From: Pezizomycotina sp. ARF18
Lineage: Eukaryota > Ascomycota
NCBI GenBank assembly: GCA_002224055.1
Contig: AZLU01000144.1
Location: 1 to 64,000, forward strand
Direction: 5' to 3'
Length of the DNA stretch: 64,000 nucleotides
Shown: one piece after another, positions 1 through 64,000 of the stretch
Position numbering within the stretch: the first letter of the stretch is position 1
Layout: every line of letters starts with the position of its first letter
The notes under the pieces: generated by a model
Seen by the model: the letters and a program-made list of their open reading frames with translations, nothing else
What the model was told of the DNA's origin: nothing
The model's database searches: none
Position numbers and translations under genes: made by a program

Positions 1-346
1 GTGGAAAGATTGCAGCTGCTTCGTGAAGTCGCGGTCTGTCGAGGTAATTGACCTTGTGTATTTGACAAACTCGGGGACGATATTGAGCTTTTCGAAAAAA
101 CGGAAGTATTTTTTAGCATTCCTAACTACAGGCCTCTTTCCATGGAAACAGGAGGTAACTTACGTTCAATAAGTGTTGAGTTTGTTCAATATCTTCATTG
201 AAACTCTGAGCACGTTTAATCCCTCGCAGAGCTTTCGTTCCCTTAGCATGAGCGTCTGGTTCTCGTTCAGTTCCTGCAAATGTCGATATAACGGTCCTTC
301 GTATCTATGAGTGGAGTCTTGATTAGCAATGGTATCACAGAGATGA

Positions 347-377
<31 letters not shown>

Positions 378-1277
378 GATTTTTAAGAGCGACTTACTCT
401 GCCGATACATTCGGCGTATTGCAAACCTCCAAGAGGTCCGAAACCCACCGCGACCCTTAATTCGAGCTTCATCGAGAGAACAGGAGGTCGTCGATGCTGT
501 TGAGTAAACACGGCGGAGGTTACGAATCAAAGAGGATTGCTGGCCGCCTGATTCGTGGACGTGAAGAATGTGACTTTCTCGAATACTTTTCGATCCACTT
601 GCGTTCTACAAAAAAAGGAGATTCAGAAAGCCATAGACATATTTAAAGAAGGGAGTTGTACTTACGAAGTCTACTCTTTTCTTGAATAGCCGTTCTCGGC
701 TCAGGCATGTAATCCGCCCACCAACCGGTGATGATGAAAAGAAGAGACGCATGCGACTATAGCGCCGTCACGGCATTGCTATGGGAGAAAAAGTTAGCAG
801 TCTTTCGGTAAGTAATTGGATGTGCGAGGCTTACGGCGACTTCAGCGTGGTACTCTGCGGGCTAAGTAGTTGGCGGGATCATATCGACAGTATTGATTGG
901 TACACTTTTCCGCATTAAACTAAGTAGTCGAAGAATGAATATTAGCATAGTAATCTCAATGAGTTGTTAAAAGACAATTAGTGTCATTGGATACTCACTA
1001 TTAAGATTTCATCCATACATCGTGGCGCGGTAATATGTTCCATGCGCGCGTCGCGAATCAAGGTGAAGCCTGGATACTGCTCTGGTGAGGGTGGCACTTC
1101 TGGCTCGATGAAGCCAGGCATTTGCAGTCGCCAGGTCATCTTGATTGGAGACCATGCCAGAAGCCTAACATCGCAAACAACTTGGCTAAGCTGTTCGCGG
1201 CATCTCTCCGAAGAGCCCGTAGAATAGCAGCATCGACGCGGTATATTCTTGATTTGTCTCCATCGGCGTCATAATGC
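1..1277. other. Left-edge stretch without a confident gene
   Basis: No convincing coding exon is seen here. The stretch may hold the decayed 3' end or the downstream flank of the minus-strand helicase that follows, since short open pieces on the minus strand continue into it, but none carries a recognisable motif. It contains a 29-base T run at 349-377. Confidence 0.4.
349..377. repeat. T homopolymer, 29 bases
   Basis: Uninterrupted T run. The flanks share nothing with the other long A/T runs in the window, so it is a simple homopolymer rather than the tail of a recognisable retroposon. Confidence 0.95.
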
Positions 1278-4200
1278 TCACGATCCTGTCGATGGAGCGG
1301 AAGGGAAGCTGGCTGAAAGTACGCGCCTTTGGATGATCGCGGAAATGAACATGATATACTTCGAAACCACAATTAGCACTGTATCTATAGTAAATGAAGA
1401 TCTGAAGCCCCTTACTAGAATATCCAAGAAGTACGTAATCGTCTCCGGAACCTCTGTCACGGTCTGCGGATTCGCCAGATGTCTAACTTGGTAAGATATT
1501 GCTGCGCGGTTGTACAACATTTTAACCCAGCCGAAGGTGATCTCAACGATGAAGTTATTACGTTCAGTAACTTCTGCAAACCTTGGGGAGCTCGATGTCC
1601 ATGATGGACCGACGTCCTCGAACTCTAACTCGGAAATAATCTTCGCCATACAGAAATGAACGATCCTCCTGATTTCCGGTTGCTCTAACTCATCGTGGAT
1701 AGCGGGGTTCTCGCAGGCAAAACTACGAGCGCGTCTTCGAAACGTTGGGCGGAGATGTAGGTATCCCAAGCCTCCCTGACGCGAGACTGGCTCGTCATGA
1801 GCTCAACAGGTTCTCAGTTGTCCCTGTTCGCGAAGAATTTCTCCTTCGTTTCGTCGCTACCAGGATGTTGATGATCTTCGCCTCGCGTTCCTTCCGAAAC
1901 ATCTCCGCCGTTAGGAGGATATGAGCAGCGTGCCATGCCGGTATTTTTCTGCGTACTCATTTCGTCTTGTGCCTATTTCAAAATTAGCTTATTGTTATAG
2001 GGTGGTAGGATGTTTAAACGTACTGGACTTATAATCTATCAATTTATCAAAAATTATTCTCCGTTCCTGAGTGCCACTATGGCGCCGTCATAGTCTTTGC
2101 CTAGGTGCGGGCTTGATACATTCCCACATTGCTCATCTTTCTCGTAGAGCTCAGCTGCCTTAGCGAAGTTTCCGACCTCTTGGTACAATCCCGCGGCGAG
2201 ACTCACTGGCCGTACTCCTCGTAGCACTTGACGGCGTCGTTGAACTGTTGGCCTTTTTGAATTGATCGACGGCAACTTCGTATCAAGAGAGCGGATTCTT
2301 CATTTTGAGACCAAGCTGCCGCTGCTTTGCCTTTAATTCCGAAGGCCTTCGCGAGCGCAACTCCTTTCGGGTGACTCTCCTTTGCTGAAGCATTGCTCGC
2401 CTAGATGTAAACGTTAGCTGACGAGTTTACAGGGATTTACACATGAAAACCCTTACAATCTCGTATTCGCCCTTCGCCATCATCTGGTGCGCCTCTTCAC
2501 CCAAAGCTTCGGTTATGCGCCGTTCCCGGACGGATGGACGCCAGGAGATCCTTCGCATTTACCTTCGAAGACCTCACTACGTCAAGTAACCACTTGTCTG
2601 GGTCATTCCCGCGACACATCTGTAAGAGCTCACGGATGATTTTTCCGACTCTTCGAAGATCCACAGCCTAGCTTGAGCGCGCGTGACAGCTACGTACAAG
2701 CCTCTTCATCTCTGTGCACAACCCGCATACTTGCTCTTGTCGATAGTCCAGCTTTCTTGAGTACGCCAGTGCCAAAGCCCTGAAGCCCAGTACTGCTCTC
2801 GCCCTCGGTGAAGAAGTTGTAAAGCAGGACATCCTCGAATTCCAATACCTTTGCTCTGGAGGATTGTGGCACAAAGGTGTTCATTTCACAGCGATAGCAC
2901 GAAAGGCGGCTGCGGCTTCAGCGTCCGGACGAGAACAACTTGATCGGCACCAAGGATGATCCGAGGTTAGTAGGATCACGAGGCCGAACGTGTTCTCGCA
3001 AAGCGTCTGCGAATCGAATCCGACGAGAGAATCGGAAGAGACCCTGGAACTTGCCGATTTCAACCGGTAGTTTGTCAATGGATTCCGGAGGCAAGCACTT
3101 CCATATCCAATCCGTCGCGACGACGCGAAGCGAGAATACCCTGTGCGATCGGTATTCTCAACTAGCGGGGAGAGCGTCGGCGTAGCCCACTTCCTTGTTA
3201 TTCGAGAACTCTGCGAGAGGTTTGTAGTGGTTGAAGAAGTTACCCTTGACGTCCTGGAAGCGGAAAGTGCTGGCGCTTCATTCTCTCGTATCGCTCGAAT
3301 AGCTGGTAGACCTGTTTCCTTTCTGTTTCGCCTGGAACGTGGACGCGACCTTGGTGTTTGGTGGAGGTATTCCTCCTCCGTCATGTTTCTCAACTCCGGC
3401 ACGAGCAGTGAAGCTCCCTTGATGATCCCCATGATCTCGGCAAAGACAATGTCTGGGACTAGGCGGTTTTCACAGAACCCGACATATTGGTCCAGTACTC
3501 CATCTTGAAATTTTCAAACGTGACCTCACGTGGCGGACGTCGGCAAGGGCTTTCGTAGAGGAGCTCTGATCTCGTTCATAATTTTGTGCACGGCGTACTT
3601 GTCGTTCAACAGCAGTGGCTCCGCTTTCTCGATGGTATTCTCAATTGCCGTGAGAATTTCATCTACGTGCAAACGAGGGCGCGTCTTTCTCCTCCATCGA
3701 CCAAAAGTCCGTAGCTTTCTCAAGCCGATGCTTCACGTAGGAGTTCGTGAACTGTCGGAATGAGAGCCGGCGTACACTGTCGTGCTCATTTTTCGCCGCC
3801 CCTGGGTCGACTAATCCGGCGAGCTCGCATTCGATCAGTCTGTCCGATGTAACCCTTACCTTCTCAGCCAGGACGGGGGAGCGCGTAAGGAAGACCTGGC
3901 CCCATATTTAACGTTCCGGTCGCTTCATTAAGTTACGCGAGAGGAGGCGGAATACAAGGCAGGAGGTTTTGCCTCCCGTGCCCTGCGGCGAGGATGAAAG
4001 TAGGCGTGTCGGCATGTGGTGATAACGTCTCGCTCGGTCTTCGATAGGTCGAAGCGGACTCCGCGTCGGATCCCTTGCTAACAAGGCGTTCAGGACATTT
4101 TTGGGTGAGGGTGTAGAATTTCCCTACTGCTCGAATATTAGCGTTTTTCTCTCCCGTCCACTATCTTTCATATAATGATCGATGAAATATAAATTCCGGT

Positions 4201-5967
4201 AACGACGGCTTGGTGAAGCTCCAAGCACTCCTGCCTAGTCAACGCCATCTCCTCTGTTCTCTTATCGAGTCGCTCTCCTCAACATCTGAGGAGTAGGACC
4301 TTGCTAACGGGATCTACGTAACGCTTCTTGCAAGCTTCAATGTGCGGGCGTGTAGGTCATCATAACCTTGCGGATGAACTCGATGCTGTTATTGACCTAT
4401 GAGACGTTAACACAGCTTTTGCGCCCCGATTATTGCCTAGGTTGAAGCACTTACGTCTTTGTGGTCTCCAATACGCCAAACTGCGGAGGGTTGATGTGTT
4501 AACAAAGCCTGAATCTCAGATTGGAAAGAAAATAATGCTCACCCATGATAACCTGTGCCATGCATGCCTCTCGTACTCGAGGGCGATATCCACCGACCAC
4601 AATTCTACCATTTGTATGATACACGGCCTTTTGAATAGGAACGGCAAGTCAGAGCAGTTTTGCTTTCTCTTCAGCCCGCTTTGTTTGCCGCCCCAGTCCC
4701 CGAAGATAACGCCATGAACTTGCTTCGGACTTGTTCAAATTGTCCTACAGAAAAGTTATATATAATATGACGAGGATCGAAAAGTGAAAAGTCTCATCTG
4801 ATTTCTCACGATCCAAGACTTACCATTCTCGCAGATTTCCCCGATGTCCTTGATTGCCCGCGAAGACAAACAATTCTCCACAAGCCAATTCCGGTATGGT
4901 GGTGGCTCCCTTTGATTGCAGAAGGGCCTGAGTACTGGCCAACTCGGTCCCTGCTTGATGCGGATTACGCAACTGCTGCACGGAAAATCAGCGCCAACAT
5001 CTCGAGGACGTAGCTGCTGCAAGACATTTCCAGATATTGAACGGTGTTCAGCAACTGCGGCCTAGTCTTGACGTCTGGCAAATCGAGGCTTTTAAGCAAT
5101 TCCATCTTCTCCGTTCGACCTCGATCTTGAATATCTGCTGCTTATTACCGGTTGTACTGGGGTTGGTAATCGAGGCGGATTTTTGTCGTTCTTGGTCAGC
5201 TTCCTCATGTTGTTTTGTGTACGGTCGCGAGGGTCGGTATCTCCTCCTTGGCCAGGTTCATCGCGGGGTGCAGGTTGAAGTACGAGAGTAGAATCTGCAC
5301 GGAATTCCAAGTCTTATCTGCCTTCTGCAGTGATTTGTGTCCGCACCCGGCCGCATTCTAATGAGCTTGTTGTTCCACGCGGTGACGGTGGATTTATCTA
5401 AGTATCTGCTGATTGAAGTATGGTATTCCCCGTCGCGCGAAGATGATCTTCCTCAAGCACGCTGCGCCGTCCGAGGTGGCACAAAGGGTCTCGACGAGTC
5501 CGGGATCGACGCAATCCAGTGAAACAAAGACGTAAGTTCCGCAGCGATCTCTTCGTTGAAGTTGTGTGTTGAAGAGCTCGAGAGTAACGACGAGGAAGTC
5601 GCGAATGCTTCCCTATCCTTCAGCGATTCGAACGAGAGGTTACCTTCTCCGAGTTCTTCCTCGGTAGCGTCGATGAGACGAACTAAGATTCCTTGAGGAT
5701 GGCAATGCCGAGGTTGAGAGTGCTGGGCTTATCTGCGGGAGATGGGGTTGCATGGTTGACGAAGCGGACGAAGACGATGAGGCGAAGGAGGCACTGGGAA
5801 GTTCGAGAGGAAGAGCTCGCGAAGGACCGGATCGTCCCAACGTCGGCGATCATGTTTGGAGATTTCTGGATATAGTGCCAGGCCTGCTCGAGCTGCCCAC
5901 GAACGGACATTCCAGGGTCCCTCCTACCGCTGAGGAGGTTGTTTACGAGCTTGTGAGCTGTAACCAT
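1278..5967 (-). pseudogene. TRANK1-like UvrD-family helicase with TPR-like C-terminus (shifted or broken)
   Basis: A large fungal P-loop helicase of the TRANK1/UvrD type, read right to left. A Walker A-like segment PQGTGGKTSC lies near 3960-3990, followed by FLTRSPVLAEKVRVTSD near 3840-3890, which matches the family's post-Walker block. SRAKVLEFEDVLLYNFFTEG near 2810-2870 corresponds to the KGLEFDDVLLYNFF helicase motif. EVGNFAKAAELYEKDEQ near 2150-2190 is TPR-like, as in the family's C-terminal half. Order and spacing fit one gene of over 1,500 codons. The pieces lie in all three frames with stops between, so as it stands it encodes no complete helicase. The start near 5967 (MVTAHKLVNNLL) is a guess. 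The family identification rests on these motifs. Whether the breaks are real or assembly indels is open. Confidence 0.75.
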
Positions 5968-6345
5968 GGTTGAAACGCCGTCTCGTGATAGGTATAAGAA
6001 TATGTGATATGTGAAAGAGGCTATTAAATGAAATTTGATGGTTTATTGGACGTTTTGACGAAGTTCAGGAGAGCTGTGATGAAGGTAATGTTTTCAGAGG
6101 TGGACGATGTCTAGTTGTGGTGTTTTTATTTGTTTGGCAAAAGAGATTTGCACAAGGAATCATTTTATTTTATTTTATTTTATTTTATTTTATTTTATTT
6201 TATTTTATTTTATTTATTACTATTACTTGACCTTTCTTTCCTCTTCTCCTTCTTTCTCTAACAAACAACCGTACTAAGCCACGAGGCTTTCTAGAAAGAC
6301 CTACGTCCTGTATCCTTATATATATCATCAAAAGCATACTCGGGG
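5968..6345. other. Intergenic with TTTTA microsatellite
   Basis: Spacer between the minus-strand helicase remnant and the plus-strand nucleotidyltransferase-like gene, so it may hold both 5' regions. The only clear element is the TTTTA repeat listed next. Confidence 0.5.
6163..6216. repeat. (TTTTA)n pentanucleotide microsatellite
   Basis: About ten head-to-tail units of TTTTA, almost perfect. Confidence 0.97.
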
Positions 6346-7799
6346 GTGCTGCAGGTTTCGAGACAGACGCCACCATATTTCGCCTGCGTAGGAAGAAGAA
6401 CATCAAAGTCCTTCTCGACGTGGACTGTATCCGACGCGAATTTGCTCTCATCTCTCCACCGCCGACATCTTCTACCTCTCGTCCAGTTGCTCTGCCTTCC
6501 GTACGCTCAACCTCAATCTGTATGGGACGTGAACGGGCACTCCTGAACTTCGTCGACCCCATCGCTTTTCGAAGTGCGATGGCGAAGTCGAACACTCTCG
6601 TGTCTGGTTCGGAGGTCATCAAGTTCCTCGGCCGTGGAGAATGGAAGACTGGACCGTTGGATGTTACGTCCAGCAAGGGGACAGCATGACTGAGATGCAC
6701 AACTACCTGATCGACCACGAGTGGTACAGGGTGCTGCCGTACGACTGGAGCGTCTTACCGAGACCGCGATTGCGCGTAAGGTCAAAAAGGCTAGGATGGA
6801 AAAAGAGCCTGAGGATCTCCAGAAGGGGAACCACAGGTATATTAAGGAAATCGGGGATCTTAGTAGTGCTAGTGCATCATCAAGGTAATCAAGTCCGAAT
6901 ACCAAAAGAGCTCTCGTTTATGTGAATCTCTTAGCTTACAGCGCGTGGTCGTGTCAAAGGTCATCCGGCTTATAAACTACAGCTACATCACAACGGGAAC
7001 GTCCAGTCATCCGCCTCGTCATAACCCCTCACGTTCCTATCTTCACAATCCTCAACGACTTCCATTCACCTGCGCCATGCACTCTACACCTGGAACAAAG
7101 CGTACAGCCTCTTCCCGTTCCTGACTTTCAAGCACGGCCACAGCATCCCGCTCAAGTCGTATTCCCCGAGCTTGATGAGCAAATCTGCCGTCTACCTAGA
7201 TTACGGACTGGCACGCGTCGGCCACGAGCATCTCTATGACTCGGACAACTTTCCGCTCCGCTTCCACCGCTCCATTACCGATAAATACTCTTGGGTCCTC
7301 CCTTTCGACTGCAGCGACATCGACATTCGCTCTCCTAAGAAGAGCGCCTTAGAATGTACCGCGTTCAACGTTATCCAATCAAAATACACCTTCTGCCGTC
7401 TCCGCGGCGTCCACGACGTTGATTACCATCACGAGATCGCGTGCACGCTTTTCACAGCTCCCACATTGCGAGAAGAATATGTCACCGATGCCTCCCGTTG
7501 AAAGACAGCAAGGGTTGGAACATGAACTGGCCGATCGATTTGTTATAGTACAACATGTGCACGATCGGAACTTGGAGGAGCTTTTTGGATCATGGTCGAA
7601 TGCTATAGGACACGAGGGCATGGGTGTTATGTGGGATAAGTGCGTGGTGCCCTGGCACGAGACTTGGTCGATGTCTAATGTGGGTAGACAGGGCGATCAG
7701 GTTTGCTTCGACAGGTCGAGAATTGGCCGCCGCACGAAGAAGCTTAATACCAAAGCTCTCCTATCACGTCAATCCGGAATTCAGCTATGCTGATCCTGG
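6346..7799 (+). pseudogene. Fungal nucleotidyltransferase-fold-like family protein, copy 1 (shifted)
   Basis: Pieces in several plus-strand frames line up with the minus-strand locus at 20.7-22.3 kb. FVDPIAFRSAMAKSNTLVSG matches VDDPIAFRSLMRNIGTVAAG there. Both continue with an ALxFL-like stretch, and then the TWNKAYSLFPFLTF-type block here (near 7090) matches NFYTWDKSYSLFPWLSF there. DKYSWVLPFD...AFNVIQSKY (near 7290-7390) matches CSWILSFD...VFNVIKSHY. SGSxxIxFL followed about 10 residues later by LDVY resembles the hGS...D-h-D-h signature of nucleotidyltransferases, and I recall uncharacterised fungal proteins with SGSxALxF...DLDLYV. Function is unknown. The reading frame changes several times, including just after the putative active-site motif, so a full protein is not encoded as written. 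Confidence 0.55.
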
Positions 7800-8270
7800 C
7801 AGACAGTAATGATGAGAATCTTCGACGGTTACACACGATTCAGGTCTTGACCCTGTATCTTCCCTCTTTCCCATATATGGCTTCCATTTCTCTCTATTCC
7901 TTTCTTATTATATTAGCTCTCAGCAGAGGTACTTGTTTCTTCATTTGGCATTAGAATATCCTTTTCCAATAACTTAACTAATATGGAAATACCCGTGGGC
8001 GGTCTATTAAACTTTCCTTCCCGTGTTATGACAAATTCACTTGTTTACTACCGGTACATACACTATCATGATCGCGAACACTTGAGATATTCGGCGGTCT
8101 GCACTCGAATACAACTGGTAAAGGGGAACCGAAATCCTGTAATTTCCACTAACAAGGTCTCTCCAGGATATATTCGTCTCCTCCCGTTAATACAAGCATC
8201 CGAACCTGATCGTAGCTCTTTAAATATCATACCTCCGATAGCCAATAACCACTGTGCTATGCTCTACCCC
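7800..8270. other. Intergenic, nothing recognised
   Basis: No motif or splice-consistent coding is seen. It lies between two converging genes and probably holds their 3' flanks. One overlapping plus-strand open frame is the antisense shadow of the hydratase gene. Confidence 0.4.
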
Positions 8271-8996
8271 TCACTCCAAAGCATTCATCTCCGTATTCCC
8301 CAACACCTTTGCTGGAAACTCCTCCTCCCCCAATGCCGTCGTATGCGCCCACGGCTTCAACCCAACCTCCTTCCTAATAACATCAACAAAGCACCCCGAC
8401 CACTTCAACCTCGGATACCTCTCCATAACAACCTTCACCACCTCATCGTTCACTATATCCCTATTAAGCCCCACATTATCCAATGTCGTAGCGAGCTGTA
8501 ATACCTGCCCCAGCAACGTAATCTTCCCGTTAACGCCTAAATCTTGATGCCGTATAATCGCTTCAGTAACCGCATCCGCGAGCGGTCTCGGCGCGTCTAG
8601 TTGCCGTGTTAGGAGGTCGTGCGCGATTATTCCGCCGTGGAATTCGAAGGAGAGGAGGGCGGAGGATATGTTTGTGGGTGTGGTGCCGATGTCGTGTAGC
8701 AGGGATGCGATGAGGTAGGCTTCTGCGGAGAGGGATAGCGTGGCGAAGTGGTGGGAGGCGATTGCGAGACCGTAGTGGTAGACGCGCATGGAGTGGTTGA
8801 AGGTCGGTTCGGGGAGGTGTTCTTTTGCGTAGGTGATTATGCTGTTTGCGAGGGGGAGGCCGGAGGGAGGCGGGATTGAAGATGCGGGGGCGGCAGAGAA
8901 GGTCGGCGATGAGCGGATTGGTGCGAGGAATGTGGCGGGGTCGAGCGGGACGGCGGTGAAGCTGTAGCGGGTGCTTAACTCTGGTGACTGTACCAT
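8271..8996 (-). CDS. HD-domain cyanamide hydratase-like (urea hydro-lyase) protein
   Basis: An intact single-exon ORF of 241 codons with an ATG start. It matches fungal cyanamide hydratases (cyanamide to urea, a metal-dependent HD enzyme). The HD-superfamily ligands are all present: His68 in FNHSMRVYHYG, His101-Asp102 in LLHDIGT, His150 in EAIIRHQD, and Asp173 in TTLDNVG. The C-terminal YPRLKWSGCF...KPWAHTT block typical of this subfamily is also there. Length agrees with the family (about 240-250 residues). There is no signal peptide, so it is probably cytosolic. The family acts on cyanamide or related nitriles, and the physiological substrate in most fungi is unproven. It is one of very few conserved genes in the window with no frame problem. 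Confidence 0.93.
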   Translation of the reverse strand: MVQSPELSTRYSFTAVPLDPATFLAPIRSSPTFSAAPASSIPPPSGLPLANSIITYAKEHLPEPTFNHSMRVYHYGLAIASHHFATLSLSAEAYLIASLLHDIGTTPTNISSALLSFEFHGGIIAHDLLTRQLDAPRPLADAVTEAIIRHQDLGVNGKITLLGQVLQLATTLDNVGLNRDIVNDEVVKVVMERYPRLKWSGCFVDVIRKEVGLKPWAHTTALGEEEFPAKVLGNTEMNALE

Positions 8997-11900
8997 CTTT
9001 TCAATTTCGTATGATTGATCTTGATATTGAGCAGTTTTAGTTTTAATTCCTTGATGGATCGAAGCTAAACCGCGATTACTTATAGAAAGTCGAATATAAG
9101 AATGCTATTTGCAATTTGAACAGATTGTTCCAGCTTCATCATCCTCCAGTGTGTATACTCCAATCTGTTCGAGCTCCTCGTAAATCCTGCCCGGGTCTTT
9201 ACAAATCAAAAATGCCGATTTATAATATGCTTCTGAGTTTTCTGCGTCATCCCGCATGGATTAGTCGTGGTCAATTCGCCGAATCGTGTTCCGAGGTGTT
9301 CCTCCGCGGAGAAACAAGAGACTCCAACGCCACGCGTTGTCACGTTATGGGCGAGCTTACGGAGAAATGGATGAGTTCTGACAACGTGCCGAAAAGGAGT
9401 ATATTAATCATATTGCGGATAATTCTCTTAGGTCTTTAGGCTTCGTAGGATAATTTGATAGTATACTGAGATGCATACTTATTGCTTAAAGCCCGAGCTC
9501 GAAATCGCCGATAGGATCGGTAATTTGTGGCCAGATGAAGTTGCTCCCGATTATGTAGTAACGCCGAACTTTATTGGAGTGTAGTCTTTATATATATATC
9601 ATGAGCCCCTTCTTTAGTCAGTGACAGCGAGTTCTCGGTATCTTAAAAGAGGAAGTTGATATCAATTGGAGAAGAAATCAATATCCATGGTCGAGCACAA
9701 AGTCTTAGCTTTTAAAACATGGATGCTCTTCACGGGCCGCGGACGAAATCGATCATGATTTCAATACACCTGAATATATATATAGCTACTTTATAGAAAG
9801 TAGCGATGTCTAGTCCGCTTTTCTGCTTATTACGCTAGAACGAAGCTTCGAAGCAATATCGATGCATTTGTCTAGGACATTGAGGACGGTGAATTGCGGG
9901 TTTTAACGACTACTAAGCTCATGTTCTAGCACTGATCGCATAATCTGTGTTTAATTGTACAGGCTTCCGATGACAATAAGCACTGCGGGCGACTATGGTG
10001 GAATAAACCCCCCCCCCCCCCCCAAATTCGAGAAATTAAGAGGCCTCTATATAAGTACAAACGGGATTGACGTAAAATCTTCAGTATTTCTCTCATTGGG
10101 GCACGTAACTTAACAGCCAGAAGCACTGTCCGCAGCAAGCTACCATAATTAGATGCCCCTCATGTTCTTGTGATCCGCTCCCCGGATTGATGAGCCACTC
10201 GGACTCGGAAAGATATCGTCGGTGGCATAAAGGTCTTCGGATAGGATGTCTGAATTTATCAACATCCGTGAACCGTTGAAACTTGGACAAGCTAGTGAGC
10301 TGGAAGGAATGACTTTCTTTGACTCGAAGGTAAGTATAATGAAGTCGCTGCGAGAGATTACTTTAAAGGACAACACAAAGATGTCGGTAAGGTAGTTTAT
10401 AGGTCCGAGTTCAAATATCTCTCGTTTTATAACTTCAGTAAACTCTAGTCAACGTGTCAGGCCATCTGAGTTTTAGTTACAAACTTAGGACGAAAGATCT
10501 ACGAAAATAATAGCTTCTGAGAAGTCTTTACATATCATCGAATTGTTTCTTCTTCATAGCACGAGGCCCCCAGTTCTTCTAAATGCGAAAATTCGCTTGA
10601 GAAGACATTTCTGAAATCATGGACAAAATCATCGAGCTTTTCGCGTTATATTTATTAAGAAAAAAAAAAAAAAAAAAAAAAAGAGACAAGAAATAAGAAA
10701 AAAGAAATAGCGAAGACAACTAGGCCGTCATCCCTGAACAACACATTTCAAAACACTCTAATTTGTCGCCTTATACAGACGGTGACAGTGTTTCCGGCAA
10801 TCCGAGATTAACATCGAACTGGAAAGTGGATACAAACAAAGTAAAGCAAGGCAAGTCCTAGTCAACCGTCCCCCTTGCAAGGTCGAACGCCTTCCATCCT
10901 CAACTCCAAAAAAGGTGGGACATGACATTCGTTAGGTTTTAAAACCGCCTAGGATCAAGAGAAAAAAGCTGTGTTCGTGGAATAGGCGAGATAGTACGGA
11001 ACAGCCGACGCTACTTTTTCAACACTTCTGGTCGTCTGCAAAGATTAAGGTTCTTTAATGGCTATAGTCTTCACTTAATATGAATTTAAGCCATTCCGAA
11101 TCTTTGGAAGTTTATTATTGGGTTTGAACTCATATTAACTCTATTTTTCTCATGTAAAACATTGCAGGATATATGTAGGAATTAATCGTTGTTTTTCTCC
11201 ACGATACGTAAGCGAACCTCCGAAGCTGCCTCGAGATTCTCCAGCGATTAAGCCCTGTATCCGTCAATACTAGTAATATCTCCTTCGTGTCCCTTGTGAA
11301 TATCGAGACCAATGAAACTTGATCATGGCGGATTTTAAATATATTACAGATTCCAATGCCCTGGAGATTTACCTTATCTTCTGAAGATTCAGGACCAAGC
11401 ATCTGATAGTTTTTCCGCAAGCGATTTCCTGAAGCAATCACATTCTTATCAGGACTACTCTGTAAAAAATTTTCACGAGCAGGTAAAGCGAGACCATGCA
11501 TTTTCATGTTTCTGTTGTATCCACCGCCGCCACAAAACCAAAGTATAGCTACTTGTGCCGGCTGCGAAAATACCTAGGTTTATCCCTTGCTTTGCACTAT
11601 CGGCCGACCGTATTACCATGTACCATGCCATGTTATTTGATTGTTGGGGAAATGAGTTTCGCTCCCATGGTAAAAGCCCAAGAAGCCCAAAAGCACGTCG
11701 CACAGCTCAGTAGTATTTACATCTCACACTAGTCTAGGCTAGGCATCCATCCTTTTCTCACCCACTGCTTTCTGCATGCAGGTGGGGCGGGTCCAGTAAG
11801 CTTTTATGATAGATCCTTTTCCCCCCTCACCTCGCGGGAATTGAAAAAATGGAAGAATAATCCATTGGCTGGTCGCGCCAAAACGTATACAGGACTGCGA

Positions 11901-12562
11901 CAGCTAAATCAGCCTAGGGAATCAGATCATGGCTTACCCCGCAGCGAGGCAAATTCTGAACACGAAAATAACTACCGACGCATAAGGCCGAAAGTCTCGT
12001 GTCAATCATGATCTCCCCAATCTTTCTTTCGTAATTCCCGAGATATTATTATAGAAAGATAACAGAACTTATTTAAGGCAGATTTATAAACGAAATCTAC
12101 GATCGATTAACATCACTCTGGAAAAACATGTCGCGTGTCACCTAATAACGTTTTTCCTCTCCGTGAATTAACCAGAAAAGCTTTTTAGACTTTCGCATTA
12201 ATCTAAAGCTAATATAGCACCTGTTGAGTTTTTCTCCTGCTTATCCACTTACTTGACTTCGCAGGTACTTCCGTATAGAGGTTGATTCATTTCCAACTGC
12301 ATAGAAGCACTCGAAAATTTCATCTTCCTCAGCGCTGCCAAACGTGGAAGGTGTCCCGAAGCCCAGACCGGTGAATATAAGACCCGGAAAAATCCCTTAG
12401 AAATAAAACTTGAGAAACTTTTGTCTATGAGAATATTCCTATTTATTTATTCTTCTTATACTTATTCTTCACATCCTCTGACACGGTATATGTTTTGAGA
12501 CTGGTGGGATTGGAAAAGGGTTGATTGCTTGGAGAGAGATTTAGAAGAAAAACACCATTGCA
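8997..12562. other. 3.5-kb gene-poor stretch
   Basis: No recognisable gene. It holds a run of about 14 Cs near 10010-10023, a 23-base A run at 10660-10682, and two modest unrecognised open frames: 9116-9439 on the plus strand and 11130-11507 on the minus strand. The latter has fairly protein-like composition and could be an exon of an unknown minus-strand gene starting near 11.7 kb. The last few hundred bases are the upstream region of the permease gene. Confidence 0.45.
10660..10682. repeat. A homopolymer, 23 bases
   Basis: Uninterrupted A run followed by an A-rich purine tract. No target-site duplication or upstream element is recognised. Confidence 0.95.
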
Positions 12563-14377
12563 ATGATCATGGCGACCGAAGCAGCGTCGGGGTTCGAGTT
12601 CCATAACCCCGCAGCGGGACTCGAAACTGTCGAACCGCGAAAAGGGCCCCCCGGTATCGAAAGCGGGGGAACAGGCCTCCGCCGATACTTCTAGAAGCCT
12701 TCGGATACCAGCCCGAATTGGAACGCAACCGCTCGACACTACAGGTCGCGTTCATGTCTTTCGTCCCGCCTCTATCCCCTACGGTCTCGCGACTACGATG
12801 TATTACCCGCTCGTCGGGGTGGTCCGGCAAATATTATTTGGGGCTGGGTCACCGTTTCCCTGATTATTATTTGCGTCGCTATATCGCTCGGCGAGATCAC
12901 ATCCGTTTACCCGACAGCCGGAGGAGTATACTACCAAAACTTTCATGCTTTCACCGCCCTGGTGCCGGAGACTCACCGCCTGGATTTGCGGTTGGCTACG
13001 TCGCCGGTAATAATTACGATCACGCTTGCCGTGAACTTCGGAACCACGCTATTCTTCGTCGCCTGCGTCAAACGTTTTCGAGACCGAACCGGGAGTCGGC
13101 ATCTGGGACGCGAAGACGTACCAGATATATCTCGTCTTCCTCGCGATCACACTCCTGTGCAACGCCGTCTCCGCGCTCGAAACCGCTGGCTGCCAATTCT
13201 AGATACATTCGCTATCTTCTGGACTTTTGCCGGTCTCATTTCCCTGGTTCATCTGCGTTTTGGCAATTGCTAAAGGCGGTCGCCACAACGCCACTACGTT
13301 TTCACCGACTTTGAACCCGCCTCCAACTGGCCGAAAGGCTGGTCTTTCTGCGTTGGTCTCCTACAAGCCGCTTACGCTACCTCCTCCACCGGCATGATCA
13401 TATCGTAAGTATAAACCCCCAATTTCAACACTTTGTACGGCAATGGCCTTCTGGAAGATAATCTCGATTGACACTTTCGATAAAGCATGGCGAAGAAGTC
13501 CGCGCGCCATCCACGCAGGTCCAAGCCATGGTCGGTACCATCATCCTCAACACCATCGCCGGTCTCCTCTTCCTCATCCCCCCGTCTTGCGTCATTCCTG
13601 ACCTCACCTCGCTCATAAACCTCTTGTCCGGCCACCTGTCCCGACCATCATCAAAAGCGCCGTCGGCAGCTCCGGTGGCGCCATCGGTCTCCTCATCCCC
13701 CTCATGTCCTCGCCATCCTCTGCGGCATCGGCTGCACGACCGCCGCCTCGCGCTGCACATGGGCCTTTGCCCGCGATGGCGCCATTCCCGGATCCAATTG
13801 TGGAAGCACGTAAACCCGAAGCTCGATGTCCCGCTGAACGCTATGATGCTCAGTATGGCGTCCAGATCATCCTCGGCTTATATACTTTGGCTCCGCGCCG
13901 CTTTCAACGCTTTCTCCGGAGCTGGTGTTATTTTCTTAACTGTCAGCTACGCCGTGCCCATCATCGTGTCCCTCCTCGGAGGCCGTAAACACTTAAAAGA
14001 CGGCGACTACGACCTGGGAGTTTTGGGTGCTTTTGCAACTGCGTTGCGATTGGTAAGTTCATTGCAAGTTTTTTTTTTTTTTCCCCTTCCTTTCTGCAAA
14101 TCTGCTTCAGATCGCTAACAAGAATGTCTATAGCTTGGTCCCTTCTCGCCGTTCCTCTGTTCTGTATGCCGTCTGCCCTCCCCGTCACGAAGTCGCTCAT
14201 GAATTACGCTTCGGCCGTCTTGTTGGTTTCACCCTCGTTTCTGCGGCGTGGTATGTGATCTGGGGTAGCAAACACTACCGCGGGCCGCCAACGCAGGACG
14301 ACGAGCTCATAGAGCAGAGGCGCCAATCGATCGCCGAACGGCGCGCGTCGATGTCTACAAAGCCTGAAAATCTGTAG
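12563..14377 (+). pseudogene. APC-superfamily amino acid/choline-type permease (Uga4/Hnm1-like), shifted
   Basis: A 12-TM plasma-membrane permease of the fungal GABA/choline transporter group. GYQPELERNRSTLQVAFMSF, PYGLATTMYY-like and YPTAGGVYYQ (near 12909-12938) are hallmarks of the first helices. SSTGMIIS then MAEEVRAPST is the conserved loop, interrupted by an intron of about 80 bases beginning GTAAGT near 13405. Later come PLMVLAILCGIG-like and AAFNAFSGAGVIFLTVSYA-type helices, a second intron near 14053-14133, and the end PTQDDELIEQRRQSIAERRA. Start chosen at MIMATEAASGF. The conserved protein can be followed almost end to end, but the frame jumps several times by single bases, for example just after the YYQ motif. 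The substrate cannot be told from sequence. Confidence 0.85.
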
Positions 14378-15135
14378 ATTTTTAGTCTCAAAATTCCTAT
14401 CTGGGAAAACATGGAATAAATTATTTCTATAATATAATGTCTAAGCTTGCTACGTACTTGCAGTTCACAGTCACGCGCGGTTTATGTTACATTTGATGAA
14501 TCAATATTTCCGTTAGTACGAGCAAGCATTCATTTTTCTCAGTATAGCAACGCAGGATCTTGCAAAGAGCTGTTATAAATATACATCTATTAGATCTAGA
14601 TAAACAGGATTTCTGGGATATCTACATTGCTTAATCTCGTATATCCGCCCTTTTTTCTTTCCGTTCCTTATTTTTCTGTAATTAGTTGTGCAAAAGCGTG
14701 TTCATAAACCCGAAAGCCATGAATATATATATATCTAGCACCAGAAACCAAACTTCTAGTATCTTACTGGTAATGTTTCATTTCGCAACATCCAGAGTGT
14801 GTGATGTTACGTTTAATGTAGTAGAGCCAATATTTCAGGAGGGATTTATGATCAGTAAATAAACCATTTCTGGTTCCTTAGCAACATTCCCCCGCGCCCG
14901 GAATCATTTTGATAGACTGGTTGGTCTTCGTAGGAGTTTTGGCGCAGCCTGCGACTTGGATGACGAGGGCGCCGCCTGCAAATCTCCGCCAGGGCATGTA
15001 TGTTCCTCAGAATCAGCGGCGTCGGACCCGAACCCACCGGACTCTTCAGATGTAACCAAGTCATCGTGCCAGCCGATTGAGGAAGAGCCTCCCGAGCTGT
15101 CAGAGTCATCACTTGCTGGAGGCGCTGCTTGTCTT
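14378..15135. other. Intergenic with minus-strand Ser/Asp-rich open frame
   Basis: Spacer between the permease and the HET gene. A minus-strand open frame at 14904-15161, rich in Ser and Asp (DSDSSGGSSSIGWHDDL), may be a low-complexity tail of the HET gene or an unrelated ORF. Nothing else is seen. Confidence 0.35.
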
Positions 15136-17960
15136 TTAAACATGGCAGATACTTTTTTCATAAAAGCTCCAGGTCATCGTCGATAACGCTAGCGGAACTC
15201 GCGCCGTGCTTCCCTTTCGGGTCACGGCGTTGTTCGTAATCATCCGAGAACCGAAGGTCGTCAGAATTTGCGGACCATGTAATATTATCGGAATCTCGAG
15301 CTCCGCGGGCGATCGGAGCCGTTCGACTCCTGGTCTATTCCCAATCTTCGCGTCGTCTTCGTATTCTTCTTGATCCGTGGGCTCCTCACTGTTTGGAAAT
15401 ATCATCCCTATTTCTCGAGATTTAACTTCTTTAGGTTTCCAATTGTCGAGTCTGCTGGTTCTTCTTGCCATTCCGGCTTGATCGCTTTCGGATTAGAAGA
15501 GTCACGGAGCTAATGCACTCATGCCGTATGCTGATATGCTTCAACTTCCTTCCACCATCCTAGCCATCCTTTGCCTCTTCTTGGAAGTAATTCTTTCACG
15601 GTGCCGATCGCCGCATTTACCGTGAACGGTGCAGATTTCGTGTACGGGAAAATTGTGAGCCATCTCCTCAATTCAACATGATCCTTCGGCGTCGCACTTC
15701 AGTCTAGGCTTCCATCCGAGAATTCCGTCATCCTGTCATCGATAGATTGCTGATCAAGACACCGTAGCGCGCGCCGGGGACCAGTTGAAATCAACCGGAA
15801 TTGGGGTCCGCTTTGTGCCGTCTGTATCTGCAATCGAAGACTTTTCTTTCCCGTCTTGTTGAAGAATCTCAACGATTAAGGTATTGTAAGCAGTCTGCAA
15901 AGGCGTGATATCCAGTCCGCCTTCTGGTATCTCGAAGAGAATACCGGTGCTTTAGTTCCCAGGCATCGTTTCGCCTAGTTCAAAATCGCGCAGCCTCCAG
16001 CATGTCTAGCAAAGCCACCCGCGGAAACTCCAATCAACGAAGCTGGTGCCCACCTGAATCCATCCTTAGGTAGCCTTCTATGCGTATTAAAGATGATATC
16101 GTGCGGGAAGACGGGCCATCCTGTAGAAAATCTCCATCCTCCTCCGAGCTAGTTCAGTATCTGGAATCTTTGCGGGAATTCGAGGCCTTTCTGACGATAC
16201 TCCCTGTATTATCTTCTCCGCAGCGAGTAATTTGTCCATTTTTAAGCCCAAAAATTTTTTCCATGCATACGGTCTCATCGCTCTGCCTCGAGGTCGAGCG
16301 GTAGTGAACGCCCTTAGCAACGGTTACCATATCTCTTGTGGTATTCCTTGGGGTCTTCGTCTAGAATCCTTTCATCTTCGGGATCCAGAAGCAGATTTCT
16401 TGCCCCTTCAAAAGAATCCACGATGGCTTGAGCCGCGTGTTTAGGGAAAGTATCGCAGTGTCCACGGTTTGTGGTAGATACCGAAACCACTATGTCTGTA
16501 AGGGGAGAACTTTGTCGGCGATTTTAAATAAGAGCTTATTTGCGAGCATCCCTTCCTGGGACGTCCACAGTCGGCTGTTCCAGTTAAATAAGTATAGGGC
16601 CATGGCTTTTCCGCGTTGGATGACGTCGAGGAGATTGTCCTAAATCTAGATGATATGACGAGCACAGCTGCTGCGCTCTTGTATACGGAGGCCTTTGACG
16701 AATGCACTGACTCCGCAGTTCTTTCATCCTCTCGGATTCACCGACAGGAACACAAAGTGTATCCATCCAGAAATACATAGCTAAAAGGTCATTGCCCTTG
16801 GAGCTGTTGGAAGGATGCCTGCTGCTTCGTCGACAAGCTTTTGAATCCGGGCGCATTGGCATTCGAGAAGGGAGTTACCAGCTGGGTGCCCATGCCGTCG
16901 CTCCAACTAACGACCAAGACAAGAATTTAGAGACCGTCTAACATATCATCAACGGACACTTATAGGAAAAAGAGGAACTCACACATGAGATATGGCTATA
17001 TAGGGTGTTGCGCAACAGTTTTTGATCATTCGCGATGACCTCACTTGGAACCTTCTCTCAGCTGAGTTCCAGCGGTACATCGGCAACCGCCTTCTTCGAT
17101 GATCTTGGCTAGACGCAGGATCCACTCCCATGCCGGCGCAACTACATCTGATAGCCTCAACCCCTTCCCCTGCGTGAGTTTGCTTGTAAGTCTCCTCATT
17201 TACATTACGCGACACATTCGCTCGTGGAACACCTCTCATGGTCACGTTGACCTCTTGGTTTCGCAACTTTGCCATATAATAATGCCCATCGATCCCCAGA
17301 TCAGCGAGCGCCCTCCGGATGTCCATCGGACACCATCCTTTGCTCAGCATGCGATGCTCAGTAAGGCTGACGAGCCCCACTGCGGTTCGAGCCTTATATC
17401 GCTCAGAAGATCGTATAACATATTAACCGTATCGTAAAAAACACCTGCGGCGACCCCGAGCGTATGACCAAGTGCCACGATGGCATCCACACTTCCTCGG
17501 TAAGGATTCGCATCTGAATAAAGCCTTGCGCCGAGCCAGAACGAGAACCACAGTGGATATCTAGAAGGCCTAACACTCTCTTTATTATTCGGCCCGTTCG
17601 CGTCGCCCATTCCATCCTATCGGGGTTGTCGTCCCAACCGGTGCTGAGCGACCGTAGATCGGTCTCCACCTCATCTTCCAAACACTACGGCCCCATTCAC
17701 GAATGAAATGGGGTAACTTCTTCGTGGAGATAAACTTGCCGTCGTCGGAAAGGAGATCGGCGGGCGCGATAGGGACATTCGCGAGTCGCAGCACCTCGAT
17801 GGCGAAACCAAAGTAAAGCCAGCTCTGGAAGAAGCGGACATATCAGATGGCGTTCGGCCGCCAAAGTTACCTTCGCCATTGATCCCTTTCAAACTTAAGC
17901 CGCATCGAGTCGGATAGGATTCGAATCCACGCTCTCCACTTGTGTAAGTGTATCGCTCAT
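15136..17960 (-). pseudogene. HET-domain (heterokaryon incompatibility-type) protein, shifted
   Basis: A large HET-domain protein (PF06985 type), read right to left. LVSLTEHRMLSKGWCPMDIR near 17320-17380 and SAERRFQV...ATPYIAISHVWS near 16980-17080 are the lead-in and first HET block. MYFWMDTLCVPVGESERMKE near 16735-16790 is the central HET motif (F-W-[ML]-D-T-L-C-V-P). A region with QAVLVLSSRF-like character follows near 16650. The N-terminal part (KLPHFIREWGRS, about 17730) and long C-terminal part (VDFNWSP near 15780, then RRTSRLDNWKPKEV near 15440) extend it to HET-protein size. HET proteins trigger cell death when unlike strains fuse. The coding blocks lie in different frames, so the intact product is uncertain. 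Both ends are approximate. Confidence 0.8.
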
Positions 17961-18053
17961 TAGTCAGGTTCGGCACTTTTATATATCCCTTTCCAGGGGA
18001 AGTAAAAAATGATCCATCGTTTAAATGTTGATCCCTCGAAGCTTCAAGATGTC

Positions 18054-18078
18054 TTTTTTTTTTTTTTTTTTTTTTTTT
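18054..18078. repeat. T homopolymer, 25 bases
   Basis: Uninterrupted T run just upstream of the HET gene's likely 5' end. Confidence 0.95.
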
Positions 18079-19275
18079 GGTCACCAGTAAGAGTATAATC
18101 CTTTATACTTTGAGGATAAAGGGTAAGAAATGCTAAGGGCCGTTTGTAGCTATACTAGGCCGTTCACCCTTCACCACTATACTCGTGGTCAATCACAGGA
18201 CCCTGCTCAAGCACAAAGAAGACGTAAATCAAAGCCATAAAATGACAATTGATATAGTGAGGCTCCCGCAAACCCGCTTTCGCTCTTGTTAGGCAGTTGT
18301 TTCCAGTGTAATATTGCGTATTATCACTTAGTAGTGCCTCTGTTGACGGAAGATATCTCGGGCAACGGGATATAGGGAATATATCGTTCTTCGCAGATAT
18401 AACCTCGAAAGGCAGCAAAAGTTCCAATGAGGAAACTACAGAGTCGAGGAGCTTCAACTCGGTATAGTATGTATAGATCATTTCACTATAAGATTAAATC
18501 TTAATCTCGTCTGTCGTCTGGGTATACCTAACGAAATTGACTACAACTACGCCCATTGCTTTCGGGGACGATGTAAGGTCTAGTTTGATTGAATCACACA
18601 CAAAAATCTAAGGACCTTTCAGCAGAGAAGTAGCTGAGTAAAAAGGTCGTCCATGAGCGTCATTGAATCAGCTCACTACAAACCCGAAGTATTATTATAT
18701 TAACTCCAAGCGGGCCTCCAGTGGAGTACGCGTGGACAACCGTTTTTTTTTTTTTTTTTTTCGAAGCCAGTCTCGAATTTCCTACATTACGGGCAAATAT
18801 CATATCACAGATACTTAAATATCAATTAGCATAATTAGGAGTTTTGAGATTTGGGACTTGCATGGGTGTCTGTGGCCTGCAATACAGCACAGAAAGGAAT
18901 TCTTTAGAACCGACTCGGAGTTTGCCTCCATTGAGCTTGTCTTTATATTTTACTCACAATTCACGGGCTATTGTTATATGCAGCTATTATTGAGTTTCTC
19001 AACTGAACTTTAGCTACTATAAAGAACTTGATAAGAAGGACAGGAGAAATAAGAGGAAACCGCGCTGGCATATTTAAGGTTGTCGATCAGTGTCGCTTAT
19101 ATTTCTCCGCAATATAATGCAAACTCAACTGGTGTCTTGAAACTTAACAACGGAGACTGAAATACATCAGATTCAGGTAAACTAAGTTGGGAGAGATATA
19201 ATCCACGAGGCGCTGTCAATATGCTATCAGAGAGCATGGTACGAAGCAACCCCACGCGGGATCCTCGGCTATCCA

Positions 19276-19790
19276 TTGGAAGGCACCCTGATAGAGTGTC
19301 GCGACTGTGAGAGTGCTCTGGGTCTGTTAGACGAAGTTGGTGTGCATATCGCAGTGTATTCTTCAGTGCAAAGCAGTGTGGCCTTTATTTTCACCCTCGT
19401 TTCATTTGCGTCGCCTGGGCTCTCGCCATGGAGCTCGAAAATTTACTTCAACTCGAGCCGTCCTATGTATGCATCACAGCAAGCTTCGAGCAGTTTTGGC
19501 ATCTTCGTCGTCTGCTTGTCCCCGTTGAGGACCATGGTCCAACAGTAACTACTATCAAAGCAACCTGGAATAGCTAGCCTGGAACTCGCAGAGCAGTCAA
19601 ACCAACAGCCATATGTCCCGCAGCCGCACCCAGCGATTACCAGGCTCTATGGAAACGGACGTCGAGAGTTCAATCCATGTCCGGAGGATGCAGGCTGCTG
19701 TCTGAAGAGAGGAGCCTCGAGAAGGATGCGGGCAGTCTTCAAAGGATTGATAAGAGACGAGACCAGGAGATCGGAAGCATGACTTGTAAA
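19276..19790 (+). other. Possible remnant of a fungal ankyrin/STAND-type protein
   Basis: A plus-strand frame reads ELENLLQLEPSYVCITASFE and then QFWHLRRLLVPVEDHGPTV near 19430-19520. This resembles a helix-rich segment I associate with large fungal ankyrin-repeat or STAND-type proteins (SFEQxxxLRRxLLPVxDHG). It is flanked by stops and frame changes and no ankyrin repeats were found beside it. The assignment is from memory of a weak motif, so treat it as a hint only. Confidence 0.25.
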
Positions 19791-20696
19791 AATTATCGAT
19801 AATTAATCCTTTTAATTTTCACTTTTTTGTTCTGTATCTTTTGGGGGATTGTTTTTGGCTGGGAGTCTGATCGAGACTAGGCTTTACGATCTTACCCTCG
19901 CAGGGGCTAATGATAACCCTTCTATTCTATTCAATATGATTCTTTGAGGTTTTCCAGACTATCAGCGCAGGACGAGGCGGGAATCTACTTCTACGGAGTA
20001 AACGTTGGATAAATACGAAGATAATGGTTAATGAACGATCTTGTAATTATCAATTAGTGGAGATATAACATATGGAACGGACAGCGTTTACAAAGAGAAC
20101 ATTCCTAAGCTATACAATACGATACGTAGGTCTTTCTCACGATCGAGAGCGCATGCACTTCTTGTTAACAAAGCCGCCCAAATACTAGCAAGTAATCTTG
20201 ATATATGCATCATTCATGCTGCCTATCTATTGCTCTGAGTATTATCGTATCTTCCCCGCCTTGATGTAAAGCCATATCCCACTAGGTTGCGACCTCTATG
20301 AACAGAATGTGGATTTACCAGATGTTGATACCTATTTATGGTACCGTCGACAGGCTATAGCGCTAGACGGTAGAATGGTAATCGTTTTAGAACACTCTGC
20401 GAACCGAAACCAAGCTTATCACGCCGCATGACAAGGGAATTTTGGCTTGAAGCCCTTCAATTTCACGAACTGCATTCCACACAAATAATTCCGCAATAAT
20501 AAACAATAATCAATCCACAACAATGTCATTATTCACTTCAAAGCAAATCTATATCGGAGACTATAATTGATAACTTAGGATGAAAGTATACGGCTATACT
20601 CGTGAACTGCATAATTAGCATGGCACAAATTCTACGACAGCGCCATCGTATTGGCCAATTATCATTAGAGTCACCCTGGGCTGCAGCAACATAAGC

Positions 20697-22263
20697 GTGC
20701 TGCGAGTATACTCCCGAATCCGATCATATCGCCAATTCGAAGAGATGTCAAGGTCTCACTCCATCGACTCATCGCTCTCGTGCCACGCTCCGTACAGCAT
20801 CTCGCCAAGGATCTTTAGTTTCGACGGGATACAGATTTCCGCTCCAGTGTGCCATATTGAGTTGTTGACCATTCTTCATGTGATGGTGACCACTCCTCAT
20901 ACCAAACTTGTATTTACGATCCAGAAAGTTACAGGTCCTACTGTTTGCGTCGGAAGTGAGTGGTTCTCCACTTGGAAACTTCTGCGTTCCCTAACTTGCG
21001 TCCAGGTAGATCTTCCAAGAGCGACCGATCTGTTGTTAAGAGTGGTTATGCCCTGGGGCCAGTACATGATATGCCCATTCCTGTCGAACTGCGGCGTTCC
21101 GTCTACGACGTATTGATGCTTGAGAACGGATGATCTATCAGCTGACATATCGCCGTCACGAGTGGCGATATGCGATATGGGCGCTTTGTCCGAGCCTCGT
21201 GTCCACCCATATAGATTCGGGGACGATCTCCTGTGGGACGTAATGTGATTTGATCACGTTGAAGACTGACATTTGTGAAGATGTATCATTAGAAAATATC
21301 CGAAGGAGCTTCAAGCCGGTCGTATCGAAAGATAAAATCCAAGAGCAAGAATCGCAGAACTTCGGTGGATTTGGAGGGGAATTTGACTCGTGGATGGAAA
21401 TCATCAGTCCCAAAGGCCTGAGATTCCCTCAACCATGGTGAACGTACTCCCTAATCTTATGACAGTCATATAACCAAACCCTCCTAGAATATAAAAAGGC
21501 GTTGATTCTCAGACGAAAGCTTAGCCAAGGAAAGAGGCTATAGCTTTTATCCCAGGTGTAAAAGTTCAACACACGTTGAATGGTTTCCTTTAAGATGGCA
21601 TATACCGGTTCACGAAGGGTTAACAATAAAGCGGATAATTGTTGACTCTTTAGTGGGTTGTATTATCTACAAGCTTGAAGATCTAGCTTTAGTCAATCGG
21701 CGTCTTAATAAGATTGCGTATAATAGTGTTGAGGAACTTTGATTATTATATGAGCGACCTACATCAAGGACCTGGCTGGGAATAGCGTATAATGTGCGGT
21801 TTCGTTGTAGAAATCCGAAATTTCTTTTTTGCGCGTATTATTGATGTCTTTGGAAGATTGCAAGTATTCGGAGTCTGGAAGTCGCTCGACAGATGCCGAA
21901 GTGCGTGAGACGGCTACTCTTCGATTCTTGTGTTTCGTTCTTGCAATCAGAATCTTGCGAGCATCTTGGATGCCAGCTATAGAGAGCGAACTCGTAGCCC
22001 TCATTCTCAATTAAATGTTTTATAAATGCCAACACATTGTCTTGCTGACTATCCTCGGTATCCTCGGTATCCTCGGAATCTAGGGTTTGCCACCAAACAT
22101 AAAGATTCAAACGTTCCAGTTCCATTTTTAAGCTTAGAAACTGTAAAGCTTGCAGACCAGCCGCTACTGTGCCAATGTTTCGCATAAGAGACCGGAAAGC
22201 AATCGGGTCATCTACATAATAAGCGTCGGAGCGACTTGCAAGTAGCTGAAAGGCGTAAGACAT
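20697..22263 (-). pseudogene. Fungal nucleotidyltransferase-fold-like family protein, copy 2 (shifted, motif eroded)
   Basis: The minus-strand counterpart of the 6.3-7.8 kb locus. It begins MSYAFQLLASRSDAYY at 22263, followed by VDDPIAFRSLMRNIGTVAAG and LQALQFL. Where a working family member would have SGS and DLDLYV, this copy reads AAG and RLNLYV, so the putative acidic catalytic residues are gone. A short acidic repeat (EDTEDTED) from a CTCGGTATC tandem repeat near 22058-22080 follows. Downstream blocks NFYTWDKSYSLFPWLSF (near 21550) and CSWILSFDTTGLKLLRIF (near 21320) match copy 1. The tail to 20.7 kb (YVVDGTPQFDRNGHIMYWPQ) is tentative. Frame changes and lost motif residues suggest a decayed gene. 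Confidence 0.5.
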
Positions 22264-22766
22264 CGATTTCTGACAAGAATGTGCAGACCGCTTTTTGAAT
22301 TGGAAGATATTGAATAAAGTATTGAAACGTTCAAATTCTATAACTGCTATCTGTATTTCCGTGCTTTTTTGTATGATTCTGACGATGACAGGGGAAAGCG
22401 GGGAAATGGGAACTTTTCCAATTGGTTAAATAGGCGGGCACGCTTATGTAAGGGTATGCGATAAACCATGACGAAGGCAGAGGAACGAATCGTTGAGATG
22501 GCTCAGTATTGTTTACAGTAAGTTGTAGGATCGCACTTGATACACGGCATGTTTAAACTCATCAATAAAATCAAGCCTCGATCTACTAATGGACTGCTAG
22601 AGGATAATATAACCTATTATAAACATTACCACGATCATGGAGTCCTAAACCGTCCAGGCAGTTTGACAGTGAGTGATCCGAAGGTGTCTTTTATGCCGAT
22701 GGCAGCAAGCGCAAGAGTTTGGCTGGCCACGAGCTCAAAAATCAAAGCTAGAGGTTCGGGAACGAC
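22264..22766. other. Intergenic, nothing recognised
   Basis: Spacer upstream of the nucleotidyltransferase-like copy and downstream of the F-box gene, both minus strand. No repeat or coding signal is seen. Confidence 0.4.
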
Positions 22767-23339
22767 CTAGTATTTCCTCTCTTGCTCCTGGAGGACGGGC
22801 TTTAAGGAAACATAGAGATGCACAACACCCTCGATAGCTTCAGTCTTGCCGATAGTCATCCAGGCGTACCCTGGCGTGTTGTTGTCCGCACAGGAGCGAG
22901 CAACAGCCGGAGGACATCCGAAACCCGAACCGCCATCCCGTTCGAAGATTTGGTCGATGCTTTAATGGTTGCGGTGCCACCGGCATCGGTGTGAAGCGTC
23001 AGGCTAGAGACGGCGGGTGATACTGCGTTGTTCGGACCAGACAGATGTTCGGTGGATCCTGATTGCCTTGCGCCCGACCGAGAATACCGGTCCAGTGCCG
23101 GAGCAACATTCCAAGGATGACGGGGAGTGAGAGGGCGGGGTGTGCTTTGTACGCTCTGTGGGCTGCCAGCCCAGGAACAGGTAGGTCCCGAAATAGCGCG
23201 CAGTCAACGGGCCGGTTTGTGTTCTCCTGAGAATCAGTGATCGGAAGCGTCGGCAGACCGCCGGCAGGACAAGCTTCAAGGACCAATAGTCGAGATTTCC
23301 GAAGATGATGATCAGGATCTCGTTCGGGAAAGATTCCAT
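22767..23339 (-). pseudogene. F-box protein (shifted)
   Basis: It starts MESFPNEILIIIFGNLDYWS, a canonical fungal F-box opening (FPNEIL..IF..LDY..L), followed by VCRRFRSLILR, the second F-box helix. F-box proteins bind Skp1 and recruit targets to SCF ubiquitin ligases. After the F-box the coding signal moves between frames: HPALSLPVILG, then a third frame ending in VLQEQERKY at 22767. The frame with the F-box stops after 111 codons of uncertain content, so only the F-box itself is secure. No LRR or WD repeats are recognisable. Confidence 0.7.
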
Positions 23340-23806
23340 TATGTTAGGATCCTCCTTGAAAGGGCTGATCGTGCGATGAGGAAACTTGAAAGCGATAACG
23401 ATGCGACGATGCAAGGCGAATGGAGTGCGTGAGGATCCGTTCTCCAGGCAAGATGTCGAGACTCAGCTTCTTTGGACGTCTTCTCAGCTCCCGTACCTTG
23501 AAACACGCCTAATTGCGATAATATAGTCTGAACTTATCATGAGTAGTCCTATTTTAAAAAAATCATGATCATCACTTTCAAGTTTCAATTGTCTTCAATT
23601 TCCGTATCTCATACAAACTCTTACATATCACTTGATTAATCAACCTGTCTAGAAATCACCGATACGTCACGAGCCTCCTCTCTAGATTTACATTCTTTTC
23701 TTCTTGGGTGTGGAGTCAAAGCAGAAGCGGAGAATTGAATAAATCAGTAGTTACAATTTATATCACTGTCACCCATCATCATCGGAATAATCCTCCTCCT
23801 CCTCGA
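23340..23806. other. Intergenic between F-box gene and family copy A
   Basis: No gene seen. It contains the upstream flank of the F-box gene, with a run of ordinary A/T-rich sequence. Confidence 0.4.
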
Positions 23807-24706
23807 TTAGAGTTCCCAGCACTCTCTCACTCGAGCGAATCCGCCAGCTTTTAAGTCACCCGTCTCAGAATCGTAACTGATGATCACGTCTTTGATTTTA
23901 AGACGGTCGGTGTGTGGTCGGGCTCCAAAGATGAACTTGAACTCCTTCCAGCCGAAACTATAGCATCGCCCGTCTTTAGTCATTACTTCGTAAAAATAAG
24001 TTCTGCGGTAAGGATAAGGATTTCCCCTACGTATGTTGTTTGAATGTCTTTATTAACCGTAATCTGTTAAGTTCAAGCGAAGGCAACAACCTCCGGGCTA
24101 CTACACAGATATCGGAACTCGAAATCCGTGTAAACAAGCTCAATATCCTCATCCTGTCATTTACGTCAACTGATCATGGTCCGTTACAAATGGAACAAAT
24201 GGGACACGAACTGATATTTCGCCGAGAGAGCTCTGTACGCCGTTTGCTATCGTCTCCGCATACTTAACGCGCGATGGTAGATTTCCTCCTTTGTCAATAG
24301 TGGATTACAAATAGAAGTTCGTCTGGATCGCTCGTCTTCCCTCTCGGCATTGCCGTTGCGTTCATGTATTTCAATGCAGTCTTCATGGATTCTGATGCGC
24401 TTGCAAGATTCGTAATGCGCAGCAAGACGAACAAGTTCAGTGCACGAAAGCTCCTTGAAATCTTCCTTTCGTTTGAAGGAAAGAATCTTTTTGGCAATAT
24501 AGGTGGGTCAACCTCTCTGGTGTTCTTCATCGCGGCCAGTTTCGTGCACGGCCACGCCGAAAATTCGTCTTCCGATAATGAATGGGTCGGTTCATTGTTG
24601 CTTTTGGATCGTTTAGTAGATGGGCCCTGCAGTGGCTCTGGCTCCGCCAGCTCTTTTCTCTTCCCCAGCGGCTGGGAACTCGATGCAGTCTTTCTTTTGA
24701 CGGCAT
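23807..24706 (-). pseudogene. Paralog family copy A (basic N-terminus, LAxHxE helix, two introns)
   Basis: The start ATG at 24706 opens MPSK. A one-base shift then gives KRKTASSSQPLGKRKELAEP and KRSKSNNEPTHSLSEDEFS, a Lys/Arg- and Ser-rich, NLS-like N-terminus. The first family helix is LSCTELVRLAAHYESCKR (near 24400-24450), followed by charged heptad-like sequence. The second helix TIANGVQSSLGEIS ends exactly at a phase-0 donor (GTTCGT). After the intron comes EFRYLCSSPEVVAFA (conserved segment 2). A probable second intron precedes YFYEVMTKDGRCYSFGWKEF, KDVIISYDSETGDL and GGFARVRECWEL, stop at 23807. The end matches copy C (RDIRIWYDERRREVEITGFY). Family function is unknown. At least one frame shift near the start leaves its coding status doubtful. 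Confidence 0.6.
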
Positions 24707-25329
24707 GGTGATATGTTCCAAATACGAGCAGGAGTCGAAACACGGAAGATATTGAATTCTGGTAAAAAAGATAAAAGGAATCAGCGAGTTCGGGGAGAGG
24801 GGGCTAGCGGGAGACTTATATGACCAGAAAGACGCGTGTTTAATTAAAGAAACATTGCGTACTTCGGCGATCACGCCCCTTTCATGTTAAAATGAAATTT
24901 ACAGCACCGGCGAATACCCAGAACTATCGACCGAAATGCCGCCGAGACCTTCAATCGAGCCTCCGTAAGGATCCGTCTACAGTTTTTGATTATCATATAG
25001 ATATAGCTAACAGAATCTCGTTCTAACCGCCGTATAGCTCGACCTCCTCGGTGGACAGGCATTTCAGCCAAATCTTCTCAGTGACGTCCATCAATCTGAA
25101 ATATTAGACGACCATGCAAGGCACATTAAGGAGAACTTTGAACCTCGATCTCTCAACATAGATTTTGGATGGAAAAGTTCAAGTCTTTACGGCCGGGGTC
25201 CCCGACTACTGACCTAGAAGAATTGACGAAGTTACTAGACTTCAGTGGCGATTAATTGCCTTGTCGTTGGACTCCGAACGACGTTGCTTCCTGCGCAAAT
25301 AAAAACCTACTGGCAACGGAGCAACAAAT

Positions 25330-25740
25330 GGCAGAAACAACCGTGCTACCCCAAGCGAATTCCGCGATCTGCGATTCAGTGATTCTTACGACAGGGCGAT
25401 GAAAATCAGGGACTCCATTTACAGGTCAATCCACGAGTCCTTTAGGTTTATGGTAATAATCTTCCTTCTTCTCAAGTTGAACCCGGAGTTCTCTATAATA
25501 GATGGACTTACCATTAGATTTCACGGCCACGTCCATCAGAAGCAGGTAGATGCTTTTCAACACAGCGTACCTATCACCTCGGAAGCGATAGGCAACCCAA
25601 AGGATGGGGAGAAATCATCACCGTGGTGCTCAGTCTCCGTAAGAAGGACGCCGATTACATAAACTACTTCGAAAGCAACCGCTCCGAGGATCACTCAGTC
25701 CACTCAACAGGAAGTCCATCACATGTAAGAAATTTTTTTT
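25330..25740 (+). pseudogene. Paralog family copy B (partial)
   Basis: The weakest member. MKIRDSIYRSIHESFRFM at 25399-25452 resembles the second family helix and is directly followed by a phase-0 GTAATA donor, the conserved intron site. An acceptor near 25517 leads into a frame reading GWGEIITVVLSLRKKDADYI and NYFESNRSEDHSVHST, compatible with conserved segment 2. Upstream, MAETTVLPQANSAICDSVIL from an ATG at 25330 is in another frame. No basic N-terminus or first helix was found. It points away from copy A, 0.6 kb apart, so A and B form a divergent pair. Confidence 0.35.
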
Positions 25741-26649
25741 TTTTTTTTATAATTCCTAATACGAATCCCCGGCCAGAGGTGCAGAATCCGTTATGACGTT
25801 ATGCACTAAGCTAAAAGAGTTACGAGATCAGATTTACAGATTCGAACTCTATCAAGAGATTCGGACGTTTTCCGTGCAATCATCTCAATAAAGACTTTCA
25901 TGAAGTACGTTTTTGGCTCCATCAGGTTTTTGTTCGGTACGAAGTTGAAAGTCGAGTAATCCATGTAGAAGGTACGAATCGAAAGCGTACCACTGCTTAG
26001 TTTCTCGGATTGCGTATCCTCAACCTGCTTAAGATGCAACCGCTGGCAATGTAGCATTTTGAACACTAATAGCCTTTTTTTACAAAAGAAATTTGGTATG
26101 TATAACTTCTATGTACAATATGTACAATACAATCCCCGGTCGAGATTCTATGACGCGTGATAGGTCGAGAAAGTGGCTGGCTCATGGCAACGGGTCTGAT
26201 GATTCTATATAATATTATATCATTTAATGTAGATATTATATCAAATTTACCATTTTCGTTCTTACATTTGCTAGTCTTAATCTTGCCGATCAAGAGGAAG
26301 ACCTCGTGACGATAGAAAATTTGTCCGTACAAGCATAATCTATGGTATCATGAATTCATTAATTAAGATTTGTAAACTATCGGTACTAACCATATACAAA
26401 TTGAAGGTGAAGATTCTGAACAGCTCAGGGAGCGCGCTAAATTTTTCATAAGTGCTTAAACTACTAGAAGAGCATAATTTACGACATTTCCTTAGACTCC
26501 TCGTCGAAGCTGGAGGCAAACGATCTGTTCGGTTTGGGCTTCTTGGCCCCACTACCTGAACTCGTGGCGTGCTCCCTACAGCCTGAGGACGGCTTGTATA
26601 TGTTCAGTGCTCGGACTATCCGAAATCCGCCGGCTCTGTCTCCTCGCGC
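25741..26649. other. Stretch with unrecognised minus-strand open frames
   Basis: Three consecutive minus-strand open pieces lie at 26340-26552, 26066-26332 and 25806-26066. The first contains YEKFSALPELFRIFTFNLY and the last FYMDYSTFNFVPNKN. This faintly recalls the fungal 2EXR layout (FxxLPxELRxxIW ... DFxxDxxYF), but key residues are missing, so I do not call a gene. Confidence 0.25.
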
Positions 26650-27889
26650 TCATCGACGTGAAGATTGCTTTATATCCGCCCAGAGCGCAACGCAGCTGCT
26701 CCAACTCGTGGCCGCGTAAATGACGCCGTTCCAGAAGCCTTGCATTGGCAACACGCAGGCGGCGACGATGCTGAGGAACGGGCTCGCTTTTCCGTGGTGG
26801 CGTACGGCCACAGCCTGTTTGCGGTTGACGGGATCCAAGTTATTTGCAGGCCGATGAAGAACAGCATCGCGCAGCGGGCGTATGCCCAAGCGGCCCTGTT
26901 CGCCTTCATGGCACTATTGTGCGCTGCCCTGTTTTGAGTTTGCGGTGGTGCTACTGGTGGAGCCGAAGCGGTGAATGTTGCGACTTTGGGCGTGGCCAAA
27001 CCCCCTTCGATATCTCCGTTGAAAGTGTTGCGGTTGGCGTCGAGCTTCTCGCCGCCGCTAATCTCGCAGCGGTAAGGATCCGCGGAGGACGACGATTCAT
27101 CCGGTCCCTGCGCTCTGACTGTGACTTGCGTGACGGTAGTCAGTTGGATACCGTCGTTGCCAGCGTTTCGACTTCGGCTGCGGCTATAACTATTGCTATT
27201 CGCGAACTTCCGAAGCGAGCTGCGCATCTGAATATAACGGTGCCAGTCCATGCGTATAAGCAAAGGCTAGCAGAATTATAACCCACACTGGAGCGTAGAA
27301 AAGCCCACTCGCAGGCTGTCGTACTCAGGCCGGATCCAACACCACAGGATCGCGTCCCCGTAGATCGGACCGTGGGACTTCGGGCTAATGAAAATAAGTG
27401 GAACGCGATTAGGAACGGTAAGCCGTAGGAGATCATTATATAGTATGGTTCGAGGCGGCGAAGTTGGTCAGCGGAGTACCGGTGGATGACGGTAAGGTAG
27501 ACATTAATAGCCATGCAGAGACACTGTCATACCTAGATTAGTACCCAACACCGTTGTAGAGAATATGGGTAGAAATTTCCCCAAGGTCTGTTGATACTTA
27601 CGAAGAAAGCATCCGCTGGGAAGAACATCTGTTCCAGAAAGGCCTGAAAGTTACACAGAGGACTCGTTATCCGCCCATTAAGCTGCTTGATAGCGTTTCG
27701 TGCGATGAGTGACGCCACGTTGCCCATGATGTTCCCCACGTTGCGAAAAGATCAAGCGGTTTACTGGCTTTCGGAACTTTGTCGTGAAATGAACGTCCCG
27801 ATAACAAAGCACTCTCCGCACAGAGATAGAGCTGACGAAATATGCTCGGCCAAGACTATAGCCTCGAGCTCCCGATGATTCGAAGACAT
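26650..27889 (-). pseudogene. cAMP-receptor-like (Dicty_CAR/Git3-type) 7TM receptor, shifted
   Basis: A fungal class of G-protein-coupled receptor related to slime-mould cAMP receptors. Start MSSNHRELEAIVLAEH at 27889. VGNIMGNVASLIARNAI and CNFQAFLEQMFFPADAFF (27610-27740) are TM2 and the conserved Cys/Met-Phe-x-Pro-A-D segment. After an intron, MAINVYLTVIHRYSADQLRR (near 27500) is the TM3 and intracellular loop 2 signature. Then come YYIMISYGLPFLIAFHLF, GPIYGDAILWCWIRPEYDSL (extracellular loop 2), a Ser-rich loop, AYARCAMLFFIGLQITWIPS (TM6) and SIVAACVLPMQGFWNGVIYA (TM7), ending ADIKQSSRR. All landmarks are in order, but the frame shifts at least three times, once in a short T run. Confidence 0.8.
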
Positions 27890-30088
27890 GATGTTATGCG
27901 TTTCCTATCCTTTCCTCTCTGATAGTGTTGTTTTCCTACTATTTTGCGTTTCAAGACTTCCAGATCGTGGATGTAGGTATTATATTGGGGAATCAATGCG
28001 TCCGTGCATGGAGGAAGAAAAAATAAAAAATACAAAAGCAAGGGAACTCTGCGTTTCGTACTTTCTTTCGAAGAAAAGAAGCCGCAAAAAATGCAGGCAT
28101 GCGGTGCCTTTTCAATGTCTTTAAAAGTCTTCGTGAACGGAAATTAAGCATCCTGGTTCTTGGTAGCCTTGGAGTTGTAGAGTATGTATGTATCAAGAAA
28201 AATTAACCCCCCCTTTCTCCTCCTTGACGTCTTGCTGGACCTTCCACCTTCTCTCAGTCGCATTTAGACGTTACGGCAGTTAAGATCCATGCTATACCTG
28301 TTAACGGCCTTCGATTGAAATGAGAAGCCTTCCGATCATTCGTAAACTTCCCTGATTACATTATGTGACGCTATTGGATGGAAGATGGGAAAATTTTTTC
28401 CAGTTTCCAGTCGGCGTTCTTGTCCGCGGGGCTCCCTTCGGCCTTCCTTTGCCACGCTCACGCTTTAAATGCGCGATCGACGGAACGTCTAACATCGCTT
28501 ACTTTTCAAGAGACATTGTGTGCTGCAATCTATTTAACTGTTTAGCCAAACACGAAGTGAATATCGGGTGGAACTACCGGGTTCTGCAGTTACATCCCGT
28601 ACAAGGTCGGATTTGGCGTTTAAGGAAGATATCCGGAACTTTAGAAAATGAATGAAACAAACTATCTAATGGGAAACGAAAATGGCAGATCTTAGGGTTC
28701 TTCTGTCGGATCTGATGACGATATTTCCGGATTCGCAAAAACTTCGGGAAAAGAAAGCTTGGTATTAAACTGTAGAGGAATAATATTACCTAACACCCAA
28801 TCTCACGATAGTCACTTTGGGTATCAAAGTACCTGAATTAGACTTAAAAGGGATCAGGAACCATACGGATCTGAGATTTGATTGTCCTCTTTCATTTGAT
28901 TCACATGGTTCAGTCGAAAAGTCTGCGCATCCTCGTAAACGCAAGTACAGATCAATTAGTGGCGATTAAACGATCAAGACAAAAACTCCATCCTTCCCCA
29001 GAGAATATCTTGCAATCGAGAAGTACTACCTGGTTGTAAGTTGCCTTGTACCTACATTAGATGATGTTTGCCAAGTGACCTTTGTGGGAACTCCATATTT
29101 TCATTTTTCCCTGGCTCTACATTCATTTTATTCCATTTTATTTCATTTTAATGTTTCATCGTCGCATGGATCAGATACATCAAGGGCGGAATGTTCTATC
29201 ATCGGTAAAGCCGAGTGGATTAGTTCGCAAATAGTTCCAGCACAACCAACTAGGCGAGCTATGGAAGCGAACTTGAAAGCTCCTCGGGGTTGAAATATGG
29301 ATAAATAAAGGATGCTATTGCTGATAGGGAAGTAATACAGCACTGGAGGTACATCCAGTTTTTCATCCGCCCAGGTACGGTAAAAGCACCGGCAGGTCGC
29401 CGATGTAGATCCCAAAAGAAGAGGAAGAGGCAACAAGAAATAGTCCCCCAGGGCGCGTGGTATCATACTATCATACTTCTAACAGGATTTATATTATTGA
29501 TCTATCCATCGTTCTGTAAGAAATGGGCATTGTCGAGGTGCCGATTACGCATGTGACCACGACGGTAAAAATTGCGTATCAGGAACTTCCCTGGTTTTGA
29601 AGTTTTGGCTATATCGCTTTTGAGACAGGTCCAGGCCGCGAAACACGCTCAAGACGTAGCAAAGCTTCCCGATATTCGAAAGATTGGGGAGTTATAGGAA
29701 TGTAGCGCACGTGGAAACCTTGGAATTTTTAATGTTTTGGATACTAGTAGTTCCGCGGATAGCACTCGCCACGTTCAATTGAATAAGCTTCAAGAAATCT
29801 TATCCCCTGTAAATAGCTTACATTCGCCTCACTCTCGCCTCATATGAGCTAAGTTTTAATTGTTCCGCCTTGGAAGTTCTAGTATATATAAAACGATGGG
29901 ATGATGCCTCATATCCACTCAAAATTAGATTCTATAGTTACCCGTGACAGCCGGCCGATATCTCCCATCTGCCTACTCTCCGGTTTCATAAATGCTATTG
30001 CACTCCTAGGAATCCGAAAGATTCGAGATTAGGGCGGTTTTAACGTATTATCGACATCGCGTTATCTCGAAGCCCATAATCGCTCAGC
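27890..30088. other. 2.2-kb gene-poor stretch
   Basis: No recognised gene. A 96-codon plus-strand frame at 28365-28655 lacks a proper ATG and known motifs. A 107-codon minus-strand frame at 29143-29466 is likewise unrecognised. It includes the 5' flanks of the receptor gene (left) and of the small secreted-protein gene (right). Confidence 0.4.
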
Positions 30089-30548
30089 ATGTATCACGTC
30101 GTACCATACCTCGAGCTCTGCATTTGCCTACTTTCGCCATTCGCCATCTTACCGTCCACGCCGTTCCCATTCCGCAAGGCGATGACGACACCGGGCCGCT
30201 GAGTTCTCGTATAAAGACTCATATCCCCAAGAAGATGTTGCACTCACCGAAAGTCTAAACATGCGCCAGCTCGAAAGTAACGCCAAAGGCCAAGGCGACG
30301 CCAAATATCCAAGTCTGGTCAATGGTAAGGTCGAAATCGAGACGCTTTCATGAGCGGAGGCTACAGAGCTGCGTAATAAGCAATATCAGGCGGAAGGAAA
30401 GGCCGTTACTGCTAAGGTCGTTACTGGCGGTCGTACTATCGTACTTACGGATAATCCAGCAAAAGGAAGCCAGGCCACGGTCGACGTAGCTCAGGCTGAA
30501 AATTACAGGGCGGCTTTTGTGCCAGGGCTCGGCGTGGCGTATTATTGA
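30089..30548 (+). pseudogene. Candidate small secreted protein (shifted)
   Basis: ATG at 30089 opens MYHVVPYLELCICLLSPFAI, a plausible signal peptide with a hydrophobic core and small residues before the mature part. The rest lies in another frame, with FSYKDSYPQEDVALTESLN, KYPSLVNGKVEIETL, QAEGKAVTAKVVTGGRTIVL and YRAAFVPGLGVAYY, ending at 30548. The mature part would be about 120 residues, without cysteine pairs or a domain I recognise. A frame shift and one in-frame stop leave its status uncertain. The composition (alternating polar/hydrophobic, Gly-rich) supports real coding rather than chance. Calling it an effector would be speculation. Confidence 0.4.
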
Positions 30549-31385
30549 TTCAACCGATAATTATTATATCCAAAAAGAATGCATAGCCGGTCAAAATGCT
30601 CTGTTAACGGAACATGAAATATAATTAAGTCGTAAACATGGAATGATTGTGTTAGAATGTTGCTTATCTGAGAATGCTATACAAAACCTGGAAACGTCAC
30701 TTAATAAAATCACATCAGAGTTTAGTAGCTCATCTGTTATAGTTTGATCCTCACGCTCCTAAGCCCAAAGCTCAGAAGTTCTCAGGACAGTTGTATTGTA
30801 ACTGAAAGCCAGTTCGGTTTCTATAGGCGCTTGTGTAGTAATTAACCATTATAGAACCTAGTTTAAACATTCAAGCGCACTAATGTTTGGGCTATATGCG
30901 AGCCTGTGATTGCATTCTACCTAAGATTAGACATTAAAACACGATGACAATTAGGCTAATCTGGAAGTGCAAAGTACCAGGCATAATAAACTGGAATCGC
31001 AGACAGGAGCACTGCCTAAACAAACACATTCTACTTAGAACGATACTATCCTACGGCCTCAGTATGAGACCCTTATCGTGAACAGAGCTACGAACAACAG
31101 CCAGTGACATCTGTTCTTGCTATTTCCACTCGATGAATAATGAAACGAATTGTTTTAATGGGGATGTGGATCTTCACATTTTATATTATGATAAAGCATT
31201 CAAACAGACGATACCGTTCACAATTACCATTCCAGATGGATTACTTGAATATATATATCCCAAATAGGTTCACGTATATTTTCACGTAATCCATTGATTT
31301 CGTCTTCACATCCGCAGCCAACACACTCTGGCAATTGCCTTCCTAGCCTCTAGCCTTTCCCAGTTCGCCACCATAAACTTGAAAG
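30549..31385. other. Intergenic, nothing recognised
   Basis: No coding exon, repeat or RNA gene is seen. Confidence 0.4.
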
Positions 31386-31946
31386 ATGACGTCACTCCTG
31401 ACCATCTTTCTGCTCGCCTCAACCATCGTGCTAGTAAAATAGCACTTTCAAGTCTCATTCTAAGACCGCAGGTCCAGCACCTGCCAGCGCTGAACACAAA
31501 GACGAGTTCGACGACCCGAAGGATCATTGTATCGGATTTTTCCTATGTAACATGGTTCTATCTTCCGGCACCGCTGTCGCTTGTAAGTAAAAACATCGTA
31601 TTATTGTTTTATTTTCATGTTAGAGAGCGGCAAAGCGGTTCATGTGGCTGACAGCCGTTTACGCTCAGGTTCATATCCGCACGTCCCGACGGGCATGACG
31701 GGTGTTCACGTCTTGGCTAAGTGTAGACTTGATGCGAAATGTTTCCATGTGAGTAACTTCACATTCGAGAAGGCTTGGACTATAAATTGTTTCTGAGGCC
31801 TAACTAACCATCCTTCTCACATAGCCTAATGAAGGGATGTCTGCCTTGGGCTGCGCTGTAAACAACTCGTTGAAAATTACCATGATTCAATCACTCCTAA
31901 TAGTCGTAAGTGGCATAATCTCGAAGATCCTAAACTGGAACTAGCA
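31386..31946 (+). pseudogene. Candidate small secreted protein with three exons
   Basis: ATG at 31386 opens MTSLLTIFLLASTIVLV, a clear signal peptide. A neighbouring frame continues STFKSHSKTAGPAPASAEHK, DEFDDPKDHCIGFFLC and NMVLSSGTAVAC. An intron with a GTAAGT donor (about 31583) and a TTAG acceptor (31623) precedes ESGKAVHVADSRLRSGSYPH and VHVLAKCRLDAKCFHV. A second intron (GTGAGT, branch-like CTAACTAAC, ACATAG; 31749-31824) precedes PNEGMSALGCAVNNSLKI. Cysteine-containing exons and good introns argue for a real gene. The frames do not join cleanly, so its present coding status is unclear. No family is recognised. Confidence 0.4.
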
Positions 31947-33091
31947 GAGTGGGAAAAGGAAATAGGAAACGGAATATCCCAACCGTGATCCGCAGCCTCA
32001 GTCTAGGAATAAATTCTGAAAGATTTGCAAAGTTCTCTTCAATATATGTTGTTTATGTCTTTGAGTTAATATGTGGCCTGGCGTCATGAAGACTTATCAT
32101 ATAACTTAAGCCATTATTGTAAATAGTCAGATCCCCGAATACCAGATAGTAATATGTGAAATCGCCAACATCTTCGTAAACATCAGTAGTGAGGACGATA
32201 TAATTGTTAAATTTTTAGGATAATTCTATGCTCGTGAATAGATGAGCAAAAGAAACGCCCCCCTGTCCATGCACGTCGACTTGTGCTTTCTCCATTACCT
32301 ATTTCGGTATGCAACTTCGAAGTCAAGGGCCCTACTAAAGGGTGATAGTGAATTCGAAATTCCTATAACCCGTGTTTATAAACCCGATAAACCTCGGAAC
32401 AAGAGCACAATAAGGGCAGTCGAGTATTGGTACGTGTACATTAGAGTATTTGGTCGGGACATGTCATCTACCTTCAGAAGCGAGTAATGAGTGTCATTAC
32501 AGTAAAAGCGCTCCTGAGATGATTTTCGGGACTGCGATAACGAGATTGGCTAGGAGTGCATTTATCAGTGTCACCAACCAAGAGCCTCAGGATCAAAGAC
32601 CCTTCGCTTGACCAACTGCATTCTCGTTTAAGTTGGAATCCGGATATAGTCGCAATAAATTCTCCCTCTGACAGCTACGGTGTCTCTTTAATACCTCAAC
32701 AATAAAAGATACTCGATAAACATCTAGACCTTTTCCCTGAGCAATTTGTTTGAACAAGCTTTTCTCTAATTTACCCATTGCGTGATAATGTGGTTCTCAC
32801 ACCATCTCCACAATTGGTTGAACCCTTTTTCTCGCGTCGAATAGGGGGCGGACCGTGCTGGTAAACACCCCACAGCAAATTTCCGAGTCCCTGATGTCGA
32901 GTTTAGCCTGCTGTTGCTTACGTCTATCTATTTAAGCACCACGAACACCGTTTCCCTTTCTTAGCTCACGCGACCGACAAAAATTCTCTACTAGTAAAAC
33001 ATTTTTCTCAAGCAATTTTCGCTCTCTAACCGCCCAAGAGGAAGCTAATTCCAACCGCTTTTACGCCTAAGATCCTTACTATTTTTGAATC
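31947..33091. other. Intergenic, nothing recognised
   Basis: Contains an unassigned 81-codon plus-strand frame at 32242-32487 with no known motif. The last few hundred bases (pyrimidine-rich CTCTCTAACC tract near 33020) look like the promoter/5' UTR of the F-box-like gene. Confidence 0.4.
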
Positions 33092-34790
33092 ATGGTTGAA
33101 GTAATCAATACGGAGACTGAGCAGCAGGAGACTACTCAGCCGGAAAATGCCGCGCAGGACCAGGCCGAGAAGGTCAAGAGGAGGAGAAAGAGGGGGAAGA
33201 AGCCATCCGGCAAGAACAAAGCACCTCCAGGCCAGATACCTAGCCCCGGCGGCGACAGCAGCACGGAAGTTCCGCAGGAGACTATGCCTCAGCCTGCTCC
33301 CCCGTCGGCAAGAAGAGGCCGAATCGACGCAAGCACAGGAAAGCCAGGACGGAATCGAGCAGCTCCCGATGAATATCTTGAGGCTGGTATGAATTAACCC
33401 CTTGATTGACATCTACGCGTTCTATATGTTAGTATAGCTAACTTTCACTATAGATAGCAGAAAACATCTCCTACTACGGCGGCTCTCAACGCGACGCGGC
33501 TTTAGCATCCGAGCACGACGAAGACCCCGCATCCCCTCTGCCGTCGCCTCATGAGTCTCCGCCTCTGCAACCGCCGGTTAAACAAAGCTGCTACTCCTGT
33601 CTTATTCCGGCGTATAAAGCTGCACAGCAACATCGAGGAAGCCTCCAACCAGGCCCTCGGCCTCTCCAGAGCAGCGTATCCGCTATGTTCGACGCTAATT
33701 CTTTCAACCGCATGCGCTATGCCGCGTGGATTACCGGAAGCGTATTACCACCGTCATAACAGATCACTGGAAAGACACGCTGATTTCCAAACGCACGAAG
33801 CGAAGCAGCTGTTTGCCATGCGGTGGCCTGATACGTCTACGTTCCGCTATTGATGCTTGCGCTGTTAATTCCGTATGCTGGGGCTTGACGACGCTGAAAG
33901 TACACGTCGCCGACGTGGTCCCCGATATCATACGACCAGGAGTATAGCACTCTGTTCATACGCACACTCTCGTTTGCGTTACGTACTATAGAAATGCCGG
34001 TGTTGAGAAATGTGCAGTTCACGCACCCGCAATTATTCCAGGAGCTCGATATGATCCGCGAAATCAAGCCGCTGGCACAAATTCCTCCGGCGCACGCGAC
34101 GTTCCCACGCAGTCTGACGTCGCAGATATGGAGATCGTCGCACGACAACCCGCACTAGAAAAAATGCGCCTTTACGCTTCGCGATAAATAACCCGAACGG
34201 TTCCCTTACGGATAAAAATCTCAACCTCGCCACGCTGTTAACTACGAGTCTCAAGGGCTAGCGCTGCGAATGGAAGACTTATCGATCTCCCTCGGCATCG
34301 CGTTTCGCATAACCAATATTATTATTCGTCCCTGCGAGTCCATCCGCAGCTTGAAGTTGACGGGATACATCAATGTTCCTCGCTCCACGATAATTAAAGA
34401 CGCGATAGATCATTGCGTGAATCTGAATACTTACATCTACGCGGGGTGTGTATCTCCGCTACAACCGCGGGGAAGACGTAACGTGGACGCACGTGTTCGA
34501 CGCGTGCGCGGCTAAGCAGAGCCTTGTCAGCGTGAGGTTTGAACTGTGTCTCATCTGAACCACTTTAGTGGCCACATGTGGCGACACTGTATCGGGTACG
34601 GATCTGCCGGCGCCGAAGGTTGGAAATCTGGATCTGTGGATTGACGAGCAGAAGATTTGGAGACCGCTGGTGACGAAGCAGGCGGCTGAGCTTGAGTCGC
34701 TGGAGAAAATGAGGGTGGCGATTACTGAGAGGAGAAAGGAAGAGGTTGAAACCGACAAGGTGGCTTGAGAAGTGCGGTCTGGAGGAGTGC
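33092..34790 (+). pseudogene. F-box/LRR-like protein with lysine-rich N-terminus (shifted)
   Basis: The start ATG is at 33092 (MVEVINTETEQQETTQPENA). The N-terminus is basic and low in complexity (KVKRRRKRGKKPSGKNKAPP). The next frame reads DGIEQLPMNILRL, then an intron with a GTATGA donor (33385) and TATAG acceptor (33456), then IAENISYYGGSQRDAALA. A shifted frame gives LSLCNRRLNKAATPVLFRRI, a typical F-box helix pair as in fungal LPxEIxxxIxxxL...LSLCNRRLNxxATPxLFRxI proteins. Downstream, SIRSLKLTGYINVP (near 34340) and DAIDHCVNLNTYIY are LRR-like. A C-terminal stretch with KIWRPLVTKQAAELESLEKM ends at 34768. The role would be substrate recognition for an SCF ligase. Several frame shifts. 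Confidence 0.6.
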
Positions 34791-35256
34791 AAGAAGATTC
34801 TTACGGTGGAGAAAAAAGAAAACGCTTGAATCTGTTCGGGTTTACTTACAGGTGAAACAGAAAACATATTATTTGACGGATATAACCAGCTAGTTTGTCG
34901 CGGTAATAGCAGTAATACAGCAGTAATAGAAATGTTATCCACAAACCTATGAAGATTGAACCCAAGCTAGTAGGAGATATATGTTATGAATGCATCTATA
35001 CTGGCCGGACAGATCTGCTATGTACTCAGACGCCAGGATCACTTGGATTTTATATAAAAAATGAATATTATATTAACTAATTACAAAGCGTAATTATACA
35101 AGTTTCAGAAAAATGCCTCCAAGCCATTCATATTAGCATACATATAATCATACGAAATACCACCCTCCGTCCACTCTATATGGAAATGCCAGATAACTTC
35201 AACAAACTATACCAAAAAAAAAAAAAAAAAAAAAAAAAAAGATAAAGTATACTCAA
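34791..35256. other. Intergenic with A run
   Basis: A convergent spacer between the F-box-like gene and family copy C. Apart from the A run nothing is recognised. Confidence 0.5.
35214..35240. repeat. A homopolymer, 27 bases
   Basis: Uninterrupted A run immediately downstream of copy C's stop codon, on the strand where the gene's message would read T. Confidence 0.95.
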
Positions 35257-37560
35257 CTACCGCCTCTCAATCCTCTCCTCCAACGCCATTATTCCGCACG
35301 TCCTCTTGCCCCTATACGCATAAAAGCCTGTAATTTCTACCTCCCGCCTCCTCTCATCGTACCATATCCTTATGTCCCTGGTCGGTATATATCCGACCTT
35401 CCGACTATCGAACGGTAACCTACCAGCGCCCTCTCAAACTCTTGCGGATTATATTTCTTCGGCGTGGGCATGATGTCGCGGAGGCTGTAGAGGTCTAAAC
35501 TAGCAAGCAGGACTTCGACGTCGTCGACGGGGATGACGCTGGTGAAGAAGGATTCGGCCTTGTATTTTGGCTATTTTTATACAATTAGTAAGGGAATGAA
35601 AAGGTGGAGAAGAGGGAGAAAGAGGTTGCGTGGGGACTTACGAAAATTTTCATCGCACTGGCGATGCGAATGTAATGTTAATCTGCATCTGCTTGACCTC
35701 CCTTTTGAGGCAGCGGTCGGGGTTACGCTGCGGCGATAGAGGGACGCGAGACCGACGGGAGGGGATGAGCTTGGGGCGTCCGCGATCGTGTTGCTTCAGA
35801 TTTCATCCTCGCGGGTGCTTTATGTATCGGAGCGTTGGTACGGTGGAGTTCAGATGGACCACGAATTTCTCCCGATGAAAATGTAGTGGGAGATTCTTCC
35901 TTGATAACTGCCGCCGGCGTTTCATTAATATTACTTGTAACGTCTGATGTTGGCGGTTGTTGTGCTTTAGCGTTACGAAAGATTCAGGCTGCAGTTTTTC
36001 CGAAGGTTGCGATTGCTTGCTGGCGGTGCGTATGAGTTGGTCTATAGCTTCAGACTGGTCATCAGGAGTTACTGGAGCTCGAGCTGGAGCGACAGGCTTG
36101 GTTTGCAAGTCTCGGTAGCATCGAGTTCGGCTAACAATAACGGCACTGCTGCAGTTACCTCTGAAAATACCTGAGTAGCTGTGTTTGGCTCGGCTTTACT
36201 TGCAGTGAACTGGTTGGTGGTACTTGTAGCGAGACTGGTCGCTCCATAGGTGGTGCCGTCTCGACTATTGGTTGCGCTATAGAGGGTTGCACTTGGGGTT
36301 CTACTGCTGATACCGTTGGAGCGGTGTGGTCTGTCTGTACTGCCCGAGGTGCTACGGATGGCTGCGCCTGAATTGGCTGCGGTACTATAGGCGGTGGTGC
36401 CTGTAACGTTTGTGGCATCATAGGTAGTTGTGCTTGTGTCATTTGCGGTGTTACGGTCGACGATGTTTGTACGGTATACGTTGACGTAGTTAAAGGTGCC
36501 CCTCTTACATACGGTACTATAGTATGAGGTGCCGGCGCGACTTGTGGTGCTGGTGTGGGCGTTAGCGACCTTCGAGGTTCGAATATTTTATTTCCCATAT
36601 TGTCAACGAACAGCTGCAGTGACTCGCAGTGCGAAGCTAAGCGGAGGATCTGCTTCGGCGTAAGCTGCGCGAAATCCGAGTCCGTTTCAAAGGAGAGTAT
36701 CCTAGTCAGCAGTTCGCGATTAGTTTCGGGTTTTGTGGGTTGACGGGGTGGTTCTGGTGCTGGTGCTGGTGCTGGTGCCTGGTGGTGTATCGGAGCCTGC
36801 TGCACTATTTGCTGTTGGGGTCGATACGTCTCAGAGGGGCTTTGCTGTAGCGTATATACTGGTAGAGCGGGCTGGAGGGGCGGTTCGGGGGTTTGTTCGA
36901 GTGTGTATGCTGGTGGAGTTGCAGGCGGGCTGGGAGGCCTAGGGAGCGTTTTTACTGCAGTAACTGCTTTTGCCTTCGGCGACGTCGCATATGTAACCGG
37001 TTCTGGTGCGAAATTCGCGACTGGTAGAGGTTGTGTTGGTGGAGATGATTCTACTTTAGTCGCACTCCAACTCGTGTATAAATTCTCGTTAGACGTGAAG
37101 TAGGAACTCGCATTAGTACCGGCATTTGCGTTGGCGAGGACGTTCGTGTTGCTGGTTTTCAGTATAGACCTTGGAGTCGTTGATTCAGAACCCTGACACT
37201 TTGTTGCTGGAGGTTTATTATTGCAAGCGTTATCCATGTCAGATCTGCTACTCATCGGTTGTGATGATACTTCTTGACCGGGAGTCCTTGCAGCGAGGGC
37301 TTTATCGAGCAGTGATATCCCCATAGCCATTGGAGCATCGTCTTCCTCGACAGATGGACTACGAAATGCAATGTTCTTCTTTAATCCATCCGATTTACTG
37401 TCGCTCTCGTTTTTGAGCCCGCAGAGCCGGGTGGAATGGCTCTCATAGTCTTCCGACATTTTGGAAGCTTGGCTGGCGGAGGTGAGCACTCCGCCGCAGA
37501 GGCCGTTGGTACATCGTCATCGTCTAGGAATATGGAGTTCGCTTTCCGTTTCGTCAGCAT
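35257..37560 (-). pseudogene. Paralog family copy C (long Pro/Gln/Thr-rich member)
   Basis: Start ATG at 37560: MLTKRKANSIFLDDDD, then KLPKCRKTMRA, a basic/acidic N-terminus. After a one-base shift an unbroken 444-codon frame (36155-37489) is dominated by Pro, Gln, Thr, Ser and Val, with an Ala-Pro repeat from (GGTGCT)n near 36758-36777. Inside it, FAQLTPKQILRLASHCESLQ (near 36615-36670) is the first family helix. Later frames give KPVAPARAPVTPDDQSEAID, then IRIASAMKIF ending at a phase-0 GTAAGT donor at 35641. The next exon has SFFTSVIPVDDVEVLLASLD, PTPKKYNPQEFERAL, RDIRIWYDERRREVEITGFY and ends EERIERR. The last blocks match copies A and D. Three or more frame shifts; function unknown. Confidence 0.65.
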
Positions 37561-38900
37561 CGTCTTTGTATATAGAGAAGTAAAACGTCTTAAAACGCAA
37601 CGTTGCATTGATAAGAGATATAAAATACAGAAACGACGAATCTGGAGCAAAGAGGAGAAGTTTAAAGCAAAAAACTTCAACGGAAAAATTTCTTTTTGTA
37701 AAATCAAACTTTTTCCGAACGCTAAAAACACACGCTATCCTAGGATGGTATGAACACCCCTCGATGCTTATCAATACAAAAATGCGTTCAAGCCCCCTTT
37801 AAAATTTTTTTCTTTTTTTTTAAATTAACTCAAACCGGCGGTTCCAGGTCGTCGGGGCAAGCGGCCAGTACACCGTGGAACGAGGAGCTCGTCAAGTCAC
37901 ACTAAGGGTGTGAAAGAACCAACAGTTTCTCCCACGAGTTCAGACGAGATTAGGAATAGCGTCGAACGTTAGGGTCGCGGCAGCGTGCATAAGAACCCGA
38001 TTGGAAGGCGGTAAAAAGGTAGGAGAAAGCCGGTCGGAAGTGGTTAACGATACAGACGTCATGTCATGACAGTCAGAAAGGTGCGGAGTAGATCAAGATC
38101 AAATTAGGGTAAGTGTCCAGTAGTGGGGCGTCTACTCTCAGTGTGTCGCCGAGGCTAGGAAATACCGCCGGATAAAATAGTCGGCGTTATAGAGGGGGCA
38201 TAAGATGAGCGTGAAGCCCGAAGGAAAGGAGACAAAAAGTGTGGAAACAAAGATGAGCCTGAGTTCTATGAGATAATACTCTCGGACTATAGCGGCGGAA
38301 ACAAAGACGCAGGCCGCCTCAGGCTGGCCTGAGCTTTTTAATGGTCATGAAGGAACTGCATCGGATACAAGCATGTTTATAAGATGAACAAGCTATATCA
38401 ATTATCACGAATACAATTAGCAGTGCTGAAGATTAAAAAGTAGATATACCTGTTAATATAGTGTCAAGAGCTAGGTGGCTAGACAGGTTAATAGCAAACA
38501 GTCCGCCTCGTCTATTCTACCCTATCATGAATGCGTTCTGAACAAAACAATTTCCATATGAAACGCGGGAGCGAATGACTGGCACATTCCTCTAATTATA
38601 ATATTAATACAACAAAAAGACAAAACTTATGCAAATTTTCATGGTTCATGAATCGTACTTCCCATGTTTGCTATTCTGTACTGGAGGCTACCGTGTTTAT
38701 ACTCTTCCTCTTTCGCTCCAGTTATTCTTTCAAGCAAACATTTTTAGATAAGAACTCAGACTTTGGGGAAACGATGTCGTGTCTGTAAAAAAAAAAAAAA
38801 AAAAAAAGCCCATACCAAAGTTCACAATACTCCCTTCTTCCTGTCCTTTTATGCTGTAATGTTTAAAAGCAAACCTGGTGTAACTATAACCAAAGTATAA
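37561..38900. other. 1.3-kb spacer between copies C and D
   Basis: No gene seen. It is the upstream region of copy C and the downstream flank of copy D, with a 21-base A run at 38787-38807 just beyond D. Confidence 0.45.
38787..38807. repeat. A homopolymer, 21 bases
   Basis: Uninterrupted A run about 95 bases downstream of copy D's stop. Copy C has a similar run at the equivalent place. Confidence 0.95.
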
Positions 38901-40673
38901 TTATTCATAGCCAGCCGCCGCAAGCGCCCTCTCGAAATCGCTCATAGCATACATCCCCTCTTCAATAAGCGCGTTGGTCTTGACGATGTCGAACTCGCCC
39001 CAGCATTTCAGGAAGTTCCTGTGCATTGTGGTCTGATATTGGAATGTTGTGTCGCCGCTCAGGAAGTACTTGTAACCGGAAGCCTCGCGTTCGGGAAGTT
39101 TACCAAACACCGCGGCGAAGCGTTTCTTGGTAAAGCTAGACGGAGAAAACCCCGTAAGTACTGCGCAAGATGGGGGAGTGAACCACGTGGGGGAAAAATT
39201 AAGACTTACACCATCAATCTCATCCCGGCAAGATGCTCAGAGCTGCGCAGCTTGAGCGCCTTCGCGGCGATGCCTATACTTGCACAATCGATCTCGTACG
39301 TCCATCCTTGATTCAGGGAGCCGGTCTGTAGAATTCGATTAGTAAATATTTGGAAAAATATCATTGTTACGGATTTTAGAGAAGTGGTACAAACCTTCAT
39401 CGCCATCGTGATACCCTCGAAGACCGAATGCCTGATGTGAAAGCTCCTCCAAGTCATCTCTTGTCGGTAAACCTGCTTGCACCTCATTCCGGCGAGCCTG
39501 AGATTCGTACTTAGCGTCGACACCTCGCGCTCCAAGTCTTGCCGTCTCTCCCTTTCCGAGTCTAACTCGTCTTGAATATCTGCGAGCTGTTCTTCGACCA
39601 TAGATGTAATCCTTTCGTTATCCGACGCTTCCACCCTCATGATGAGGACCCTCCCTTCCACCTCTGCTATATCTGTCTCCCTGTTATTTAGCTCGTGTCT
39701 GGTTGCTTCCAATCTGGAGTGAAGATCCTTCGCGTATTCCGCGACGGAGTATATTTCCTTTGCCGTAAGTCCCGCGATTTCGTGGTCGGTAGTTGAAGCG
39801 AGGACTTTCCGGGTGGTTTCATGCATCTCGGGTCGGCTAGCGAGAGAGCGCAAGGGGTTCTGCCAGTCGACCATTAAGGGTGGCGTGTAATTGCGTGCTA
39901 TGGAAACCGGATTCATCCATGAAGGTTCGACCTGGGCAGATTGCGAAGGACTCGGCTCGGGTGGGCTTGAATTTGGAACCATTATCCCCAGATGTAGCGG
40001 TCGGCTTTGCGGCGGTGGATCCTCTGACACTGTCGATGCGCCGTCGCTGTCGGTAGCATCTTGTCCTAGCAATGCTCGCTCGGCGTCCTCTATAGTGGCA
40101 ACTGCTGGAGGTGGTGACTTCGGCGAGGGCGGGGAAGAAGACCTGGAGCGGGACGTAGCGGAGGTCTTTGAGGTCTGCCCGCGTCAGGGGCCTTGGCTGC
40201 TTTCGATGTGCCGGAAGGAACATTGGGAGGCGGAGGTGGATCGTGGGAAGGACTCTGAGATTTCGCTAGCTTAGGAGCTACAGCAAGCGAGGTAGAAGTT
40301 GGTGGCTCCGCCGGTGTCGCAGGCGTCACAGCGGTCAAGGGAGAAACCGAAGGTCTGACGGGAGTCTGGGTGGCCGTAATAGGTACTGGAGGCCGCTTAG
40401 TAGGAGTAGGGGTTGAAGGAGGAGGTACTGAAGGTTGACCGGGAGGGCTAGATGTCGCGACGGCCACAGGTGGTTCTGCTTCCGGGGTCGTCCGCGAGGC
40501 GCCGGAGTGTCGAGCTTCTGCTTCTTCTTGCTACGCGTCGTTACGCCTCCTCCGCCTGCGTCGTCCGAAGCTGGAGATGAAGACGATTCTGATTTTGCCT
40601 TCTTGGCTGGCGTGTTCTCGGATTTGTCCTGTTCTCGACTCTTCGCCCGTTTCTTCCGCACCGGAGGCGCCAT
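38901..40673 (-). CDS. Paralog family copy D, best-preserved full-length member (basic IDR, coiled coil, 3 exons)
   Basis: Start ATG at 40673: MAPPVRKKRAKSREQDKSEN, PAKKAKSES, TRSKKKQKLDTPAPRGRPRK, several NLS-like clusters, then a Pro/Thr/Ser-rich linker. Exon 1 includes the first family helix GLTAKEIYSVAEYAKDLHSR (near 39730-39790) and a long coiled coil (about 39480-39720) with RITSMVEEQLADIQDELDSE and RERRQDLEREVSTLSTNLRL. The second helix HSVFEGITMAMK ends at a phase-0 intron (39326-39394). Exon 2 (39210-39325) has WTYEIDCASIGIAAKALKLR. A phase-2 intron (39136-39209) precedes VFTKKRFAAVFGKLPEREAS, GYKYFLSGD and SDFERALAAAGYE, stop at 38901. The two introns join perfectly in frame. Only the Pro-rich linker changes frame (two shifts). 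The product is probably nuclear by its basic clusters; function unknown. Confidence 0.7.
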
Positions 40674-41279
40674 CGTTTCCTGAAGCCTGAAGCCTCGCGT
40701 ACCGCTCAAAAGGGATCTAGGAGGTTGAGCTGTACGCGGGTATGTCTGGTCGGTTTAGGATCGAGGAATAGGTATCGAGAGATATGACAAGGGAGGCAGA
40801 GAAATCTCCTGCTACAGGCTGAGAGCTGGAAGACGTTGTAAAGCCATGGTGTTGACGAGGTCTGCGAATGGCTTGGAGAGGAGGATCTTCTCGAACTTAA
40901 CTAGGGAGGATCATGTTCTAGATTTGTCGGTAGCACTGTCAGGTCCTGCTTATTTCAATAACAAATCATAAATAAGCGCGTTTCTATTACGCGTATGATA
41001 TGAACCTTCAAGGACGACGACTTCCTAAATCAGGATCACGAAAGAATGGACGCAAAACCTTATAATGATAAAAAAAAAAAGCGATAGACGCGCGTCAATA
41101 ACAAGAAGTAGAGTATTTGGAGGTGCTTAGTATCAGCAGCTTCTACTCGATCTACATACGATGAATCTTCCAGTCTCTTGCCATTAGTATAGCTTGTTGA
41201 GGCCTCATGGTGGTAGACATGCCTCGTGCTTACTGAGCTATACTGCACTGGTCAGTTCTTCAGGTATACTGACGATCTT
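40674..41279. other. Upstream region of copy D
   Basis: No gene seen. It contains the presumed promoter and 5' UTR of copy D and the downstream flank of copy E. Confidence 0.4.
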
Positions 41280-41284
41280 ATAAT

Positions 41285-42448
41285 TCAATACTGATATACG
41301 TCATCCAGAACCAGGGTATCTTTGATATTGGCAGAGTTACAGTGAGCCCAGATGTAGATAAACATTAATTTCGCGGGCATCCCCATAGCGTTTGATGTTC
41401 TGGAATCATCAGTCAACCTTATCTCCCGCATTTCAACTCGGAGGATGTTTAAGGCGGCCGATGATACGTTCAACAAGTTCGTTATACGGGCATCAAAGCT
41501 CCATCACGAAGCTCATATAGAATCGAAGTAAATACACTTACGATAGGAACAACCGTCGTTTTATCATTCTGTGATTCTAAAGGTTTCTGTCTCGTGACAC
41601 AATGGGGATATAAGAAGAGAGACGCTGCATAGCCCCTTGATTCGTTCCACTGCTTTGTGAGCAGGCGTTGACCGCGTTACATATATCGATGTTATTGAGT
41701 AAATAGCTTACGAAGTTGATGGACTCGGATCCGGATCTGGCCACGGAATAACGTTCACGTCTCCTTTCAAACGGATCATTCCTCCACGGACGTCGTGATA
41801 GCCTTGGATGCTTCCTTCGTATATGGATGTCAACATTTTGTCATCCGTTCCATTCAAGGGTAAACCTATACAGTGGGTCATCTCGTCGGAGTGGAACCTA
41901 GATTTGCACCGGTATGACAATCTGGACGTTAGCGAGAGAGAGAAAAGGGAGAAACAGTAGAGGAAAACAACGCCATGCGAGAAGTGGGGGTAAAACGTAC
42001 GCGCGAGTCCGCAGGGAAGCAGTACAATCGTTAATTATATCTTTCTCGCTCTTCTTCTTCAGAGATGGTACTGGCTTTACGTTAAACGCTTCGATGACGT
42101 CTTCAATCTGAGCGCACGGGATCTGAACTTCCCAGCATTTCCCTTCCGTTCGGAAGGATGCACTGCTGCCTGTCCTCATTTCGAAGGTAGTCGTATCAAC
42201 GTCATAGCTGTGGTTGATCGCGTACTAAGGAGAAATAATTTTGCTATTAGGTGTAATGACTCTTGTAAAATCTGTAAGAATGGCGAATTTGCTTACATCA
42301 ATTGCCACCAGGACACGCCAAACCATTTTTTTGGCCTGAGCTTGCAGCGGCATTGGAGATGCTGCAGTTTCTGTACTCCCAAGGTCACCGCTAGGGTATT
42401 GGCTGGACGCGAGGTCACGTCAATCATCGCCGTTTCCTCGCTATCCAT
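41285..42448 (-). CDS. Paralog family copy E (short form, 3 exons)
   Basis: A short member without the basic N-terminus, first helix or coiled coil. Start ATG at 42448 (MDSEETAMIDVTSRPANTLA). After a one-base shift MPLQAQAKKMVWRVLVAID gives the second helix, which ends at a phase-0 GTAAGC donor. Intron 1 is 42225-42296. Exon 2 (42001-42224) carries GKCWEVQIPCAQIEDVIEAF (conserved segment 2), then SLKKKSEKDIINDC. Intron 2 (41922-42000) is phase 2, as in copies D and F. Exon 3 reads LSYRCKSRFHSDEMTHCIGL, IYEGSIQGYHDVRGGMIRLK and ends DPDPSPSTS at 41708. A further possible exon (41285-41476, MREIRLTDDSRTSNAMG) could extend it if the last codons are spliced at a GTAAGC. Function unknown. Confidence 0.55.
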
Positions 42449-43261
42449 ACTGTCAGAGTAATGTATCGATAACTTATTGGCTATTGATCTCCGCTGATAC
42501 TTGTTGAAAGATGTTTTGTTTATAGAGTCCGAGAAGTCTCTATGTCCAGTGTATCACTTTCTAGTATAGTTGGCTGTTGGTGTGCTCTTATTGGCTTCGG
42601 AAAGATCGATCCTGGGGACTCTAACTTCTGGCAATATCGCCTTTTAAGTACTGGCAGATACGGGGGAATGGTTCTATGCATAATCAACCGCTTTACGTTA
42701 AATTGAGAGTATATAGACTCTTAGAGAAAGAATATAATGTAATTATCTCTATAGGATAATTCAGCTACCTAAGCAGTTCTATATGTGATCTCTTGATACA
42801 CTATTTTAATGATAATAATGTCGTATTAATCGGAAATTCCATTCGCGATGACGAATCCCGTTGTTAACGAATAGGGCCAACGAGAATACAGAGTAGCTTT
42901 TGATTCAAATGCTACTTTTTAATACACTCCGACATTATCCCTAATTGAAGAGTTATATTACACCTTGGAACCTTCTATACCAATTGGATTCCCCAATTCG
43001 AGTAGCCAACCTAAGGAAGTCGAGTTCGGGTGTAGAATGCGAGTAACTAGCTTTCGTTTCATCGGTTGTGTTCAAGTTGGAGCGTTTAATCCGACCTTGC
43101 TCAATCCTCCCTCACCACCTCCCCTTCGCCCGGACCGAATACGCATTGCCTATGCCTGTGCCTCCTGTGCCACTGAGCTTCGGGGACCCTGATAAGATCT
43201 ATGCCGCAAATCCGCTCATTTCCAATCCCAAATCTCTCACTCGCACCTGGTCAACCCCCCA
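42449..43261. other. Intergenic, nothing secure
   Basis: The upstream region of copy E. A plus-strand Pro-rich frame at 43068-43265 (MPVPPVPLSFGDPDKIY) looks mildly coding, but has no partner exon or recognised motif. Confidence 0.35.
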
Positions 43262-43588
43262 CTAGCTTGCTCTGTAATAACAACCAGAAAGCCGCCAATC
43301 CGCGAAAGTGAACATGGGGGCGAAAATCCTCCCCGCCGGTTTTTTCCTGGTCGCTTCAAGGTTGTACCGTCTCTGATTATTGAGGAGGTGAATGGCCAGG
43401 CCTGCGAGGTTCCTTCGCTGCCAGGTGGCGATTTTCCACGGCTTAGGAACGTTACCGCGCTTGATTTCGTCGTAGACTAGGTTGCGAAAGGTCGTGTTGA
43501 CTTGAACGAAGGTGAAGAACATCGCCATGCCGCTCTGGTGGACTATTGCACCGAGGATCTCGTACGGTAAATTGGTAGGCCCCGGCAT
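43262..43588 (-). CDS. Short F-box-like protein
   Basis: A single exon of 108 codons starting MPGPTNLPYEILGAIVHQSG, followed by FVQVNTTFRNLVYDEIKRG. The LPYEIL...V..VN..FRNLVY arrangement is that of a fungal F-box. The start at the methionine directly before the F-box is preferred over upstream ones, because the preceding residues look like 5' UTR. The remainder (TWQRRNLAGLAIHLLNNQRR, FTFADWRLSGC) has no known repeats. It is short for an F-box protein (usually over 300 residues), so it may be a truncated member or a compact adaptor. Its frame is intact. SCF involvement is inferred from the F-box only. Confidence 0.6.
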   Translation of the reverse strand: MPGPTNLPYEILGAIVHQSGMAMFFTFVQVNTTFRNLVYDEIKRGNVPKPWKIATWQRRNLAGLAIHLLNNQRRYNLEATRKKPAGRIFAPMFTFADWRLSGCYYRAS

Positions 43589-44410
43589 GGTGAATGTCGA
43601 GGAGTAAGCCGGGCGGTCGAGAAAATGTAGTAAATAATGTGAGCGAGAGAATGGATGTATTCTTAGGAGTAGTTGAATCGCTATTATCGGGTGTACTCCC
43701 GGAGACCAAGAGGCGTGTATTGATCTCTGTTGTATCTTCATAATGTTGTTGGTTGGTTGTTTGATGTTGTAGGGTTTTTTGTGAAGTTGAGAGATGTTCT
43801 AAGATTGTTCAAGGGAGAGACGTAAAAATCCAAAGTCTCCTTCGAAGTTTCGTCAAGAATATCGTGAGTATCGTAGAGGCAATATTACAGCTATTTACAG
43901 ATGTGGCCTTTCTGTAATAATATTTTTTGTTACACGCTCAACATCCGCGAGCTTCCACTGTTTGCAAATTTACATGCCTTAAGACGGTAATGAAACTGCA
44001 TGCGGCTGCGGGTGGCATGGCCACAATCATACCGCGTCGGATAATTGAACTCAAATAACGGTCCTCCGGAGGTATGTTTGAGCATTGGAGGATCGTGATT
44101 CAGCACAAAAACAAGCCCTGTTAAGATTGTTTATTCAAGAGCTTGTTGAAGCTCTCTGCGGGTGTTTAGGAGAGGCCCAGGGGTATATGTCGTAAGAAAG
44201 GATGAATATCGCAAGAAGCAGCAATAAAGAATACGAAGAGCCAGGGAAGGCACAGACTTTGGAGGTTATTACTGTACTAGCACTATCGATTTACATGCGT
44301 AAACCAAGATAAAGCGAATCAAAATTCTCTATGTTCTAACTCTACTTAACACTTCTTTAAAAGACATTTTCTTTGTCATGATATTAACATTACGGGCAAT
44401 TAGTTTTCCT
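43589..44410. other. Intergenic, nothing recognised
   Basis: Divergent/tandem spacer between the F-box-like gene and the rhodopsin-domain gene's 3' end. No coding or repeat signal is seen. Confidence 0.4.
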
Positions 44411-45815
44411 CTATCCGCCCTGAGAAGCAGTATTAGATGCCGTTGCAGACTTTGTGGCCGATGAATTGCGCCACGCATTTCCTGTTCCAGACGTCGTATT
44501 CCACGTCCTGTTCGTTCCCGATCCAGAACCGGTCGTCACGGATGGCTTTGAACTAGAGATGATAGCCTTCGCTGGCGCTTGCGGAAGAGTACTAGCGTTC
44601 TCAACATCTAGACTGTAATTCTGGCTGAGTCGCTCCCTCGAGTCGGATCGCCCAACACCTCCTAGCTCAAAAGTGCCTTCGCCGTCCGTACCCTCGTGGA
44701 CGACTTTTTCTGCGATAACGTGCTGAGCCACTCCTTGCTCCGCTTCCAAATGCTTTCTAACCGCGGTTTCAATCTCGCCTTCAGGAACGCCTTGAAAGAG
44801 GGACAGCACGCAACGACGAGCGCAGACGTCTCCTCCCAAATTGACAAAAATGGTATCCATAACCCTGCCTTCCCTCCAACAACGAATACCATGAGGAAAT
44901 AAACAAGCGCATTAACCAAACTGATAAGGCCTAGGAAGAACATTATCGCAGCACCAATTTTCTTTCTCCGCGGCAAGTGCAGCTTCCGAAGTATCAGGAT
45001 AGGGAATAGGTATATTAGTAGGTCCGTTACGAGGTGCATGCTTAAGACGGCGGACGATATTCTGTAGTCGTAGCCGGCGCCGAAGCATTTGCGGTAGAAC
45101 CGGTCGAGACGCCAGTTGTCGGATATGTTTTTGCACCAGAAGAGGAATGTGCATATAGAGAATAAGTAAGATGCGAAGACGAGGACGACCAGGACGCGCA
45201 GGAGGCGGAAAGATCGAGGCATCGTGTAGTGGTTTATGATCTCGCAGTAAAAGGCGAGCATGGAGCCTTTGACGGCATATTGGCAGCTGAAGTACGATAT
45301 GCTTTGGACGAGTTGGAGCTTTTGGTTGGAAGGTTAGCTCATGGTATGCTGAGATAATTCTTTAATCTCTAGATGTCGGAACTACAAACCTTTGCAGAAA
45401 GAATGGCCTTTTCCAGCGTTAATAGATAGGCGGCATATTGCGAATCTGCCCCAGCCGATATCTTTCGGTTTCGCAAGAGACTTGAACGACGCAAAAGGCC
45501 CATGCGATGACGACGAAGGTATCCGCGAGGCGCCAGCGGGTCTGTACTGTCCTGAAGTATACTCGCAGTAGGACTAGCGACAGCGTGAAAGATATCATAG
45601 TCCATTCCGCAATCTATTCGAAATTAATGTCTGCTCACACTAAGCGAAACAAACAAACAAGTGGTGGAATGGAGGGAGTCTTTTGCTTGTTGCTTACTAT
45701 CAACTGCTTGTCGCGCAGCGACGTCGTCACGTACATTCCCCAGAACCGCAGTCTCGGATCCTCAACACAAGCCTCTTCGGTCTCAGCAGCATATGGGTTT
45801 TTTCGATGATGGAAA
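44411..45815 (-). pseudogene. Fungal rhodopsin-domain (SAT4-type) integral membrane protein 1 (shifted)
   Basis: A seven-TM protein of the fungal rhodopsin domain family (PF20684 type). EDPRLRFWGMYVTTSLRDKQ (near 45720) is a first exon. After an intron, EWTMISFTLSLVLLRVYFR and RLADTFVVIAWAFCVVQVSC form TM1-TM2. After the next intron, a long intact frame (45261 to about 44780) carries RVLVVLVFASYLFSICTFLF, CFGAGYDYRISSAVLSMHLV, then TDLLIYLFPILILRKLHLPR, RKKIGAAIMFFLGLISLVNA, and SALVVACCPSFKAFLKARLK. TD[LV]L[IV]YxxPIxxLR is characteristic. A frame shift precedes the Ser/Thr-rich cytosolic tail ending TASNTASQGG. No start codon was found upstream of the first exon. The family's function is mostly unknown. 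Confidence 0.75.
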
Positions 45816-46434
45816 GATTGCAGAAAACGTGATTGATGGAATAAGTAAAATTTTTCTTATAAATAATAATCTGAGAATAGTACGGTTAACTCCGGTACGG
45901 AAACGTCTTCCTGGGCGATGAGAAACATTTCGTCAAAATTTTCCCCATCCGTGCTTTCGCTGTTTTAACACCCTACTAGCCTAGGCGAGCCCACCGCAGC
46001 TGGTAGTGATGCTAAGATCCCTGGAACCCAGACCAAACGACCCTTGTGGCTCCACCTCGTATTCATTCTCCATGCTAATATCAAAACGGTGCCATGGAGT
46101 GGAGATATCGCAGCCAACCGAATTTTCTCCTGCGGGGTGGAAATTTGCCTGAAGTAGAGTTTTGTGATAACCATAGTGCGGAATAATCCTTTACTTGTCG
46201 AGGGAAAAAAGTTGTGATATTCATTGATGCACTCAGTAATCTCGTGATATATAAACAGTAGACGGTTTAAGTCCGTCTGTCCGCCCCTTGCACGAATAAG
46301 CGCTAGCAAGGAGTATTAAAAGGCAGACGGTACCCTACGAGCCCTTTCTCAAAGCACTTGCATCTTTCGGTAAACAAACATTACCTGATTCCGCTAAGAC
46401 ACAAGTATAAGTCTGTTCTCCAATAATTTCAATA
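45816..46434. other. Divergent promoter region
   Basis: It lies between the rhodopsin-domain gene (minus) and the secreted-protein gene (plus), so it holds both upstream regions. A minus-strand open frame at 45965-46309 has no recognisable motif and is left out. Confidence 0.4.
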
Positions 46435-47023
46435 ATGCAAACCTTCCTTTTCCTCTCACTCATATCCATCGCGCTCACTTCAGCGCAGCAGGTGCCGGCA
46501 ATGGTGGTTCCCAGTTCGCAGGCCCTGCCGCGCAACAGTCGCCACCGGCTGAGTGCACGCCTCTTTTTTCTGTGCTATCGAAATGCCCTCCTCCACCGTC
46601 CATACTCTCGATGCTGGCTACTGTGACGGCGCCGCCAACTACTACGTTCGCGGCCGATCCCTCCGCGGAGTCTTACCAGGCGTCTTGCGTCTGCTACGAT
46701 GACCACGGCAGCTTTCGCCCGGCTTACGTATCGTCCATCGTGGAGAAGTGCGCCTCGTTTATCCTGGCTCATGGCGGAGGCAATGTCAAGGGTAACGAGC
46801 AGTACGTTCTCTCGGACGCGACCTTCTGCTCGAGGATGGGGGATATCAGACATCCGAGTTCTAAGCCCGCGCCAAACAAGGTAAGGATCATGTGTACGAC
46901 TTATGATTGACCATGTCTAATAGCGCCTCTTTGATTTGAAAGACACCGGCAGCAAACCCTGCTAAAGCGACTTCAAACACGGCCACTGCCTCACATACAC
47001 ACCAGCATCGACGGACGATCTGA
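46435..47023 (+). pseudogene. Candidate cysteine-containing secreted protein (shifted after signal peptide)
   Basis: ATG at 46435: MQTFLFLSLISIALTSA is a textbook signal peptide. The mature part, in a shifted frame, begins Gly/Ala/Gln-rich and contains ECTPLFSVLSKCPPP, SYQASCVCYDDHGSF, SIVEKCASFILAHGGG and LSDATFCSRMGDIRHP: six or seven cysteines. It ends in a Ser/Thr/Ala-rich tail after a phase-0 intron (46881-46942, GTAAGG...GAAAG), ATASHTHQHRR, stop at 47023. The architecture (signal peptide, Cys-rich core, Ser/Thr tail) is like that of small cell-wall or extracellular fungal proteins such as CFEM-type ones, but the Cys spacing does not fit CFEM, so no family is named. Confidence 0.5.
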
Positions 47024-47650
47024 CTCCGCCACCCGCTATTACTGGGCCTGCGGATTCTTCGAGTTCAAGAGTTGGCACACGGTTTCATGGTCTATATATC
47101 GGTAAATACCCTGTTCTTTTCATAGTTTATAACGTCGTTTATAAGACTGACTGTTTCCTTTATAGCGATTTTCTTTGTCCTTTCGGCAGCTATGATCTTG
47201 TAACCTCGATGGCAGAACGCATGCTGAGGGTGATATCCCCGTATTGCTGATGGCCATGGGACATTACCTTTGCATGAGAATCAGAGCGACTGGAGACTTC
47301 ATGCTGTCACTTATGCTGTTATTGCTTCTTAGCGTAATCCTTGTGCTCTGCTATTAACTATTGATTACACTTGATCGATCGTAATAAAGTATAGTATAGT
47401 GTCCAGAGGCACATATGAGAGGTAGAAGGTGCTGGAGAAATTTAATCGCGATGCTGAGTATAGTAATCACTACCACATAGTTCAATGAGATGAGATGACC
47501 TTGCCAGTGACTTTGGTACTTGACCCGTACTGCTCTCTTTGCGCGTTCTTATGACGAACCTATGACGAAGCCCTATTCCCGCGGAATTTGTAAGAAGGAT
47601 TTTATTCTATGTTTAATTTTTGTTTATTTTTATTTATTATTTAGTTACTC

Positions 47651-47681
<31 letters not shown>

Positions 47682-47784
47682 CAAATTTGCTGCAGAAAGC
47701 AAAGAAATCAGTGAACGTGGAGGAAGAATACACTCCAACGACAAAGAAACCACATTGTAATCCTGAAACCTTCAGATAGACGCA
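47024..47784. other. Intergenic with T run
   Basis: No gene recognised. The right part is the upstream region of copy F, with a 28-base T run about 100 bases before its start. Confidence 0.45.
47654..47681. repeat. T homopolymer, 28 bases
   Basis: Uninterrupted T run in the upstream region of copy F. Confidence 0.95.
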
Positions 47785-49025
47785 ATGACTCGCCAGAAGC
47801 CGCGACCTCGTTCGCGCCATCATTCGCACTATGATTCCTACAGGCCTATCCCGCGATGAGGGAATTGTCCAGCCTATCGCTTTCCCCGGATCTCGTCGCC
47901 CGGCGCCGAATCGAAGGCGTCAGCTAAGTGGTAAGAAGCAGGGTATCTCAGTCTCTCAGCCTTCTAACCGTGCTCGAACTTCAAAGGACCTCAAGAATCA
48001 AACAAACACCCCGGCGAAGAATGGGGTGTTGGTGAACAGCCTAAGCCCGTTACTTTCGAAGTAACCATGGAGAACATTGCGATGCAAAGACATGCGACGA
48101 AGATCATCGATCAGCTGAAGCAACTCACAGCTGAGCCGAAGACCCAGCAGACTACGACAGCCCTTCTCCGACTTAGTAGGGAGTGCTTGGATACCCTCTC
48201 CGTCTACGAAGAGAAAAGCGGATCTGTCCTCACAGCTTTTCCGTGGGCTTCGTGCTATGGTCGAAGAACTTCTTTCGGGGACTCGCAGGGAGGTAGAGAA
48301 GGGTGCTTCCGACTGCGAAGCCGGATTTGCTCCGGAGTTTCTGAGGCTATGAGGATCGCAACGGTAAATACACTAAACATTACAAAGTCATCGCCCTTTC
48401 CTTCGTTGTGATCTTTGAGACTGACACATCTACGATATATGACTCACTGTAGAGGAAAATGCCCTTGGATGGTTCATCTGCGAATCTAAAGCTTCAGGAA
48501 AAGAAAGAATTACTTAACGGAGACTCAATCTCCATTTCCGATAGCAACCTGCTGTTGACTTGCAAAATAGGCGATCTAGCAGGTGTGGCGATTGCGCTTG
48601 ACATAGAAATGTTCTCCCTTGATTCGGATCCTGAGCTCAAGTAAGTTTACCATCCCACCCGACCAAGACTTGTAAGTACCGACATAGCTAACGAGTTATC
48701 TAGCATTACGCTTAGCATTGCTCAATTCGAGCGAGTTTGCGGAAGACGGCTCGCGATGCCGGTAGGCGCCATCGGAGGATTTCCTGGCATAATAGGCCTC
48801 GAGGATGGTATTGGCGTTGAATTCGATAAGGATGGCGGACTATGCGCGTTGAGGCAACCTACAAAGTCAATTGAAGAGCGTCATCTAGGAGCGGTTCTGT
48901 TTCAAAGGGCCGATAAATTTGAAAAGGATCACGGATTGAAGCCACGAAGAATGTCAACACGAGATGCTTGGGTGAAGAATCGTTGTTTCATTCAAATTGG
49001 AAGTATTTTTCATATAGATCATTAA
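47785..49025 (+). pseudogene. Paralog family copy F (3 exons)
   Basis: ATG at 47785: MTRQKPRPRSRHHSHYDSYR, then in a shifted frame RRPAPNRRRQLSGKKQGISV, a basic N-terminus. The first frame returns with QRHATKIIDQLKQLTAEPKT and the first-helix equivalent TTALLRLSRECLDTLSVYEE. A neighbouring frame holds the coiled-coil-like LRAMVEELLSGTRREVEKGA, then the first frame resumes at RICSGVSEAMRIAT, ending at a phase-0 donor. Intron 1 is 48364-48452. Exon 2 (48453-48640) has NLLLTCKIGDLAGVAIALDI. The phase-2 intron 48641-48703 joins perfectly to ITLSIAQFERVCGRRLAMPV, GIIGLEDGIGVEFDKDGGL and FIQIGSIFHIDH, stop at 49025. Exon structure matches copy D exactly. The only damage seen is paired frame shifts in exon 1. 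Confidence 0.65.
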
Positions 49026-49429
49026 TACAGTTCTTCCATCATCTAGAGAGGCAATTTCAAGCTTTGTCACACATCCCTGCACTGGACTGAAGTCAAGCTA
49101 TCTGAAGTCTAGACATGAGAATTTGCCCCTACCTCTAAAGGCGCCGGTGGGAGCGGTTTCATGGTCAACTATCTGTTCTGAAGAGCTGATGGATCATTCC
49201 TTCAGCATTTGTTCGGTTTTTTTCTATACCATACATAGAGATCTGACAGGTTGATGAAGGGAAAAAAACAAAGCTAGGATATAGATGGCAATCAACGCCT
49301 ACAATCATGGCACGCGAACATGTATCTACGGGCGCCCTTTTTCGACTCAGCTTCTTTAGTACAGTCAGTTGACATAATTGTTGGGACACTTACCTAAAAC
49401 GGCAATTTCTTCTATCTTAAATCATCGAT
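49026..49429. other. Downstream flank of copy F
   Basis: No coding signal. The sequence drifts toward the A/T block that follows. Confidence 0.4.
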
Positions 49430-49915
49430 AACTCACTCAATTATTATCCGATTTTTATAAAATTAAAAATTTACGTTTATATATATATATAATAAATACT
49501 AAAATTTTATAAAATTTTATCCAATATTAAATTTATATTATTTTTTAAAATTTTTATATATAAAAAAATCTATTATTTTTAAACTTATATTATAACGTCA
49601 ATATTTAATAAAAATTTATAGATTATATATTAATCTAACACATATTTAAATTTTAAAAGATTCCTCATAAATTAAGCTATATATATTATTTTAGATTTTA
49701 ACTAGTTTAAAAATAGCACGATTTTCGTGCAATTTCGCGGATTTTACATATAAAAAGTGCGTGAAGTACGTGTTTTTAAAAATATATAAATATTAAATAT
49801 TATCACGTTATATATTTTAACGAGTTTTTAAAAATTTTAATATGTATTAGTTTACGATATATATTATAACATATTTAAGTTTAGCTAATTTTATGTAGTC
49901 GTTGTTGCGTTATTA
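49430..49915. other. Extremely A/T-rich block (possible RIP-affected relic)
   Basis: Roughly 480 bases made almost only of A and T, with many TATATA and TTTAAAA runs and a TA microsatellite near 49477-49490. Borders with ordinary sequence are sharp on both sides. Such patches in ascomycetes usually mark repeats mutated by repeat-induced point mutation (C to T), but no open frame or terminal repeat survives, so the original element cannot be named. It separates converging copies F and G. Confidence 0.7.
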
Positions 49916-49949
49916 TTGATTGAAAAAGCGCAAAAATCATACTTTTGTG

Positions 49950-50740
49950 TGGGAAAACTGCCGTTTTGGGAAAGTGTTGCAACAATTATGTCAACTGACT
50001 GTATAATCCCCCTGACCGTCGAGCCGACGGCCAATACAGATGTGACCGATAACAACCGGCTCAGCAGTTTTCTGGCCGTACGTTACCGAAATCGTGAAGA
50101 GCCAGTAGTATCGAGGTGGACCGCGTACTTATGGCCCTCGAAGTCGTTGGGATACATGGGGATCTCTCCAAATCGCTTCTCAAACCCCTCGCGGGACAAA
50201 CTATTCGTATTTGAAGCCCTTCGTCAGTCTTGTTCGTGGTAATTTTCAATAGGATGTAGAAATACAGGAGGGGTTTCAATACACAAGGTTGAAATCTTGG
50301 GTTCAGTTATATCGTCGTCCCCGCTGAGAGCCACTGCGACGGCATGGCCGTCCTCGGTCAACAACTTGTAGGTGAACTTGTTCATAACGAAGGCCAGAGA
50401 CTCTGCTTTGGATCGCAGGTGTTTCCTCCTGTGCAGGCTTGATACATCTCCTTCTGTTATGTTGGTCCTGGTGGCATATATCTGTGTTGATAGATATTAT
50501 TAGCGGGCTCCTCAGACCCGGGCTATTTTTACCGTCTGGCGATGATGGAAATGAACTAACCGAGGCGACCCTCAGGGCCTCGCTGATCCCTTGCAACATC
50601 CTATCCTTTATATAATAGGCTTCATCGTTTTTGAATCTCTTTGTTAACTTGAGTTCTCAGTTCCTCTGTTGGGGCATCTTGGTTTTCTACCGGTGCATAG
50701 TACTGGACTGATACTAATATGTATTGATGGAACTAGGAAC
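49950..50740 (-). pseudogene. Paralog family copy G (partial)
   Basis: ELKLTKRFKNDEAYYIKDRM and MLQGISEALRVAS (ending at 50561) are the coiled-coil end and second helix, directly followed by a phase-0 intron (50482-50560, GTTAGT...ACACAG). Exon 2 reads IYATRTNITEGDVSSLHRRK, then AFVMNKFTYKLLTEDGHAVA and VALSGDDDITEPKIS (conserved segment 2). In a neighbouring frame downstream, NSLSREGFEKRFGEIPMYPN and DFEGHKYAVHLDTTG match copy D's FTKKRFAAVFGKLPEREASG. No N-terminal basic region or first helix could be tied to it, although 50.7-51.0 kb has weak minus-strand coding. It converges on copy F. Confidence 0.5.
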
Positions 50741-51199
50741 TTGAAAGTAGAACCTGGCGATTCTTGAATCGAGGAACAGCTAACCCAGCAATGCTACGTC
50801 GGCGCCTGCTTATATCTCCCATAACAGAGCAAATTATAGTAGGCATAAAGGGACGGCGTTTGATACTCCAGTCTGAGCTTGGAGTTCCATCTTCAAGATA
50901 CGGATCCACGCAACGCATTCCCAGACCGAATACTAACAGCGCCTTTCAGTTCGGACATGTAACGACCGATTTTAATACTCGTTTCATCTCGTAACCGCAA
51001 TAGAAATAATGCAAATACGCAGAAGAATAATGATTCGAGGTTAAATTTCAGGATAAAGCGACAAACCAACGATTCACGCAAGAATACCTATCGATATGGT
51101 TATTAAGCTACGTAGTATAATGGAACTATAGATGAAACTTGTGCTCGACAATGGTCAATCGAAAGTAAAATATATTTGCTTCCAGCGCTTCTCCTTACT
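50741..51199. other. Upstream of copy G, nothing secure
   Basis: Weak open frames on both strands (50733-50918 minus, 50764-50994 plus) overlap each other, and neither has a motif. Confidence 0.35.
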
Positions 51200-52424
51200 T
51201 ATCATCCGCAGTTTCAGCCACAGTAGGGCTCTTCAAGGTACCTAGTGGAAACAGAGGCCATCGCATTTTATTCTCCGCGTCCTGATCCCTGCCGATAGCC
51301 GCCCGAGCTTCTTGCAGCTGTACCCAGCTCCGGTCTCAAATCCTTTGCCTCGTGCCGAGCCACAATCGCCGTGCCGCTGAAATACACGATCATCCGATTG
51401 CTGTGAGAATATTAACCAAACCAAGAGCGAAGAGGGAATACGCCGCCAGTTGCTCTTTTGTTGTCGATTTTATGTTGCGAAGAACGATGAATGGGACTGT
51501 ATAGACGAGGACATCGGTAAATAGATGGAGTCCGAAGCCGGCGTTCGCCCAAGCGAGCTGGTAGCCACCGCAGATTGTGTCGAGTCGTACATCGAATAAG
51601 TCCAGTTTATTTTAATAGGAATACACTGCAGAAGAGTGGCTAGGAACTATAACCGAGTTAGACGATGTCATTATATTTTCGCGTTGTCGTCGAGTCTGGT
51701 CAGGGTGCTGAAGTGGGTACCTACATCATTTAAAGAGCAAGGAAGATACACACGGATGTCACAACGATAGATGTTTTAGGAAAAGACTGCCGCGGAGTGA
51801 GATCGAAATAGAAACAGACGAGGGCGTTTTGCAGGCGTAAACTATTTGCAATGTGAAGGATTCCCGCGTAATTTGCCTTCATTATTGGCGCGATCTCGGC
51901 GTCTGATTTGCCTTTTGGTAAGAGACGATGTCTCCAGCCTGTCGTACCAATGTACGTTAGACCGCAGCTGCTCACATACTGTCCAGCCTAAATACATCAG
52001 CCAGGCTGCCAGTACGAATAATTCTCTCCAGGGCTTGGATCGAAAGCGTAGTTGTACATAGAAGCGCCCGATGACGAACAAGTCGTGAACGCAAAGAGCA
52101 ACTACGAGAAGGTCTAAGTATAATCGGGGCTAATTATCAGTACTGGTTCCGTGATAAAATCACGACGAGGAGCAGTGAGAAAGAATTTAGGCTTACGAGA
52201 ACTGCTGGTGTCCAGGGATCGGTCATGACTGTAGAGACCAAGGTATCTACCTTCGGGTCACTTGTATAGAAACAAATATCTTCTTTTTGAAAAATCGGAT
52301 ACTTTTGTGGGCGACAAGGTGATTAGTGGAATAATTACTTGGAATAATTGACAGGATACGGCGAAATATTGCCCGTGGCACTCATGGAGGGACTTGGATC
52401 ATTTATAACACCATTGGATGACAT
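51200..52424 (-). pseudogene. Fungal rhodopsin-domain (SAT4-type) integral membrane protein 2 (shifted)
   Basis: Start MSSNGVINDPSPSMSATGNI at 52424. Small exons DPKVDTLVSTVMTDPWTPA and DYTLDLLVVALCVHDLFVIG follow, then FYVQLRFRSKPWRELFVLAA and WLMYLGWTV (TM2). GKSDAEIAPIMKANYAGILH is the loop before TM3. TICGGYQLAWANAGFGLHLF, TDVLVYTVPFIVLRNIKSTT and LAAYSLFALGLVNILTAI (51430-51590) give TM5-TM6, and the tail runs to about 51200. TDVLVYTVPFIVLR is the same signature as TDLLIYLFPILILR in the 44.4-45.8 kb protein, but the two share little else, so they are old paralogs. Several frame changes and an in-frame stop near the last helix. Confidence 0.7.
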
Positions 52425-53702
52425 CTTGGGGATTGACCATGATCCGCGTTTTGCGGAGGATTGGTAAAGCGGAGAAATAGCTGATACGTCCGTATGGTGA
52501 CACTGGGTCCGTTTGACCTTGACCCTCCTCATCGGATTTTCAATACGACGATGGATTTGCGTATGTAAATGAAGTGGCGTTCGGCAGTTGACGAAGTTGC
52601 TACCAACTCCTGTACCGTTTCTGCATTCCTGCATCTGAGTCTCTCCGCTTGGCTCCCTAAATTGCGCAAGCGTCAACCAGCAGCGAAACAGAAGCGAAAA
52701 TAGGCGAAGACATTAGATGTCCACTCGTGAGAGACATGGAACGCCTCTGTCTTAGGTGCTTAAACTTTATTCTTTCCTTGCTTTGGTGCCTTCACCTTGT
52801 GCGACATGGGGGTTATAACCCTATTGGCCTCCCGCAGCTCCGAAAAGGACCTTTTTCCTTTTCTGAGTTTTGTCAAATGGAACAGAGCCGTAGACTCTTT
52901 TATCGCTTTCGTAACGCACAATCGTTGCTTCGAAGCACGGTTACTTCTTCAGTCCCGGACGTCGGAGAATCTTGCAGCGCCTAATAGTAATACCAGTTGG
53001 CAAAGTATAAATGAAACATCAAGAAGTATTGTGAACTTCCGTTTTAAGAGAGCAAAGCGGGGTAGAGAAATGAGTTTTATGAGCTATTCCGTATCGCTTC
53101 TGTGGGTTGAATTGAAGTAAGCTTACGATACATCATCTGCGTCCTTCTCGACTAGGTTGTCGTCATGCACATCTATGCCTAGAGGAAATTCAACTAGCTG
53201 TAGTTACATTATGGCAGGAGTATGGATGTTCTATGCTCTGCAATAGCTTATAACGGCATCGTGCCTAGCTTTTACAATCAAGCATTCGGGCAGGATTACT
53301 ACCAACTGTAAATTAGGTTTTTGGCAGAACGGCGCCTTGACTAGGTATTGGTAGGTAGACTATTTTTAGAGTACATATACCGATAAATCGAAATGAAATT
53401 AGGAACGTGAGCGGCTGAGGTTCTCACTAAGGCTGTATGGACTTAAAAGAGTGAGACCTAAGTAGAATTTCAATTCCACAGGGAGTTATAGGTCGTGTGT
53501 AACTGTTTGAAACTCAATCCCTCCACTAATGGCTAGCCTTCCAATGTCGATATTATAAACCGCCTTTATCTCATCCGAAATAACTACTCGGCAACTCTCC
53601 TGATCCCAATGACAAACTGCATGGATCGGTATTTCCCCCTAGTTGCCTTTGGAAATCCCCACCGTAGTACCTAAAGATAGCGAATCTGTTAGTATCAGGT
53701 GT
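52425..53702. other. 1.3-kb stretch without a recognised gene
   Basis: A plus-strand frame at 52797-53120 (LLASRSSEKDLFPFLSFVKW) is open for 107 codons but shows no motif. The remainder is the upstream region of the rhodopsin-domain gene and the downstream flank of copy H. Confidence 0.4.
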
Positions 53703-54270
53703 TTACGTATCCATAATATCCATGTAAGAGATATACATATGTCTGTAAGACCTTATACCCGAATATTCCATATCGTCTCTGAAATTCCACCTAAGCACAC
53801 TGGCAACCACGTCCCTTGACAAACATGTTGTATAACAGCAAAGCCTTCTATTGATACCGTTGATCGCTACGTAGTCGTTTCGCGTTGTTAAGGTAACAAT
53901 GGAGCACATTTCCGTGTAATCGATGTCCATCAAGGCCTTCCATCCGGAACTAAATACGCCCTCACTTAGTAACGATACTGTTGAAAGACTTAGATCTCAA
54001 AATTTAGGTGCCAGACAAGTCTCCGCTTACATACCTGGTGCATATGCTTCACGGCATACGCGATACCTACGAGAATATTGGTTTGTAGATATTGGATTTG
54101 AATTTCCAATACTCTCTGTTCTCCAACGATAGAGGTAAAGATACGCTCGAGCTTTCTTGCCTTTGCTGAATCCTTCTCGCATTGGCATGTTGTTCGGCCA
54201 GCCACTCACAATGCGAGGCGAGGCTAATGATTTCTTCCCGGTTCAAATGGAGTGAAGCCTGCCTCTAAAA
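53703..54270 (-). pseudogene. Paralog family copy H
   Basis: The first helix is LHLNREEIISLASHCEWLAE (near 54180-54240), the closest match to copy C's LTPKQILRLASHCESL. One base later a second frame continues the heptad region, KARKLERIFTSIVGEQRVLE, into the second helix QYLQTNILVGIAYAVKHMHQ. It ends at a phase-0 GTATGT donor at 54034. Exon 2 has INRRLCCYTTCLSRDVVASV and LRWNFRDDMEYSG (conserved segment 2) and ends at 53703. The terminal FxxxFG segment was not found. The N-terminal basic region is not seen upstream, where a T run lies at 54314-54330. It is divergent from copy I. Confidence 0.55.
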
Positions 54271-54969
54271 CGGGTGGATCATGTTATAGCCTAGGGGGAT
54301 TAGAAGCCATCGTTTTTTTTTTTTTTTTTTAATTATCTATTTAGATCGTCACTTATAGTTAATTGGGTGTCCGCTGCTCTTGGGCGGCAAAAGGTACCGA
54401 TGAGATCAGTAATCAGCGAGCCTATCGATTTATAACGGCGCAACGTAGGTTGATGAAAGGCCTTTCGTAACAGGCTTTGTAGAACACCTTTCGGCTTAGA
54501 GCGGCAACAGCGTCAAAACGTGCAATTCTTCGACAATCGTGATTGCGGATTCCACTGGCATATAGAATCTGCAGTATAATTTGCACTTAAGCCGCTCTCC
54601 GTCGAGGCGGCAAGAATGCGCCACTTTTCAGCCACATCTTTGCGCCGCAAGAAACCTGACCACGTGAACACGCGAGGTTAAGACTCACGCGAAAATTCCG
54701 CGAAGCAATCCAAGGCAGACTCATATCAGGCTGACGCATATCTGAGGATTCATAAAGGATCACGATATTGTATATATATCGGTCTTCCGCTCTTTATCCT
54801 TGTTTTTCTTTTATTTCTTGCAAATATCAACATTCGCGTCGAAAGACTTTTGAAACTCGCATCATCGTTTCACGCGTCGAGATTCAAGTTTCAGCAGCCG
54901 CGACAATTATCTCGAAGGACCTAGAACGAGACCGAATTGGATCGAAAGCAAAAAGACTGAGAAATCAAA
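54271..54969. other. Divergent spacer between copies H and I
   Basis: Holds the putative promoters of both copies. A T run lies at 54314-54330. A plus-strand open frame from 54768 overlaps copy I's start in another frame and is not supported. Confidence 0.45.
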
Positions 54970-55489
54970 ATGGGCGAATACGGTTTCGGTATCAAGAACT
55001 GTTCGTACCCAGAATCGTCTCAGGGAACAATGGTCGGTGATACGGAAATGACTTCAGTCCTCAGTCCTAGCGAGATGTTCAGACAAATCCGCGTTCTCCA
55101 ACTGAACATACTGGAGGGAATCACAGAAGCCATGAAAATAATGGTAAAGGTAGGAAACACAAATTGTAAGTGTCCCCACCTAAAACGCAGCGCATAATAA
55201 CAGATGGCGTTGTCGATCATGTTTCGTAGACATGTCAAGCTGTGCCTGCGACGGTCCATCGCCACCGCAGCACGCAGCTCGAACAACTAAGAAATCCGTT
55301 TCTGCGGACGACGACGTCTTACACGTCGATAACACCCGCCTACACTACTTCGTGACGTGCAGGGACCCCGCTGTTGTGGCTGCGCAATACGCCTTCCTGA
55401 GAGCAGTCTGGCCTTCAGGGCTTACACGAGATTCAACCAAGATCAATTTAGGGATTCTTCTGCGAGGTTCCTTTCGTTCAGGCAAATAA
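54970..55489 (+). CDS. Paralog family copy I (short form, 2 exons)
   Basis: ATG at 54970 in good context (ATCAAAATGG): MGEYGFGIKNCSYPESSQGT, then SEMFRQIRVLQLNILEGITE and AMKIM, the second family helix, without the long basic N-terminus. Two donors are possible: GTAAAG directly after the helix (the family's phase-0 site) or a consensus GTAAGT 22 bases on. Only the latter (intron 55166-55229, phase 1) joins in frame to SSCACDGPSPPQHAARTTKK and LHYFVTCRDPAVVAAQYAFL (conserved segment 2), ending at 55489. In another frame the 3' side continues with FNQDQFRDSSARFLSF and RERRYGFFNPGAEAYDLNIV, like the terminal segment of other copies, so the original protein was probably longer. A short product of about 150 residues is encoded as written. 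Confidence 0.55.
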
Positions 55490-56819
55490 CAAGTGGGGGC
55501 TTATTATCGAGAACGACGTTACGGTTTTTTCAATCCCGGGGCGGAAGCGTACGATCTGAATATTGTTGCAAAATGTGCAGTTGTATACAAGCCGGAAGAT
55601 GCAGGGCTTGAGTGCAGTTGGTTTTGTTCCCTGCGGCGTAAACAGAGGCGTGCATGTTTACTTGTTTTCATGTTTCAAGCTTCAAGGCTTCTTTTGTTCT
55701 TTTCGCTTTTGTTAATGCTTCGTTATGGCTCTTATTTGCTTTTGGTCTTTGTTTTTTGGTCTTTGTAATTTTTACACTGGCAGTCATAGTGTTACTGCCG
55801 GTGTATTTTAACAGCGCTGGAGTAGTTGTTTGTTTCATTAGCTCTGTGTAATGAATTTAAACGCCCAGGCATTGCTGGCTTTGATAGTAGTATTTGGACT
55901 GTAAGTCACAGTGGAACATTGAACCTATATACAAAAGCATAAAGTCAACAATGAAGTGTTTGCTTATATGCACAACACATGTTTCAGGACCGCACTAATG
56001 CCTAGTTCGCGTTCGTGATGTTGGAACGCTTGCGTATTTTGAGTGCTGGCGCTTAAAGCCCGGCGCCCTGGTTGACGGGAATAGCCGATGTTCGGATCAC
56101 ACATGACAGTTTGACCTACTTATTCAGGCTACGTGCCGCACATTTATATAAGGCTAAGCATTTTTAGCCACCTCTGTGCTCTTTGCTTTTGCATGAAGCT
56201 TTCCTAGTCCTGGCATTTAACCGCCCAGCAGACATTAGTTCATATGCAAGATCAAATGAACCTCTTAAAATAAATGTCTATAAACAAACCACCAGCAAAA
56301 TAGTAGCTAAAACAGCTAGTTCATAGATACATGCTTTAAGCTCCGCCAAGGCGCAAGATGGTAAACTAGATGCCAACGGTTTAGCGGAAGAACTACTGCA
56401 GACGCTGGTTAAATTAAATATACGCCTATGACTAGCTTAGAGGCGCCACTAACGCTAATTTACCGTCGGTTGCATCTAATTTTAGTAGACTGGTTCATTT
56501 CTAGAATGTTGAGATATGTTCATGCTGTTCTTATATCTATCTGCCTTGGCCGCTCTCGCTCTACTATGCGATTCATAGTTTCCATCTTACAAAGTTCCCC
56601 GGACGATAGTCTTATAATTCGAAATCATCAACTCCACCAAATCGAAGCGTAAAACGCATCCTGCTGTTCATTTAGAGCTGGACTCTTCACCGACCAACTT
56701 TCTACGATCTTCAATAGCCACAGGTTCGCAGATTCTGGTCAACTCACATAGTCAACTTCCAAACTCGTCGCGCTTCTGTTCGAGCTCAGGCTCTCGTACC
56801 ACTTCAACAAAGGTTGATC
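55490..56819. other. Downstream of copy I; otherwise nothing recognised
   Basis: The first 130 bases carry the out-of-frame terminal segment of copy I. Hydrophobic T-rich frames near 55650-55850 are low-complexity and not supported. The rest shows no gene. Confidence 0.4.
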
Positions 56820-57266
56820 ATGGCGATCTCTACCCATGGGCGGCCTGCATCTGTGCCGAACTTCAGCCGTCCTATATACGTCCCCAACTTCAGCCGTCCG
56901 TACCAAAGATTATCACTTGACAGTGAGCCCGATGTCTCACCGACCCCACCACGGCCGCGGACGATGTATGGCCCTCTCAGTAGACCAAAGTCCGAATCAG
57001 CTCTGTCGGCACGCTTCAATCGACCCAAGCAGGAGGTTCCTATCATATTGATATTTCCACCCGAAGTAACCAGTCCACCGGGCCTAGACTTCGGCTTAAC
57101 GACGTCTCTTATTCGATCCACAAGAGACACGAGCTTAAGACTGGTAGCTCCATCTGTTTCAACCGTTTGGCGCCTTCGGCCTGCATCCGGTCGCGAAGCA
57201 AGACCATACCTTGAAGTGAATGGAACTGGGCTACGTTTGATAAGCAAATTACGAGACTATACTTAA
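56820..57266 (+). CDS. Hypothetical Arg/Pro/Ser-rich protein with duplicated PNFSRP motif
   Basis: An intact ORF of 148 codons from an ATG at 56820: MAISTHGRPASVPNFSRPIY, then VPNFSRPYQRLSLDSEPDVS. It starts with a tandem direct repeat (CCxAACTTCAGCCGTCC at about 56857 and 56884, encoding PNFSRP twice) and continues with RFNRPKQEVPIILIFPPEVT and LRPASGREARPYLEV. It is basic, rich in Arg, Ser and Pro, with no signal peptide, membrane segment or recognised domain. The opposite strand is also open over the same span, which lowers confidence, but the plus strand has the ATG, codon pattern and repeat. Function unknown. Confidence 0.4.
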   Translation: MAISTHGRPASVPNFSRPIYVPNFSRPYQRLSLDSEPDVSPTPPRPRTMYGPLSRPKSESALSARFNRPKQEVPIILIFPPEVTSPPGLDFGLTTSLIRSTRDTSLRLVAPSVSTVWRLRPASGREARPYLEVNGTGLRLISKLRDYT

Positions 57267-59649
57267 TGGTGCGTAGAATCCTTCGACCTTCGTTGTATTC
57301 TACTCAGGGTTGACTTATTATCTCACGCAGTTTATATTATTAGGTTAATTGGAAAAGCGGTTGGATTGATCTCTCCAGGTTCCCGTATGGCATTTTCCTT
57401 TATTTCTTTTATTTTCTCAGGCGTTCTTGGAGATAGTTATTGGTGATATTTTTACTTCCTGTATGTGTTTATCGAACGTCAGCAAGAGTACCGGCGATTT
57501 GTTCTTGAAATTGGATACCAAAAAGTTCTCTAATCTACGATCTTACAATGGAAATAATCCTTGAAATCAGTAAGATGATAGACTAGATGGGGTATAAGAT
57601 AAACTCGTTGTACCCTTCTCGATCATCGCATCGGCGCGTGATGAGACTGAAATTAGAAGTGAAATACACAATTGGTAAACGAGAATACCCAGGATACGCA
57701 AATTTAGTGATAGGTAAAGTGATTTTATTTATGATCTCCGATGATACCGAGGGACTTTCTTTTTGACAGAATCGAAGTTTCTCTTGATTCTCTTCAAGTT
57801 TTTAATGTTCTTTTTTTTTTTTTCGTGAGGTCTCATCAAATCCATATCCTCTAGGTTTTACGGCTATCCTTTCAGTGCTGATTAATCAAAAACCCAAAAT
57901 CCTTCCTCTCTGGACGGAGGGTATATGGAACGTGTGACAGTATTGTAGAGTAAAGAATGGATCAAACTTAGGCATTTAGGGAATGTAGGTGATGTACTCT
58001 TAGAGTATCAATGCATAGTTGCATAGACGCAAGTGTAGTCTACCATAGAAAACCAGGTTTCGAACCATGGTTATTGATTAAAAAGTAATAGGTAGCATAT
58101 ATAAACCGCTGAATCCTTGCTCAACCTAAAAACCTTGACATTACTGACATCCAGATGAGATGTTAGATCGTGCCCTTTCCCACCGAGAATTTCAGTTGCG
58201 TTCTAGGCGGCGTTTTATTAAGGGAACTTTCGGTGGTTTCTTGAAACGCTGATGTACTAATCATATTGCTCTCTTGAAGACTCGTAAGGAGGGTGCGATT
58301 TTCTTTTTTTTTTTTTTTTTTTTTTTTGATAATTTATGCTCTTTCGAGGTATTTACATTTTGTTGACGCAGTTCCAGTTCCTGAAATTCGTTGATTAATT
58401 AAACATGGTCAGATTGCAGCCATAGTTTCGAAAAGACGTTGTTGGTGGTTTCCATAGTACATAATGTCTTCTGAGCCTGACTTTCATGGTGCAGTAGACT
58501 GGCATGACGGCCCACCTATACGCTAGCCAGTAAGACCGCCTGGTGGTTGGCTCGGCTGCGCGCGCTGCACACTTCTCTCAAGTCCGCCGTCGCGTGATTC
58601 GAACGGTGTGGTATGGTGTTTCTAGCTCTATGTGATATTGGGCGGCGGGACCGTCATCAGCCAATAGCCAGTAGTCAAACGTGTCGCGAAAGTTTGCCTA
58701 ATTTAACACCAATCGCGTGGAAGGAAAATTAGAAAGATACTTATCCGTGAGCGTTCTATTTTCGCCGGAATCGATGGTCGAGAATTAAATAAAAAGTGGT
58801 CGAACCTACTTAGCGCATTTTCTGCGCCGCTAGCTCAATGAACACGGGAAATATATGGATATTGGCTCTGTTCGCTCACGAGGGCGCCGCAGCAAGAATC
58901 AACTAGAACGGTCCGAACGACAAGAACCTGATTTGCTCTGAGGACTGCGCCAGGGGTAAATTTAGAGGATCGGGGCTTGTTGGAGAAACTTTAATTTAGC
59001 TATATCCAGCACCACAATCTGTAAAAGCTTCACTTTCGAAAAGATCAAGCCTGAGAATGGGGCCGTGATTGTTTCCTGATTGTCCTCTCGGCCATAAACA
59101 TGGCGCCAGGGGGTATTCAGACGAAAGGGAGAACACGCTTTTCTTTGATCTTGGCTACTTTGTCGAGGACGGTCTCTCCGGCGCCCCGAGCGTTGTGTTT
59201 CGTAATTCACCGAAGCGCTATGGCAAAATGTGTCTTATCCCTATGAAAATTCTATCTGACGTGATCCAATCGTAACTTATTAGCATCCGGAAAATGACCA
59301 ATCGTCAAATGGACACAGATTGGTACAACATCGCAATGGGTTCCGCCCCCCTGACTTAGCTAGTTCAAAAACTTGTTGTTTTTTTTATTTTTTGGGAATT
59401 TCATGTTCATGAAACTCAACATCGGAAATCCTTTCGTTGCGAGGTTGTAAATTGCTATTGTATCAAAAACGCAGAGCAGAGAAAAGGAAACATAGAGGCT
59501 CAACAAGGTAGATCCTGCGCAGAAAAGGGGTAAAGAATACTCGATAGCATGCAGGATTCTTTGCCTTTGGGACCCATGCTTTTCATGACTTTAAGGGTCG
59601 CACTAACCTAGCCGAAGAAGCTGTCAACACGGCGCACTGGATCCACGAA
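57267..59649. other. 2.4-kb gene-poor stretch with T runs
   Basis: No recognised gene. T runs at about 57810-57822 and 58304-58327. Short overlapping frames near 58962-59275 on both strands carry no motif. Confidence 0.45.
58304..58327. repeat. T homopolymer, 24 bases
   Basis: Uninterrupted T run in an otherwise featureless stretch. Confidence 0.95.
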
Positions 59650-59985
59650 ATGGCTTTCATCTCGCTTGTGTTTCTATTTTTTCACGGTATCCTACGTGGC
59701 ACGTTTTTTTTGTTTACAATTTCTAGAAGCGATGAAAGAAGGAAAAATTGCGGGACTTGCAAGCTGGCGTCCGTCCAGTTACATCGCGATCCATCGGCCC
59801 CGCAGGGTCGAGATGAAACAACCGAACAATTTTATATACCCACAAAATCTCCGAACTATTATTTGTTACCCCTTAACAATACATATTATAACCTGCATAT
59901 TCTATCCTCTCCGCCCGAAAAATCTTGGAAAAAAGGAGAAACGTTTTTTCTTAATCAGGGAGGCTGGTACTGCAATATTTTCTGA
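59650..59985 (+). CDS. Hypothetical small protein with hydrophobic N-terminus
   Basis: An intact 111-codon frame beginning MAFISLVFLFFHGILRGTFF, a hydrophobic leader that could be a signal peptide or membrane anchor. It is followed by NCGTCKLASVQL, then FYIPTKSPNYYLLPLNNTYY, and ends FFLNQGGWYCNIF. Three cysteines, aromatic-rich. An overlapping frame is open almost as long, so chance is possible. No family recognised. Confidence 0.25.
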   Translation: MAFISLVFLFFHGILRGTFFLFTISRSDERRKNCGTCKLASVQLHRDPSAPQGRDETTEQFYIPTKSPNYYLLPLNNTYYNLHILSSPPEKSWKKGETFFLNQGGWYCNIF

Positions 59986-60747
59986 GCGACCGGGTGTGCA
60001 TACGTAGCGCAATCCCGGGCACCAATTTCCCTCCTTCGCCCTATAACAGGCCCGTGTGAAGTACGCATGAAAACGCGGAACACCGACTGTTTACCACATT
60101 CCACCTTCATAGCTATAGTCGTAAGATTTTATAAACAATGCCATCTGTCGCACTTGAACGTGAACTCTAAACTTTAAATACTCGCATATTTGTCCGAACC
60201 AAAAGCTCCACTTTTTTTTTTCTTTTTTTCGAGCCATTATCCGTACCTTGGTTATAAGTACATCGCTGATCCCCACGAGGAAAAAGGATAAAATTGAGCG
60301 AGAGGCTCTTCGTGCCTTGATTTTTCCCTCGTTCCTTGGTTTCTCCTTCCTGCAGGCTAAACCCTCCATCACGGCAGCGCAGCACATGTCACGCTAATCC
60401 GGCGCTCCAACTGCATATGCACCTCGTCACGCAGCACCAGGTCTTACCCCACATGAATGATCAGATGAAATACGAGATATAGGACTCATAAATTCTGGAC
60501 TCTACTATCGAAGGAAGAAAACACTCACTATAAGACCCGTCGCTTCGCAAATCCTCCTTTTTTTTTTCTTTTCGTCCGATTTTTGTCGCGATCCTGTTAG
60601 CCTGTCCCATCTGAACCTGGATTCTACGCAGTGAAAAAGGTAGACAAGGCTCTTTCTATAACACATAGCCTCGAGGAAAAACGAGCCACAAGACTTCTAT
60701 TCTATCGCACCGTATCGGTATATTCTTAGTTTAAAAAATTTTAACCA
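59986..60747. other. Intergenic, nothing recognised
   Basis: Upstream of the cysteine-rich gene. Overlapping minus-strand frames at 60091-60387 contain a T/C-rich low-complexity tract and no motif. Confidence 0.4.
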
Positions 60748-61352
60748 TGGCGTTTTCACAGAGACTTTTTACAATAATTTTACCCATCTCCTCCTTGCAG
60801 GGCTGGCTGCGGGGGCTCCGCTTCAGCCTAGGACCCCGGCCAGTTAGCAGCACCAGTTCCCCTTGTCCACATCCAAGTCGAAAGCCTTAAGCAACGGTCC
60901 CCAGAACCATCTCCCGCCCCTGCGCCAATAACAGCGCCATGTAAAGAAGCCGGATTTTTCCAGGAGGCGGGCTTGTACTGCTGCAAGTCGCTGAAGGCGG
61001 GTGCCGGTATCGGCTGTAAGTCTTCTACTTATGTCGCACCTAAGCAAAGAATATTCCTTATATAGAGTATCAGTGGTGTACTAATAAAACTTCTACCCAC
61101 AGGTAACCCTGTTACCTCGAAGCCGGGCTCTACCCTTCCAAGGCTTGCCCTGCAGGGAAACAGTTCAAAGACTGGACATACGCCTGCTGCTGGCCCGTAA
61201 GTACTCGTATCCCACATGTGCCTCATAAGAGATCATCGCAGAGAATAATGTTAAAGCATCGAAAACGACTGACCGTCCTTTTTCTTTACTTAGAACCCGA
61301 CCAACCCGGGAAGTTGCATGGCTTACGCTCAAGCTCCATCCTACTACTAAAT
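60748..61352 (+). pseudogene. Candidate small cysteine-rich secreted protein (shifted)
   Basis: ATG at 60748 opens MAFSQRLFTIILPISSL, and the adjoining frame continues AGLAAGAPLQPRTPA, together a good signal peptide with an Ala-x-Ala-like end. A third frame gives a Pro/Ala-rich spacer and then CKEAGFFQEAGLYCCKSLKA and GAGIGC. An intron beginning GTAAGT (61016) and ending CCACAG (61102) precedes CYLEAGLYPSKACPAGKQFK and DWTYACCWP. A second GTAAGT intron (from 61199) precedes NPTNPGSCMAYAQAPSYY and a stop. About nine cysteines in 80 residues, including CC pairs, and two related units (EAGFFQEAGLYCC / LEAGLYPSKAC). Introns are convincing but the frames do not join cleanly. No family recognised. 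An apoplastic protein is inferred. Confidence 0.45.
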
Positions 61353-63123
61353 CCCTTCTCTCTTACGATCTTATGATAGTTCACGAAAATTACTTGAGTT
61401 GTTGGGGGCGTTTTTACGTTCGCGAAAAATTGGAGTTCTTTTGTCAGAGGAACTTGGAGATGCTTTATGGAAAAGTAATCGGACAGATGGCGGAGCGCTG
61501 TTTCCAAAGCTAGTTATAACAGATGTGTCACCATATCCAAAAGATATAATTTGGAAGCTTGTATCTAATTCTATACTTTCACTTCTGGCTTTTTCGTATA
61601 CATAAACACGAAAGGGCCTCTTGTGTAACCTCTAGACTTTTTTTGCAAAGAATATAACCGTGAGTCTCGCTAATAAACTTCATCTTATCTACTCAAAGCC
61701 ATGCTATCTACGAAGTGGCGATCCTTTTACATACGTTATCTAGACAATTTTTAAAACCCCAACTTTGGTCAGAGCATTAAAAACAAGGCCTCAAGACTTT
61801 TCAAAAACGAAGCTCTAGCTATTACTGCTTTTTTCACTATAATGGATATGGCTGAGCTTTGACTCATTTGCCATACTCTAATTTAAGTCACAAAAGTGAG
61901 ATGTGACCTAAGAACTTTTCTCGAGATCGGACGAAAAGATCGGATGAAAAAGGAAAAAAAAGCACAAGCGAAGAAGGAAACATACGCTAGCGAACGGTTT
62001 TACCCCACCTGAAGATCGCCTAAATATTCCTCTCCAGACATCGGGAGTATGTATTGTCCATGCCACGTGCTTATACGGCAGGTCTTGGGTCAAAGGTTGC
62101 AGCTTGCATTACCCGTTATTGGGGTACCTTTGGGTACGAAACGGTGGCTTACCCTCGTTGCGTATTTGGAGGTATTTAGGGTGCCAAGTTGTATCGGATG
62201 AGAGTATCTTTTCTCAAATCTCAAGTCCTTGTTCATCTGGCGTTGTATGTACATGGTACCTAGGTGTTTAAGGAGTTGACAAAAGAGGTAAATGAGGTAA
62301 TCTGGGGGCACAACAAGGTCGTGGTGGCTCTGGTACCCTGATTTTATTATCTATTATTTTCCCCCGCCCTTTTCGAATTGTTTGAATATTGTCGTTTCTA
62401 AGAACGGGAGCGTCGCGATAATCCAACTGGGCATATTAAATATGATATGGGGTATGGGGTAAACAACTTCCGTCAAAGTGATGGAGGAGGTGCTCGAGGA
62501 CAACCAAGTGAGTCAACAGCCCAGGCTCGGAGTTGATACATGGCGGAATCATTTGCGGTTGAGGGTACCATTCTACCCTTCCATTCCCATATTTCCAAAC
62601 GAGCAAGCCTCTATAGAGAGCGAAGGGAGGTTCCGAGTTGCTTCTTACACGAATACATTCGCAAGTCTGCGAGAAATTGGTCGATTAGTTAGATGTTTTA
62701 CGTGGAAGCGACAAGGGGTCGAGATACTGGAATCATCCCTCGATAAATACATCTTCGTTGGTTTGGTTTTCTTCCCACTTCGCAGAAAAATCATCGGGCG
62801 CTTTTCATGGATGGTTCTAGGGAAATGCGGATTAGAGACCTGAAAATAAAGTTGGAGGTATTGACTGATGGCGGTAGAGTATCAGAATACATTATAGTCT
62901 CGTATTCGTGGGAGATGACAGCGCACACTAGTAGTAGAAAATCGCTTCCAGAGAGTTAGCTTTCAGCGAGTTGTCATCCTCGCTGTACTCGATAGTATTA
63001 TTTCAAAGTCGCGATCGAGCAGATAACTTTACTTTCTCTTTTTCTCGGTGTATACTGCTGAACCATTAAGAAAGCCTTATTCGGAAAATTTAGTGAAACG
63101 TGAGTATCCCCTCTGATACCATC
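61353..63123. other. 1.8-kb stretch without a secure gene
   Basis: A plus-strand frame at 62481-62843 (MEEVLEDNQVSQQPRLGVDT to MVLGKCGLET) is open for 121 codons from an ATG and is the best candidate, but it has no motif, intron partner or recognised relative. Nothing else seen. Confidence 0.35.
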
Positions 63124-63692
63124 TCATACTGATTTAACGAAGATAACCTGATTGTATCCACTCGCCAGACGTCCTTTTGTCTCCTCCCATTCTCCGCTCT
63201 CAATTCCCAGCGCAATACCCACTCTCCCTATGCTGCGCCAACGCCCCCGGCGTATCAAACGGCCGCTTACAAAGCCAACACATGAAAGTCCCCCCTCAAG
63301 CCCATCCCCTTCCTTATAAAAATGCCCCGCGAAAGCCGCATACCTCTCAAACTCCCTCCTGCAAGAAGCGCACTTGTACCTGCTCCCGCCGGAGCCTTCC
63401 TTTAGGGTGCTGGAAAGGCCGTAGTCCGCGATCCACTTATCGAGCGCGTTCGCGGTATCCGTGAAGAGCGTTCGGAAGGCGCCGCGGTCTTGCATGATCA
63501 GGAGTATGTGTAGAACAGGTGGGGGTTGACGGAAGCGCACCCGCCGCGTTCGACGTGCTGGAAGACCGCGGCGACGGTGGGGAATTTACTCTTGCAGACG
63601 CAGGATATCGTAAGGCCGACGTGGTGGGTGGAGCGGAGGTGCTACGTGGTACAGGATCAAAGTCAGGGCTTCCGGTATTAAGATACGACAAG

Positions 63693-63725
<33 letters not shown>

Positions 63726-64000
63726 CCCGAGAAGGCCATACCGCGTCGAGGTTCGCCTCGCTCTCAAACGGCGCCTGCATTCCTCGCAGTAGAGGTGAGA
63801 TTCCTCGTAGTGTTTCAAAAGCGCGTCGCTGCCCGCGTAGACGGCCTCGCAGCTTTCAAGGACGCAAGGGAAGTGGAAGTCGCGGTGGTGGCGTTTCACT
63901 GCGGCCGAGTTTGAGAAGCCGTAGCGGCAGACGCCGCAGGGGTAAACCAATTGGGGACTGTGTCTGCAGTCACGGACGTGGTCGTCGTATGCTACCAAAG
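63124..64000 (-). pseudogene. Fungal multi-C2H2 zinc-finger protein (5' end outside window, shifted)
   Basis: The minus-strand gene enters from the right edge. YPCGVCRYGFSNSAAVKRHH followed by RDFH is one finger (63860-63940). FPCVLESCEAVYAGSDALLK, then HYEESH, is another. LYCEECRRR with FESEANLDA one base out of frame is a third, then ISCVCKSKFPTVAAVFQHVE and RGGCA, and last YKCASCRREFERYAAFAGHF. This series (CxxC...H..C, QHVExGxC) is typical of a common fungal C2H2 protein group of unknown function, possibly nucleic-acid binding. A 32-base A/T homopolymer (63693-63724) lies between the third and fourth fingers, probably in an intron (GTATGG...CACGTAG). One or two single-base shifts interrupt the fingers. 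Confidence 0.75.
63693..63724. repeat. A homopolymer, 32 bases, within the zinc-finger gene
   Basis: The longest uninterrupted run in the window; on the coding (minus) strand it reads as T, matching a polypyrimidine stretch ahead of a probable splice acceptor. Confidence 0.95.

Follow-up and report, generated by a model that had tools for sequence, protein, structure and literature searches.

A 32 kb span of the window (the whole stretch of 64,000 nucleotides analysed here), located on a contig from a filamentous fungus, contains about seven very distant relatives of a single uncharacterised gene. In seven copies, designated A, D, E, F, G, H and I, the modules are co-ordered on one strand; the number of members rises to eight if copy C, which has only helix 1 in common with A, D and H, is added. 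Helix 2 and a strand-helix segment, referred to as the middle segment, are common to the seven copies, the helix 2 of E being degenerate as judged by eye. A C-terminal segment of the FG type occurs in six of the seven, with an FG motif that is clear in A, D and G, weaker in E and H, and shifted in F. All 12 peptides quoted in an initial annotation of this DNA were found exactly as written, and the FxxxFGxxP end reported for D and G corresponds to an FG motif seen in both, as well as in A. The observation mostly stands, but not the number of nine members, as copy B, for which the annotation gave no coordinates, could not be placed, nor the evolutionary reading attached to it. Similarly, the module order described as shared holds for the seven copies, but neither for C, with its helix 1 only, nor for the unplaced B. 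The features are the following:

Copy A, 23813..24803, minus strand: the N-terminal part is basic; helix 1 (from 24450) and helix 2 (from 24265) precede the phase-0 intron, after which come the middle segment (from 24123) and the FG segment (from 23956); the frame is broken.
Copy C, 36158..37516, minus strand: long, proline-rich open frame with helix 1 (from 36664) only.
Copy D, 38901..40673, minus strand: one complete gene with all modules, made of five exons (40429-40673, 40282-40354, 39395-40174, 39210-39325, 38901-39135) with intron phases 2, 0, 0 and 2; 482 amino acids.
Copy E, 41708..42326, minus strand: a degenerate helix 2, then the phase-0 intron leading to the middle segment (from 42134) and the phase-2 intron leading to an FG-like exon (from 41896).
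Copy F, 48040..48905, plus strand: a helical-looking N-terminal part and helix 2 (from 48310), a phase-0 intron modelled at 48364-48452, the middle segment (from 48543), then a phase-2 intron with two possible acceptors and an FG-like exon offset by two residues.
Copy G, 50083..50623, minus strand: helix 2, a phase-0 intron modelled at 50482-50560, the middle segment, a phase-2 intron modelled at 50201-50284 and the FG exon.
Copy H, 53491..54255, minus strand: helix 1 (from 54246) is followed by helix 2 (from 54091) and by the middle segment (from 53843), which the phase-2 intron separates from an FG-like exon (from 53669).
Copy I, 54970..55446, plus strand: helix 2 (from 55093), separated from the middle segment (from 55340) by an intron whose best candidate is of phase 1.

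Copy D alone unites every module in one complete, well-scoring gene (ab initio gene model score 43.2). According to the gene model and the module-site scan, it starts with a basic N-terminus with an RGRP core, a Pro/Ser-rich linker, helix 1 (from 39769) and a coiled-coil-like stretch, followed by helix 2 (from 39439), the phase-0 intron, the middle segment (from 39304), the phase-2 intron and the FG exon (from 39134). Judging from its sequence, the product of D is most likely a nuclear protein. The basic stretch with which it starts, recognised by eye, would hold DNA or chromatin through its AT-hook-like RGRP core, a motif located within the basic patch that 3.3% of 1,500 random positions also have upstream of them. 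Bipartite nuclear-localisation patterns were discarded as evidence because 55% of random positions likewise have one upstream, so that the control is not exceeded. The linker is probably disordered, helix 1, the coiled coil and helix 2 may allow two molecules to pair, and the small C-terminal domain, a strand-Cys-helix unit followed by the FG segment, could bind a partner. For this predicted protein we infer, weakly, a nuclear site, a dimeric state and the binding of a partner. AT-hook and coiled-coil nuclear proteins offer a class for comparison, which D resembles in its RGRP core and its coiled-coil-like stretch (weak, sub-threshold Pfam matches), whereas helix 1, helix 2 and the FG segment have no credible match and no Pfam cut-off is passed.

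The other copies are less complete. The frame breaks of A and H are beyond bridging by any intron, and could partly consist of assembly errors; in H, the frame of helix 1 differs from that of helix 2 and the gene model score is close to 0. In the gene models of E and G no N-terminal part is recognised, helix 1 was not recognised by the module-site scan in E, F, G and I, and the C-terminal exon of I was not identified. The two introns of F score 9.0 and 11.5 (acceptor at 48715), even though the gene finder's own models of F skip the phase-2 intron. Copy C has a gene model score of 19.7 with default settings and up to 44.8 with lenient ones, and the best 14 sites listed for each module include neither a helix 2 nor a middle segment in it.

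The first helix attributed by the initial annotation to C, H, D and A is indeed common to these four copies. Searched against the contig (105 kb) and a further 200 kb from this genome, helix 1 of C found A (6e-4) and D (0.067) as its best non-self matches, while H came fifth (0.78), behind two background matches. Within the window, a profile built from D and C alone retrieved A (0.0098) and H (0.019), as compared to 2.3 for the best reversed-sequence control. In the entire 46.4-Mb genome, the C query recognised, apart from itself, A alone (E 0.09) up to E 10, only two candidates having passed the first filter of the search program. The unrecognised helix 1 of E, F, G and I, together with a copy C reduced to helix 1, is what could be expected from exon or domain shuffling, in which a small reusable cassette extending from helix 2 to the FG exon has spread locally and the copies are not whole-gene paralogues. 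Such a scenario is nevertheless distinctly unlikely, in view of the helix 1 common to A, C and D and of the presence of all the modules, ordered on one strand, in A, D and H.

With respect to helix 2, the held-out copies D, F, G, H and I each rank above all of the 2,130-2,263 scored sites outside 22-57 kb. Inside this interval, other sites equal or exceed the held-out copy for D (5/330), G (2/340) and F (2/302), none for I and H, and the high-scoring ones listed adjoin middle segments that were used in training. Conversely, HMMER leave-one-out on helix 2 (18 columns) recovered I (E 0.066) but not D, F, G and H, and recovered no held-out copy from the middle and C-terminal segments, with A in a superseded register. 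Taken alone in a Cys-anchored register, the middle segment is equalled or surpassed by 9 (F), 6 (I) and 16 (H) outside sites, as well as by 224 (D) and 153 (G). Among the spliced models running from helix 2 to the end, for which splice sites were chosen with the motifs already known, 9 pairs out of 21 reach p<=0.05, versus 12 out of 300 control pairs. Support for shared descent is weakest for A, and for E in the held-out scan.

The profile check of relatedness is thus divided: HMMER leave-one-out mostly failed, which comes close to the outcome that the initial annotation itself had named as its refutation, i.e., a profile alignment unable to relate the copies beyond chance, whereas the held-out ranks and the shuffling of spliced pairs exceed chance. 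The HMMER failures are what would be seen if look-alike open reading frames had simply been picked out by the earlier reader. This already disfavoured explanation appears very improbable in the light of the held-out ranks, the shuffled spliced models and the shared intron places, and the common descent originally proposed, as opposed to chance reading frames, is retained on these same three grounds.

Two introns occur in shared places. After helix 2, a phase-0 intron scores well in A, D, E, F and G, while the best candidate is of phase 1 in I and H (8.2 versus 6.6 for phase 0 in H), so that the eight copies previously credited with a phase-0 intron were an overstatement, five being best supported. 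Before the FG exon, a phase-2 intron scores well in D, E and F, as had been stated, but also in G and H (the latter taken from a list of candidate introns), which brings the count to five; it scores poorly in A (3.7). Using a stop-free codon score, the proposed frame comes out best in only 13 of 22 segments (p 0.012), compared to 339 of 1,259 in the control, which counts against the models.

Some splice and coding signals bear on the idea that the family is alive and under diversifying selection, each copy being functional with a different partner. The good splice signals of E, F and G, which should have been lost in long-dead copies, and the C-terminal exon of G and middle exon of E, for which the proposed frame is the one with the best codon usage, speak in its favour. 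It is still an unlikely reading, taking into account the frame breaks of A and H, the score of H, the truncated models of E and G, and the position of D as the sole strong complete model among the ordered copies. The diversifying pressure formerly suggested is accordingly unsupported; decay is suggested instead, because A and H are frame-broken and all modules are united in one well-scoring gene only in D.

Beyond the cluster, single-sequence searches with D, helix 1 of C, F and G revealed no credible relative elsewhere in the 46.4-Mb genome. Neither the spliced D, E and G nor pieces of A, C, F, H and I exceeded a curated cut-off in Pfam-A (2025 copy), the sub-threshold matches comprising several coiled-coil and other families for D, DUF2110_N for G and Imm32 for H (both E 0.19). 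A phmmer search of PDB chains with D devoid of its N-terminus (276 amino acids) gave 0 matches up to E 10. The qualification of the family as unrecognised is thus upheld for Pfam-A and, by sequence and for D only, for PDB chains; no such family is named in the titles or opening abstract lines of the papers listed by a literature search. A dinucleotide bias of the RIP type affects 2 of the 17 2-kb bins at 22-57 kb, versus 22 of 100 background bins, and C alone among the eight copies passes both cut-offs. RIP-driven decay was consequently rejected, the bias not being enriched over the background. The scattering of broken-frame copies on both strands would suit relics of a domesticated or transposon-borne gene, an origin that looks very unlikely given the introns in shared places, the lack of RIP-type enrichment and the absence of copies found elsewhere by single-sequence search.

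The cluster looks like the result of ordinary local gene duplication and loss. It combines descent beyond chance, shared introns and a single locus, with no member found elsewhere by single-sequence searches, all of which are expected from birth-and-death evolution. Our preferred reading, with a probability of about 0.5, is that of an old local birth-and-death family, in which D is the intact member, a probable nuclear coiled-coil gene, and the other copies are mostly partial or decayed. The family would have grown by duplication on this contig, and we infer local copying as the route of duplication and decay as the fate of most copies, now partial or decaying. The two introns, phase 0 after helix 2 and phase 2 before the FG exon, would be ancestral and have outlived, in the other copies, sequences that have become nearly unrecognisable. 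A more tentative possibility is an undescribed fungal domain made of helix 1, a coiled coil, helix 2 and a strand-Cys-helix plus FG segment, with two conserved introns, in a fast-diverging nuclear family confined to one locus, which may be likened to fast-evolving chromatin or conflict genes.

Families of unknown function are common in fungi, and the cluster is one of them whether it is read as a domain or as decay. If the domain is real and undescribed, a first profile of an orphan family of fungi can be drawn from its copies, which also illustrate that descent may still be read from the places of introns once sequence similarity has faded; if decay prevails, they offer a compact example of a local family dying in a fungal genome. 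Birth-and-death evolution of paralogues in fungi is reported for the class II hydrophobins (PMC2253510), which the preferred birth-and-death reading resembles in this respect. Hydrophobins, however, are Cys-rich surface proteins, whereas the present family has no known fold or function.

Some additional sites were discarded. A match to the C-terminus of D at 61229-61510 belongs to a small Cys-rich gene, of which it covers some of the 3' part, and was attributed to chance by eye. The site at 19943, minus strand, is a top-3 outside site for 4 of the 5 held-out models (12.0-16.9), yet it occurs in no module's best 14 and no module chain is visible by eye. Three outside matches of the helix-2 pattern (L008-L010) have no family context in the open frames inspected. 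The best unassigned site, 25402 on the plus strand, considered as a possible copy B, scores 11.6-15.6 in the five lists that show it versus 11.9-13.1 for the best background listed, which does not distinguish it from background, and has no Pfam match up to E 1. On the same contig, the F-box, Fung_rhodopsin and C2H2 families likewise occur as several diverged neighbours, these being known Pfam families.

The protein family found on contig 144 (AZLU01000144.1, 105,268 bases of a 46.4-Mb genome in 408 contigs, bases 1-64000 forming the window) is genuine, very old and local, and is unrecognised by the searched libraries, although it has fewer members than the nine paralogues (copies A-I) proposed in the initial annotation. 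Each copy was divided into four modules, namely helix 1, helix 2, a middle segment and an FG segment. Copy B was never placed. None of the copies reached the Pfam cut-off and the PDB sequence search with copy D minus its N-terminus gave no match, in agreement with the initial statement that no described family with this layout is known. The placed copies, with their cysteine-anchored middle segments, are as follows:

23813..24803, minus strand: copy A, RYLCSSPEVVAF
36158..37516, minus strand: copy C, helix 1 only
38901..40673, minus strand: copy D, IDCASIGIAAKAL
41708..42326, minus strand: copy E, IPCAQIEDVIEAF
48040..48905, plus strand: copy F, TCKIGDLAGVA
50083..50623, minus strand: copy G, anchor C replaced by T
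53491..54255, minus strand: copy H, YTTCLSRDVVAS
54970..55446, plus strand: copy I, YFVTCRDPAVVAA

Among spliced models running from helix 2 to the end in seven copies, built with splice choices made when the motifs were already known, 9/21 pairs were significant by shuffling (p<=0.05) versus 12/300 pairs of background open frames, the module register being imperfect in some of the alignments (start of D-E, start of D-G, and D-I). The nine significant pairs link all seven copies, A being joined via I alone (p 0.019). The cysteine anchoring of the middle segment was suggested by a weak match at 24076-24156 (E 0.66) to a model made without E. Using this register, a joint position-specific score of helix 2, donor and middle segment, trained by leave-one-out on D, F, G, H and I, placed each held-out copy above all 2,130-2,263 sites outside 22-57 kb. 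By helix 2 alone, all five likewise outranked the outside sites; the middle segment alone was weaker, equalled or exceeded by 224 outside sites for D, 153 for G, 9 for F, 6 for I and 16 for H. Inside 22-57 kb, other sites reached the held-out score for D (5/330), G (2/340) and F (2/302), and none did for I (0/331) or H (0/296); the rivals among those listed adjoin middle segments used in training. In a wider scan including A and E, both held-out copies were absent from the best nine rows.

HMMER leave-one-out recovered I alone with helix 2 (18 columns) and no copy with the middle and C-terminal segments, and these are real failures. A D+C profile of helix 1 did recover A (0.0098) and H (0.019) in the window, versus 2.3 for the best reversed-sequence control, and a D+C+A profile recovered H at 0.014 (control 1.4). 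With single queries against a set made up of the contig and 200 kb of background sequence, the top non-self helix-1 matches of C are A and D, each of which has C as its own top match; two background matches rank above H with the C query, and one ranks above C with the H query. For helix 2 in the same set, H and I are reciprocal best non-self matches (0.13 and 0.055), the best match of G is F (0.19), and that of F is a site at 52592 (0.078), followed by G (0.13).

Whole-genome single-sequence searches with D, its N-terminus, C helix 1, F and G returned no credible match beyond contig 144, the lowest E values there being 0.126, 0.72 and 0.76. C helix 1 retrieved only C and A up to E 10, just two candidates having got through the tool's first look. 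Distant copies, beyond single-sequence detection, may occur elsewhere in the genome.

Splice sites were scored with generic ascomycete weights in place of trained ones, alternative introns being compared for A, E, H and I only and the introns of D, G and E being taken from gene models. The phase-0 intron after helix 2, formerly attributed to eight copies, is shared by fewer: good scores were obtained for D (7.8), G (8.3), E (8.2), F (9.0) and A (6.8), whereas phase 1 is best in H (8.2 versus 6.6) and I (7.5 versus 3.5). The phase-2 intron before the FG exon scores well in D (8.8), E (10.5) and F (11.5), as proposed, and the earlier count was too low, since G (8.5) and H (9.1) have it too. Another phase-2 acceptor scores 11.1 in E; in F, a second in-frame acceptor lies 12 bases upstream of the scored one (48715); in A the best score is only 3.7. 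An FG-exon pattern composed after viewing A, D, E, G and H (phase-2 acceptor, then phi-x4-[FM]-x3-[FIL]-G) finds exactly these five in the contig, and two matches in the 200-kb background; once acceptor and branch-site cut-offs are imposed the counts are three versus one, and with a looser pattern 10 versus 15. A phase-0 GT lies within 4 codons of the helix-2 pattern, likewise derived from the copies themselves, in 5/5 contig matches versus 0/3 in the background.

Judged by gene models, frame joins and codon usage, copy D appears to be intact, A and H appear broken, and the remaining copies partial. Ab initio gene prediction, with training on background sequence, gave D 482 residues in five exons, including both family introns (score 43.2), and by default gave C three exons (19.7), E phases 0 and 2 at just 1.9, and G the last two exons only (5.9). 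Under lenient settings the phase-0 intron was added in G, both introns were retained in E, one of the two F models contained the phase-0 intron and neither the phase-2 intron, I retained a phase-0 intron leading to a different frame, and H, given a phase-1 intron, reached a score of 0.1. The two helices of A, like those of H, lie in different frames, and an intron of 35-200 bases could not bridge them. Of 22 segments, 13 have a codon usage that favours the proposed frame (p 0.012; control ORFs 339/1,259), including 3/3 in D. The family shows signs of decay, and not of the diversifying pressure first proposed. RIP-type bias, judged by cut-offs in 2-kb bins, is no commoner here (2/17) than in background (22/100); C alone passes among eight copies.

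Copy D contains RGRPRK within a basic N-terminus, then a linker rich in Pro and Ser and a stretch resembling a coiled coil. NLS-like patterns occur no less often upstream of random positions (55%), where RGRP is less frequent (3.3%). As a weakly held best guess, the product might be a nuclear, dimeric, DNA-associated protein.

Other genes are repeated on the contig too, namely F-box and C2H2-like ones, and Pfam identifies a Fung_rhodopsin gene (PF20684, E 8e-14), which together with the shortness of the introns suggests a filamentous ascomycete. The surrounding features are:

6392-6529, plus strand: F-box-like stretch, below the Pfam cut-off
8271-8996, minus strand: HD-domain gene (PF01966, E 2e-8), intact, with a single exon
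22211-22330, minus strand: F-box-like stretch, below the cut-off
23004-23339, minus strand: F-box-like stretch adjoining copy A, the sole one of three above the cut-off
44665-45261, minus strand: Fung_rhodopsin (PF20684) copy, upstream of E on the same strand
49400-49950: A+T-rich block (GC 0.17) between F and G, clear pass for RIP-type dinucleotide bias
51393-51611, minus strand: Fung_rhodopsin (PF20684) copy in pieces, sub-threshold (E 4e-5), upstream of G on the same strand
60747-61350, plus strand: small Cys-rich gene seen by eye, two CC pairs, at least two introns, possibly secreted
63124-64067, minus strand: C2H2 zinc-finger-like gene, just under the cut-off
contig 68902-69811: C2H2 zinc-finger-like gene, above the cut-off
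contig 70071-70975, 83945-84510 and 85678-86228: C2H2 zinc-finger-like genes, by eye

The rhodopsin-like pieces that lie upstream of both E and G, in the same orientation, suggest that copying may have involved blocks in place of single genes. ORFs at or beside the F-box-like stretches 6392-6529 and 22211-22330 have a DPIAFRS stretch in common (E 0.009), and the C2H2 zinc-finger-like series extends past the window end.
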